This document shows, piece after piece, positions 1 through 64,000 of a stretch of 64,000 bases of DNA. Location: assembly GCA_963930775.1 (NCBI GenBank), contig OZ005696.1, positions 5,394,001 through 5,458,000 of the forward strand, given 5' to 3'. The DNA comes from Cliona cf. orientalis. Lineage: Eukaryota > Porifera > Demospongiae > Clionaida > Clionaidae. A model generated the notes under the pieces. It was not told where the DNA came from. It searched no databases and saw nothing but the letters and a program-made list of their open reading frames with translations. Both the position numbers and the translations under genes were made by a program. Every line of letters begins with the position of its first letter. Position 1 is the first letter of the stretch.

Positions 1-238
1 ACTTTTAATTTTCCCCTCACAACATTAAATTTTAATGCGCATGCTCAGCTCAGCAATAAACTCAATAAAGATGCCAATTGGCTTCAGTTGCTGCTGAGTG
101 ACAATCAAACATACAATTCCTTAAGACCAAAGCGTTTCCATGCACGTCAATGCATAGCTACACTGATAGCAGTAAATTTGAGTACAGCTACATGCTAATA
201 GAATAGCTAGCTACCATTTATAGCCTTGATCACTGAAA

Positions 239-914
239 ATGAATCAATTTATAGTGAAGTTCTTAGCCTTATTCCTCTACAGTATTGCTCTCCTAGTTTC
301 AAGATCAGATGGAATGAAGAACAATGGAAGGGAGACTAGGCTCAATGGACGCTTCAAGCCAAGCACTGGTAACTGGTGCTCATGGACAGAAGAATTATCC
401 AGTGAGACTAGTACCATCATCTCTGTTGCCTGTCAGTGCATGGGAAAGACTGGAAAGCGCCAAGCCTATACCTGCCAGTATATCTCACAAGGGGAGTTGC
501 TTCATGACTGCAAAGCATCACGACCCAAGTCAAAAGATGTCTATGATGAAATTGGAGCTATTTTAGCAGGTAAAGCCATAATCAGTACTATAAGCTTAAC
601 AGCATTGTTCATGATCATCTTGTGTGAGACTTCTGAAGTATTTGGACTCCCTCTATGAATGCTAATTTTGTTGGGCTCACATAATACCAATAATATTATT
701 AATTATATCACATAATTATTGTAAGCACATAAATAATGACAACTGATTGTGCTTTACATCTTTTTAAACAGAGGGTGGTGATGGATGTGGTCATGAAGAA
801 GTCGACCTTGATGCTCTCAACTCACATGACCAACAAATTTGCACTGGAGCCACAGTGAAGAGGGAGAATCGCTACTACCCTGGAGGGCCCTGCGCTGGAC
901 ACGATGAACTATAA
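239..914 (+). CDS. Small secreted Cys-rich protein, two exons, family not recognised
   Basis: Two exons, 239-569 and 772-914, joined in phase 1 through a 202-bp GT-AG intron, give about 157 residues. The first 25 residues (MNQFIVKFLALFLYSIALLV then a short polar stretch) are a clear signal peptide, so the product should enter the secretory pathway. There is no further convincing transmembrane helix once the intron is removed. The mature part holds clustered cysteines (NWCSW, ACQCM, YTCQY, HDCKAS, then GCGHEE, ICTG and PCAGHDEL in exon 2), which suggests a small disulfide-bonded extracellular domain. It ends H-D-E-L-stop. That resembles a KDEL/HDEL-type ER-retention tetrapeptide, so the protein could be a resident of the ER lumen rather than exported. 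I could not assign a family. The start is the first ATG ahead of the signal peptide. Splice sites were judged by eye. Confidence 0.65.
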
Positions 915-3006
915 TTTGAACCCAATTCGGGATTTTATATTGATTCCTAGGCCTATAGCTAGGTTAACATCAACGTACAGTGTACCAGCACTTATTAAAA
1001 TTTATTTTATGCATGGATGTAGTCTGCAGTATCATTAAATAATAATGATCCCTGTCGCATTAATTAGTAGAACCTCACTGGATTTTAATAGGGAGTCGTG
1101 TCACGTTGTAAATAGCTAGGGATGCGTATAAAACTGGTATATAAGCAAAAGAAGGCATAATAATAAACAAATTGCTAGGCTATTAATTACTATTATTATG
1201 GCATAAATGTAGTCTTGGCCTGGGATCATAGTTCAAGTCACTATTGGCTCCAATTTATATGTACACTCCCACTCAATATTAAGTAATGCGTAGACTAATT
1301 ATTGAGGGTGTGGCGTGTAAGAGGGTGAAAGGTGCTTTTCTCAGAGCAGTGACAGCTATAATAAACAGGTAAGCAACGAAGCTACTACCTTGTTAGCTAG
1401 CCTGCGTATATTGTAGGCCTCGTACTTCGATCTGTCGTAGACGAGGGTGAAAATTTTTACCGATATGTCATGATAATTTTCTTCGATTACAAGGCATTCG
1501 CCAGTTCTGTCAGACAGGACTACTGACCGCCGCTACTTCTCTACCCAGCATCAGAGTCACTAAGAATCACATAATCATGTGAGTTCAATGCTTGATGTGA
1601 CATCTACACTCTGGTACAGGTTCAGTAACATCCGTGGTACAAGTACTGGGCTTCTTTAATACACTGTAGCTGAACCTGGACCGCACTGCTATGATTGTAT
1701 GACAGTACAGGGGATATCATCACTAGTATGTTACGATCACCCCTGACAGAGTTTTCATTTCTAGGCAACGAAATCCCAGATGGATTAAACCATTAATATG
1801 TTATGGCTATGTACTGACAATGGTAATAGCCATCCCCTACCATTATAACGAGGGATTAAATTTGATTGCTATAATAGTATCCTGCATGTATCTCTGCCCT
1901 ATTAAAAGTCCTAAAATTAATTGTATCTGACAAAAATAATGTGTAATAATATGGTCGGCTACTGTACAATGGTGTGTGATCGGCAATAGCCATGCACACG
2001 TGTTGATATGATGGTGCTACCTAATTTTAAATGTGCTACTAAATCTAAATTTTAGACACTATGACTATATAGTTTATGTTAATGACTTAGTGTTAATCTT
2101 CGTGCCTGACGACCCTTGCCTTGTTGGATAAATTAATAACTAATATTACTTTTATGCCTTGCATGCACTAGCAGTAAAAATTTCCCATCTATAGTAGATG
2201 CTACCCATAATTATTATTGTCATAGATGTTGAGGGATGATAGTGTTTATAGCCACTCTCCTTTAGTTTCCATGTGGATCCGGACTTACTGAAATAAGATC
2301 TTATAGGGTTTATGGAGATGGGCAAAATTGTCGTGTTTATGATCACCACCATCTACACCGGACAAGATGTTGAGCTTAAGCAATACCATCAAAATTTAAT
2401 ATTTTCTTGACAAGTCAACGTAGGAGCACTAGAAGCACACAGTCATGCTGCTTGTATCCTTAGCAATTATGGACCATACAGCCTTGATTCATCCTTTACT
2501 GATTCCTCGCTCACTGTCACTGACTACCTACCCTGCTGGTCAGTGACTGAAAGTAACGTATGGCATGTAAACGGTCCCATAAGCATCTATATCTGAGATG
2601 GTTATGTTTGCATCGATTACTGTGCTTATTATGTGTACAATCGTAATTTATAAATTGTGATTTTGATCAACATGACATTATGATTGGTATGTATGTTGCT
2701 GAATGTATGTGTAGGTCTTATGTATTTTGAGCCAGCATCTCATAAGAAGTACACACACCCTTTCTCCTTTAGTATGAGTGATTCTGTACGGGTGATTGAC
2801 ATACCATGCAGTGTGATTTATTTTTAGTTTTGTGGTCCAACTCCCACTAAGTGGTGTTTTTGTAATTGTGTATTCAGATGCTGTTACTAAACCTGTCCTA
2901 TTCTAATAATAGCATCAGCACTCCCATATTTGGTAACTGGGTAATTAGCTGGAGTGGATGTATGGCAGTAAACCTTCATTATATTATTTGTCTATTGACA
3001 CTGCAG
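915..3006. other. Intergenic stretch, no gene recognised
   Basis: About 2 kb of AT-rich sequence without a supported coding exon. It may include the promoter and 5' exon of the downstream VAMP gene. A donor-like AAACAG/GTAAGC occurs near 1370, but no reading frame links it with confidence. Confidence 0.5.
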
Positions 3007-5434
3007 GTCAAACATAGAAGCGTTAAATCAACAGACTGAAGAAGTGAGTATTATCGTGACAGTGTGCTCATATAACAGTGTACACATAATATCATCATAA
3101 TAATATTATACTCAAGTTCGAATAATATTACTTCACATGCTCATGCACTCTTTGTATAATAATATGATGTACATGTAGTATACATGGTAGATGTATATGT
3201 TTCATATGGAGGGTGGGGTGTCCTAGGGATTTTCCTCTCCCATGGAATGAAAAGTTTCCTCCTTCCAGAATCATGGACTATAACAGTGCACAATGCATGA
3301 CAGCTGTGGAATTTTGTATTAATTACTGTCTCCTGCTCCTAATAGTATAGTTGTAAGCTCCATTACTAGGATTCCGTATAAAACATGTCTTTGATGACTC
3401 AGTTAGAACTCACTTGCTTAGCTTTTGCATGTTCATGATCTTTCTAAAATTCTCTGTGGCCACTTTCCCCTCACACAATGCATACATGTACATCAGGTAA
3501 AGGGCATTGTCCGGCAGAACATCAACAAGGTTGTAGATAGAGGAGAGAAGCTAGATGACCTTGGAGATAAAGCAGGTATTTCAAAACCCTATATCAGAGA
3601 CAAGTGGGTCTGGTCCTGAATCTATAGACGTAATCTATTGTTGGCACAGCACAGTATCATGGGTTGCACTGTGACTGGCATGGCAGCTCATCCACAATAA
3701 TTTATTTCCTCAAGTCCTTTGGCTTTCTCGGTCAAGTGAGAGCACTGGAAAATATACACGCATGCATGGCTTTCTCAATGGGAGCATATTATGAGTCCTT
3801 TTAAATTTCCATGTGACCGAAAGTTTTAGCCATTAAGAGGGTACATGTATATCCTAGGATTGAGGTTAGGAAGCATGTTGAAATGTAGCCCCAGCTGCTG
3901 GTAGTTGTGGTGTGTGGTTGAGCAAAGCATACCTCAGTGTAGGAGTACATATTATTGTTAATTAGTATATGCTCTTTATGCAATACTTGCTCTATAGAAT
4001 TTATCAGAAATGAAGCAGTGACGTTTGAAAAGAGAGCAACACGTGTGAGACGCAAGCAACAATGCCAACACTGCAAGGTAAGCCAATAGTCATCACAATA
4101 GTATCACAATGTAATAGTGCTGTTTCTCTCAATTCACACACAAACACAGCTGTACTGCATTCTGATATTGATAATCTCTGTAATAATCTTTGTCATTCTC
4201 ATTGCAAGTAAGTGCTCAGTCAGTGTTAATGGGTTTTTTTTTTTACTATTGGTGAATCTCATTCCTGGTGTATGGTTTCTGGGGTGGATAGGATGCAGCA
4301 TGTCATATGATTGGCATGACAGCACATCTTTTTGGCATGGCAACATATCAGCTGTTCTCACGAGGATACAGTAGATGGCTAAAACCATAGAACTAGCCTC
4401 ACCCTCAAGGCCTTTTGACTGGGGGAAGGGGGAGAGAAGGCCTGGTATCCACTGCATACGCGTACGCTGTTAAGTTATTATGCAGATTTTGAATAATCTC
4501 ATTACGTACGAATACTGCCTAGTGTACTTGCTCTTGAACCTTAATTCCTTGTGCCCAACATGCCTAGCAATGGCAGGCTCGGATAGTTCAGATTTCAAGC
4601 AAAATTTCAAGGTAGCTCGAGCGACGTTGTCCCATCGATTGACGAAGGCCTCTGATAAGCGTAGGCACACGTTTAGCATGATTGCTAGTACAAAGGTCAG
4701 GAGGTTATTCAGTATTCTTTGGACATGTGGACTGTTTCATTTATCAGGGCGTGGTATGCATGACCTACAATAATCGTATGTGAACCACATGGTGTGAATC
4801 TGATTGTCATGATGCGACAGAGTTCAGTAATTTTTGTCATCAAACCCCAGAAACCTTTCGATGTACCAGACCCATAATCAGGGTTTCATCGGGGGGGGGG
4901 GGGGGGAGACAGGGGGAAGCTCCCCCCCTCCAAAATTTGACTTTAATATCATAATAAGTCACCGAATCAAATCACTAGCATTGTTTTTGATCAAAAACTA
5001 CCCGAAACAATCTGGAGGAATTAAAGATATTCTCCTAAAATATGTTCCAAGGAACTTGGCATGCTGAATACACCCACTTATTTATTGCACTTCCATGGCA
5101 CCCCAAATCTTTATTGCTAGATGAAACCCTGCATAATTTCCTTGTTGGAGGGTAGGGCCGGCCCAGGAATGAAACTATTGGAGCTCCATTATTTTGACTA
5201 TCCTTGATCTGCTGGTATTATACTGAGTGCACCATGTACATAGCCTTTTAATTTGCATAGTATGCCTCTTGTGCAAGTATAAACTAATGTCCTATTGTAA
5301 TGGGATATTAATTAATTTATTATTATTATTATTATTAGCCCACATAATATTATTATCTTAATAATATTTAATATTATCAACACTAACCATTTGCAGTTGT
5401 TGCAGCAATTTGTGGTACTGGGAATTGTCAGTGA
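3007..5434 (+). CDS. VAMP/synaptobrevin-type R-SNARE, copy A (first coding exon not found)
   Basis: Five exons (3007-3043, 3497-3575, 3998-4077, 4150-4207, 5397-5434) read through as about 96 residues. The SNARE motif runs from SNIEALNQQTEE through VKGIVRQNINKVVDRGEKLD to the RATRVRRKQQ basic patch. The arginine in VVDRGEK sits at the ionic zero layer that defines R-SNAREs. A C-terminal hydrophobic anchor follows (LYCILILIISVIIFVILIA), with a short lumenal end AICGTGNCQ. This is the tail-anchored layout of VAMP2/VAMP8-like proteins that drive vesicle fusion. The exon at 3007 needs two bases from an upstream exon, so the start codon lies further 5' and was not located. A close paralogue lies at 10206-12109, with MIIP between them on the other strand. 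The last intron contains a MITE. Assignment to a particular VAMP subtype is not possible by eye. Confidence 0.85.
4879..5131. mobile_element. G-tract MITE, CAGGGTTTCATC ends, in VAMP-A intron
   Basis: A 253-bp non-coding element with 12-bp terminal inverted repeats (CAGGGTTTCATC / GATGAAACCCTG), flanked by the direct repeat CATAAT (4873-4878 and 5132-5137). A long G run near the left end is followed by a C run, so much of it can fold. A diverged copy in the opposite orientation lies at 42326-42605. No transposase is encoded. Confidence 0.8.
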
Positions 5435-5707
5435 CAATGCTGCTCATGGATATCAGTATGCACTAGACTACCATGAGCACCACACTTAATTAACATGCAC
5501 TTTTCTATTATGTTACGGCTACAAAAATATAAATATTTTGTATATTATATGGGCTTCATAAGTATTGTAATTTTGAGTGTAAAATCATTGCCACTGTATA
5601 ATGATCTTAATAAAGCAATCAGAGCACGAGTACATTGTTAGGAAACCATTGTAAGACTGTTGCACATTGTATGCACGTGTATCATGGACATTTTAATTAC
5701 ATCGATA

Positions 5708-8700
5708 TCATTGTCTTTGAGCAGTTCTTGACCTCAGACTGTACTCCACAGAGTGGGATGTGTTGAGCAGCTCTTGTCCTGCCGCCCTCTTTCCGCTACC
5801 CTGCAGTGGGGTTAACCAACAACAGTGCCTAATTAATGACAGTTTATACTACAACATAGCCATGGCAGCTGAAGCCAGTTTGCAAGGGAGTTCAGTTGAC
5901 TATGGCTTACTGGGGGCTAAGCTAGCTCCTTACTGTTGGTTTGGTGGCAGACTTCAGGTCAACTTTAGGCTGTGGAGGTATGACGGATGGCTGGGCATTC
6001 TCCCACCCTGCCAGGCAGTGCTGCACATATGGGGGAGGGGGAGGGGGGAGACACACACATACACAAAGTAACACTATATTGTAGACAAGGCATGGTGCCT
6101 CTCATGATCAGAGTAACGGGTACCTTTGATAATCCCATGGAGTCAGTTGGGTCAAAGCTCCTCCTGCGATGAGGTTTGACCTTGTAGCTGGTCTGCAACA
6201 CAGAATGTGGTACACTCACCCTGTGCAATGGAGGACAACAGCAATAAAAGTAATATTATTCACAAAGTACATCACTATGCATATGCATGATGACATTGTA
6301 CATAATACTCACGCTCTATACATTGGAGGACTATTAAAGGTCTGTGCGTGTGTGCGTGCGTACTAGCAGGAGGTGACTGGAAGCAATTCGCCCCGAGCTA
6401 AAAACTTAACCTTTCTTGGCATCCCTGGACTTGGGGCGTTACAACAGACAGCCCATTGACACAGATGGCTATGGCCCCAGCAGCGACTAAAGTGAGCTGC
6501 TTCAAAAGGACGGCGGGACAGAATTAGATTGAAGTGTACACCATAGGCTCCAACTGTCCTGAATCTCCGGAACAGTCCTGGATTTTTAGCAACTGTCCCG
6601 GGACCAATCAATATTGCACTGTTGGTCTCACGACACTAGCGTAGTAGTAGTAGTAGTAGTACGACTTATCACTTATTGCATGGTGGTAAAATGAACCAGC
6701 TGCTTGTGGTAGTACCTTATAAATTTTGGCTTTTGCAGTAACAACACTACAAGAGGTACATGTACTACGTAGGCTTGCTATATTTTGGTCATCTACTTCA
6801 ATCATAATGTTATTGTGTGTGGTGTGGGTGGAGTTTTAATTAATGGTAGGCGGATCTAGTGGGTGTGGTCTATGTCCCTGGAGCAAAGTTACCGCCTATG
6901 GTACACTTATGTATGGTGGCCTGAATATTATTCTGGATTCAATGTTGTCCATAGGTGCTTTCCAGAAGGAGGCGATTCTATTCTACGCTGGGAGCCCTTG
7001 TGAGCTAGGCTGCAAGATAAATAATGAATTCTCTAGCTAGCTGAGTGATAAAGTCACATGATCAGCCAGGATGTGCATGTGCTCTAGCTTGCTTTCTACG
7101 CATGCGCACAAATGTGTGTCATTGATCGCACATGAATATGTAGCACAGACCTTGGAAAGGAGCTAGTGACCGAGCCAAGCAAGCTCATTCCTTGTTATTA
7201 TTACCACCATGATTGCGTCAAGAGTATCACGTGTACTCCCACAAGACTTAGTATGCATCACACAGTGTAAAACTATAGGGTTTGTTTTAGTTTGGCTGGG
7301 ACTGACCTGACATATCTGGTGGGTGGGTCTTCACGGGAGTACTTTCCCTCACAGACGGGACAGCAAACACCGATGGAGTCCTCCGCTGATGATGAGTGGA
7401 GGAGGACGGGAAACAGGCGATCGTTTATCATGTAGCTACTCACACCTGTGAATGAAGGAAACAGAATGCACACCCACTTTCAGCATGCATTATTGAAAAG
7501 CTGGAATGCTATGGGCCTGGGGATATCGATGATTGTCATAATAAGTATCCAAGATTTTCCCCAAGCTAAATTTAAGCATGATGGGAAGGGATGATTTTAA
7601 GCAGAGCCTATGGCCACATAATATATCAAAGCCCCAACGAAAAAGCTACTGAAGGCTTATTGGGCTGATAAGCGCCTTGGGAGAACGTACACTGGTACCA
7701 TCATGCTGCTACCAACATACAAGTGGTGCATTGATTGTGGCCATGTTCCTGGTTGTCAGTGCTCATTTCACCACCTTCCGAGCCTCGCTCTCCATCACCC
7801 TCTCTTTCAAGAGAACCTGCTAGCCTACAACGACAAGAGTACAATCATCATGCTTATAATACTTCCAAAAATTTAATATACACACATGTAGATCTAACTC
7901 TCATACCCCTAGAAGTATACTCGAAGCCATCAGGACTACTCATTTGTACCGAATGTGATAGAATTAGCCAGTGTTTATATGTACACGTAAACATAAAAAT
8001 TTAATACATACATGTACGTACATTGCTTCCCTGGGTCTGAAACAGTCGGCATGGTTGACTCTTCGAAACTCCTTCATGTCTTCAAAGTATTCATCGTCCT
8101 TTTCACTGAGATATGCTTGACTGGAGTCCAGGAGTCCGGCTATCCAGTCATAGCCCAGACGAGGGTCTCCCCCGGCATACTTCCTTGGAAACCGGCCCTC
8201 TTTCCTGGTCTGAGAGAGACTACGATCCAAAGCACCATACCGAGATGAATTCAGGGACTCGATCAGACTAGCACCCAGGTCCTGTTTCATCCTAGAGTTA
8301 TGGGACTCGGGCCTTAAGTTGCCTTTCTTTCGTTTCAGTACTGACGGACTGTCTTCATCATCGCCAACAAAACTGACACTCAAGCCTCGCTTCTTTTTGC
8401 TCTTGCCCACCTTGGCTGGTGAAGGGGACACTCCCTTCATTACACCACTTGACGATCGCTTCTTACTTGATCCAGGTGTAGGGACTGATCGACTAGTATC
8501 AACGATTATTCTGCTCATCTTAGGAGAGGGTAGTTGTGTGGGGTAGTCCTCACCCTGTGATCTCAGATGCGATGGTATCGTTCCTTGTTTCTTCTTAGTC
8601 TTGCTTTCCCTCTTTCCCTTTCCCTTACTCAGCAGTTCTCCTTCCAGTGATACATTCAGGATGGGAGGAGCTGGTCTGGATAAGGAAGCTCCAGTTTGCT

Positions 8701-9110
8701 TTGGAGTTGATGATAATCGCCGGATATGACCTTTGCTTGGCTTGGTACAAGGTTCATTTACTGTTGCAGAATTCTGAAAACCGATAAAAATGTAACTGAT
8801 TTGTACATATGTACATGTATCCATATATAATAGTTTACTGCTCACTTACCAGATGATCAGGAGACACTTGTACTAGCCTAGCTCTCTTTCTTGGTAGGTC
8901 ACTGACTCTGTTCAGTGGCCTTTCAAACAACACCTTCCTTCTGTTTATTTTCGTCCCTCTTCTCTCCTCCTTGGGGGCCGCTCCTCCCTTCTTACCGCGA
9001 GCGTAGCTCTTCATACTACTCTTCAACTCATCCTGTCCTTTCTTAAGCTTCTGGAGTAGATCTTCGCACGATACTGGGTCTCTCTTTCTGCCTGACGCTC
9101 TTGCCGCCAT
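5708..9110 (-). CDS. MIIP: MIIP homologue (migration and invasion-inhibitory protein), seven exons
   Basis: Minus-strand exons 9110-8850, 8773-8022, 7824-7721, 7445-7307, 6220-6124, 6020-5934 and 5800-5708 join in consistent phases (0,2,1,2,0,0) into about 510 residues. The C-terminal half carries the recognisable MIIP signature, recalled from the vertebrate protein: LGYDWIAGLLDSS, then YMINDRLFPV with a CPVC pair, then VSVPHSVLQTSYKVKPHRRR, SFDPTDSMGLS and HCLAGWE. The N-terminal half is basic and Ser/Lys-rich (for example KSKKKRG) and probably disordered, making this longer than human MIIP (388 residues as I recall). The start is the first ATG of the open frame. The last exon is supported by a good CCCACTGCAG acceptor. 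In vertebrates MIIP binds IGFBP2 and limits cell migration. The role here is unknown. Its 3' end converges on VAMP-A, and its 5' end faces VAMP-B. Confidence 0.85.
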
Positions 9111-10205
9111 CACAGATTCAAATGTGTTTGGTGAGCGTTATTTAGAAACTTTCCAACAAAAGCACACCCAAACCAAACTGCGTGGCTCTGGCTCAGCTCT
9201 AGACTAGATCTAGATCTGCTGCTGACAAGCGTCTTGAGCTCTGGGACAGGTGAGACCCTTTTGTCAAGATGTTCAAGCCGAATGATAAGCTCCATAATGC
9301 GATAAATCGATAAACTTTAATAATAATAATATGGAGAAATATGTCATTCGGTATTCATTGTTGGCTTATCTTTAATCATAGATAGCAGAATGTATGGGGG
9401 AGGATGAATATCAAATATGGATAAAGGGGGTGTAACTAGTGCAAGGTATTGTGCTGTGCTGTGCTCTTGCAGGGTCACACTGTACAATTGGACATGCCAG
9501 GTAAGTGTTCCATACACTACAATATGCTAGCCTCTACCCAGGCCTTCCTATGCTATTCAGAATGAAATGTTGAAATCATTGGATTTCGTGGATAGTAGGC
9601 TTATAATCAATGTGTGTATGGAGCTTCATATATGTTTATCCTGAGTATCTGCATGTTTATGTTTTATGTAGTTGTGAGGTGGACGGAGTAGCACAGAGCT
9701 CAATCTCTACCAAGTTATACTCTCCCAAGCAACAAACATGTAAGTCTGTCATGAACTACTTCTATTCTGTGATATATGAATACACAAGCATCAATCTATA
9801 AACTTTTGTCGGCTCCAGCCGTGATAATGGTAGTTTTAGTACTCGAGCTAAGTCTGTTGAGTGTATGAGAGAGGAGAGTCTCTAGTACAGGTCGTCTATA
9901 ATAATAATATTATAGGCACTTACACCCCTGAAATGCAACCACCGTACACTTGGCTTGGCCCCAACAGTGTCATTACCCGGACATACTTACCTCGTAGCAC
10001 ACAATTATTATGATAGTGAAAATTTGTATATAGACTCAATTGTTAAACAGTAAGAAGAGCTAAAGGCTAGCTACATGCACATGTACAATGTACATGTATA
10101 ATGTATACCGTTTAGTGGGAAATTTTCAAGGGAGAAAACCTTCCACAAAAATTAATTTTAGGCATGCCACACCCATTATGCAATATGTTGATACCGTTCA
10201 TGTAG

Positions 10206-10939
10206 GTCAAATATACAAGCATTGAATGAACAGACTGAAGAGGTGAGTCTACAGAATTAATTAATGAACCGACTGCCTCTACTCAGTGGTTTAGTGTATG
10301 CCTATTATATACCAAAGTGATCAAAATTAATCAAATCCACATAATGATTTGATAATAGCTATTCATAGCAGAGCTTCATGTTCGTGTTTGGACATAATTA
10401 TTATGTGGTACATTCCCCCCACACACACATCTACACAATATAAGGTAAAGGGCATTGTTCGACAGAATATCAATAAGGTGGTGGAAAGAGGAGAGAGGCT
10501 AGATGACCTTGGAGACAAAGCAGGTATGTACACATAGTTCTTGTCAGACCACGATTATATAAGGGGTGTGGTTAATCATTAATCCCTGATCTGAGGACAC
10601 TTCTCTATGGCAAGTCTTTCGTCACAATGGTCTCTGTTTAGAGGGATTCCACTGTAATGCTGGTATTATTATATTATATTATTATTATGGGTGAACATAT
10701 TTTTTGATAAAATTGTAATAATTACATCATTACGTATATATTCCACACTTCAGCAATAAGTCCCCTCGGGAGATGCACTGTATAATGTGAAATTCTATGT
10801 GCTTACATTCAGAAAACATTAAAAATGAAGCAGGCCAATTCCGAAAGTCAGCTAGCCGTTTGAAATCTAAGCAACAGACCCAAAAGTACAAGGTCAGTGG
10901 GATCTATTTTGAGAGTATACCAGACACAACTTGACTAAC

Positions 10940-11034
<95 letters not shown>

Positions 11035-12109
11035 TACACACACACACACACACACACTCTCTGTGTCTCTCTCTCATTTGCAAACATACCTACACCAGCT
11101 GATTTGTATTCTGATAGCAATAATCCTAGCAATAATTTTGGTCCTCGTTATTGCAAGTAAGTTAATTATTAATTGGTACATAATAAAGCAATAATATTAT
11201 TGAAAGTGCTTATTGTAGTTACCTCATCCTGCATCATATCTCACTCTGATCTGGGTATAAATGTACACTTAGTGTAATTGAGTACCTTATCCAGTATGCT
11301 GAAATTAGAAGAACAAATAATTGCAAATAGAAACAGGTCTTATGGCTGTGTAACGAGTTGCCTATCATGCATAGCTACAAGTCTTGCAGACCTGAACAGC
11401 CTTTGATTCATTGTATAGCCTGTACCAAGGGCTTATAGACCACAAGAAGTCTGTAAGGCCTTGCCTGTACTAAGTGTAGACTTATTTGCAAGACTATCAG
11501 ATTTTATGCTTGAAGCTACTGATTTTCGCCTCTCACAAGCTTCTGATAATAGCTGATGCATCGTGGCCTGGCCTGGCCTGGGGGTGGAATGTTTGTCAAT
11601 CATCTCACTGAACCTTCAATTGCAGAACTCTAGCTTATCGAACTATGTAGTGATTAAATTTTGCGCATGGTGAAGGGTGGCCATCAATGAAAATGTACAT
11701 GTACAATACTGTGTTGCAGAACTAAATTCCTCACATAAAGGTACTCGGTTAAGAGCCAAGAACTGTAATGGGCTACCAGAATATTATGAAAGTTCTATAA
11801 CCCACGAAGCACAGTTTAAAATTTTAATATGATATTATTTTGAGTGAGGGGGAAGCATTTAATTTGTGGGTTATGTATAGCACAGCCCTATAATAATATT
11901 ATAATAGTGTAATAATAATATTATTATGAATCCGTCATGCTCAGTGCCATGCATACACAGCCATACTTATCTTGTGGTAGCCCCACCCTTGGTAACGGTG
12001 ACTGGGACATTTTTACCTTTCGTAATAATATTATTATTTATCCCTTTGCTTTACAGTTGTTGCAGGAGTTTGTGGTAGTAACCCACAACGCTGTAGATCA
12101 TCATCATAA
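10206..12109 (+). CDS. VAMP/synaptobrevin-type R-SNARE, copy B (first coding exon not found)
   Basis: Exons 10206-10242, 10445-10523, 10813-10892, 11099-11156 and 12057-12109 give about 101 residues with the same exon sizes and phases as copy A: 37, 79, 80 and 58 bases, then the terminal exon. The SNARE core (SNIQALNEQTEE, VKGIVRQNINKVVERGERLD) keeps the zero-layer Arg. The juxtamembrane segment SRLKSKQQTQKYK is basic. The tail anchor is LICILIAIILAIILVLVIA, followed by IVAGVCGSNPQRCRSSS. The SNARE exon is nearly identical to copy A, while the linker and tail have diverged, so this is an old tandem duplicate under purifying selection. A candidate upstream exon end (ATGCCAG/GTAAGT near 9494) is in the wrong phase, so the start remains unresolved. 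A very long CT/CA repeat directly precedes the anchor exon. Confidence 0.83.
10945..11057. repeat. (CT)n followed by (CA)n microsatellite
   Basis: More than 40 CT units run from about 10945 to 11030, then (CA)n to about 11057. The tract ends about 40 bases before the 3' splice site of the VAMP-B transmembrane exon, so it doubles as an oversized polypyrimidine tract. Confidence 0.95.
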
Positions 12110-12403
12110 CACTTATATAATATAGTAACGATTGTTTATGAGTTGTGTAACACAATTAATGTTTAATACTGTAGCTAATTTGGTTCAAGTGCATACCCAA
12201 AGTTTCTGTGACTTTGTACTGATGTTTTTTTTATTTGCATGATATTGATATTATGCTAGTCTCATCTTTGTTACAATGTATAGCGGGAAATTTTTAAGAG
12301 AGAAAACATTCGCGGATTGGAGTTTGATTACGCGATGCTTGGTAAAGGATCGCCAACCCGCCTGTCCGCTCTAATTGAAGCGCACCAAAATCCACGAGTA
12401 AAG

Positions 12404-14530
12404 ATGGCTGCACTGAGTACTGCACTCGCTCCGTGGGACTTCTCCCCACAGCAACAAGTTGGAGAGATCTCAGCACTAGAGGCTAACTGGACTAAGGAAG
12501 CAGTTTCCACTGGAGTAAGTCAACCATCCACTGGCATGCTGGGACTTCGTGTGTAGTCAACTGGTATAGTCTGGCCACATGTTGATGTCAACTTACCTGC
12601 CTTAATATTACTAGGGACACACGTGAGTGCAGGAATTTCCTCGCTCAGCGCACAAGCCAATAATTGGTACATGGTTAGGATGCGGTATGCGGTGAGGATA
12701 CCGGATTTAGTAGCGTTGCACCACACCTAGCCTCGAACCCAGGCTCACTTTCGGGGGGAGGGGAAAGAGAGCCTGGTACACACTGTCTGCGCATGCGCGA
12801 AGTTTACGGAGCAATTTCTAGTATAATTCGCCTGACACTATCGCTACCACGCGGTCGGACATGTACGGACAAGGTATACTAAGCAGCCGAAGTCGGTGAA
12901 GCTTAAAGACTCCATATTTCTCTAGACTGTTGTATGCAAGACTTCATTCGCTCTCATCTCACTTTAAGCAAACCTTCACGAGCTTCAAAGACCTGACAAA
13001 GTCCTTTCGTTGCCGTTGGACAACCGCTTGTATCGACAGTCCCGGTTATTCACCAAAAAACTTTCACTAAACGTGAGTAGAACTCCTTCTCGTAGCTTCT
13101 TTGTTCTTCCTCTATCAATGTTGCTCGCTTATGACAGCTAGACCTGTCGCAGCAAGTGTCCTTAGCCCGAATCGCAGCCAACATAGACGATTTTTAGGCA
13201 AACTTGTGGGGTCAAGGTTCACATTTACGGATAGATAAACGGACAAAAATACGAATTCCCAGGATTTCTGGGAATTTTGGCGCATGCGCAGACAGTGTGT
13301 ACCAGGCTCTCTTTCCCCTCCCCCCGAAAGTGAGCCTGGGTTCGAGGCTACACCACACCCCACAAGGCCAAGGGACCGGGAAGGCAAGGTAGGATGAGCG
13401 CTGGGGCCCGGCTATATAGCGCTAGCCTCGTGCTTGGCATGTGCCAAAGCACGAGGCTCTAGCTAGGGCCAGGGTGGGGCAAGTTTGCCTCAATACGAGT
13501 CAGACGGTGCTAAAATCCTTGCGTTCTGTAGATCTGTTTGACCGTCTCTGGCAACGCGCTAGTTAAGATTAGGAGTCTGAAAGTTTAGTATTGGATAGGT
13601 ACCGGCTTTAGACACCTCCTATGTTTGTGAAGGAGCTGACAAAGGGACTATAGGATATGTGCAAAAAAGTCCACGGACACAACATTACGCCCACACAGTA
13701 AGTCCAATTTTTAGCTAGGTTGTCAGTTTGACATGTTCAAAGAGTGGGCCGATTGTCAGCCAATCTGTGAGTAGTAATGAAATGGGGGCCACAACTGTGA
13801 CAGTGGAGTGCGAGTTTTAAGGGAGGCGCACAATTTTTCAAATGGGGTACATACACTCTTAGGCAAGACTAAGCATTGCATGGCTTTGTACACTTGGCAG
13901 CAGGTTAGCAATCTGATCAACAGCTGACAAACTGCAAAGGCTGGCCTGTGTTGCTCTGGTGGCTGAAAGCGATATTTTAGAAATTTGGGAAGCCTCGTAA
14001 GTGTCACCAGGACCTGAGTGGGAACCTCGCTTCGCTCGGAATGAGCATGTGTACCTATACGAAGCTATTAATTGATAGAATCTCCTCATTTTAGATAGCA
14101 GAGATGAATAAGAACGAATTTAAATATAATTTGCTTCATTGACAAATCAACCATCATTCATTTTGTGGAGCTTACTTATTACATATAGTGTCCCTTCACA
14201 AACCAGTGTAGTGATAAAACAAGCAACAAATTTACTTGTATACATGCATGTAGTATATTGAATTTTTGACTACTGATCTAGTACATCCATGCTGGTATAT
14301 TCATAATGATTTTTAATCATTTCTTGGCAGACTTCGATCATGGCCGTGGAGTACGACGGTGGTGTGATAATAGGAGCTGACTCTAGGACCAGCAGTGGGG
14401 TCTATGTCGCTAACAGAGTCTCTGACAAGCTCACAGAGATCTCAGAGACCATCTTCTGCTGTCGCTCAGGCTCCTCTGCCGACACCCAGGCAACAGCTGA
14501 CCTAGTCAAGTACAACCTTAATCTCCACAG
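12404..14530 (+). CDS. PSMB6: Proteasome subunit beta type-6 (beta-1), first two exons only
   Basis: Exon 1 (12404-12514) encodes a 37-residue propeptide ending EAVSTG. Exon 2 (14331-14530) starts exactly at the mature N-terminus [20 protein letters not shown]. The three catalytic residues of an active beta subunit are in place counting from the mature Thr: Thr1, Asp17 (GADSRT) and Lys33 (SDKL). The stretch [16 protein letters not shown] is typical of beta-1. Beta-1 provides the caspase-like site of the 20S core. Exon 2 ends in phase 2 at CACAG/GTCAGT. The remaining roughly 135 residues, including the GSSGG region, were not found before the receptor array begins. The gene may therefore be a 5' fragment, be interrupted by rearrangement or misassembly, or have very diverged exons. 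The 1.8-kb intron carries a long-TIR MITE. Confidence 0.88.
12728..13350. mobile_element. Mutator-like MITE with about 70-bp TIRs and 9-bp TSD
   Basis: A 623-bp element in the PSMB6 intron. Its ends are near-perfect inverted repeats of about 70 bp beginning TAGCCTCGAACCCAGGCTCA, with the reverse complement ending at 13350. The 9-bp direct repeat CACCACACC flanks it (12719-12727 and 13351-13359). Long TIRs plus a 9-bp duplication are the hallmark of MULE elements. No transposase is visible. Confidence 0.85.
13424..13459. repeat. Short inverted repeat (AGCCTCGTGC hairpin)
   Basis: A near-perfect palindrome with arms AGCCTCGTGCTTGGCA and TGCCAAAGCACGAGGCT, about 75 bp beyond the MULE-like MITE. 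It may be a decayed relative of that element's ends. Confidence 0.6.
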
Positions 14531-15998
14531 GTCAGTCGGGCGTTCATCATGTAATTTTACTGTACATATGTATAGCTAGATGTAAAGCAGTTAATCATAG
14601 AGCGCCATTGGGCTGATACATGTACATAGTGCATGTTTGTAAGTCATAGACTTATCAATTTTTTGAGCTTTAATCCATTTAGAAGGCATTGGCAGCTGCT
14701 AAGCTGACATAAAATTAATATCACTGTTGTTCGATATTATTTGTGGTCACTGGATTATCATAAGTACATGTTGGTATGGGCACCATGCAGCACATGTGTA
14801 TGTTGGGGTGTAGCTTTCAGTAAGGTCTTAACACCTGTGCTCAAAGGAGGTTGATCACGAATTCTAATTAGAGCATGTTTGCCATTGGCTGCAATGTATG
14901 CCCGCGCAACCCAGATCAACCTGCTGAGTCAGCAAAAACAATACATTGCATATGGTGTGTGATAATAAAATATACGTTCCACAAAAATCATGACCAACCT
15001 CCTCTGGACCTGGACTCTGCTTCCAACAAATCTGTCATGTCTGTCTATGAGTCAGTAGCCTTGGACATTGTTATCTCTACACATGTGCAAGGCGTGAAGT
15101 CATTACCGTACTTAATCTAATATAATGCATTGGAAAAAAATAATTTCGATTTTGAAAAATGTGCATTTATCTGGTAAAGGTCATCAATCGCTCCACATAT
15201 AAAGAATTCGTAAAATGCTAATTATTGCGTTAAATTGGATTATGCGTTGTATTCGATTAACCACGATGTAGTTTGTCTATAGCTACATGTAGTTTTCTAA
15301 ATTCACGAAAATTTCAAGATCTTAAGATTTTAAAGCAATTATTTCTGGATATTTTGTACTAGCTATATATGTACCTCAAATGACGGACGAAATTATTCTA
15401 CAGTCATACTTTTGTGTCAGCCATGCCTATTGTATGATTGTGGTCATTCAGTTAGGTAAGGATCATCAACACATGAAGTAGCATGTTGTACAACATTGTC
15501 ACAATGGCAGTAGCATGACAGTAATATCAGTGTAATGATAATATCCTACAGAGTGCTTGAGTGTGCGCTCTATAGAACTTAAACTCTGAAAGTGATTTGG
15601 TGTTTATTGATAGGGTTTGGGATTGGGGGTGGCATGAGACTGTAGTATTATCATTGTTATGTTGCTGTGTGTACTAGTGCATAGGATAGAGGGTAGCTTG
15701 ATTACAATGATATGTAAAGGTTTGTTGGGTATCCGAGCATACAACTTTCACTTTGCATGTATATTCAAGAGTATACTCTTGGTAAATAAGTTTTTCCCGC
15801 TCTATTACATGTACATGTACGTACATGCATACAAATTACATGTATAATAATAACTGTAGAATAAAAGACTTGCCCAGATGCCTAGTAAGCTAAGCCTGAT
15901 TATGGAGATAACTCTACACAATGCAATATGTAACTGACCAGCGCAATTAACAATTTCACAAGATTTAGTTTAATTTTACAGTTGACGTTACATGTGTG
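14531..15998. other. Intergenic, no supported gene
   Basis: I searched this stretch for the missing proteasome exons and found none. A short open stretch near 14875-15120 lacks splice support and family resemblance. Confidence 0.5.
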
Positions 15999-18073
15999 TC
16001 AGTTATATAGGTGTTCTCTAGATTCCATTCTATGTGGTGCATGTTTACCTCCAGGGTGTTGAAGGCGACTGTACTCACTGTCATCCTGTAGCAATGAAAG
16101 ATATTGGTGGAAAATTTGCATGCAAGTGTATGTCCCCATGCCACGTGGGCTAAAAATCAATTGCAGGTTACATTTGAATGCCCATAGGCGCTTGTCTGGG
16201 GTACTATATTTACATTATGATGATAAAACTTACCGTAGCGATAGCAATGCATTCATAGTCCGTAGTACAGAGAGTGTAGCCAGAGACCTGCAGTAGTAGT
16301 ACAGCATATCCACTGTGCACAGTAACATTCTATAGCTGAACTTACTTCATCCTCAAGGGCACAGTGAAAGGTTGTGTTGCTCTGTTGTGCCATATCAGGC
16401 GATTCCCCTTGAGTGATGTGTCCACTGTTGGGTGTTTGGATTACTTGTAATTGTTTGCTCTTCAATATCAACTGATGTGTTAGTAGTATTATTATAGTGA
16501 TCATAATCCCCACTATAATGGCAGAACAGCAAAGTGCAATAGCTACAGCTTCTCTACTGCTCAAAGATTTGACAGCTGAATGACAAACAGAATAATGTTC
16601 ATGAGATGATGAAGCTATCATGATACTGTTACTGTAAGATATGGATGTACCTTTATTGTGCGTATCCATGGTTGTACCGTTGTTATGCATATACATGGTT
16701 GTACTGGATTTAGTATTGTTCTCATAAACAGCGGTTCCCATCCATAATATAGTTTCTGTAATTGTTAGATGGTATTAGTGCAGTTTTGTAATTTTCCCAC
16801 ATGAATTACAAGTTTACCAGTGGAGGGAGTTATTGTAGTAATTGTTGTATGACACTGCTCAATTGAAAAGTTCCCAATTTCGTTAGTTGTTGCACCATCA
16901 TCATCAACACATATTATACTTTTCCCAACCATATCTGGACTGACCGTTACATGTAGTTGTGAAGTATAACAGGGTTCTGAGTCATTGATGGGCAGACTGT
17001 GTCCACGTACTTTCCCACCATTACATAATTTACTGGTAGCGGCAGGCATGTTACTGAAAAGACTATGTGCAAGAACTATTTCATTAGAAGAATCATTACA
17101 GTCCAGAAGGTCTCCCAGAAACACGGTGGATCCTGATCCTCCTGTTGTGCTGCATTCAAATGTCAACGTATCTCCTAAACAGGCCTCTGTTGTCTGATTT
17201 AATTGATTGAAACTCGAAATACAATCTAAGAAATGTATTACAATAAGAATGGTCAACTGTCTATTGATCTTCTTGTAGCAGGGATTACACTAAACAGTAT
17301 CCCCCCCCCCCCCCCCAAATAGCTTGTATATCCTCTGCACAATATCATGGTTATAGTTGCTATATTCTAATTAGCTACAAAGACCTCGTTTATTGCAGTG
17401 GTTTACATTCTTTTACATGTAGAAGACCTTTGTAGCACCCTCACTTCATTATACATCCTTGGACTTTCAGGTCCCTTAAAATATGTATAGAGGCTTTGGA
17501 GTCAGTCTCTATCTATTGTTCATTTCACAGCCTTTGGCGTGGGTACTAGGCTACTGTTGCACTGTGTATCTTGGCAGCCCAATGACCTGTGCATGCTACT
17601 GCTTACCTGCTGATACACAACCGAGAGAGACAGCCACCATGACCTGAATGTTCCAATATTATATATAACAAGTATAAAAACAATTGAATAAAATTGAAGG
17701 ATGAAGTAGAATTGGCAGGATCAAAAAGTACACAAACAAGATTTGTAAGGGATAATCGCATCTACTATACATCCCTACACTTGCTTTTCTTTATCAGGGT
17801 TCTATCCATAGGGGGGGGGGCAGGGGGGAAGCTTCCCCCCCAAAGCACCCAGCTTCTCCCCCAAAGAAGAGTAGCAATAACATTCTTCTGAATTATGTCA
17901 AAGAGTATACATGTTGTACCTAAAACACACTAGATCAGAGCTGCAACATGTACAAATACTGCAATTTGATTGGCTACTGACAGGTATCAATATATCAGCA
18001 ACACTATACCTACATTTTATTAATTAATGTACCTCCCATGCATACTCACCATTGATATCTTAATTGTTGACAT
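15999..18073 (-). CDS. Ig-like single-pass receptor with ITIM-like tail, array copy 1, intact
   Basis: Seven exons: 18073-18050, 17643-17607, 17225-16818, 16755-16651, 16575-16346, 16287-16234 and 16085-15999. All have GT-AG sites, the phases are 0,1,1,1,0,0, and they give about 314 residues. Exons 1-2 encode a signal peptide (MSTIKISMVMVAVSLGCVSA). Exon 3 encodes one Ig-like domain with eight cysteines (DC, EAC, FEC, LDC, LCN, EPC, IIC, EQC) and several N-glycosylation sequons. Exon 4 is a Thr/Asn-rich stalk. Exon 5 holds the transmembrane helix (AIALCCSAIIVGIMITIIIL) and proximal tail. Exon 6 contributes VSGYTLCTTDYECIAIAT. Exon 7 contributes DDSEYSRLQHPGG and the end. The SEYSRL sequence fits the ITIM pattern, and DYECI is a second YxxI site. 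The likely role is a cell-surface inhibitory or recognition receptor. That is inferred from layout only; no ligand or named family is known to me. Confidence 0.8.
17672..17890. repeat. Dispersed repeat with G/C-tract core, in intron 1 of copy 1
   Basis: Positions 17675-17800 match 26465-26600 closely (shared landmark GTACACAAACAA and the adjoining TACATCCCTACACTTGC). The segment ends in a G-run/C-run pair like the G-tract MITEs, but I could not define both termini. Confidence 0.5.
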
Positions 18074-18199
18074 ATTACATGTTTGATGACAGGCTATTTC
18101 TAGATGTTTGTCGTGTATAGTACACTAGCAAATATTCAACTTCGTCTCTCAGGGACAATTCTAATTGGCAAGATTGTGTACAAGTTGATGCATGTGCAT

Positions 18200-18247
18200 C
18201 TGGAGTGAAGTTTAAAAAAACTTGTGTTGATGTCACTTTCAATTCAC
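18200..18247 (-). promoter_or_regulatory. Conserved promoter block of copy 1 (ISRE-like plus TTTAAA)
   Basis: On the gene strand GTGAATTGAAAGTG (18247-18234) precedes a TTTAAA box (about 18216) and CTTCACTCCAG, about 165 bp upstream of the ATG. The same arrangement recurs upstream of the other copies. The first motif resembles an IRF/ISRE site (GAAnnGAAA). Confidence 0.5.
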
Positions 18248-18249
18248 AA

Positions 18250-20057
18250 TGTAAGCAACTGATACTAGATAGTCTGAAGTTTGTACTGTTATTGTTATAG
18301 TCTGCATAACGCGTAGTGCATAGTAGTAATAATATTAAATTTTACTTATGGTAGTAAGAGACTCTCCTGCAGTATGTCAGTGTCCCTCCCCCATTAATTC
18401 TGCCATCTGCGTCAATAACTGGGACAAGCCTGAGCAAACCCCACATAACAGTATAATGAGATGTACGAATGGTATGTAATAGTACTATATGGTATCACCA
18501 TCATCACATTTTGTATACGTGCTCTTCTAGTAATATTATTTAGCAAAATTTATTACTGACTATTGACTGCCAATGCAGGAACTTGAGCTAAAAATGCAGG
18601 GGGTTATGCACGAGGGGGCGTAATTGCAGGATTCTACGGTATTACTAGATCAGGTCTGAAAGGACAGACCTTGCATACATGTAGAAATGGCATATAGTGT
18701 ACTGTAGGGTGCATATAATTATATTTTTATGTAAATTCTCAGTTGTTTTTTCGTTAGCTTCTTTATTGCAACTCTAGTTCGGAAGTTTTAGTCTATACAT
18801 GTATATGGACTTTCATCAGCTGTTCTTACAGTATGATTAAAAGTAAATAACTAGAGCTCTATAGAGCACATACCCCGCGCGCACATTGCGCAATCTATAG
18901 ATCTGCTTTTGTTGCTGCAGCCAAACGTGTTCCATTAGCATTATTGACGACCTTTACCAGTCCATTTTATGCGCATGAGCAGAAAGCACAAGGCCTGTAT
19001 GCATAATGCATTGAGTGGGCACTGTCGATAGGCGTGGTTACGAAGACTAACAAAAAGGCACTATTTGTGACGCTCGTGGACCATATCCCTCGATTCGAAA
19101 CACACTGAAGCCCGTTTTTCGTCAAATTCGACTGATTTATTGTGCTTACCAGTCGCTCAGGTGCCTAGACCTCGAGATATGGCAATTTTTCTGCTAACGA
19201 CAACAACGACAATGACGACACGACCGATTACTTTACCCCTTGCGCATGCGCGCGGGGTAATAAACAGACATGAGATGATGGAACTGAGGGTTTGGACTAA
19301 TTATTCTTCTACATGGACAAATGCAGGGCTACTGAAAAAGAGGTGCATGCAAAATTTCACAATAGCAATGAATGCACTTCCCTCACCGCTACATGCATGC
19401 ATGACTCATGCGCGTGTATAGCATGGCTCACTGTGTATGCTTGTTTGATATCAGGAGTATTGGACTACATACCCTCCACCTGAACTGGGTTCCGGTAGGA
19501 TAGTGCTGTTCTCGTCAGAGTCAGTGCATGATCTATAATAATATGGCTAGGGGGAATGCACCTGGCCATGTCCTATATAAACTGATTTATGCACTTGAGA
19601 GCCACTGCCTGTTTGCACTGTCACAGTATTGACAACTGACCAACAAAACAAAGAATGCATGTAGCCGAGGTAGGTGCCATGTAAACTCAGATTGGCAACA
19701 TCACTGGGTATGACCACTATTCCTTTCTACATATATTTCTCAGACGACCCTTGCCATTTAGCACAGGGACGGACAAAAATAGCCAAACGATTATGGTAAC
19801 CCTCCACTCACGCTTTACAGTGAGGGTTAATAAAATTCACACAGTACATGCATGTACTAGAGTGAGTACATACATGTACAATGTAATTGATGGCTGAAGA
19901 TAGCTTTGTAGGTTATACCATAGATTACATTATTGATAATGTCATGATTACCTATCATCTGCAACATGTGAAATACAGTATGTGGCTGACCAGCGTTAAT
20001 TATTATGCAAATTCACAAAATTTGGGTTAACTTTACGGTCAAATTAAGTTACATGTG
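18250..20057. other. Duplicated intergenic segment, no gene
   Basis: About 18350-19850 is paralogous to about 30230-31800. Shared landmarks include GCCATCTGC near 18410 and 30293, ATGCATGACTCATGC near 19397 and 31288, TGAGAGCCACTGCCTGTTT near 19598 and 31515, and the TAACCCTC...GAGGGTTA ending. No coding exon is supported. Confidence 0.6.
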
Positions 20058-21387
20058 TCAGTTGTGTAGGTGTGCTCTAGATTCCATGCTGTGTGGTACA
20101 TGTTTACCTCCAGGGTGTTGAAGGCGATCATACTCAATGTCATCCTGTAGCAATGGGAAAATACTGGTTACTACATTTGGCATCAGTTTATATGTACATT
20201 AATATTGTATGTGTATCGTTTGTTATAGAGGAGGACTTTTAACACCCAATCTATGTGTATGATATATGCCATAATGTACCTGGTGACAGGTGAGTATTAT
20301 ACATACGTACATGTGCCAAATTTCATGGGGTTAATATAGCTGCTTCCATGCTAATGTATGTACCCATGCAGGCCGAAAATTACACATAAGTTACATTTCA
20401 ATTTTGAATGTCCGTGGGTGCTTATCTGGGGGACTACATACTTTCATGTCTGCATTAAACTTACTGTAACAACAATAATGCGGTCACCATTCATAGTACA
20501 GAGAGTGTATCCAGAGACCTGCAGTTTGTACAGCATATCCACTGTGCATAATGAATACCATTGGTGCCAAACCCTCAGCGCTGTGAGATTTATTGCAATA
20601 GTAGTGACACACTGTGAGTCTAAAGCCATAGATAGCTAGCAGTTTTAAAGTTGTAAGCCTAGCCATGGAGGCATAGATATACATGTACAGTACTGTATGT
20701 ATGATGGAGCAACATGCACTGTTACTCAGTGTGGATAGAGTAGGTGAAGGACGTTGGACTAAAATGGAGTCTAGCTTGAAGAATCGTGACTCAAGGAAGA
20801 ATTGTTGATTAGCTTATGATGACCAGTGATGAGTTATAGAACTACCACTATAGACAGCCTCTGCCTCTGACCATGCATGACTACTGTACCTAACCCTCAC
20901 GCATGTGCTGATGGTTAAAAACATGCATACCGTATATGCAGTGCTCCTGTATGACTTTACATATAAATAGAAGGTAGAGTGTCGAAAGTCAAGAAGCTTA
21001 ACATCAGTAAATGACGCCAAAGCTGGAGAACAAGGTGTTTTCAGCGAAATCCACACAATATATGCATTTGGATGGCTGGAAGAAAATGTACAAAACCGCA
21101 TTTTGGACTCACAAATGAGGTACATGTATATATCAGTTAGCTTGGTAACAGACACACAGAACAACTACAGTAACCCTTGTGCATGCGCTGAGGGTTAATA
21201 ACATTCTACAGCTGAGCTTACTTCATCATTTAGAGCACGGTGAAAGGTTGCCAGGCTCTGTTGTCCTATGTCAGTAGATTTCTCTCGAGTAGTATGTCCA
21301 CTGTTTGGTCTTTGGATAATTTGCAACTTTTTTTTCTTCAATATCAACCCACATGTTAGTAAGATTACTGTAGCAGTCATCACCCCC
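20058..21387 (-). CDS. Ig-like receptor copy 2, 3' half only (assembly gap)
   Basis: Exon 7 (20144-20058), exon 6 (20518-20465) and the distal part of exon 5 (from the N gap at 21387 down to 21222) are present. The ectodomain exons are not seen. Exon 7 reads DDIEYDRLQHPGG, the best ITIM match in the array (I-x-Y-x-x-L). Exon 6 reads VSGYTLCTMNGDRIIVVT, so the second YxxI tyrosine is lost. The intron between exons 5 and 6 holds an insertion (about 20553-21200) that also sits at the same place in copy 8. Sequence beyond the gap (21588-22437) does not resume the gene. Either the real gap is larger than shown, or the copy is 5'-truncated. Confidence 0.7.
20553..21200. repeat. Insertion in intron 5 of copy 2, shared with copy 8
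   Basis: An element of about 650 bp starting near GGTGCCAAACCCTCAGCGC and ending GCGCTGAGGGTTAATA, so its ends are inverted repeats. Its internal landmark AATGACGCCAAA is shared with the element at about 54344-54975, which occupies the homologous intron position in copy 8. Confidence 0.65.
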
Positions 21388-21587
21388 NNNNNNNNNNNNN
21401 NNNNNNNNNNNNNNNNNNNNNNNNNNNNNNNNNNNNNNNNNNNNNNNNNNNNNNNNNNNNNNNNNNNNNNNNNNNNNNNNNNNNNNNNNNNNNNNNNNNN
21501 NNNNNNNNNNNNNNNNNNNNNNNNNNNNNNNNNNNNNNNNNNNNNNNNNNNNNNNNNNNNNNNNNNNNNNNNNNNNNNNNNNNNNNN
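21388..21587. other. Run of 200 N (assembly gap)
   Basis: Exactly 200 undetermined bases, a size typical of a placeholder, lying inside exon 5 of receptor copy 2. Confidence 0.98.
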
Positions 21588-22437
21588 TAGGCATGTAAAC
21601 ACACTAGGAGCCATGCAGACAAGTGGTTGCCCCATCTACTAGCTACCTAAGCTCATGGTGAACTTGTAATTAGCAGTAGCAAAACCCAATCGATATCTAA
21701 AATAATATCTGTTGTTCACCATTAGGATCACAATCTACTACTCCTGTTCCACTCAAATTGGTGACTATTTGTCATCCATGTATGTCTCTTTGTTTAGCTG
21801 GACTGTGCTCACTTGGTAAATCAATCTTTGCATATTATTATAAACTGGGTTTCTAAGTTATAAGCCGTAAGGCGGACATTCCTTACATTATAGCCTGTTT
21901 CATAACCTGGAGAGCATAAAGGATGAGCTCAGCTACACAAGCGAGGGAGCCAGGGCCTATACGGTCCATATCCATACAGATGCATTCTTGAGCGAGTGAC
22001 ATAAAGTGCCATGTGTTTTGACACCGAGCCTCGAGCGAAGCGAGAGGTGAGATCTGTTCTTTGTCATAGTCTGGTGGTAGATTCGACGTTGTCACTCTGC
22101 TCGAACGTTACCATTACACAATGAGTTTGAGCAGCTGCTCTTGGCCTGCAGTGAGGGGTGCTTTCTACACCATAATAGCATACGTTCAAGGTTCAGTGCT
22201 GCTTTCATCTGCGCATGCGCACTGTACTAGCCATGTACTGAGCATGCTGTTTAATAGTAGCTCATGCATATTAGCTACATTATCCTGACATCAAACATAC
22301 TTGTTTTGGACATATAAATGAGTCATGTGGCAGGTAGACTGACAGACAGACACACAGAACGTAACCCTTGTGCATGCACCAAATTAACAAAATCACAGTC
22401 CTAGTTACATGTAGTCAGAATTACATATAATATTGTG
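21588..22437. other. Unassigned spacer after the gap
   Basis: No receptor exon or other gene is recognised. It ends with a short GACAGACAGACACACAGAAC-type tract and a TAACCCTT motif at 22364, which mark the end of a dispersed repeat just before copy 3. Confidence 0.4.
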
Positions 22438-25015
22438 TCATTGTAGGTGTGCTCTAGATTCCATGGTGTGTGGTGCATATTGACCTCCAGGGTGTTGAAG
22501 GCGATCATACTCGCTGTCATCCTGTAGCAATGGATAAATGCTGGTGACAAGTTTGCATGCAAATGTATGTCCCCCCATGCCACATGGGCTAAAAATTGAT
22601 AGTAAGTTACATTTGAATCCCCATAGGTGCTTATTCGGGCTACTACATTCACATTATAATAATTAAACTTACTGCAGTTACAGTAATGCAGTCATAATCC
22701 GTTGTACAGAGAGTGTAGCCAGAGACCTGCAGTTTGTACAGCATATCCACTGTGCACAATAATATTCTACAGCTTAGCTTACTTCATCATTATGAATACA
22801 GTGAAAAGTTTCCTGAATCTGTTGTCCCATGTTAGTCGATTCCCCTTGAGTGTTGTGTCCACTGTTGGGTATTTGGATTACTTGTAATTGTTTGTTCTTC
22901 AACATCAACTGATGTGTTAGTAGTATTATTATAGTGATCATGATCACCACTATAATGGCAGAACAGCAAAGTGCAATAGCTGCAGCTTCTCCACTGCTCA
23001 AAGATTTGACAGCTAAATGACAAATTGAATATGTTCATGAGATGATAAAACCAATGTGATGCTATTAGATGTAGATATTGTGCATGTCTATGGTTGTACT
23101 GTTATTATGCCATATTCATGGTTGTACTGGATTTAGTGTTGTTTTTGTAAACAGCAGTTCCTGTCCATACAGATTCTGAAATTGTTAGATAAATTATTAT
23201 AATAGTTCTTATAATGTTTACCAGTTGTGAGAGCTTACCTATTGTTGCATGACACTCCTCAATTGAAAAATTCCCAATTTCTTTTGTTATTGAACCATTG
23301 TCATTAACGCATTTAATACTCTTCCCAATCATATCTGGACTGACTGTTACATGTAGCTGTGAAGTATAACAGGGTTGTGAGTCATTAATGGGCAGACTGT
23401 ATCCACGTACTTTCCCACCATTACATAATTTTTTACTGGTAGCAGCAGGCATGTTACTGAAAAGACTATGTAAAAGAACTATTTCATTGAAAGAATCGTT
23501 ACAGTCCAGAAGGTCTCCTTAAAACACAGTAGCTCCTTGTCCTGGTGCTGTGCTGCACTCAAATATCAGGTTGTCTCCTAAACAGGCCTCTGTTGTCTGA
23601 TTGAAATTTGACATACAATCTAAAAAGCAAATTGCATTATGAATGGTCAAGTGTTATCTTAGTGTTGCTAAAGTTAGCTACATCTTAATTTAGCGAATTA
23701 ACGTGAGGCTAAAATTTCTTCACGATGATATAATTCGTTTAATTAGAAACTGAAAAGTTGAAAAATACAATCGCTTGAGTCCGAGCTTTAGTCCAGTTCT
23801 TCATCAGATGGCGACTTAAGGGCCTCTACCATAGTATGTTTAGTAGTTACCTCACTGCATGAGCATCTGGAATGATCTACTACTCTGAGAATCAAAAATC
23901 TATTATGTATATAAATTTATATAGCTTGAAACCAAAATTGCTAAATTAAGTTGTAGCTAAACGCTCTCTTTTCAAAATGGCTAAATTTAAGTGCCGTTAT
24001 CTTTAAAAACACTAAGGTATTGATCTTCCGGTAGCAGGGACTACAATAATCAGATTATATTCTCTTACTTCTGAAACAACCCTATCCCCTGGCTATTCGA
24101 AAGAATTGAAAATATAAGGGCTGGGGACAAGGCTATGAAAGTACCGTATTTTCTCGTTATTAGGTGCATCTCGCTTATAAGCGCATATTTGTTATTAAGC
24201 GCATGTCATTTTCCTGACGTAAGTACTCGTTGTTATGCGTATTTTGTGTGTAAGCGCATATGTGACCCTTGACCTCGATATCTGCATGCTTTCTTGCAAG
24301 CCCAAGGTTCCAGCCATTTCATGTTACTCAAAATTACGATGGCTACTATCGATTCTCAGGTTCTTCGAGCTATGACTTAGTATGAGCGCCACTTCGAGCT
24401 GGGCGGAATGCAGCAACACGAATGATTGTGCGATCGATCGATTGGCCATGCCCCTAAGTGATATCGTGAACGTGCATGCGTTCTTGGATGCAGCTATTCT
24501 TTATTAGGCGCATTTCGCTATTAGGTGCACTTTGCTATTAAGCGCAGGTTTTCTTCCTGTGGAGATATAAGCACATGCGCTTAGTAGCGGGAAAATACGG
24601 TAATAGTAAATCCAAAATCTCTACACATTCAAGGGACCAGAAAGTCCGAGGCTATAGCATCCCGAGTGAAGTGAAAGTGCTACGAAAGGCCTGAGTATCT
24701 TAATTTTAAAAGACTATAGACCATTGGACAAAGTATTTACTGATCTAGAATATTGGAGCTGTAAATTCAATTGATGTTTGCCCTGGATTCTATTAATAAT
24801 AGTCTTAGCCTACTGTTACATGTACACTGTGTATCTTGTCAGCACAATATTCAATATATTCAGAATATGTACATTACTGCTTACCTGCTGATGCATAACC
24901 AAGGGAGGCAGCAAGTATGACCTGAATATTCCAATATTGATTATATGTATCAGCAGCACTCCAACTACTATATATAAATTAATGTACTCACCATCAATAT
25001 CTTGATTGTTGACAT
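22438..25015 (-). pseudogene. Ig-like receptor copy 3, recently disabled
   Basis: All seven exons are recognisable: 25015-24992, 24921-24885, 23619-23239, exon 4 from 23175, 23012-22783, 22726-22673 and 22521-22438. The signal peptide (MSTIKILMVILAASLGYASA), the transmembrane exon and the tail (VSGYTLCTTDYDCITVTA, then DDSEYDRLQHPGG) are intact. Exon 3 has an in-frame TAA (23519-23521) where the other copies have Gln or Leu before GDLL. Exon 4 has a one-base shift near 23110 that ends the frame. Exon 3 uses a nearer donor than copy 1. Intron 2 carries a 457-bp MITE. Two lesions on an otherwise well-preserved gene indicate recent loss, or a null allele. Confidence 0.75.
24144..24600. mobile_element. 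TA-flanked MITE (CCGTATTTTC ends) in intron 2 of copy 3
   Basis: A 457-bp element bounded by CCGTATTTTCTCGTTATTAG and its approximate reverse complement, flanked by TA on both sides. The homologous intron of copy 4 (27761-27775) lacks it and reads straight through GAAAGTAATAAAATC, which confirms the insertion and the TA duplication. The interior is built of repeated ATAAGCGCAT-like units. The TA target suggests a Tc1/mariner-type mobiliser. Confidence 0.88.
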
Positions 25016-25179
25016 AGTATTACGATGACAGGCTATTTCTAGGTGTCTTTTATGTACATGTATAATATTATTACACTAGCAAATATTCATGCAACTTTGT
25101 CTCTCATGGAACAATTCTAACTCAATTTTGTAAAGTAGAATTATGTACAAGTTTTTGTACTTCATCTGGAGTGAAGTTC

Positions 25180-25211
25180 AAAAAAATTGTTGATGTCAGT
25201 TTCAGTTCACA
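25180..25211 (-). promoter_or_regulatory. ISRE-like promoter block of copy 3
   Basis: GTGAACTGAAACTG on the gene strand (25211-25198), about 185 bp upstream of the ATG, then CTTCACTCC. The TTTAAA box has changed to TTTGAA. Confidence 0.5.
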
Positions 25212-25254
25212 CATTTATGATTATTTTATGCAACCAAAAGACCGATACTGTAAA

Positions 25255-25325
25255 CTTCAAGTCTGGTTAACAAGCGCATGCACTTATCACTCTCATGTGT
25301 GCTTATTAACCAGATTTTACAGTTA
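25255..25325. mobile_element. Short internally deleted MITE (CTGTAAA ends) upstream of copy 3
   Basis: A hairpin of about 70 bp with arms containing GTCTGGTTAACAAGCGCATG and GCTTATTAACCAGATTTTAC. It is a deletion form of the 39014-39524 element. It sits at the same promoter-distal position as the longer copy starting at 28373 upstream of copy 4, so the insertion predates the split of copies 3 and 4. Confidence 0.7.
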
Positions 25326-25329
25326 TTTA

Positions 25330-26690
25330 TATAGGCTGCGGAGCGTTTAGTTAGCCTGTGATACTGTACATGCAGTATACCATAGTGTCCCGGGTAAGCG
25401 CCCATGGGTGCTTAAACATACCTTGCGATTTTGGCCCACATGGGCGCTTACCCAGGATATAACTTCCATACGTTTGTATAGAAGCTGCTACATTGACCCC
25501 TTGAAATGAGGTACATGGGCGCTTACCCGAGAGTGGGGGCTTGCCCGTGATACTAGGGTATATGGTAATAAGCATGAGTCCCTCCAGTATGACAGTGCCC
25601 TACAAGCAGCCATCCCCGTTAATTGTTCCATCTGCATCAATTATTGGGATGCATAATGGTACTGCATGCACTGTATGAATGGTATCTTAGAGTTAGTAGA
25701 TCATAGATGTTAAAAAGGATAACCATTTGTCAATCTTTCTTTCTTCCTTCCTTTCTTTTTCATTTCCAGGACTAGCTCAAGCTGCCTTGACCTCTCATCT
25801 TTGTTCGAGTATAAACCACTCCATTTTGTAGCACGCAGGTCCATGGCACACTTATTTTGCGTTGTCTCGACAGTTACATAATAGTGGGTGTGTATGGCGC
25901 ATTAACGATTGGGTGTGTCTGATACGCCATTTTGTCATATAATGCACATGCTCGGAATGTGTTGCTATGGTGAAGTCATGTGACTGTATAGTCAGCGGCG
26001 CATACGAACCACTGCAGCTAACTATAGCTCGAGCGATCAGTTAGTTCTAGCCTCAAGCCATGCGCCAGGCTCTCCCGCACTAGCTAGCTAGGCCACAAGC
26101 GATGTATAGCGAACTAGGTAGCTAGAGGCTGGCGCACGCAACACTTAGACTAGTGCTGTGCTAAGATATGGAGACTCGAGGCCGATCGAGGAGCGGTAAC
26201 ACACCATTCCTCAGGTGCAGCTCCTCAGCAGTCAGCATAACAGCCTGCAGCTCAGACTAATATAACTTGATTTTCTCCCTAGCGGAATACACTGCCTGGG
26301 CCGCCTAAAACAGCCTTCTTTGTGAGCCTGCTTCATCACCTAGGCAAGTTAATGAGGGGCATGGCTACGACTTTATGCATATGCGCGAACTTCATCTTCC
26401 TACTTACACTGGACCATCAACAAAGAAGTTGAGAGTTAAGTGAGCAAACCATATAAGATGGCATTGATGAATTACACTGAGAGCAGTAAAAAAAGGTGTA
26501 AAAACAATTGAATAAAATTGAGGGATGAAGTAGGTAAAAAAAGTACACAAACAAAGTTTATAAGGGGTAATGGCATCACTATACATCCCTACACTTGCTT
26601 TTTGGGGGTGCAAAAAAGTAACCAGTAATAATGCGACAAAACTGACTATCCCGAGCCATCATGACAGGGGACACACCTGAATATCTAGCC
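25330..26690. other. Spacer with inverted-repeat remnants, no gene
   Basis: Inverted GGGTAAGCGCCCATG / CATGGGCGCTTACCC arms span about 25388-25540. A second dispersed repeat (about 26465-26600) matches 17675-17800. No coding exon is supported. The junction near 26685 truncates receptor copy 4 inside its sixth exon. Confidence 0.5.
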
Positions 26691-26695
26691 AGAGA

Positions 26696-28145
26696 CCTGC
26701 AGTTTGTACAGCATATCCATTGTGCATAATAACATTCTATAGCTGAGCTTACTTCATCATTATTTAGAGCACACTGAAAAGTTAATTGGGTCTATTGTCT
26801 ACATTTTCCATTGATGTTGAAGTAGATTGATTCTACTTGAATTGTATTGTGTCCACTGTTTGGTTTTTGGATTGTTTGCAATCGTTTTTTCTTTAATATC
26901 AACCAATAATATGTTAGTAGTGTTACAGTAGCAACCATGACCCCCACTAACATAGCAGAACAGCAAAGTACAATAGCTGCAATTTCTCTACTGCTCAATG
27001 ATCTGACGGCTAAATACACGGTTTGATGAGATGATAAAGCTAACGAGATGCTGTGAGATATATACCTTTGCTGTGCATATCCATGGTTATACTTGATTTA
27101 GTATTGTTTTCGTAAAAAGTGGTTCCTGTCCGCATAGGCTCTGAAATTGTATAGATAAAATTAATGCAGTATTCCCACATGAATTACATATTTACCAGTG
27201 GAGGGAGCTATTGTAGTAGCTATCATTGAATGGCATTGCTCAATTAAAAAGTTCCCAATTTCATTAGTTGTTGCGCCGTTGTCATAGGTACATTTAATAC
27301 TCTTTCCAATCATATCTGGACTGACTATTACATGTAGCTGTAAAGTATAACAGGCTTCTGAGTCGTTAGTGGGCAGACTGTATCCACGTACTCTCCCATT
27401 GTTACATATATCACTGGCACCAGAGGGCATGTCAAAACGACTATGTGTAAGAATTATTTCATTAGAAGAATGATTACAGTCCAGAAGGTCTCCCTGAAAC
27501 ACAGTAGCTCCTAATCCTGGTGCTGTGCTGCACTCAAATATCAAGGTGCCTCCTAAACAGGCCTCTATTGTCTGATTTAATGGATTAAAACTCGAAATAC
27601 ATTCTAAGAAACAAATTATAATAAGAAATGGTCAACAGCTTATTGATCTTCTTGCAGCAGGAATCGCAGTAATCACAATTATACCCTCCTCCTATACTAC
27701 TAAATCTCCCGGGTATTTGAAGGAATTAAAATATAGGGCTGGGGACAAGGCTATGAAAGTAATAAAATCTCTACATATTCCAAGGACCGGAAAGTCCGAG
27801 GCTATAGTATCCCGAGTGAAGTGAAGATGCTACAAAGGGCCCGAGTGCCTTAATTTTATAAGATTGAAGACCATTGGACAAAGTGTCTAACTAATCTAGA
27901 ATATTGTACATGTAGCTGTAACCTCAATTGACATTTGCCCTGGATAGTAATATTAATAGTCTTAGCCTACTGTTACACTGTGTATCTTGGCAGCACAATA
28001 TTCTACTGCATGTTACTGCTTACCTGCTGATGCATAACCAAGAGAGATGACCTGAATGTTCCAGTATTAATTACATGTATCAACAGCACTCCTACAACTA
28101 TATAAATTAACATATACTCACCATCGATATCTTAATTGTTGACAT
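26696..28145 (-). pseudogene. Ig-like receptor copy 4, tail-less
   Basis: Exons 1-4 read intact: 28145-28122, 28051-28024, 27603-27196 and 27140-27066. They give a shortened signal peptide (exon 2 is 9 bases shorter than in the other copies), an eight-Cys Ig-like domain and a stalk. Exon 5 (27009-26753) keeps the transmembrane helix (VLCCSAMLVGVMVATVTLLT). It then shifts frame after NTIQVES and stops within the exon at about 26795. Exon 6 survives only as VSG then a stop, because unrelated sequence joins near 26685, and exon 7 is absent. The gene could still make a membrane-anchored receptor without either tyrosine motif, a possible decoy, or it may be dead. The extracellular frame has no lesions, which weakly favours recent function. 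Confidence 0.7.
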
Positions 28146-28299
28146 AATGTTACATATAATATGGTGATAGGCTATATCTAGGTGTCCTTCATATTATATT
28201 ATTATACTAGCAAATACTCTCGCAACTTCGTCTCTCATGGATCGATTGTAACTGGCACTCAATTTTAACGTACACATTTTTATACTTTACCTGGAGTGA

Positions 28300-28336
28300 C
28301 GTTTAAAAAATTATGTTGACGTCAGTTTCAGTTCAT
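28300..28336 (-). promoter_or_regulatory. ISRE-like promoter block of copy 4
   Basis: ATGAACTGAAACTG (28336-28323), then TTTAAA (about 28307), about 178 bp upstream of the ATG, as in copy 1. Confidence 0.5.
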
Positions 28337-28372
28337 AGTTTATGATTACTCTATGCAACCAAAAGACTGATA

Positions 28373-29160
28373 CCGTAAAGTCTGGATAAGTGCATGCGCT
28401 TATCGCTCTCAGTGGTAAGGAAGTATGCGCCTATTATATGATGTGCACTTAGGCCATGCCTATGTTTCTTGGACAGATGGGAGGCTCAGATACTTAGGGT
28501 CGGAAGGTCGGCCAACAAAAAAAGGAAAAAAAACTATGAATCTCGTTAAATTGTTACGAATATCATTAAGAGTTACCATGCTCTCTGCCTGGTTCGCCAA
28601 GATTGCACCAAGACACACAGGAACCTGGATACTGAGTCTTGGTAAACTGTGGCAAACCTTCAGTCACTGAGGGAAGCTCTTTATTTTGCTGACACCAGTT
28701 ACATGTACTTGGACTGCTATTTAATCTTATAGAAACACCTGAATGCTGCAGTGGGAGTGGTCTAGTATCGAGATCGAGCATGCATGATGGCCATGTGATT
28801 GTGGCTTTTAATTAAATCAATTTTTTTGGAAATCTCCTAAAATAAGGCCAGCAGATCCAAGAAACAATAAATTATATTGACGTGGCCTTAATAGAGAGTG
28901 AAGTTTTGGCCCACTGCCAGCACGTTCAAGCGCTGAATCACAAAGCTAGCAAGTTATGAACAGTGATTCTTGGAATAAGCTCTCATGTAATAGTTCATGG
29001 AAGTATAATCAGAAGCCATCGCTGGAAAAAAACCGTGGAAAAATAGCCGACTTGTTCATGTCGAGATCAAAATGTTTTCAGTGGGACACCTCTGTGACAG
29101 TGTCGAGTATAGCCAGAAAATTCAGGGCCTCTGTGGAGCCTTTCTGAGACTTGAAAATCG
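28373..29160. mobile_element. Partial CCGTAAAGTCTGG MITE with a nested insertion
   Basis: The left end (CCGTAAAGTCTGG after TA) and interior match 39014-39330 (shared landmarks GCCAGCACGTTC and AATCACAAAGCTAGCAAG). The right TIR is not seen. A separate insert (about 28450-28882) interrupts it. The insert runs from GGCCATGCC to GTGGCC between TTA repeats, with TTTCTTGGA/TCCAAGAAA inverted subtermini. The TTA target would fit a Harbinger-type element. Confidence 0.6.
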
Positions 29161-29706
29161 GTATATATGTGGAGTATATCTATCCAGCGAATACATTACA
29201 AGCTGAATGCTACTTTCTCTGACAAGTACTGCCGGCCGAACTTCACACGTTCTCTTGACTGACGTAATCCCCTGGATAAATAAAGCTAGCCTTGTGCTAC
29301 ATGTATATATAGCACGCACGTTGTGTGCCATACCGTGACCAACCTGATGTTCAGAAGCCGTATGGCGCTGTCAAATTTTTGTCTCCTATGATTGAAAATT
29401 GACAGTGTCGAGGTCGAGAGTCAGTCTCAGACTCCATCTCTGTGATTGAGGCGCTGGTATCAATACTATACAGTGTACGCTGTGCACGCATTATATTGAC
29501 GACCTTTACCACATGAACCATTTGCATCTGTGATCAAGTTTTTCATAGTTAGACTAAATCCAAAATCTTGACTCAAAAGTCTGAGGCTATAGCAAAGTGA
29601 ACTGTCTGCAAAGGGCCTGAGTCTCTTACTGTAGACCATAATATTGGACTTAAGCCTCCAACTGATATAGAATATTGAGGCTGTAACCTTGAATTTGGCC
29701 TGCATG

Positions 29707-29912
29707 AGTACAAGACTTTTGTACTACATATCTTGGCAGCCTAATATTCAGACTCTGTGTATTGCTGATGCACAACCAAGATGGACAGCCACTGTGACCT
29801 GAATGTTCCAATATAGCTTGTATCAGCATGCTGCACTACATGTACGTAACCTACAACTTCATTGATTAATGCACCTCCCATGCATACTCACCATCAATAT
29901 CTTAATTGTTGA
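29707..29912 (-). pseudogene. Receptor remnant: exons 1-2 only
   Basis: Matches to exon 2 (VTVAVHLGCASA, about 29796-29760) and exon 1 (about 29912-29889) are present. The ATG has become ATT and the exon 2 donor is lost. No other exon follows. The promoter block is still visible upstream at 30100-30129. Confidence 0.65.
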
Positions 29913-30099
29913 AATATTGTAAGTATATGTATTATATGTATGATAACAGGCTATTTCTATGTGTCTGTCTGTCGTGTATAGTACACTTAATCTAGAAATA
30001 TTCAACTTCGTCTCTTAGGGACAATTCTAACTGGCACTTTATTTTAAGTATAGGATTACATATGTTTTTTTATATTTAACGTGCCACTGAGTGAAGTTT

Positions 30100-30129
30100 A
30101 AAATTGTGCTGATGTCAGTTTCAGTTCAC
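30100..30129 (-). promoter_or_regulatory. ISRE-like promoter block of the remnant copy
   Basis: GTGAACTGAAACTG (30129-30116), then TTTAAACTTCAC, identical in layout to the intact copies although the gene behind it is dead. Confidence 0.45.
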
Positions 30130-32362
30130 ATTATTTATGCAACTGATCGACTGATGTTTGCACTGCTGTAGTTTGCATAACACTTAGTTAGGCTATTTAT
30201 GGCACTGTATATATATGTACGTATGGTAGTAAGAGTCTCTGCAGCAGCAGAGCAGTATAATAACTATGAACAGCCCTCTCCTATTAATTTTGCCATCTGC
30301 ATCAATAATTGGGGTGACTCCTACATAACGGTACTGAATGTATGTATATTATTATGGTATTATCATCACATTTTGTATATAGTATGCTCTTCTAATTTAG
30401 CGAATTGTAAATTTACACTCGTGCGTTTTGCTGTACCTAGCTATCACATTGCCATGAAGACTGACCCAAGTATAAACCAAGGACAGTTTATTGTCAATCA
30501 GAGTCAGCTCAATAATGTGAGAAGCAGCAAGAAAAAACACAGATGTAGACATGCTGCTCAAACCATTGTCCTTGCAGCGAAGGCATGATCGACTCATCAC
30601 TGAATCAGCTGAACAATAGCATGCAGGATGAAAACACCAGATCATAGAGAAATGAGTTTACTAGAATAGACTGGCACAGTACTGGCCAACTTGAGTGGAG
30701 GAGACTATCAGGCAGGTATGAGACATCTACGACAACTGTCATGATCACTTCAAATCTGTATCATTGCTTCAGTTTTGATGATATGGCTTCTCTCATCTGC
30801 TCCGACAGAGTTCTCTCAGCTCAGCTCACCTCAAACAGGCCCTGTATGACACTAGTAGTATTAGTCAGGCTCTAAAAGGACAGACCTTGCATACATGTAG
30901 AAAAACATGGATTATAGGGTGCGTGTATATGTATCTTTTAGCCTCTTTTAGTAGTCGGGACGTTTTGGTCTGTGGGCTTTTAGTATTGGGCTTACAGTAT
31001 TGGAGTAAATAATGAACAGAAATGGGATGATGAAAATGAGGGTTTAGACACATTGTTCTACTTGTGGCAATAATAAGGATTCTAAGATCAAAGCACCCAT
31101 GGCCAGGGAAAAGGTTTCATAGCCTACTGCACATGAGAATGATCGCTCTAACGCTCAAAAAGTCCTCCATAAGGCACAGAAGAGGCTGCAGAGGTTGAAC
31201 AAGTGAAGGGCTGCCGAAAAGGCAATGTGTGCAAAATTGCAATTGCAATGAATGCACAGGAGTGCAGAACCCACACCGCTACACGCATGCATGACTCATG
31301 CACATGTAGATCTATAGCATCTCTCAGTGTGTATGCCTGCTCAATATCAGGAGCATTGAACTAGATACATACTACCGTATACGTACCCTGCACCTGAGGT
31401 ACTCCAGTTTTCTTCAGAGTCAGTGCATGATATAGGTGTAGGGGGAAAGCACCTGGCTATGTCACTATATAAACTGAAAGCCTCTGTGACTACTTAAACT
31501 GAATTATGCACTTGAGAGCCACTGCCTGTTTACACTGTCACTGCATTGATAACTGACCAGGCAAGGCACAGAATGGCAACCACAGCTGCACACTACTATA
31601 CCACTGGGCAGGACTTAACGTGACCACTCTTCCTTGATGCCTGGTAATCCTCAGATGTGTACTTTCTCTCAGACGATCCTTACCATACGGACGGACGGAC
31701 GGACAAACGGACGGACAGACAAACGGACGGACGGACGGACAAAAATCGCCAAACGATTGCAGTAACCCTCCGCCTATGCTTTGCGGCGAGGGTTAATTAC
31801 AACAATTGTATACATGTATACATATTATATGTACAATGTACACTTGGCTAATTGATGAAGTATGTACAGCCCTCATAATTTCTTGAGTATACCCTTGATC
31901 GGTAGCCAATTAAGACAAGACCAAATGTATTGCTTACCTCCATGACCTTCTTTTAGCCTGAGAATTATTGATTAAGTATTGTTACAGTAATGATTGTAGC
32001 GGCTTGAATTAGCCCGTGGGTACTTACCCAGGACAATGCGGTATGTGTACAGTTGATAAAGTTACCGGTAATATGAACATTGCAGTTCAAATTACTCATA
32101 ACTAGATGCCTAGTAGCAATTTACATTTTTGCAGATATTAGGTAATCATGATATAATCAATGATGTAATCTTTGGTGTAACTACATAACTCCTGATATTG
32201 GCCTGCATGGGCCTTTTACCAGGGATATAATTTGCGTATGTTTGTATAGAAGCTGCTACATTGACTCCTTGAAATGTGGTACATTCTGAAACGCAGTATG
32301 TGGCTAACCAGCATTAATTTTAAAATTTCTAATTTAACTTTACAGTCAAAGTTTACATATAA
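30130..32362. other. Duplicated intergenic segment, no gene
   Basis: Paralogous to 18350-19850 (see that entry). It contains a GGAC-rich tract at about 31687-31745. It ends with a GGAGTTATG-type spacer before copy 5. No supported coding exon. Confidence 0.5.
31687..31745. repeat. (GGAC)n-type imperfect tandem repeat
   Basis: Repeated GGAC units broken by AAAC and AGAC variants. The same tract, shorter, precedes the TAACCCTC motif at 19800, so it is part of a dispersed repeat. Confidence 0.85.
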
Positions 32363-34288
32363 TTATGTCAGTTGTAGGTGTGCTCTAGATTCCATGCTGT
32401 GTGGTGCATGTTGACCTCCAGGGTGTTGAAGGCGATCGTACTCACTGTCACCCTGTAGCAATGGGTAAATATTGGTTGCAAATATGTTTATCATTGAGGA
32501 TCATAATTCTTGTTAATGTTTGTGCAAACAAGACTTTTCCTGCTTAAAATTTCCCCGTCTACATGTATGTTGTAATATTATTATGAAACGTATCTACATT
32601 CGTACATACATGTATGTGTCAAATTTTCATGGGATCAATATAGCTGCTTCCATGCTTATGTATTTCCCCATGTGGGCTAAAAATAATATATAGAAGGTTT
32701 CATTTGAATATCCGTGGTTGCTTATCTGCGGAAATACGTACTTTCATATTCGCATTAAACTTACTGTAACAACAGCAATGCAATCATAATCCGTAGTACA
32801 GAGAGTGTAGTCAGAGACCTGCAGTTGGTACATCATATCCACTGTGCATGATAACATTCCACGGCTGAGCTTACTTCATAATTTAGAGCATGGTGAAAAG
32901 TTGCCTGCCTCTGTTGCCTCATGTCAGTAGATTCCTCTCGAGTGGTGTGTTCACTGTTTGGTGTTTGGATTACTTTTAATTGTTTATTCTTCAATACCAA
33001 CTGACGTGTTAGTAGTATTATTGTAGCTATCATGATCCCCACTATAATGACGGAACAGCAAAGTATAATAGCTACAGCTTCTCCATTGCTCAAAGATTTG
33101 ACAGCTAAATGACGAACAGAATATGTTCATGAGATGATAAAGCTAGTGTGATGTTGTAAGATGTATAAATATACCTTTGTTGTGCGTGTCTGTGGTTGTA
33201 CTGTCGTTATGTATGGTTATATTGGATTTAGTGTGGTTTTCGTAAACAGTAGTTCTTGTCCATACAGATTCTAAAATTGTTAGACAAAATTTATTAGTTT
33301 TGTAATATTCACACGTGAATTATAAGTTTACCGGTTGAGAGACTCTGAGCTGTTTTGGTAACTAATGCTGCATGACACTGCTCAATTGAAAAGTTTCCAA
33401 TTTGATTAGCTGTTGTGCCGTTGTCATCAACACATATAATACTCTTCCCAGTCATATCTGGACTGACCGTTACATGTAGCTGTGAAGTATAACAGGGTTC
33501 TGAATCATTAATGGGCAGACTGTATCCACGTATTCTCCCATTGTTACATGTTTCACTGGTAGCAGCAGACATGTTACTGAAACGACTGTGTAGTAAAATT
33601 ATTCCATCACAGTCCAGAAGGTCTCCCTGAAACACAGTGGATCCTAGTCTTCCTGCTGTGCTGCATTCAAATGTTAATGTATCTCCTAAACAGGCCTCTG
33701 TTGTCTGATTTAATTGATTGAAATTTGACATACAACCTTAGAAATGAATTGCAATAAGAACAGTGAACTATTAAATTTTATTGATCTTCTTATAGCAGGA
33801 ATTACACCAAGCAGCCCCCCCCCCCCCCCCCAAAGTAGCTTTTGCATATCCCCTGGCTAAATAAATGTGAAGGAATTGCATACAAGGGCTGGAGACAAGG
33901 CTGTGAAATTAATAATAGTTAGAGACTGAGTCAAAAGTTCAAGGATATATAATATCGCTAGTGAATTGAGGGTGCTGCAAAGGGCTTGAGTGTCTTTTAA
34001 AAGAAATTAAACCATTGGACATGGTCTCTTACTGATATAGAATATTTTATAGGAACTGCAGCCATGACATTTGCCCTGGATACTAGGCTACTGTTGTACT
34101 ACATATCTAAACAGCCCAATATTCAATGTATATTACTGCTTACCTGCTGATGCACAATCAAGAACGACAGCCATTATGACCTGAATGTTCCAATATCATG
34201 TGTAAGCAGCACTACCTACAACTTTATTGATTAATATTACAGTACCTCCCATGCATATACTCACCATCGATATCTTAGTTGTTGACAT
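32363..34288 (-). CDS. Ig-like single-pass receptor with ITIM-like tail, array copy 5, intact
   Basis: Exons 34288-34265, 34180-34144, 33736-33332, 33270-33175, 33104-32875, 32818-32765 and 32452-32363 keep the family's phases and give about 311 residues. The order is signal peptide (MSTTKISM then VIMAVVLDCASA), eight-Cys Ig-like domain, Thr-rich stalk, transmembrane helix (ILCCSVIIVGIMIATIILLT), and a tail with VSDYTLCTTDYDCIAVVT and GDSEYDRLQHPGG. SEYDRL is ITIM-like and DYDCI a second YxxI. The loop after the third cysteine is shorter than in copy 1 and the surrounding residues differ, which suggests diversification of the binding face. The tail exons are almost unchanged. Confidence 0.8.
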
Positions 34289-34449
34289 ATTACATGTATG
34301 ATGACAGGCTATTTCTAGGTATCTGCCGTGTACATGTATACTTTGCACTAACAAAATATTCAACTTAGTCCCTCAGTGGGCAATTCTAACTGGCACTCAG
34401 TTTTCACGTAAAATTACAAGTTTTATACTTAGTGTGTGTCTGGAGTGAA

Positions 34450-34487
34450 AATTTTAAAAACTTGTGTTGATGTCACTTTCAGTTTAC
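34450..34487 (-). promoter_or_regulatory. ISRE-like promoter block of copy 5
   Basis: GTAAACTGAAAGTG (34487-34474), then a T-rich TTTAAAA box and TTCACTCCA, about 185 bp upstream of the ATG. Confidence 0.5.
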
Positions 34488-34830
34488 AATTTAAGCAGCT
34501 GATAGACTGAAGTTAGCACTGTTATAGTCTGCATAACACTTAGGCTATAACACTCCTGGAACAGTACTATGTGTACATAATATGATAGTAAGAGACTCTC
34601 CTGTAGTATGTCGGTGCCCCTCCCCCGTTAACTCTGCCATCTGCACCAATAACTGGGACAAGCCTGAGTGAATTCCACATACTAACAGTACAGTAACTGC
34701 GATGTACAAACGGTATGTATATTATTATGGTATCACCATCATCACATTTCGTATACATACTCTTCTAATTTAGCAAATGCAAAATTTGCACTCTGCATTA
34801 TCCTATGGCTGTAGGTAGCAATATGTACTG

Positions 34831-35285
34831 CACTGGCGTAAGAACCAGGGGGCTGGGGGGGAATTGCCCCCCCCCCCCCCAGTCATAAGGTTGGGGGGGC
34901 AGAGCCCCTCTGATTTTTAGACTGCTGTACAAGCCAGGGGATGGGGCTCACCCTCTGAGGTTTGCACTTTTCTTTTTCATCTGTTGCCACAATCAGGGTT
35001 GAGTTATTCATGATTGTGGTGTATCTTAGCCCCATGATGTGTAGATATCGATAATTGTCACATGTGAACACAGATCAGTACTCACTACTGATCTGTGTTC
35101 ACATGTGACAAGCTAAGAGTCCAGAATGTCCTCGAAAATGCACTAGAAAAGCTCTCAGGTCTAAAACTACAAAATTTTCCTGGGGGAGCATGCCCCCAGA
35201 CCCCCCTAGCTTTCGCGCGCGTAAAGCGAGTCTTCACCTGCTTACTTTCAGCCCCCCTGCTCAAAAACATCTTCCTACACCACTG
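34831..35285. mobile_element. G-tract MITE with 5-bp TSD and internal cruciform
   Basis: A 455-bp element with imperfect ends CACTGGCGTAAGAA and TTCCTACACCACTG, flanked by TACTG (34826-34830 and 35286-35290). It carries a long G/C-tract pair, and a perfect 26-bp-arm palindrome lies inside it. Confidence 0.75.
35055..35111. repeat. Perfect 26-bp inverted repeat, 5-bp loop
   Basis: Arms 35055-35080 and 35086-35111 are exact reverse complements around CTCAC. The arm begins TTGTCACATGTGAACACAGA. Confidence 0.95.
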
Positions 35286-35886
35286 TACTGGTATTTGTTT
35301 TAGCTATTACATAGACACCACCATGAAGGCTGAATCGTGTATTACCAGGGAGAACAACTGGGCTTTGAGGGAGGTGAGCTAGAGTGAGATAGAGCTTGTC
35401 ATCCATCAGTCAGTTCAGCAATGCGAGGAACGATGAAGAAAAAGAGGTAGATGTGCTGAGACAGCTATCCTTGCAGCGAAGGCATGATTGACTCTTCACT
35501 GAATCAGCTGAATGACAGCATGTAGGAATGAAGACTAGCTTGTAGAGAAATGAGTCTGCAAAAATGTACCGGTGTAGTACTGGCCAACTGTCGATAGAAG
35601 ACAGCCTTGATTTGATTGTAGGGTAGCATGGAAGCTAACTTTCGATCTCGACGTATCATGTAGCCTTCATAATTTCTTGAGTGTACCCTTGGTCAATAGC
35701 CAATCGAGACAAGACCGAATGCACCTCTATGACCTTCTTTTGGCCTAAGAATTGAATGGGTCGTGCTCAAACAGCATGTTGTAATTATTGTAGTAGCTTG
35801 AGCTTAAGTTGCACCATAGATTACGTAAGTCATTCATTACATGTATATCATTAAATATTTGGGGGAGAAAACAGTAAAAGTGAGTA

Positions 35887-36429
35887 CCGTATCCTCCCGA
35901 AAATAAGCCCCCCCTTTTTTTGCAATAGACATGACCTAGACTGGGGAGGGGGCTTATTTTCGAATATGCACTTTCCCTCGAATATAAGCCCCCCTTGGCC
36001 AGTGGTTTACTAGCTGTTGTGGCTAAGAGCGGCAGCGAGATGACCTGTCAAGTAGACGGCAACAGACGACGATCGGCGGTGGGGAAAGGACTTGTTGTTC
36101 CATGTGTGTACGTCTTCAGAGGAAAGCAAAAGCATCTTGACCGGCTCATAAGTGTCTTCGCCAAGCTAGAAGTGCCATCATAACAGAATGACTTCAAGAC
36201 AGGCCTTCTAAACGCCACCACCATAGCGATTCCTCTTTGTACTCGTAGTCAATTGAAGGGCGGGGTTACGTACGTACGTTTGCGCTGACATGCACGTGTA
36301 TATGCGTGTGCACTCTACTTGGTGGGAGGGGGGCTTATAATCGAGGCAAACATACCTGTGCAAGAACTTGACGGTCAAAGAGGGGAGGGGGCTTATTTTC
36401 GAAGGGGGCTTATTTTCGGGAGGATACGG
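35887..36429. mobile_element. TA-flanked MITE (CCGTATCCTCCCG ends)
   Basis: A 543-bp element with long inverted ends starting CCGTATCCTCCCGAAAATAA, flanked by TA at both sides. The GGGGGCTTATTTTCG unit is repeated near the right end. Related end fragments lie at 49735-49825 and 62170-62275. A 62-codon open frame inside (35995-36183) has no recognisable homology. Confidence 0.88.
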
Positions 36430-37153
36430 TATAATTATCATGGAGAAATCTTTCGCAGAATCCATTAAGGTTTGGGGTTGATAGTAGAAGATAAACCCAT
36501 TGAATTTTAAATTTGTGTAAGCATGCATGCATGCCCAAATTTTTCGTTGGTGGCTCTCAAACCACGAAATTAGTTAAAGCTTTCTGCCTCAAAGGTTTCC
36601 CACTATATAGTATGTCATAATTATGTGAGATCTGCAAAAAAATAAAATGCTACTAGATATCTAATTACAAGTAATTTTGAATGGCAACGTTTATATTCAC
36701 TTTACTAATATAACTGTACACATGTGTCGAGTCTGATATTGGGTGAGTGCCCATGGATACTTGACTCGCGAATCCCAGAATATTACGTTATTATTATTCT
36801 GAAACAGTATGTGGCTGACCAGCGTTAATTATTATTATTAAATAATTAACAATTTCACAAGATTTATTTCAATCTTTACAGTCAAAGTTACGTGTGTCAG
36901 TTGTAGTGTATTGACAGCGACTGTACTCACTGTCATCCTGTAGCAATGGAAGTATGTGGTTGCCAAATTTGTATCAGTTTCCTTGAATGTATGTATTTTT
37001 TGTCGCTGTTTGATTGTTAATTTTGTTGATATTGTAAACGAGAGTTTTGACACTTAAAATTTCGCTAACTACATGTATACCATAATGTACCTCCAAGTAT
37101 ATAGCGGGAAATTTTGGGGAGATTTTTATTTTGCCCATTTGGCAAATTCCATA

Positions 37154-37365
37154 CCGTAGGACGGGTTTTAATTGCGTAGTTTAATAAATGCGTCCTAGCC
37201 AAGTCAGGCCAAATTGCGAATCCAATAATTGCGATGGACGACCCCGTACCGTACAGTACTATACGTGCACGTTTATGTTTGCGAATCTATTAATTGCGAA
37301 ATGTAGAAAAACTCGCAATTCGCAAAAATTTTAATAGATACTCGCAATTAAAACCCAACATACGG
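37154..37365. mobile_element. Small MITE (CCGTAGGACGGG ends) in the 3' intron of copy 6
   Basis: A 212-bp element with inverted ends (CCGTAGGACGGGTTTTAATT and its diverged complement), preceded by TA and followed by TG. AATTGCGA-like units repeat inside. Confidence 0.75.
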
Positions 37366-37614
37366 TGTACATGTAGATCACTTCTGTGCTAATGTACATG
37401 TACACACATGTATGTACCAGTGTGGGCCAAAAATTAACACATATAATATACTTATAGAAAGATTATATTTGAATTCCTTATCTGCAGGACTAATAAATGT
37501 GATGAGTATTGCTAATAAAATGCAAGATCTAAATAGCGAAAGAAAGTTTGCATTCTAGGACGTTTCATAATTATATGTATCTTAATGTAGAGGGCGATGA
37601 CATGCATTTACCCA

Positions 37615-38345
37615 TAGATCATAGAGACTACATAACCGGGATTGGAAACAGCTCACATGAGCGATATATAGTTAATGCAAGCCATGGCGGGCACTCCGTG
37701 TGCCCTAGACTGAGGCAGCTGAATGAGGCTCTACTCGAGCCCGTGTTAGTGCTATAGCTAAATGGAGGCAATGAAAACAAGCTCTATGATGGAAGAATAC
37801 TACTCGCAACATTTTTTTGAAGAGTGTAACTACCTACGACAGGTACAATGTTGTTCACTAGAATTTCAGTCGTCTTCGTCCATACTTACCCCATAGAATG
37901 CTGTACAAAACCACTTTGAGACTATATCTCAATTGTATGACAGCAGCTACCAAAAATCAAAGCTCAAAGTCAAGATATGGTGCCTCTGCACTAGGATAAC
38001 CACTATTTGGATGATATACTGCTACCGCTGAGTCAGAAACACAAAAAATGACGCTATTTTGAAGTGAAGTTAGGACTAGAACACCTCAGATTCTGAACTA
38101 AGGAACTTCTCGTCACTACACACAGTCGGAAGAAGGCCTTGTCCACAAGGATAGCCAAGTTATAAGCTTCTAAGTGTTTCTGTTTAGTAGCTATTAGCAA
38201 AAGTATTAGAAAAATGTGTGATTTTTGGCCATTGTTTGCAAATTTTGTGTTTTTTTAGTGTGACACGGATTATCCCAATTGACTGTATTGCTCATGTGAG
38301 CTGTTTCCAATCCTGGTTATGTAGTCTATATGATCTATGATTTAC
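37615..38345. mobile_element. Element with about 45-bp inverted repeats in the 3' intron of copy 6
   Basis: The segment at 37617-37660 (landmark ACTACATAACCGGGATTGGA) recurs inverted at 38290-38341 (TCCAATCCTGGTTATGTAGT). Flanking TTGCATTCTA motifs appear on both sides. About 730 bp, no coding capacity recognised, class unknown. Confidence 0.65.
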
Positions 38346-39013
38346 CAGAAAACGGAATTATTTTTAGCTTGCATTCTATTACCTTAGGTTTACGATTATT
38401 TCTGGGTACAAATTTTAGCGGTACAATTTTAGTGAAAATTGGGCAAATTGCTAATTTTGCTAAATTTAGTACCCGCAAACAAAAGTACCCTTAAGGTAGA
38501 ATAAACACTGTAAAGTAAGTATTGCTTGTAACAATAGCAATGCAGTCATAATCCATTGTACAGAGAGTGTATCCAGAGACCTGCAGTTAGTACATCATAT
38601 CCACTATGCATAATATCATTCTACAGCTGAGCTTACTTCATCATTTAGAGCACAGTGAAATGTTGCCTGGCTCGGTTGTTGTCCTACATTGGCAGTTGAT
38701 GTTGAAGTAGATTGATTCCACTTGAATTGTATTGTGTCCACTGTTTGGTTTTTGGGTTGTTTGCAATAATTTTTTTTTTCAATATCAACCGATATGTTAG
38801 TAGTGTTACTATAGCAACCATGACCCCCACTAACATTGCAGAACAGCAAAGTACAATAGCTGTAGTTTCTCCACTGCTCAATGATCTGACGGCTAAATAC
38901 ACAGTTTGATGAGATGATAAAGCAAATGAGATGCTACGAGATATATACCTTTGCTGTGCATATCCATGGTTATATATACTGGATTTAGTTAAAAAGTGGT
39001 TCCTGTTCATATA

Positions 39014-39524
39014 CCGTAAAGTCTGGTTAATAAGCGCATGTGCTTATCACTCTCGGTGGTAAGGAAATATGTACCTATTAGATGATGTACGCTTAATAGA
39101 GAGTGACGTTTTGGCCCCGCCCATTGCCAGCACGTTCGAGCGCTCAATCACAAAGCTAGCAAGTTATGAACACAACGATTCTTGGAATAAGCTCTGTAAT
39201 AGTTCATAGGAGTATGATCGGAAGCCATCACTGGAAGAAAACCGTGGAAAAATAGCTGACCTCTTTGGTAAAATTCGCTTCGAAGTCAAGGTCAAAGGTG
39301 TCTCAGTGGAACATCGCAGTTTTGAGTATAGCTGATCTTGTGTAGCTGGCAATCTGAAATAGGTTGGTAAATTCCATGTAGAGCATGGAACACTCTTGAT
39401 CGAACAGTGTCATCTTTATTGGTTGCATGCGCTTATTAGATGATACTTAACAATAGGAAGGAACCACGAGCGTATTAAAAAATATGCGCTTAATAAATGT
39501 GTGCTTATTAACCAGACTTTACGG
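39014..39524. mobile_element. TA-flanked MITE (CCGTAAAGTCTGG ends) inside exon 4 of copy 6
   Basis: A 511-bp element with about 28-bp inverted ends starting CCGTAAAGTCTGGTTAATAA. TA precedes (39012-39013) and follows (39525-39526) it. Copy 8 shows the empty site at the same place (CATATAGACTCTGAAG near 60697-60712), which proves the insertion and its TA target. Confidence 0.92.
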
Positions 39525-40453
39525 TAGACTCTGAAGTTGTTAGATAAAATTAATGCAGTATTCCCACATGAATTACAACTTTACCAGTGGAGGGAGCTAT
39601 AATTGTGGTAACTATTGTTGCATGGCACTGCTCAATTACAAAGTTCCCAATTTCGTTAGTTGTTGCACCATTGTCATCAACACATGTGATTCTTTTCCCA
39701 ATCATATCTGTACTGACAGTTACATGTAGCTGTGAAGTATAACAGGGCTCTGAGTCATTAATGGGCAGACTGTGTCCACGTACTCTCCCACTGTTACATG
39801 TTCCACTGGCACCAGTGTTTATTGAAACGACCATGTATAAGAGGTATTTGATTAGAAAAGTCACTACAGTTCAGAAGGTCTCCCTGAAACACAGTGGCTC
39901 CTGATCCTCCTGCTGTGCTGCACTCAAATGTCAATGTGTCTCCTAAACAGGCCTCTATTGTCCAATTTAATGAATCAAAATTCGAAATACATTCTAAGAA
40001 ACAAATTACAATAAGAACAGTCAACTTTTTATTGATCTTCTTATTGTGCTAAGCACAATTCCCCCCAATCACTTCAACCTTTCCCCTTGGCTCTTTTGAC
40101 AACCTGGAGAATTAACAACAAGGGCTAGGGACAAAAGTGAAATGGAAGTACAATGTGTAATAATAAGCAAACATGGAGTCCAAAGTCTCTTACATATTAC
40201 TGGGACCCAAAGTCCAAGACTGTAGCATCCCAAGTGAAGTGAGTTTCCTACAAAGGGCCTGAGCTAGTTTCTTGAAGACGGTAAACCATTGGACGAGGCT
40301 TTAATAACTGATGTGGAATATAACCTTGACATTTGGCCTGGGTACTAGGCTTAACCTACATGTATGGTTTCACTATGCATCTTAGCAGCCCAAAGTTCAG
40401 TGTTTATGCTAATAAAACACAAGATCTAATTAGCACAAGAAAATTCACGTCTA

Positions 40454-40796
40454 CCACATTTATTCAAATATTAGCCCTGGCTACTATTAATTTCAGCCTT
40501 GCTGGAGTGCGGCTATTAATCGAGGGCGGCTTTTATTGATTTGGAGCGACACCTCTTGGTGACAATGCATTGACACAATAGACTCGGACTGATTTTCGAA
40601 TATTCAAGATAGATGATTGATAAATATGCAGCAGAACCAAGCCAAGAACCTTTTCTTCCATGTTTTTGCCTCAAACTAGCAATCGTTCTGATTTGTGATC
40701 GTGGCCACGCCCACTTAATTGTGTTCGCGCATGCATGCGGCTACTATTCGAGGGCGGCTACTAATCGGGGTGCGGCTTCTATTCGAATAAATACGG
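40454..40796. mobile_element. TA-flanked MITE (CGAATAAATACGG end) in intron 2 of copy 6
   Basis: A 343-bp element between TA repeats (40452-40453 and 40797-40798). The ends are CCACATTTATTCAAATATTA and, inverted, ATTCGAATAAATACGG. GGGCGGCTACTA units repeat inside. Confidence 0.75.
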
Positions 40797-41209
40797 TATT
40801 TGTATCTTAATGTAGAGTATGACGACCTTTACAAGAAAATCACGCAAAAGTTAAAAATTAATCGTAATCCTTTTTTTAGCTTGCATTCTATTAGCATAAA
40901 CACAGTATGTTGTGTCTTACCTGCTGATGCACAACCAAGACAGACAGCCACCATGTTCTGAATGTTTCAATATTACATGTATTAGCAGCACTGCATACAG
41001 TGTTGTTATCTCCCATGCATTATACTCACCATTAATATCTTAGTTGTTGACATAATACATATGTACACATATAATGGCAGGCTACTACTAGCCTATAGTA
41101 TACTGCAAAATATTCAACTTTGTCCCTCAGGGGAGAATTCTAACAGGGACTCTAATAGTATTACGAGCTTTTGTACTTGAATATGCACCTGGAGTGAAAT
41201 TTGAGAAAC

Positions 41210-41235
41210 CCACATTGACGGCAGTTTCAGTTTGT
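41210..41235 (-). promoter_or_regulatory. ISRE-like promoter block of copy 6
   Basis: ACAAACTGAAACTG (41235-41222) lies upstream of the decayed copy. The TTTAAA box is changed. Confidence 0.4.
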
Positions 41236-41961
41236 ACTATACATAATTATATGTATGCAACCGGAAGATTGTGCTATCACAGAAGTATAGGATACTTAAT
41301 GTTTATGTAATCGATAACGTCTACAGTATACTGTTACATGTATGTATGTGTATGGTTGCAAGATTACCTCCTCTGATAGATAATTCTCCCAACTGGAAAC
41401 AATAATTGGGGCTCGCTCAGGCTCTCCCCACATAAATGGTACCCCGTGATGGTACAGGACGACGGTCACGCAGATATATGCCCAATATAGCTGTATGGAC
41501 ATAGCATGAAATATTCTATGTGCATACGTGCTCTAACTATAGACAACATAATTGTATTACACAGCATGCTCAGCTAAGATGGAGTTAAGTAAACACATAC
41601 CCAGCTGATCACTGTCTGCTGGGTCTAGTTGAAGGCATGTGCATTACTAACATCCTGACAAGGATGGGCAGCCGTCATGTCTGACCAGGAGATGTTAGGG
41701 CGGCCATGGAGACGTCATGATCAGATTTGGGCCAATGGCCAACCATTATAATCATACCTATAGATGTGATCCGACATTTATCAGATCATCAGCAAAGCAT
41801 TGTAGTCCACACTGACAAGGAACTCTATTTTGTACATATAAATGAGTCATGTAGTGGGTACACACACAGACAAACAGACAGACACACAGAACGTAACCCT
41901 CACGCATGTACCAAGGATATTAACAAATCACTGGCCTAGTTCCTTGTAGTCAGAATTATAC

Positions 41962-44151
41962 TTATATCAGTTGTAGGTGTACTCTAGATTCCATGCTGTG
42001 TGGTGCATGTTGACCTCCAGGGTATTGAAGATGACTGTACTCACTGTCACCCTGTAGCAAAGGAAAGGTTAATGTTGGTTGCCAGATTTACATGTAAATT
42101 GTACATGTATGTATTGTTTGTCATTGATTGTTATGTTTGTGCAAACAAGACTTTTAATACTAAATATTCCCAGTCTATATTATTTACCGATCAGTGTCTA
42201 TATGTACTACACATGTGCCATATTTTTATAAGGTTAATGTAGCTGCTTCCATGCAAATGTATGTACCCATGCGGCCAAAAATTAGAAGCAGGTCACTGTA
42301 CATTTGAATGTCTATGGGTGCCTATCAGGGTTTCACCTAGCAACTAATATTTGGGGTGGAAGCACAATAAATAACTGGGTGTATTTAGCATGCCAAGTTC
42401 CTTGGAACGTATTTTTAGGAGAATTTTTAAAATTCCTCTAGGAATTTTTGATCAAAAACAAATGCTATAGTGGTTTGATTTGGTCACTTATAGTGATAAT
42501 ATTATGATGCTTAATTTAATTAAAATTAAATTCTTTGGGGGGGAGGGAGGTAGGAAGTTTGGGGTGGAAGCTTCCCTCCTGTCCCCCCAACTGGATGAAA
42601 TGCTGCCTATCTGGGAGACTCTGTACTTTCATGTTTACATTATGATGAATAAACTAAGTATAGCTTGGACATACTGTTACCGTAGTCACAGCAATGCATT
42701 CATAGTCTGTTGTACAGAGAGTGTAGCCAGAGACCTGCAGTTTGTACAGCATATCCACTGTGCACAATATCATTTTACAGCTGAGCTTACTTCATCATTT
42801 AGAGCACAGTGAAAGGTTGCCTGGCTCTGTTGTCCTACATTGGCAGTTGACGTTGAAGTAGATTCCTCTTGAATGATATTGTGTCCACTGTTAGGTGTTT
42901 GGATAATTTGCAACTGTTTTTTCTTCAGCATCAACCCACGTATTAGTATTATTATTATAGTGATCATGATCCCCACTATAACAGCAGAACAGCAAAGTAC
43001 AATAGCTGCAGCTTCTCCACTGCTCAAAGCTAAAATTAATAACAATCAGAGTCATGAGATGATAAAGCTTAATTGTTATGCTGTAAGTTATAGATGTACC
43101 TTTGCTATAATATATGTACATGGGTGTACTGTTGTTTTTGTAAATAGTGGTTGCTGTTGATATAGACTCTGAAGTTATTAAATGAGATTAATATACCATT
43201 TTGCATATTTATTCCCACATGGATTACAAATTTACCAGTGGAGAGAGCTATTGTGGTAACGGTTGTTACATGACACTGCTCAATTGAGTAGTTCCCAATT
43301 GGCTCTGCCGTCGTGCCGTTATCATAGGTGCATGTAATACTTTTCCCAATCATATCTGGACTGACCGTTACATATAGCCGTGAAGTGTAACATTGTTCTG
43401 AATCATTAGTTGCCAGACTATGTCCATGTACACTCCCATCATTACATATCCCACTAGCAGACGTATTGAAACGACTATGTAAAAGAGCTATTTCATTTGA
43501 TGAACTCGTGCAATTCAGAAGGTCTCCCTGAAACACGGTGGATCCCCCTCTTTTTGCTATCCTGCACTCAAATATCAAATTATCTCCTGAACAGGCCTCT
43601 GTTGTTTCATTTAATGGCTTGAAACGTGAAGTACAGTCTAAAAAAAAACAATTACAGTAAGAATTAATGGTCTATTTTTTATTGGCCCTATAGCAGAGAT
43701 TTTCTAAGCATGATTATACCTCCAAGCACTTCAACTTTATCCCATGGCTGTTTTCAAACCCAGAATTTTTTAATTGAAAACATAGGTTTGGGCTGGGGAC
43801 AAGGCTAATAATCCAAGGCTGTAGCATCACAAGTTAAGCAAGGGTAGTCTGAGTGTCATTTAAAAGAATGTAGGCCATTGGACAAGGTCCCATTTATACA
43901 GAATATGGCGCCGTAACCATAAAATTTGGCCTGGGCGTACTAGCCTCTTAGCCTATACTATTGTATTGTGTATCTTGGCAGCCCAATGACCAGATGTATG
44001 TTACTGCTTACCTGCTGATGCACAACTAAGAGAGATAGCCACCATGACCTGAATGTTCCAATAGTACAATAATTATTATCATATCTGAGTATTATTAACT
44101 ACTATACTTCCCATGCATAAAACTCACTATCAGTATCTTCATTAATGACAT
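41962..44151 (-). CDS. Ig-like single-pass receptor with ITIM-like tail, array copy 7, intact
   Basis: Exons 44151-44128, 44048-44012, 43637-43236, 43168-43100, 43029-42791, 42734-42681 and 42051-41962 join in the family phases to about 304 residues. The signal peptide is MSLMKILI plus VMVAISLSCASA. The ectodomain keeps the eight cysteines but is among the most diverged (EACSGDNLIFECRIAKRGGS). The stalk is shorter (69 bases). The helix (IVLCCSAVIVGIMITIIIIL) is followed by a cytoplasmic STSTSTANVGQQ segment. The tail has VSGYTLCTTDYECIAVTT and GDSEYSHLQYPGG. The exon 6 donor is GTAACA instead of GTAAGT. Intron 6 contains a G-tract MITE. A Copia element lies about 375 bp upstream of the first exon, beyond the promoter block. 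Confidence 0.8.
42326..42605. mobile_element. G-tract MITE (CAGGGTTTCA end), reverse copy of 4879-5131
   Basis: A 280-bp element flanked by CCTAT (42321-42325 and 42606-42610). The interior is the reverse complement of the VAMP-intron copy (shared AGCATGCCAAGTTCCTTGGA, reversed there). The right end has drifted to ATGCTG. Confidence 0.8.
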
Positions 44152-44259
44152 AATGGTAATCACAGGCTATTACTAGCGTCTAGTACACTGCAAGATTCTA
44201 ACTGGCAATTTAATAGTATTGTGAGATTTTATACTTGCATGTGCTCCTGGAGTGAAGCT

Positions 44260-44294
44260 TGAAAAAACATACACTAATGGCAGTTTCAGTTCAC
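44260..44294 (-). promoter_or_regulatory. ISRE-like promoter block of copy 7
   Basis: GTGAACTGAAACTG (44294-44281), then CTTCACTCCAGG, about 130 bp upstream of the ATG. Confidence 0.5.
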
Positions 44295-44525
44295 AACAAT
44301 AATATTTTGCAACCTAAAGATTGTGTTATCTTTAACTGTGTAATGTTTATAATATAGTCTATATTGCATCTATGATATCAGGTACTGGGCATATTCGTAC
44401 ACACTGTAGATACGGTTATAATAAGAGTCCCTCTCCTATTGCATAGTTCTTCCATCTTTATGCAATAATATAATTTTTGTAGTAAATTTCCATGACTTGT
44501 ATATAGCTTCATGCAAGGACAGACC

Positions 44526-44923
44526 TATTGAAAGGTCCACTTTTGACGTAATGTCAACTTAATTGGTTGTGCAATCATTCTTAATAATTATTGTTGAGTT
44601 GTGCAATACTTTAATATTATCTAGTGTTGAGTTGTGCAATACTCTAATCTGTGAATGTGTAGTGTTATCTCTGTGAACCTGTCTGCTTTGTGTGAACCTG
44701 TCTGTGCGTGTTTTTGCAGATTTTCTTCTAGAATATTCTCTAAAAACCAGTTTGACCAGTTCTATTCTATATAAGTAAGTCAGTTGTGTTTCATTTTTAC
44801 TGCTGACAGTGTTTAAGTTGTCAATTATATAGTGTTTTATTGAGAGAAGTTGAAGCTTGTGTTGTGGCGAGATCTAACGCTGCGCAGGCTAGATACAGAT
44901 TCTAGTTGTTAGAATTTTCAACA
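44526..44923 (+). repeat. Copia 5' LTR
   Basis: A 398-bp direct repeat partner of 49281-49679, starting TATTGAAAGG and ending TTTTCAACA. Confidence 0.95.
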
Positions 44924-44938
44924 GGTTATGGGCCCAGG
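44924..44938 (+). promoter_or_regulatory. Copia primer-binding site, half-tRNA-iMet type
   Basis: GGTTATGGGCCCAG directly abuts the 5' LTR. This is complementary to the anticodon arm of initiator tRNA-Met (CTGGGCCCATAACC) rather than to a tRNA 3' end. The same unusual priming is known for Drosophila copia. Confidence 0.85.
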
Positions 44939-45620
44939 AACGCTGAGGTCTTAGAGTTAGCAGTACAAGTCAAAGTTTAGTCTCTATTTTAGACTACTAG
45001 CTAACTAGTAGGTCGGATGGCAGACGCAAAAACTGTTACGATTGTTCCTTTGAAGGGATCGAATTATCCAACTTGGAAAATTCAATGTCGAATGGCCCTC
45101 ATGAAGGAGGGTCTGTGGGGCATTGTTAATGAAACGGAAGAGGCCCCTAATGCTGAAACACAAGCCGATCAGTACGCAAAGTTCATTGCAAGGAGAGATC
45201 GAGCATTAGCTGTGATTGTTTTGTCGATCGAACCGTCGTTGCTGTATTTGATTGGAGAACCGAAGAACCCCATCACTGTTTGGAAGAAGCTAGGAGATCA
45301 TTTTCAGAAAAAGACGTGGGCTAACAAACTCGAGCTTCGACGCAAGTTGCATTCTCTACGATTGAAGGAGGGAGAGTCTGTTCAAGAGCATATCAAATCT
45401 TTAACGGAAGTGTTTGAAGCTCTTTCTGTAGTCGGTGATCCTGTGTCGGAGGAGGATCGCGTTGTGCAGTTGCTGGCCAGTTTACCCGATTCTTTTAACA
45501 TGCTGGTTACTGCCCTGGAAGCGAACGCAGTTGTACCAGATATGGATGTTGTTACGGAACGAATATTACACGAGGAGCGAAAAATGAAAAATCGAGATGA
45601 CAGTGGGAACGGCGAAGTAC

Positions 45621-45933
45621 CAGGGTTTCTTTCAGGGGGGGGGGGCGGGGGGGGGGGGGCATTCGCCCCCCCTTGGAACCACTTTGCCCCCCCTTGGCAT
45701 TCTCACATTGTCAATTACAAATACTGTGACAGACAAATAGGCAATGGCACAGTTAATTTTGGCTGTCAGATTGCACCAGAAACGGTCTGAGAGGACCTAA
45801 ATTCCAAAACTTTTCTGGGGGAGGACCCCCAGACCCCCCTTTATGGCGTGTTCTTTGATTGTACTTTGCCCCCCCAAATTTCACCAAACCCTGGTTTCGT
45901 CCCCTCTTGGGAAATTTTCTGAAAGAAACCCTG
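45621..45933. mobile_element. G-tract MITE nested in the Copia element
   Basis: A 313-bp element with perfect 15-bp ends (CAGGGTTTCTTTCAG / CTGAAAGAAACCCTG), flanked by AGTAC (45616-45620 and 45934-45938). G and C homopolymer tracts lie inside. Because its host Copia is itself young, this MITE family moved very recently. Confidence 0.92.
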
Positions 45934-45949
45934 AGTACAGACAAAAGCA

Positions 45950-48900
45950 ATGGCAGCTTATCGCCCCAGGAATCGTGCATCCATCAAGTGTTTCTACTGT
46001 GGAAAATTTGGTCATATCCAACGTTACTGTCGTATTCGAGCTGAAGATGAAAGCAAGGCTAAATCCGAAAAGAGTGATACGAAGCAGAAGGCTAATAAAG
46101 CTGCACGCAAGCTGCAAAACGAAGATAGCAGTTCATGTAGCGAAGGTGATGCCCTAGTTACTGTAGCAAGTCATGCTCTATCAGCTAACGTAGCAAGTAA
46201 TTGGATAGTGGACTCTGGAGCAACTTGTCACATGTGTAGTGATCCGAAAGTGTTTACGAAACTCAGAAGTCTGGAGCCACCGCAGAAAGTAACTCTTGGA
46301 GATGGGCACGAGTTGAAAGCAATTGGACAAGGAATAGTGAAACTGACGATCAGCTTATCGAATGGGAAAACGAAAGAATGCAAGTTGAACGATGTGCTTT
46401 TTGTGCCAAATCTGTCGTACAATCTACTGAGCGTATCTAAGGCTGCAGAAACAGGAAAAGTCACGGAATTTGACGAAACTCAGTGTCAGATATTGGGAAC
46501 AAATAAAAGGATCATTGCTGTCGCAAAAAGAACAGGTAGTCTCTACTATCTTGACACTAAGCCTAGTGAAACACATTTGGTAAATGCTGCTGAAACAAAA
46601 TGTCAAGACTTGAAACAGAAAGCGAGCATCTGGCATCGACGTTTTGGACACCTTGGAATGCAGAACCTTCAGAAACTTACCAGAAACGAGATGGTTGACA
46701 ATTTTGATTACAGCCCTTCGAATGCACCAGAATTCTGTGAGGCATGTGTTGGCGGTAAGCATCACAGAAGTCCTTTTCAAACGTGTGCAGGCATACAATC
46801 CAAAGAACCACTGGATCTAGTCCATAGTGATGTGTGCGGCAAGCTGAACACAAAATCATTGGGTGGAGCAGAGTATTTCCTCACTTTTGTTGATGACAAA
46901 ACACGCTATGTTTGGGTCTACTTTTTGAAGCACAAAGATGAAGTCTTCGATCGTTTCCTTGAATGGAAAGCACTAATTGAAAAATCTAGCGGTCTCAAGT
47001 TGAAAGCTATTCGCACAGATAATGGCGGAGAATATACATCAAAGAAATTTGAAAGCTATTTGAAGTCTGAAGGGATACGACATGAACACACTGTGCCAAA
47101 AACACCAGAACAGAATGGTGTAGCCGAGAGACTGAACAAAACACTTGTTGAAATGGTACGTTCAATGCTGATTGATGCTAATTTGTCACACAAATTTTGG
47201 GCTGAAGCTCTATCTACAGCTGCATATTTGAAGAATCGAAGCCCAAGTAGAGGTCTTGAAGGAATCACTCCAGTTGAAGCATTGACAAAAAGGAAACCAA
47301 AAGTTGATCACCTGCGTATCTTCGGATGTGATGCTTATGTCCACATTCCAAAGGATGAAAGAAACAAGCTCGACTCAAAAGCAAAGAAGACCATTTTCAT
47401 GGGATATGGAAATGAAGCCAAAGGTTATCGACTATACGATCCACAACGAGGAAAGATTTTCTACAGTCGGGATGTCAAGTTTAATGAAACAAAGAGAGAG
47501 TTTGAGCAAGCGTCAACTGATATTGAGCAAGAGACGAAGCATCAAGTGATACTAGACTTTGAAAGCAACGATGATGAAGAAATCGGTAGTGATCACCAGG
47601 AAGCACCCCCTACTAGCCCTGAAGAACCAACTCTTAGGAGATCGAGCAGAGTGAAACGACCACCAGAGTATTATGGAATAAGAGTAAATGTTGTTGATGA
47701 AAAGCCAAAGGAGCCTTTAACTGTAGATGATGCATTTACTAGTTCTGATCGAGAAAAATGGCAAGACGCGATGGAGAAAGAAATGAAATCCCTTAATGAC
47801 AATGAAGTATGGGAGTTAGTTGAACTACCAGAGGGTAGGAAAGCCGTTGGAAGTAAATGGGTATACAAAGTGAAGACAGATGCTAATGGATCGATTGAAC
47901 GATACAAAGCACGACTAGTAGCTCAAGGATTCTCGCAGAAGTATGGAACTGACTACGATGAAACTTTTTGCCCAGTGGTCAGGCTTGAATCATTTCGCAC
48001 TATAGTAGCACTAGCAGTGCAGTATGGTTTGAAACTTCACCAAGTTGATGTCACGACAGCATTCTTAAATGGCGAACTGAAGGAAGTGGTCTATATGAGA
48101 CAGCCACAAGGTTTCATTGCTAAAGGTCAGGAACACTTGGTCTGTAAATTAAAGAAAAGCATTTATGGCCTAAAGCAATCCCCACGCTGCTGGAATACAG
48201 CACTGCACAATCAATTGACAATGATGGAATTTGTGCAGGCAGATAGTGACCCCTGCGTTTACAGAGCTTCAGGAGGAGAAGTATTCTTCATGGGAGTTTA
48301 TGTTGATGACATCATTTTGGCTGGAGAGAGTGAGAAGAGAATGAAAGAAGTAAAGGATACTCTCACTAACAAATTTGACATCAAGGATATGGGAGAATTG
48401 CATTACTTTCTTGGTATGAAGATTCAGCTAGACAAGACTGGTGACGTCTGGATAGGTCAGCCAGCTTATGCAGAAAGCCTCCTGCAAAAGTTTGGAATGA
48501 GCGAGGCAAAACCTGTGAGCACACCCGTTGATACTAGCATAAAATTTATTCAAGCAACTGAAGACGAGAAATGCATTGATCAACAAGTCTATCAGTCAGC
48601 AATTGGAAGTCTCCTATATTTGTCTGTAGCTACAAGGCCAGACATCACGTTTGCTGTAAGCAACATGGCAAGATTCTCCTCAAAGCCAACCACTCAGCAC
48701 TGGACAGGTGTAAAACGCATCATGCGATATCTTCAAGGTACCATCGATCATGGTATACTCTACACAAAGCTGAGTTCTAGAGAATGCATTGGATTCTCGG
48801 ATGCAGACTGGGCTGGGGATCTAGACAACAGGAGATCAATGTCTGGATACCTATTCCAGATAAGTGGAGGTCCAGTGAGCTGGAGGAGCAAGAAACAGTC

Positions 48901-49273
48901 ATCAGTAGCCTTATCTACTGCTGAGGCAGAATATGTGGCTTTAGCAAGTTCAGCTCAAGAAGCAGTATGGATGAGACAACTCACAACTGAACTGGGCAGT
49001 GCTCCAACTGACGCAACTACCATTTTTGAAGATAACCAGTCAGCTATTTCTATGGCAAGCAATCCTCAGTTTCATGGTCGTGCCAAACACATTTCAATTA
49101 AGTATCACTTCATCCGAGAGAAGGTCAGTGATGGAATGGTAAAATTGAGGTATTGCCCGACAAATGAAATGATTGCAGACATGCTAACTAAAGGTTTATC
49201 TAAAGAACAGTTTGCAAAACTTCGTCATATGGCAGGAATAGTCGCAATGCCTGAACATTTCGTCTGCAAGTGA
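45950..49273 (+). CDS. Copia zinc knuckle and pol polyprotein
   Basis: An open frame of 1,107 codons. It contains a CCHC knuckle (CFYCGKFGHIQRYC, residues 14-27), an aspartic protease (DSGATCH, about 87), and an integrase zinc-binding HHCC (HRRFGHLG...CEACVGGKH). It continues with the integrase core with D, D, E at about 292, 354 and 388 (VHSDVCG, TDNGGEY, EQNGVAERLN), a reverse transcriptase with YVDDIILAG (about 784) and an RNase H (DADWAGD, about 950, DNQSAI). Integrase before reverse transcriptase is the Copia order. The frame runs to just short of the purine tract. It is fossil or mobile-element sequence, not a host gene. Confidence 0.95.
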   Translation: MAAYRPRNRASIKCFYCGKFGHIQRYCRIRAEDESKAKSEKSDTKQKANKAARKLQNEDSSSCSEGDALVTVASHALSANVASNWIVDSGATCHMCSDPKVFTKLRSLEPPQKVTLGDGHELKAIGQGIVKLTISLSNGKTKECKLNDVLFVPNLSYNLLSVSKAAETGKVTEFDETQCQILGTNKRIIAVAKRTGSLYYLDTKPSETHLVNAAETKCQDLKQKASIWHRRFGHLGMQNLQKLTRNEMVDNFDYSPSNAPEFCEACVGGKHHRSPFQTCAGIQSKEPLDLVHSDVCGKLNTKSLGGAEYFLTFVDDKTRYVWVYFLKHKDEVFDRFLEWKALIEKSSGLKLKAIRTDNGGEYTSKKFESYLKSEGIRHEHTVPKTPEQNGVAERLNKTLVEMVRSMLIDANLSHKFWAEALSTAAYLKNRSPSRGLEGITPVEALTKRKPKVDHLRIFGCDAYVHIPKDERNKLDSKAKKTIFMGYGNEAKGYRLYDPQRGKIFYSRDVKFNETKREFEQASTDIEQETKHQVILDFESNDDEEIGSDHQEAPPTSPEEPTLRRSSRVKRPPEYYGIRVNVVDEKPKEPLTVDDAFTSSDREKWQDAMEKEMKSLNDNEVWELVELPEGRKAVGSKWVYKVKTDANGSIERYKARLVAQGFSQKYGTDYDETFCPVVRLESFRTIVALAVQYGLKLHQVDVTTAFLNGELKEVVYMRQPQGFIAKGQEHLVCKLKKSIYGLKQSPRCWNTALHNQLTMMEFVQADSDPCVYRASGGEVFFMGVYVDDIILAGESEKRMKEVKDTLTNKFDIKDMGELHYFLGMKIQLDKTGDVWIGQPAYAESLLQKFGMSEAKPVSTPVDTSIKFIQATEDEKCIDQQVYQSAIGSLLYLSVATRPDITFAVSNMARFSSKPTTQHWTGVKRIMRYLQGTIDHGILYTKLSSRECIGFSDADWAGDLDNRRSMSGYLFQISGGPVSWRSKKQSSVALSTAEAEYVALASSAQEAVWMRQLTTELGSAPTDATTIFEDNQSAISMASNPQFHGRAKHISIKYHFIREKVSDGMVKLRYCPTNEMIADMLTKGLSKEQFAKLRHMAGIVAMPEHFVCK

Positions 49274-49280
49274 GGAGGAG

Positions 49281-49679
49281 TATTGAAAGGTCCACTTTTG
49301 ACGTAATGTCAACTTAATTGGTTGTGCAATCATTCTTAATAATTATTGTTGAGTTGTGCAATACTTTAATATTATCTAGTGTTGAGTTGTGCAATACTCT
49401 AATGGTGTGAATGTGTAGTGTTATCTCTGTGAACCTGTCTGCTTTGTGTGAACCTGTCTGTGCGTGTTTTTGCAGATTTTCTTCTAGAATATTCTCTAAA
49501 AACCAGTTTGACCAGTTCTATTCTATATAAGTAAGTCAGTTGTGTTTCATTTTTACTGCTGACAGTGTTTAAGTTGTCAATTATATAGTGTTTTATTGAG
49601 AGAAGTTGAAGCTTGTGTTGTGGCGAGATCTAACGCTGCGCAGGCTAGATACAGATTCTAGTTGTTAGAATTTTCAACA
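49281..49679 (+). repeat. Copia 3' LTR
   Basis: A 399-bp direct repeat, nearly identical to the 5' LTR. Confidence 0.95.
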
Positions 49680-49684
49680 AGACC

Positions 49685-52260
49685 TAGCATATTTGTACAA
49701 ACAGCTAGCATGTAACGTACATGTACCGAGTTGTGCATATTCAAATAAGCCCCCTCTCTAGTCTGGGCTATGTCTACAGCTGAAACTCGGGGGGGTGGGG
49801 GGGGGGCTTTTTTAATTATGGTATATATAATAGTCATACCCTTGCGAAATTAAGATGTCAGCCCACCCCACCCCATAGTCATATTCAAGTTTACCCTCTG
49901 GCTCTAGCAACATTAAAGTACGTATAATATGATCTAATAGATACTGTTTAGTCGGTTTCAATATGATTTAGAAGACCTCGCTTTGCTCAGGATTCTGTAT
50001 AGAGTCACTAATATGTATGTATGGAGCAGAGTATTGTACATGTATGTTTGTTCTGCTCTGTATTTGTGTCTATATACTAATACAAGAACTATATTTGTAG
50101 AAAGGGAGGCTCAGTATGATAAGAATATATTTTGTTTCATACTACAATCTTTCCCAAATGGTCCCTTTCCTTAATTAAGCTGATCACATAATACAATGGA
50201 ACCTTGCTTAGCAGTCTCTAGAAAGGACAGAGATCGCGCGCCCACGTGGCATTCGACCGTCGGTAATGGTCGTCACATGGAATGTAGGGATCCCGCGTAT
50301 AAGCCCCCTCCCCACTTTTGCCCAATCCTAACATGCACAAAGGGGGGGGGGGGCGTAATCGCGGGATTCTACAGTATATGTAAGCTGACTGGTTTGGTGG
50401 GCAAAACTCGAGAAAAATGACAAAGTAAGGCATAATATGACACAAATAGCTAGTTTGCTAGCTGTAGCTACTGTTTTTATTGACTTATGGACTCCATTTT
50501 ACAGTCTGGAAGTGGGGGGGGCTTATACACGAGACAAAAGTACCTATGCAGAAACTTGAGCTAAAAATGCAGGGGGGGCTTATGCGTGAGGGGGGCGTAT
50601 TCACGGGATTCTATGGTAGTGATCAGTAAGCAAGGTCCCAAAAATTTTATCAGTATAGCGTAATTAAGCTGCCATTTATTGGCATACAAGGAATGACATA
50701 TGAACTTGGTTCTTGCACCGAAAGAAAGCTCTTGAAGTAGGCTTTCATTAGCTAGAATCCAGAGAGGTAGACCCTATTAATCAATGAGCTATGAGCACTA
50801 ACGTGCAGACATCACAATACCATTTATCGTCAACCGGTATTCTTTTCCACCCTGGGCCTTCTTGAGCCTTTTACTGCTGCCTTACTTGCCATAAAATTAT
50901 AGAAAAAATATCCCCAGATACCTCAGGATGTCCTCTCACCATATCTCTCTTCTCATATCGATCACTTGCTGAATGACAGCCATGAATGTGTTGATACTAC
51001 CCATAAAATCAATGCTAGAGCCGTTTCAACGGTATGATAAAATCATGAAGGACTTGGATGTGTTCCAGGCATCAGCCTCCACCTTAGGAGCAAATATGAC
51101 AGAATAATAATCTTAAATGCTTCAGGGATGTCGGTATAATCCCATAAAATACGTCGTAAACTAGATGCTGATGATTGGGGCAGGGGGTGCTAGTATTACG
51201 TACATGCCGATATATGGCGGCTTACGCTACACAGTACATTGATACCCTCACTGAACAGTCACTCGTTACTACGGACAGCAGTCAGACAAGCAGTCCCAAT
51301 AGCTACAAACATGGCTATACCTACCTTGAAAGTAGCAGCAAGCTCCATCAAACTATTTTTAGAATAAAAATCATGAGCTATCATAAGCTGTTGTTACCCT
51401 GTGTGCATGTGCAAGTGTTGAAGTACTGTATACATGTATGTTCTAATATAGGCGCCACCCTAATTTAGGCGCCCTTTGAGACCTGTGCAATTTTTTTTTA
51501 TTCTAATTTAAGGCGCCTTACTGGACATCAATTATTTTTAGGCAGCACCTATTTAATTGGAGTGTATTATTATCACAATACTGCTGTATCATCGATTGAT
51601 CTATCAAGCTAGTAGTTTATATGTCAAACTAAGCTGTCTCTTACATTTATATGGACACTTACCTACTGCTTTGATGTCTTTCTGTTCTGATGGCTATGTA
51701 CCAGCAACTCGAGCATGATTCAGCGATCAGAGTGAAACTTCCAAAAGGAAAACTAGAATCATATTTTTGTTGTTTTCACCACTGTCGTATTGTGAGAGCA
51801 CTCGTGCTCTGGAAAAACTTCCAGAACCGCTCTAATGGCAGCTCTTAGGCGCCTCCCTAATTTTCCCTTTGACCTGCTCATGAATTTTTCGGTTCTAATT
51901 GGAGGTGCCTGCGTGATCTGTAATTAGTTTTTTAGGGGCACCTAAAGTAGAAAGTATATGGTAATTGGTTCCGTCATTGCCGTCATAATCTGTAAGAAAA
52001 TCGCCAGATCTCAATATCTAGGTGTCTCAGTGAGTGGCCAGTGCTATCACAATGTCAAAATAGTCGATAGGCCACACCTATTGACTACACTAGGTATGCC
52101 ATATGCTTCTCAAATTGCACATACTCAAGCTCATTATAGGTAAGGGTAACTCATCACGTCTTCAAATACAGACTCATAGATGCATGGCTCTGAATCTCTA
52201 GTGCACTACAATGACAATGATTGTGCAGTGTGTGCTCTAACGAGCTCAGTGTTCTTAAAG
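49685..52260. other. Duplicated upstream flank of copy 7, no gene
   Basis: Paralogous in order to 62110-63790. It includes MITE-D-like end fragments (49735-49825). An extra insertion of about 430 bp (about 50214-50625), rich in GCCCCCTCCC and GCGTATTCACGGGATTC units, is missing from the 62.6-kb paralogue. A GGCGCC element spans about 51441-51958. Confidence 0.6.
51441..51958. mobile_element. Probable MITE with TTCTAATATAGGCGCC-type ends
   Basis: About 518 bp with inverted ends (TTCTAATATAGGCGCCACCC near the left; GGGGCACCTAAAGTAGAAAG at the right). A second, shortened copy in the paralogous flank (about 63330-63510) keeps the right half. Confidence 0.55.
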
Positions 52261-52287
52261 GAGGTCTCTAGATCTCATGCTCGGTGC

Positions 52288-52322
52288 AGGTTGGCCTATG
52301 GGTGGCTATATTCACCATCATC
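52288..52322 (-). pseudogene. Orphan receptor exon 7 fragment
   Basis: After a CTGCAG acceptor the frame reads DDGEYSHP then a stop. It matches exon 7 of copy 9 (63877-63800, DDGEYSHLQHP) and lies at the paralogous position, so it is the residue of a further copy lost between copies 7 and 8. Confidence 0.6.
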
Positions 52323-52549
52323 CTGCAGCCAGAAAAACAATGTAGTGGGCAAGATCAAACCTAGGTGTGATTGGATATCTGTAATCCACACTGACAAGGA
52401 ACTCTATGATGCATTATTTTGTGCATTCATGTGGCATGTAGACAAACGCACAGACAGACCGACAGACATATATAGAGAACATAACCCTCATGCTTTCACT
52501 GAGGGAGTATTAACAAATTTATATATTCATGTGTAGTCAAAACTACATT

Positions 52550-55500
52550 TTATGTCAGTTGTAGGTGTGCTCTAGATTCCATGCTGTGCGGTGCATGTTG
52601 ACCTCCAGGGTGTTGAAGGCGACTGTACTCACTGTCACCCTGTAGCGAAGGAAACATTTTGATTGCCAAGTTTACACACATGTGTGTATTGTTTGTCATT
52701 CTTGTTGGTGTTTGTATAAACGAGACGTTAACACTAAATATTCCCAGTCCATGTTATTTACCATAATGTACACATGTACAAGGTGAGTGTCTATATGCGT
52801 ACATGTACATGTACTACATTCTTCTTCCATGCAAATGCGTATGCCCATGCGGCTGAAAATTAATACAGTGCAACATCGATTATCTGGACCTCTTTGTCCA
52901 CAGGCTGATCACTGCTATACCAGATAAGTGAAATGTCTGGATAACTGGAGTGCCAACATTTCTCACGTAGTTTATGATACCTAGCCAACAAAAGATACCA
53001 GTGCAGTATGATCATGGCCAGCAGTGTTCAGAAAAGGTCACTCATGATCAGTTTTGGCCAAGGCAAAGCCTGTAGAGCCCATAGCTCATCACTCAACGTG
53101 TAACCACACCCACAAACTTAAGAGCACTGGTCACACTTTCTGCACATGCGTGGTAATGTATTTTCTGGTGTCCATCTAGTTCTGATAATTGAGGTTCCGG
53201 ATAATTGAGGTTGCACTGTAGCAGGTCACTGTACATTTGAATGTCTATGGGTGGGGAGTCTATCAACAGTGGACTGGACTACTGGAATGGATTATTGGAC
53301 TGACGTTTGACCTCAAATTTAGCCCAACAATATTATTGGTGTGTGCATGGGAGAAGAGAGTATAACTGTATATAGATCAAGATGTACATAATTTGCCACA
53401 AGTGTGATTGTTCACATTCTACTTCATATTCACTGTTTAATAACTATAGCAGATTTTGTGTGCCCTACTTTTGTATGCAAATTACTCAGCTATGTATAAA
53501 AGGAACAGATAGGTGGCACGGTAGCTGTACATGTACATGTAGCATGTAACAACTGAAAATGGCAAGTGATTACAGTATAACGAGTGTTGATATTAGTCTT
53601 GCTCCCAGGAGGCTAGGTATAGCCTTGTACCCAGGCCCTTCCTCCTCCTCTAGAGGGGCTTGTGTACGAGGCTAGGTGTTGATGGGCTGGAGATTGAAGC
53701 TTAGTACGCCTCACCTATCCTGTAGGTATCAATAATGAAGGGATTAGCTATTTCCAAACTGAATTCACTATTATGCTGAGAACCCCATGCAACTCCTTGC
53801 CAAATCAACTAGCGCCAGTTCTGCAAGCAGCTACAGTAATAGCTCAGGCTAGCTACGTGTATCATATCCCCCTCATAATTATATCTCATCAAGGCCGCTA
53901 GATCAAAGTACTCTTCAACAAAAGTGGGTGCGGTAGCTAACCGTGATTTAAACAAAATGGCTTGCTAATACGTAGATGTAATATGCATGAAGTAGCCTGC
54001 ATCTACTAGAATCCTCCGAACTCCCTACTTCATGTGACCTATGCTACGCTTTAGATGAGCAAAATAATTGTGGCTAAATTTGAGGTCAAAGGTCAGTCCA
54101 GTAGTCCAGTCCAATAATCCATTCCAGTAGTCCAGTCCACTGTTTACAGACCCCCCATTGAGGAACCATTGTTAATGCATTCTTGTGGGTGCCTATCTGA
54201 GGTACTATGTTTACATTATGATGAATAAACTGAGTATAGCTTGGACTTACTGTTGCTGTAGTGATAACAATGTAGTCATAGTCTGTAGTACAGAGTGTGT
54301 AGCCAGAGACCTGCAGTTTGTACAGCATATCCACTGTGCACAATGAACACCACTGGTGCCAAACCCTCAACACTGTCGGATTTATAGTAATGATATTATA
54401 CTACTCAGGTAGCTATAAAGATGATCGCGTATTATAATATTATTAACAACTTCATAAATAGTGGTACACAGTGATAATTTGCAATTGAACGAGCACTTTG
54501 GACACAGCTTGACTGGAGGCATAATTTGATTTTTTAACAGACATGGACACATCGTCACCAGAAAGGCCTCTGAAAATTGCGAGCTCGATAATAATGACAC
54601 ACGCTTCGCTGTAGGAGCATTCGATATAGTAGCTACTGTATCCATACATCCCCTGACCCCACCTTCGTAACCCTCGCACATGCGTATAATTATTAGGCCT
54701 ATAGCTATGCCATATATAGTGCGACACACCCAGTGTTCTGTTTATACGTAAAGTTAGCTGGCCGGGATCAAGAAGCTTAGAATCAGCAAATGACGCCAAA
54801 ACTGGTGAACAAAGCGTTTTCGGTGAAATCCACACAATCATGCGTTTGGAACGCCATAAGGAACCTTATAATACCGCAAATTGGACTCGCAAACGAGGTA
54901 TGTAGCAGCTAGCGTGGTAACAGACAGACAAACAGACCAATTACCGTAACCCTCGCGCATGCGCCGAGGGTTAATAACACTACAGCTGAGCTTACTTCAT
55001 CATTTAGAGCACAGTGAAAGGTTGCCTGACTCGGTTGTTGTCCTGCGTTGGCAGTTGACGTTGAAGTAGATTCCTCATGAATCATATTATGTCCACTGTT
55101 AGGTTTTTGGATAATATGCAACTGTTTTTTCTTCAATATCAACTGATATGTTAGTATTATTATTGTAACCCCGTACTGTTCACACAGGGCTTGTAGCCCG
55201 TAATAGTAATGTTTAGAGATTCAAATACAGATCGAGAGATAGTAGTCAGAAATCACACTGTGCTTATATACTTAAGGTGCTATGTATAAAACATAAGGAT
55301 AAAGTGTAAGGGCTGCTTACAGACAGCCAGGGTCACAGAACACTAATTAGGTCACACACAAACAAGAAACAGCTTGGTCTAGATTCATTGTTCAGCTTGT
55401 TTTAGTTCGTTACATTATTCCCCTCCACGTGAGAATGATGTGCGTCCTCGCACTAGTCATCGAGTTCTGATTCAGATGTTTGCATGGTGACAACATTTCC

Positions 55501-58500
55501 ATACCAGTCTGGCCGACGTCTTTGTCGTGTAGAGCGACGCAACACGGGTGCTGGTTCTTCGGTAACCTCAGGATTTGAGTTATCTGTAGTGGATGGCCGT
55601 GTGGGAGAGTCTGCCTGATCCACAGAGTTATCTTCACTGTCAGAGCTTGCAGTAGTGGGTTCTAGCTCACTGGTGTCGCTGTCACTGTCGGACTCCTCAG
55701 AAGTGCTTTGCCTGGGCGCAAGGGGCATGGGGGATGTCAGCGATTCAGGACGTTGCCTGAAAGGCTTAAGTCGGTTGAAGTGTACAACTCTACATTTCTT
55801 TAGCTTCTTTTCATCTTGAATCTTGTACAAGACATTACCGATACGTTGTACAATTTTAAATGGTCCTTGCCATGGACAGTGAAGCTTGCGACTCGCGCCA
55901 CGAGGTACTACAGGATTGTGCAGCCATACTTGATCATGTACACGATACGAGCCATTGGTAGCTTGTTTATCATAATTCAACTTTTGACGTTTGTGGGCAC
56001 CTTGCATGTGTGACTTGCCGTAGCTATATGCTTGAGACAGGCGATTCTTGAGTTGCTTGGCTGGGTTATTGCTGGGCAGATCTTCAGCTGGTAAATTCAG
56101 TTGCAAATCGATTGGTAGGCGGGCTTCTCTACCAAACATTAGTTTGAATGGGGTCGCTCCTGCAGTTTCTTGGATACTAGATCTGTAAGCAAACATTAGT
56201 GTTGGAATCTGCCGGTCCCATTTTCGCTGGTCTTCAGAGGTAGCCAAGCTAAGCATATTCAACAATGTACGGTTGAACCTCTCAACAAGACCATCGGACT
56301 GCGGGTGGTATGGTGTTGTACGGGTCTTGTGGATTCCCAATAATGAGCAAATTTTTTTGATTAGCGAGGATTCAAAATTTCTTCCTTGGTCGGTGTGCAG
56401 TGTATCTGGCAGGCCAAATCGGCAAAAGAATTCGTTCACCACTAGGCGGGCTACCGTTGTGGCCTCCATATCCCTCATAGGGTAGGCCTCCTTCCACTTC
56501 GTGAAATAGTCTCCTACCACCAGAATGTACTTGTTTCCTGCGTCTGTCTCGGGGAGTGGGCCAAGGATGTCCATTGCAACTCTTTCCATTGGTCTTGATG
56601 CAATTTCAGTCACCAGCGGAGCACAGGCTTTTTTTGATGGAGATTTCCTGGATGCACACTTGGCACAACTTGCACACCACTGCTCGACATCATGTCTTTG
56701 TCTTATCCAGTAAAATCTATCTCTGGCTTTCTCGAGGGTCTTTTTCACCCCCAGGTGAGCTGCAGTTGAGGAGTCGTGCAAGTTTGCAAGGATCTCTGGG
56801 ACCCAATGCTTCGGAACAACCAGCTGTAGTTTCGGGTTGATGCCTTTTCCTTGCACATCCCTCCAGCAGCGGTAGACAATACCATTCTGGAGAATCAAAT
56901 GGTGTCTTTGATTCCAAAGTATTTGGAGTGCTTTGCTGCAATTCTTTGGGCAGTGCTGAGGCACAACATCCTCTTCTAGCCATGTCGCTACCGCCAATAA
57001 GTTGGGATCTTCCCGCTGGGCAGCTTGAATTTGACCTGGCGTGGTGGCTCCCAGCCAATTGTTACTATACACTGGAGAGACTGGTGCTGCAGTCAGCTCC
57101 AGGGAATGGGGGTGTTCAAGAGAGCTTCGGGATAATGCATCTGCATTTGTGTGTTTCACTCCTGGTCTGTGAGTGATGGTAAACTCGTACTCTGCTAGTA
57201 CTTCCAGCCAGCGGGCAATTTGGCCTTCTGGTTCCCGGAAGCTGTATAGCCACTTTAGAGAGTTGTGATCTGTGCGTACTTCAAAGGATTGGCCATACAA
57301 ATAGGGGCGAAAGTGTTTGATTCCCCATACCAGGGCAAGCATCTCCTTGCGAGTGGCAGCATACTTTCTTTCTGACTTGGTTAGGGCTCGACTCGCATAT
57401 GCAATCACTTGCTCACCCCCGGCATTTGCTTTTTGAGACAGAACCGCTCCAAGGCCTTCCCCGCTAGCATCCACATCTAATGTGAAACACAATTTAAAAT
57501 TTGGCAATGCAAGAACTGGCGTGGAGGTCAACTTGTTCTTGAGATGTAAGAAGGCCTGGTTACAATCTTCTTCCCATTGCCATTTTTTGTTCTTCTCAGT
57601 TAACTTGAACAGGGGCGAGGCTATTTGAGCGAATTCCTTCACAAACCTCCTATAGTATGATGCAAGTCCCAGGAACTGACGGAGTTCCTTGCACGAGGTT
57701 GGGGCGGGCCAGGCAACAATTGCTCTCACTTTGTCAGGGTCAGTCTCCACCCCCCACTGAGAAATTATATGGCCGAGGTAATGAACACTTTGTCGGAGAA
57801 GATGGCATTTGCTTGGCTTGATCTTTAGTTTGGCATCCCTGAGTCGACTGAAAACTTCTGCCAGGCGTTGAAGATGCTCCCCAATAGTCTCACTGAAAAT
57901 GATGACATCATCTATGTAGACCAAACAGGTTGTCCAGTGTAGGTTTCGCAGAACTCTTTCCATCAATCGTTGGAAGGTTGCAGGTGCGTTACATAGGCCG
58001 AACGGCATGACACGAAACTGGTATAAGCCAAAAGGCGTCGAGAATGCCGTTTTTGGCTTATCGTTAGGGTCTACTTCAACCTGCCAGTAGCCACTGGCAA
58101 GATCAAGTGTCGAAAACCATTTAGCCTCTCCTAGCGTATCGAGCGTGTCATCGATCCTGGGGAGTGGGTGTGCATCTTTCTTAGTGAGGTTGTTGATTTT
58201 CCTGAAATCAACACAGAAACGAGTGGAGCCATCCTTCTTCTTTACGAGCACTATGGGTGATGACCATGGGCCATGTGCTTCCTCGATTACGTCTCGCTTC
58301 AGCATTTTGTCTAGTAGTTCGTGAACCTCGCGTCTTTGCTGGAACGGCAGTCTCCTAGCTGGGAGTCTCACTGGGGTAGCTTCCCCAGTATCAATCTTGT
58401 GTCGGACTAGGTCAGTCCGACCCAAATCATCATCTCCTGTAGAAATAATATCCGAGAATTCAAGCAGTAGAGACTGGAGCTGTTCTCTGTCACTGGCTGT

Positions 58501-61500
58501 CGGGCACTCTGCCTTCTCTAACAGCACCTCGATTGCTCCCTCTATGTCTCGGCTGGTGGGTAGTTTCCTTTCGGGGGAGGGATCCACGGTACAGACAACT
58601 TGAGCACCTTCAAGTGGTAGTAGACGCCCAATTTTCTCGTGCCGATGTACCGGAACCGGAGCTGGTGAGGGGTTCAAAATTTGCACAAGTATCTTCTCAG
58701 CTCCTGTATAAGACAATGAATGGGCAATTAATACACCATGCCGTTCTGAAAATTCTTGTGAGGGGTCCAAAACAGCTAAACAAGGGTGCATTACAACTCC
58801 CTCCTCACCCGAGAGATGGACAGGCAACTGGACTTCTGAGGCAGCAGGTATAGTAGTCGACTCTAGGAGTGTCACATGACAAGTGGAGGGCATCTCTTGA
58901 CGAGTGGACAGGTCGAACTGCACTGACTCCCCTCCAGCTAGTAGTATTTGCCGGTGCATATCAACAACGCATCTGTTATGGAGAAGAAAGTCAGCACCTA
59001 GGATGCAGTCCTGGGTGAGTGTTCTTGCCACCAGAACAGGAAACTCCGTCTGCAGGCCTCCCACCTCCAAAAGAACAACCGTTTTCCCCACAATATCTAG
59101 CTCTGCTCCATTTGCTGCCACCACTGGTGAATCTGGAGCCGACAGCTTGCTATTTGAACTTGCTTGATCCCAGATATCTTTCTTCACCAGTGTTACGGCT
59201 GATCCAGTATCAACGAGCATCTTTGTGGTGACTCGAGCTACTTTGCCAGCAACGAGTAGTGTAGAGTTGACCGTAGCATTCCCTGTGGCTGGCCGGTGGG
59301 TAGAGTTTTGGGTTCCTCTTTGTCGGTAGCTACCTCCCGATCGCTGTTGTCCCGACTTCTTAGGGCAGTTGCGCCTAATATGGCCTCTTTCCCGGCATCC
59401 CCAACATATTGGTCCTCCAACTGCGCGCTGGGTAGGCTTTTCTTTCTGCAGCTGTGCTACTTCTTCCGTCAGCCGTTGTAACTGCTTGGTCAATTCAGCT
59501 ATTTGCCAGCTGTTAGTTCCAGCGACTGCATTAGCTGCCTCTGGTGCCGCCGGCGACGTCTGGAGTGAAAAGGTTGGTTCCACCTGGCTACGTTCCTTAT
59601 GTAGTCTCTTTTGTGCGAGTTCAACGGACTGCCTCTGCACAGCGAGTTGGAGAGCTTCATCCAAGGAAGATGGCATTTCTTGCATTAGATAAAGTTGTAC
59701 AGTAGAGGAGTGAACTCCCTGGATGAAGTGGTTCCGCAACACCTCCTGCCGCTGCTCAGGAGACCACTTAGGGTAGGCCTTATCGGCAAGTACGCGCAAA
59801 CATCCTGCATACTCAGCAAATTTCTCTCCCGGTCTTTGTGTGCGACTCTGCAGTTGATGCTGCCATTCCAGCTCGTTTCCTTCTACAGCGAACTGTTGCT
59901 GTAGGCCAGTAGTGACAGCCTTATAGTCAGTGGAGTGCACTAGGCCCAGCTGCGTCACCACCCTGAACGGCTCGTCCTCCAGTAATGGTAGCAATTCCCT
60001 CGTCCATTGGTTTTGTGCAATGCCCAGCTCTCTCACGTACAGTTCGAAACGTGTGAGCCAGAGCTCTATATCTGCCCCAGCAGAGTATCTCACAGGTGGC
60101 CGCATACTCACTCGTAATGGCTGTCTCTCTGTAGCAACCGCTGCTGCAGCTCCTGTCAGTACAGCAGGTGAATCATCAGTAGGCGGTGGATCATCAGTAG
60201 GCGGTGGGTCCTCTTCTCCAGACATAGTTATCCCACTCCTGACACCAATGTAACCCCGTACTGTTCACACAGGGCTTGTAGCCCGTAATAGTGATGTTTA
60301 GAGATTCAAATACAGATCGAGAGATAGTAGTCAGAAATCACACTGTGCTTATATACTTAAGGTGCTATGCATAAAACATAAGGATAAAGTGTAAGGGCTG
60401 CTTACAGACAGCCAGGGTCACAGAACACTAATAATTAGGTCACACACAAACAAGAAACAGCTTGGTCTAGATTCATTGTTCAGCTTGTTTTAGTTCGTTA
60501 CATTATTATAGCGATCATGACCCCCACTATAATGGCAGAACAGCAAAGTACAATAGCTGCAGCTTCTCCACTGCTCAAAGATTTGACAGCTGAATGACAA
60601 ATAGAATGAGATGATAAGGCTAACAAATTATGCTGTATGCTATAGATATACCTTTGTACATGGTTGTATTGCTTTCATAGATAGCGGTTGCTGTCCATAT
60701 AGACTCTGAAGTTACTAAATGAAATTAATACCGTTTTGTATATTATTATTCCCGCATGAATTACAAGTTTACCGGTGGAGAGTGCTATTGGGGCAACTGT
60801 CGTTGCATGGCATTGCTCAATTGAAAAATTCCCAATTTCTTTTGCTGTTGTGCCATTATCGTAGGCACATTTAATACTTTTCCCGATCATATCTGGACTG
60901 ACCAGTACTTGTAGCTGTGAAATGTAACAGGGTTCTGAGTCATTAATGGGCAGACTGTATCCACGTACTCTCCCACTGTTACATGTTTCATTGGTAGCAG
61001 CAGATATGGTATTGAAACGACTATGTAAAAGAGCTATTTCATTACATGAACAGTTACATTCCAGAAGGTCTCCTTGAAACACAGTAAGTCCCCCTCCTTC
61101 TGCTATGCTGCATGCAAATATCAATGTGTTTCCTAAACAGTCCTGTGTTGTTTGATTGAAACTTGATACACAATCTAAGAAACAAATTGCAATAAGAATT
61201 GTCAACTGTGCGTTTATTTTCTTAAGTTGTAATAGAGACTATACTAAGCACAACTTTATCCCCTTCCTTTCTCACTTCTGAATCAACCCTATCTCTTGGC
61301 TTTGTTGAAACCGTAGGAAATAGAAACTGTATGGGGACAAGGATATAATAGGTATGAGTCCATAGCCTCTATATATCTTAAGGGACCTCAGAAGGTTCGA
61401 GGCTGGAGCATCCTGAGTGAGGTGAGGGTGCTGCAAGGGGCCTGACTAAACCATTGGACGAAATCTCTAACTGATATATATATATAGCTGCTGTAACCAT

Positions 61501-61714
61501 GACACTCATGGGTACTAGCTATATAGACTACTGTTGCACTACGTATGTATCTTATCAGCCCAATATTCAGACTGTGCATGTATATTACTGCTTACCTACT
61601 GATACATAACCAAGAGAGACAGCCACTGTGACCTGAGTATTTCAATATTACATGTCTGAGCATGATTAGTCTACCATACATAAAACTCACCATCAGTATC
61701 TTCATTAATGACAT
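52550..61714 (-). CDS. Ig-like receptor copy 8, split by a Gypsy element in its transmembrane exon
   Basis: Exons: 61714-61691, 61632-61596, 61174-60773, 60705-60652, exon 5 in two parts (60589-60503 and 55163-54996) either side of the LTR element, 54310-54251, and 52639-52550. Every exon is otherwise open and in the family phases. The ectodomain has extra cysteines (LLECNCSCNE). Exon 6 is the longest version, VSGYTLCTTDYDYIVITTAT. Exon 7 gives GDSEYSRLQHPGG. The intron between exons 5 and 6 holds the element shared with copy 2, and the last intron holds two further MITEs. The split allele cannot encode a normal receptor through ordinary splicing. An allele without the insertion may exist in the population. 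Confidence 0.8.
52866..53218. mobile_element. pogo/Tigger-like MITE in the last intron of copy 8
   Basis: A 353-bp element between TA repeats (52864-52865 and 53219-53220). The ends are CAGTGCAACATCGATTATCT and, inverted, CAGTGCAACCTCAATTATCC. CAGT...CCTC...TTATCCGG ends and a TA target match the pogo/Tigger branch of Tc1/mariner. Confidence 0.85.
53253..54156. mobile_element. Long-TIR element (CAGTGGACTGGACTACTGG) in the last intron of copy 8
   Basis: About 900 bp with inverted ends of more than 60 bp, starting GGGGAGTCTATCAACAGTGG on the left and mirrored to about 54156. A tandem-like GGACTACTGGA core sits within the TIR. No transposase or clear target duplication was found. Confidence 0.75.
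54344..54975. repeat. Insertion in intron 5 of copy 8, shared with copy 2
   Basis: About 630 bp, homologous to 20553-21200 and at the same intron position. It ends CGCGCATGCGCCGAGGGTTA. Confidence 0.65.
55164..55414 (-). repeat. Gypsy 3' LTR
   Basis: 251 bp, direct repeat of 60249-60502. Confidence 0.95.
55453..60225 (-). CDS. Gypsy gag-pol polyprotein
   Basis: One open frame of 1,590 codons from the ATG at 60225, shortly after the primer site. The order is gag, CCHC knuckle (CWGCRERGHIRRNC, about 277-290), protease (VDTGSAVT, about 337), reverse transcriptase (YIDDVIIFS, about 768) and RNase H (DVDASGEGLG, about 917). Then come the integrase HHCC (HLGVKKT...CASCAKC) and the core D, D, E (MDILGPLP about 1215, HTDQGRNFE about 1276, SDGLVERFNRT about 1312). 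A GPY/F-like module (WQGPFKIVQRIGNVLYKI) follows, then an acidic Ser-rich tail. No chromodomain is apparent and no envelope frame is present. Gag and pol are fused without a frame change. It is mobile-element sequence, not a host gene. Confidence 0.96.
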   Translation of the reverse strand: MSGEEDPPPTDDPPPTDDSPAVLTGAAAAVATERQPLRVSMRPPVRYSAGADIELWLTRFELYVRELGIAQNQWTRELLPLLEDEPFRVVTQLGLVHSTDYKAVTTGLQQQFAVEGNELEWQHQLQSRTQRPGEKFAEYAGCLRVLADKAYPKWSPEQRQEVLRNHFIQGVHSSTVQLYLMQEMPSSLDEALQLAVQRQSVELAQKRLHKERSQVEPTFSLQTSPAAPEAANAVAGTNSWQIAELTKQLQRLTEEVAQLQKEKPTQRAVGGPICWGCRERGHIRRNCPKKSGQQRSGGSYRQRGTQNSTHRPATGNATVNSTLLVAGKVARVTTKMLVDTGSAVTLVKKDIWDQASSNSKLSAPDSPVVAANGAELDIVGKTVVLLEVGGLQTEFPVLVARTLTQDCILGADFLLHNRCVVDMHRQILLAGGESVQFDLSTRQEMPSTCHVTLLESTTIPAASEVQLPVHLSGEEGVVMHPCLAVLDPSQEFSERHGVLIAHSLSYTGAEKILVQILNPSPAPVPVHRHEKIGRLLPLEGAQVVCTVDPSPERKLPTSRDIEGAIEVLLEKAECPTASDREQLQSLLLEFSDIISTGDDDLGRTDLVRHKIDTGEATPVRLPARRLPFQQRREVHELLDKMLKRDVIEEAHGPWSSPIVLVKKKDGSTRFCVDFRKINNLTKKDAHPLPRIDDTLDTLGEAKWFSTLDLASGYWQVEVDPNDKPKTAFSTPFGLYQFRVMPFGLCNAPATFQRLMERVLRNLHWTTCLVYIDDVIIFSETIGEHLQRLAEVFSRLRDAKLKIKPSKCHLLRQSVHYLGHIISQWGVETDPDKVRAIVAWPAPTSCKELRQFLGLASYYRRFVKEFAQIASPLFKLTEKNKKWQWEEDCNQAFLHLKNKLTSTPVLALPNFKLCFTLDVDASGEGLGAVLSQKANAGGEQVIAYASRALTKSERKYAATRKEMLALVWGIKHFRPYLYGQSFEVRTDHNSLKWLYSFREPEGQIARWLEVLAEYEFTITHRPGVKHTNADALSRSSLEHPHSLELTAAPVSPVYSNNWLGATTPGQIQAAQREDPNLLAVATWLEEDVVPQHCPKNCSKALQILWNQRHHLILQNGIVYRCWRDVQGKGINPKLQLVVPKHWVPEILANLHDSSTAAHLGVKKTLEKARDRFYWIRQRHDVEQWCASCAKCASRKSPSKKACAPLVTEIASRPMERVAMDILGPLPETDAGNKYILVVGDYFTKWKEAYPMRDMEATTVARLVVNEFFCRFGLPDTLHTDQGRNFESSLIKKICSLLGIHKTRTTPYHPQSDGLVERFNRTLLNMLSLATSEDQRKWDRQIPTLMFAYRSSIQETAGATPFKLMFGREARLPIDLQLNLPAEDLPSNNPAKQLKNRLSQAYSYGKSHMQGAHKRQKLNYDKQATNGSYRVHDQVWLHNPVVPRGASRKLHCPWQGPFKIVQRIGNVLYKIQDEKKLKKCRVVHFNRLKPFRQRPESLTSPMPLAPRQSTSEESDSDSDTSELEPTTASSDSEDNSVDQADSPTRPSTTDNSNPEVTEEPAPVLRRSTRQRRRPDWYGNVVTMQTSESELDD
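60230..60247 (-). promoter_or_regulatory. Gypsy primer-binding site, tRNA-Leu
   Basis: The plus strand reads ATCCCACTCCTGACACCA. As recalled, this equals the last 15 bases plus CCA of animal tRNA-Leu(CAG), so the element's RNA would pair with that tRNA over 18 bases. It sits one base from the 5' LTR. Confidence 0.8.
60249..60502 (-). repeat. Gypsy 5' LTR
   Basis: 254 bp, direct repeat of 55164-55414. Confidence 0.95.
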
Positions 61715-61845
61715 AATACATGTATGATAATGACGGACTATTAGCATCTAATACACTGCAAGATTTCAATTTTATCTCTCAGGGGACAATTCTAACTGGC
61801 GATCTATAGTATTGCGAGATTTTTAAATATGCTCCTGGAGTGAAG

Positions 61846-61881
61846 TTTGAAAAACCTACACTAATGGCAGTTTCAATTCAC
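61846..61881 (-). promoter_or_regulatory. ISRE-like promoter block of copy 8
   Basis: GTGAATTGAAACTG (61881-61868), then TTCAAACTTCACTCCAGG, about 155 bp upstream of the ATG. Confidence 0.5.
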
Positions 61882-61884
61882 AAC

Positions 61885-63799
61885 AGTAGTATTATGCAAC
61901 CTGTAGATTGTGTTATCTTTTTAACTGTGTATAATGTTTACGTGGTCTGTATATAGCATCTACAATATCAGGTACTGTGCATATTCATACACACTGTAGA
62001 GTCCCTCTCCTGTTACATAATTCTTCCATTTTCATATAATTTTTGTAGTAAATTTCCATGACTTGTATACACGTAGCTTCATGCAGTAGATTATAGGTTC
62101 TGAAAGGACAGACCTAGCATACATGTATAAATAGCATGTAATGTACATGTATTATATTATGTACCAAGGTGTGCATATTCAAAATAAGCCCCCTCTCCAG
62201 TCTTGGCTATATCTACAGCTGAAAAAAGTTGGGGGGGGGGGGGGGCTTATTTTTAGGAGGATAATTATAGTATAGTAGTACCCTTGCGAAATTAAGATAT
62301 CGGCCCACCCCGTTTGCCCGCTGGCTCTAGCAATATTAAAGTACGTATAATATGATCTAATAGATACTGTTTAGTCGGTTTCTATATGTGATTTAGAAGA
62401 CCTCAGGTCTCTCATAGAACCCTCACTTTGCTCAGAATTCTATATTATAGAGTCACTAATATGTATGTATGGAGCAAAGTACTACGTGTATTCTGCTCTA
62501 TGTTCGTGTCTATACACTAATACAAGAGCTACATTTGTAGAAAGGGGGCTCAGCATGATAAGAATATATTTTGTTTCATACTGCCATCTTTCTCAAATGG
62601 TCCCTTTCCTTAATTAAGCTGATCACATAATACAATGGAACCTTGCTTAGCAGTCACTCAGTAAAGTGGTCAGTAAGCAAGGTCCCAAAATTTTATCAAT
62701 AGTATAGTGTAAGCCGCCATTTATCGGCATACAAATTTCCCCGATTTATAACTCCTGCCAGGAATGATGTATGAACTTGGTTCTTGCACCGAAAGAAAGC
62801 TCATAAAGTAGGCTTTCATTAGCTAGAATCCAGAGAGGTATACCCTATTAATTAACGATCTACGAGCACTAATGCGCAGACATCACAATACCATTTATTG
62901 TCAACCGGTACATATTATTGGCACACCTATTCTTTCCATATTGGCGAATGCGCCATTTTTTGGCACCTGGGCTTTCTTGAGCCTTTTACTGCTGCCTTAC
63001 TTGCCATAAAATCATAGAAAAAATATCCCCAGATACCTTCTCACTATATCTCTCTTCTCATATCGATCGCTTGCTTCGTCTTTGAACAGCAGCCGTGACT
63101 GTGTTGATACTACACATAAAATCGATACTTGAGCCATTTCAACAGTACGATAAAATCACGAAGGGCTAGGATGTGTACTTTCAAAGGGCACTGACAGCCT
63201 GGGTATACAAAAAAATGTATACACAATTAATAACACACCTGCATGGGGCAAATAAATGATAATCCTGCTTAAACTTTAAGTATGCTCAGCTAATACGATG
63301 TCATGCATAATCTACAAACACTGCCATATTTTTGTTGTTTTCGCCACTATCATATTGTGTGAGTGCTCATGTTCTGGCAAAACTTCCAGAACCATTCTAA
63401 TGGCAGCTCTTAGGCCGCCTTTGAGCTGCTTATGAATTTTTCGATTCTAATTGGAGGGACCTGCTTGATTTGTAATTATTTTTAGGGGCGCCTAAATTAA
63501 AAGTATGCAGTAATTGGTTCTGTCATTGCCGTCATCATCCGTATGAAACTCGCCAGATCTCAATATCTAGGTGTCTTAGTGAGTGGCCAGTACTATCACA
63601 ATGTCAAATAGCCGATAGGCCACACCTATTGACCACACTAAGTATGCCATGTGCTGCTCAAATTGCGCATACTCAAGCTCATTATAGGTAAGGGTAACTC
63701 ATCACGTCTTCAAATACAGACTCATAGATTCATGGCTCTGAATCTCTAGTGCACTACAATGATAAGGATTGCTCTAAAGAGTTGAGCTCAATATTGTTA
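61885..63799. other. Duplicated upstream flank of copy 8, no gene
   Basis: Paralogous to the copy 7 flank (44300-44520 joined to 49685-52290). It shows the Copia-free site near 62105-62117. A pogo-like end (ACAATGGAACCTTGCTTAGC) occurs at about 62632, also at 50192. No coding exon is supported. Confidence 0.6.
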
Positions 63800-64000
63800 T
63801 TAGAGGAGGTCTCTAGGTCTCATGCCCGGTGCAGGTTGGCATGTGGGATGTTGAAGGTGGCTGTATTCACCATCATCCTGCAGCCAGAAAAACAGTGTAA
63901 TTTCATATAATATTGCACTTCTCATCTCATAGACTTACTGTGATAATGACAACTCGATCATAATCCATCGTACACAGAGTATAGCCAGAAGCCTGTATTG
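63800..64000 (-). CDS. Ig-like receptor copy 9, last two exons (continues outside the window)
   Basis: Exon 6 (63992-63939) reads ASGYTLCTMDYDRVVIIT and exon 7 (63877-63800) reads DDGEYSHLQHPTCQPAPGMR then RDLL-stop. Both keep phase 0 and both tyrosine motifs (YDRV and GEYSHL). The C-terminus after LQHP differs from all other copies, so this is a more distant branch. The rest of the gene lies beyond position 64000. Confidence 0.7.

Follow-up and report, generated by a model that had tools for sequence, protein, structure and literature searches.

Tandem families of Ig receptors that evolve by birth and death and carry tyrosine-bearing tails include KIR, LILR, and SIGLEC, and FcγRIIA and CEACAM3 are single-pass Ig receptors that bear an ITAM in their own tail and need no adaptor. 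Sponges discriminate self from non-self, and their receptors are not settled. We analyzed a 64,000-nucleotide stretch of the genome of the sponge Cliona cf. orientalis (contig OZ005696.1, positions 5,394,001 to 5,458,000; hereafter, the window), together with related loci elsewhere in the genome. The window holds a cluster of genes that, judging from their sequences, may encode unreported immune or self-recognition receptors. The titles and abstract beginnings of the open PMC matches listed contained no description of this family, and a sponge graft transcriptome study (PMC5450542) had no occurrence of the terms sought.

The cluster consists of tandemly duplicated genes on the minus strand, in the order c1, tail fragment cF, c2, c3, c4, c5, and c6, followed by the further copies listed in Table 1. 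Patterns of exon 6 and exon 7 DNA, searched with up to 3 mismatches, each matched 9 places in the genome, every one on the minus strand within the cluster, and a reversed control pattern gave zero matches, in agreement with the at least 9 minus-strand copies counted in the first-pass annotation. The seven-exon plan could be rebuilt for c1 and is shared, with the same phases, by c4 and c6, which are likewise open; these 3 are probably the copies numbered 1, 5, and 7 in that annotation, given the order of the copies, and the end of c1 exon 7 coincides exactly with its start coordinate, 15999. The single-pass receptor plan was upheld as well: a signal peptide, a Thr/Asn-rich stalk, and one hydrophobic helix were all recognized by eye, and 8 cysteines, also counted by eye, are encoded by c1 exon 3. 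Other copies had been described as dead or damaged, which holds for c2, c3, c5, and c7 (broken) and for cF (a fragment). Only the last 2 exons of c8 lie in the window, and both c8 and c9 are open beyond it. Thus, 5 of 10 copies (c1, c4, c6, c8, and c9) are open over all exons. Public open reading frames retrieved by protein search read into the intron where they pass an exon end, and those examined (P0001–P0028 and P0128–P0154) contained no spliced junctions; the splice junctions given here are predicted from sequence.

Table 1. Features of the receptor cluster (window positions unless a contig is given).
Feature	Position	Strand	Details
Copy c1	15999..18073	-	Seven exons, open; AF2 model made
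c1 exons	18073-18050, 17643-17607, 17225-16818, 16755-16651, 16575-16346, 16287-16234, 16085-15999	-	GT/AG ends
c1 parts			Signal peptide, exons 1-2; V-set Ig exon, 16818-17225; then stalk; transmembrane segment and tail, 16346-16575
Fragment cF, tail only	20113..21387	-	Partial exon 5, 21198-21386; exon 6, 20484-20512; exon 7, 20113-20144; second tyrosine lost
Gap of 200 N	21388-21587		Adjoins and cuts cF
Copy c2, broken	22434..24935 (upper limit approximate)	-	Exon 3 (23228-23626) interrupted by an in-frame stop; exon 4 with a base inserted
Copy c3, broken	26690..28130 (limits approximate)	-	Exon 3, 27176-27610, open; stop ends exon 5; exon 6 truncated
Copy c4	32363..34288	-	Seven exons, open; Ig exon, 33332-33736; exon 6, 32765-32818; exon 7 from 32452; stop codon, 32363-32365
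Copy c5, broken	36905..41010 (upper limit approximate)	-	Exon 3 frameshift (39565-40000); exon 7 altered
Copy c6	41962..44151	-	Seven exons, open; Ig exon, 43236-43637; exon 6, 42681-42734; exon 7, 41962-42051
Copia LTR element	44526..49679	+	Lies 375 bases upstream of the first exon of c6; no difference between LTRs across 397 nt compared
Copy c7, broken	52608..61700 (upper limit approximate)	-	Ig exon, 60756-61181, open; exon 5 split by LTR element, remainder 54981-55163; exon 6, 54276-54304; exon 7, 52608-52639
LTR retroelement within c7 exon 5	55164..60502	-	LTRs of ~251 nt, 99% alike over 184 nt compared; open frame of 1603 aa, Gypsy type as read by eye
Copy c8, last exons	63800..63992	-	Exon 6, 63939-63992; exon 7, 63800-63877; open
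Copy c8, other exons	C8:5458060-5459282		Past the right window edge

The ectodomain is encoded by one symmetric phase 1-1 exon and, consistent with the Ig-like fold proposed for it, the predicted structure of c1 (AF2 model) aligns to V-set domains. At least 90% of the 123 sequences aligned share the B-strand and F-strand cysteines, C25 and C106, which would form a disulphide. At the C-strand tryptophan position, the wider family has a Trp consensus and the window copies have Phe; the F-strand D-x-G/A-x-Y-x-C motif is absent, GKxIxC taking its place. The statement that the domain matches no known family stood at the level of Pfam Ig profiles, which did not match c1 and gave one weak C2-set_2 match (E 0.049) among the 123 members. 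Proteins of Amphimedon carry such domains, which, together with the animal signaling genes of the genome, fits a sponge source.

The tail ends in 2 short exons bearing Y(E/D)x(I/V)-x8-Y(S/D)(R/H)L, a conserved YxxI/V-x8-YxxL pair that is only partly an ITIM. The initial label of an ITIM-like tail had to be given up: the ITIM consensus [SIVL]xYxx[IVL] is present in c1, c4, and c6 but missing from c8 and c9 (2 of the 5 open copies), whereas ITAM-like spacing is found in all 5. A strict ITAM, YxxI/L-x6-8-YxxI/L, occurs in c1, c4, and c6 only, because the first motif of c8 and c9 is YxxV. ITAM-like spacing is much rarer by chance than an ITIM; because the cluster copies share ancestry, the fact that they agree does not count as a set of independent observations. 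Being absent from c8 and c9, the ITIM no longer serves as the defining motif and is kept as part of a rival explanation, which we regard as rather unlikely, in which the last tyrosine would recruit an SHP-type phosphatase and dampen activation on the model of the KIR, LILR, and SIGLEC clusters. The S-E-Y-x-x-L of c1, c4, and c6 fits such an inhibitory receptor, and the genome contains an SH2-SH2-phosphatase gene (L033) and, by eye, a second one (L036). However, a single ITIM arises in 7.5% to 18.5% of shuffles, and inhibition through it needs neither the second tyrosine nor the eight-residue spacing, yet both are conserved.

The genome has 103 SH2 matches, and in the 7 SH2 regions read among them (L032, L033, L034, and L036–L039) no Syk-type gene was seen; a Syk-family kinase is reported for Amphimedon. 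Under names mostly assigned by eye, L032 is RASA1-like, L033 and L036 are SHP-like, L037 is PLC-gamma-like, L034 and L039 combine SH2 with a kinase, and L038 has 2 SH2 exons with no kinase seen. A possible death domain read by eye in L035 had no Pfam match.

A dN/dS far below 1 in the ectodomain exon had been named in the first-pass annotation as part of a refuting outcome, and the pairwise exon-3 values, 0.24 to 0.54, lean against diversifying selection. Positive selection across the whole ectodomain is not supported; the BC loop alone exceeds 1 (2.07), from which we make no claim of selection because its 6 codons are too few. The CDR-like loops pooled, under a mask defined after the entropies had been seen, have a dN/dS of 0.53 versus 0.43 elsewhere. 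The ectodomain is variable in the loops equivalent to antibody contacts, among other places: a segment at about 41–49, which is not a CDR-like loop, equals the BC loop in variability (means over six residues of 1.59 and 1.55). Synonymous sites of the FG-loop codons are variable as well (pS 0.59, omega 0.26), and variable loops are therefore no proof of selection by themselves. Across the 5 open copies, the tail core has an omega of 0.29 and the Ig domain one of 0.39; for c1, c4, and c6 alone, the corresponding values are 0.48 and 0.46, the tail core thus not being the most constrained part, with 0.95 in the membrane region and 1.79 in the signal peptide, the latter over 22 columns and too short for a claim.

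The locus is not isolated. Genome-wide, the ectodomain family has 150 scored matches, 10 of which belong to this cluster, and a sister array of 94 matching exons lies at C1:2.76-3.88 Mb. The wider family on C1 (L012, L014, L017, L018, L021, L025, L029, and L030) has a homologous Ig-like exon, its rows in the alignment being 33% to 47% identical to c1. In 8 of the 9 C1 loci examined (L011 being the exception), an FN3-like frame (Pfam fn3, E 0.01 in one case and no match in another) precedes a membrane helix and a tyrosine tail with MYE-type and DN(V/I)AYG motifs, unlike the cluster tails; the exon 6 and exon 7 patterns had no match on C1. The proposed birth-and-death evolution in tandem agrees with the 4 broken copies and 1 fragment among 10 and with 30 public relatives lacking a close match among the copies here. 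Public frame P0002 equals c1 except for the start residue, and P0013, P0019, P0023, and P0026, whose contig has the same length as that of P0002 (1,243,260), presumably derive from the same contig. Relatives of copy c8 at 91% to 93% occur elsewhere.

These relatives bear on a further explanation, namely allodeterminants like Hydractinia Alr1/2, in which Ig domains would bind themselves or their alleles across cells and the tail would signal compatibility. Single-pass Ig proteins in a tandem complex of divergent copies match this picture, as do P0013 and P0023, whose best identities in this genome are 73% and 85%. Differences from relatives on the other contigs could be between alleles or between species. 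We nevertheless consider it unlikely, as average dN/dS is below 1 and aggregation factors are the published candidates for sponge allorecognition. PMC12065747 cites a paper on these factors.

YxxI/L motifs serve endocytosis as well, which counts against an ITAM reading. Filter feeders capture bacteria, and the tail tyrosines could be YxxPhi sorting signals for clathrin adaptors in endocytic or scavenger receptors whose variable Ig domain captures particles or microbes; YECI, YDCI, YSRL, YSHL, and YDRV all fit YxxPhi. Sorting, however, does not need 2 motifs at a fixed x8 spacing, and where an expansion of scavenger-type receptors has been described in sponges, they belong to the SRCR type (PMC10855680 and PMC4772301), which leaves this explanation improbable. 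That the family is mostly decaying and has no current function, as the 5 copies that are not open and the 2 LTR elements with near-identical LTRs within the cluster might suggest, is very unlikely in view of 5 copies open over all exons, their omega values in the tail core and Ig domain, and the close relatives of c8 elsewhere.

We give an even chance to the reading that the genes of this tandem cluster encode small type I membrane receptors of a self-contained activating, ITAM-type kind, serving recognition of microbes or of self and non-self. The variable loops of the V domain would bind a ligand and the receptors would cluster, whereupon a Src-family kinase would phosphorylate both tail tyrosines, and a tandem-SH2 protein (a Syk-type kinase, if present, or possibly an SHP-type phosphatase) would dock on the phospho-pair; such docking of a two-SH2 protein is what would make the receptor a self-contained activating one. 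The set of copies would change through duplication, decay, and the insertion of retroelements, with the core of the tail held under constraint. An immune or allorecognition role is what we infer from these features. More tentatively, and with more doubt than confidence, the locus may represent an undescribed recognition system of an early-branching animal, in which high germline diversity in the CDR1- and CDR3-equivalent loops of a V-set domain is joined to an ITAM-type tail, beside the larger C1 sister array with other tyrosine tails. If so, the pairing of a variable V domain with ITAM-type signaling would date from the base of the animal tree or close to it, or would have arisen there independently, V-set loops with an ITAM-like tail would carry such receptor logic to an earlier branch, and the compact family would offer a small testable gene set in one 55-kb region.

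Among the known systems, the cluster resembles FcγRIIA and CEACAM3 in having the ITAM-type pair in the receptor's own tail; profile searches of Pfam and PDB revealed no sequence relation to them. Compared with KIR, LILR, and SIGLEC, the cluster tails are ITAM-like in spacing and there is one V-set domain, for which c1 has no Pfam Ig profile match, a comparison made at the level of Pfam profiles. In Hydractinia, the Alr gene complex encodes single-pass proteins of the Ig superfamily, as structure prediction has confirmed (PMC11067881), and the plan here is similar, although Alr proteins have V-set and I-set domains (PMC11999971) and the cluster has one V-set domain. Polymorphism and allorecognition have been shown for Alr; the likeness of the cluster to it is one of gene and domain plan. 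ITAM and ITIM motifs have been reported for allorecognition candidates, and the Botryllus fester co-receptors (FcoR), like the cluster, form a multigene set of Ig receptors whose tails bear tyrosine motifs (PMC12065747). FcoR, however, have a variable Ig, a sushi, and 2 C2 Ig domains, and their ITIM, hemITAM, or core motifs vary by locus, whereas the cluster has a single domain and one paired motif across its 5 open copies.

The window's receptor cluster is a compact branch of a wider Ig-like family, with a tail of its own. A tblastn search with exon 3, the Ig exon of the first copy, located seven minus-strand ectodomain copies within the window, and extension to the whole genome assembly (216.8 Mb, 149 contigs) added two copies just past the right edge (making c1–c9, left to right) and weaker relatives elsewhere. 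A tail-only fragment (cF) adjoining a 200-N gap was counted as the tenth copy. Five of the 10 copies are open, 4 are broken but keep the ectodomain, and 1 is the fragment. The damage comprises an exon 3 stop together with an extra base in exon 4 (c2), loss of frame in exon 5 (c3), an exon 3 frameshift (c5), and interruption by a 5.3-kb LTR element whose LTRs are 99% alike over 184 nt (c7). Separately, a Copia element upstream of c6, an open copy, could influence its promoter.

Exon limits were set by aligning the copies and taking conserved islands bounded by GT/AG sites; the splice sites are predictions from sequence. Predicted exons 1–7 of c1 measure 24, 37, 408, 105, 230, 54, and 87 bases and encode a 314-residue protein; the same seven are predicted in c4, c6, and c8, and the Ig exon is in phase 1 at both ends. 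For c9, no stalk exon was found.

The c1 exon returned 150 scored matches in the genome (348 candidates), ten from the window's cluster and 101 on contig C1, where 94 lie between 2.756 and 3.879 Mb (counts made by hand from the list). Nine C1 loci were read; in all but one of them, L011, an FN3-like frame, a membrane helix, and a tail bearing MYE-type and DN(V/I)AYG motifs come after the Ig exon. Domain shuffling around this ectodomain is seen at two loci: L022, where it is joined by FN3-like frames and a downstream Sushi domain (Pfam 2.8e-6), and L026, where it lies in tandem Ig-FN3 units (by eye). Other features of the window and genome are collected in the table.

Features located in the window and in the genome assembly
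Feature	Location	Strand	Observation
Window	C8:5394001-5458000		Interval within the assembly
Frame	window 230-658	+	142 aa; signal-like start by eye; zero Pfam matches
Open frame	window 7964-8845	-	MIIP match (PF15734, E 6.6e-14)
Copia element	window 44526-49679		375 bases upstream of first exon of c6; LTRs identical (397 nt compared)
Receptor cluster	C1:2756098-3878582		Far larger than the window's
L035	C9:6526001-6533500		Same Ig-like exon, then membrane helix; death-domain-like frame (by eye) ~0.5 kb on, zero Pfam matches
Poly-kinase frame	C17:2316562-2325288		Single 2925-aa open frame; PF07714 (tyrosine kinase family) matched ten times and SH2 once, in tandem
Smaller poly-kinase run	C6:5771139-5774296
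Smaller poly-kinase run	C2:7894805-7897624
SH2+kinase array	C7:1892335-2144565		Frames all on one strand

In c1, exon 6 encodes VSGYTLCTTDYECIAIAT and exon 7 DDSEYSRLQHP. All five open copies carry a paired motif in which eight residues separate Y-x-x-I/V from Y-x-x-L (strict I/L form in 3/5), whereas the canonical ITIM is found in three. Among 20,000 shuffles per tail, the loose form arose in 0.45–1.19%, the strict form in 0.25–0.69%, and the ITIM in 7.5–18.5%. When dN/dS was compared among six regions across all open copies, it was lowest for the core tail (0.29) and next lowest for the Ig domain (0.39); restricting the comparison to c1, c4, and c6 left core tail and Ig domain about equal (0.48 and 0.46). 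The exon 6 and exon 7 patterns each occur at nine genomic places, every one in this cluster, while a control pattern gave zero matches in the same search. On these results we read the tail as ITAM-like, a membership assigned by motif alone.

Such a tail would presumably be read by a kinase of the Src family together with a tandem-SH2 protein. The genome contains SH2+tyrosine-kinase genes and an SH2-SH2-phosphatase gene, L033, with two SH2 matches (Pfam SH2 5e-15, phosphatase 8e-34 on its frames); L036, judged by eye, is probably a second. Of the genome's 103 SH2 matches, seven regions were read, and no Syk-type gene was found in these.

The public set comprised 154 proteins, pooled from overlapping searches (all 28 from the first, the best 120 listed of 270, and all 41 from the third). 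By identity, 7 are the window's own exon 3 frames, 2 are 91–93% like c8, 30 are of c1–c7 type (56–87%), 5 are of c8/c9 type (49–57%), 100 fall under those thresholds, and 10 have no ectodomain match to the copies. P0002 equals c1 except for the start residue, and P0013, P0019, P0023, and P0026 presumably share its contig (1,243,260 bases listed for all). Since the best assembly matches of P0013 and P0023, the two searched, are 73% and 85%, that contig and our assembly probably carry different sets of copies around c1, or the assemblies themselves differ. A set of 33 sequences, 6 of them copies from the window and the other 27 public, gave a mean entropy of 1.47 for the BC and FG loops versus 0.77 elsewhere; of 101 shifts of the loop mask, no other attained this value, the mask having been chosen after the columns were seen. 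Variability equal to that of the BC loop is also seen in a segment at ~41–49 that is not part of the CDR-like loops. Pairwise dN/dS in exon 3 was 0.24–0.54, and pooled CDR-like codons gave 0.53 versus 0.43 for others. These sequence comparisons suggest a diversified binding face, positive selection not being shown.

By predicted fold, the window's receptors belong to the Ig superfamily. In overall plan they come closest to Hydractinia Alr and Botryllus FcoR (PMC11067881, PMC12065747, PMC11999971).
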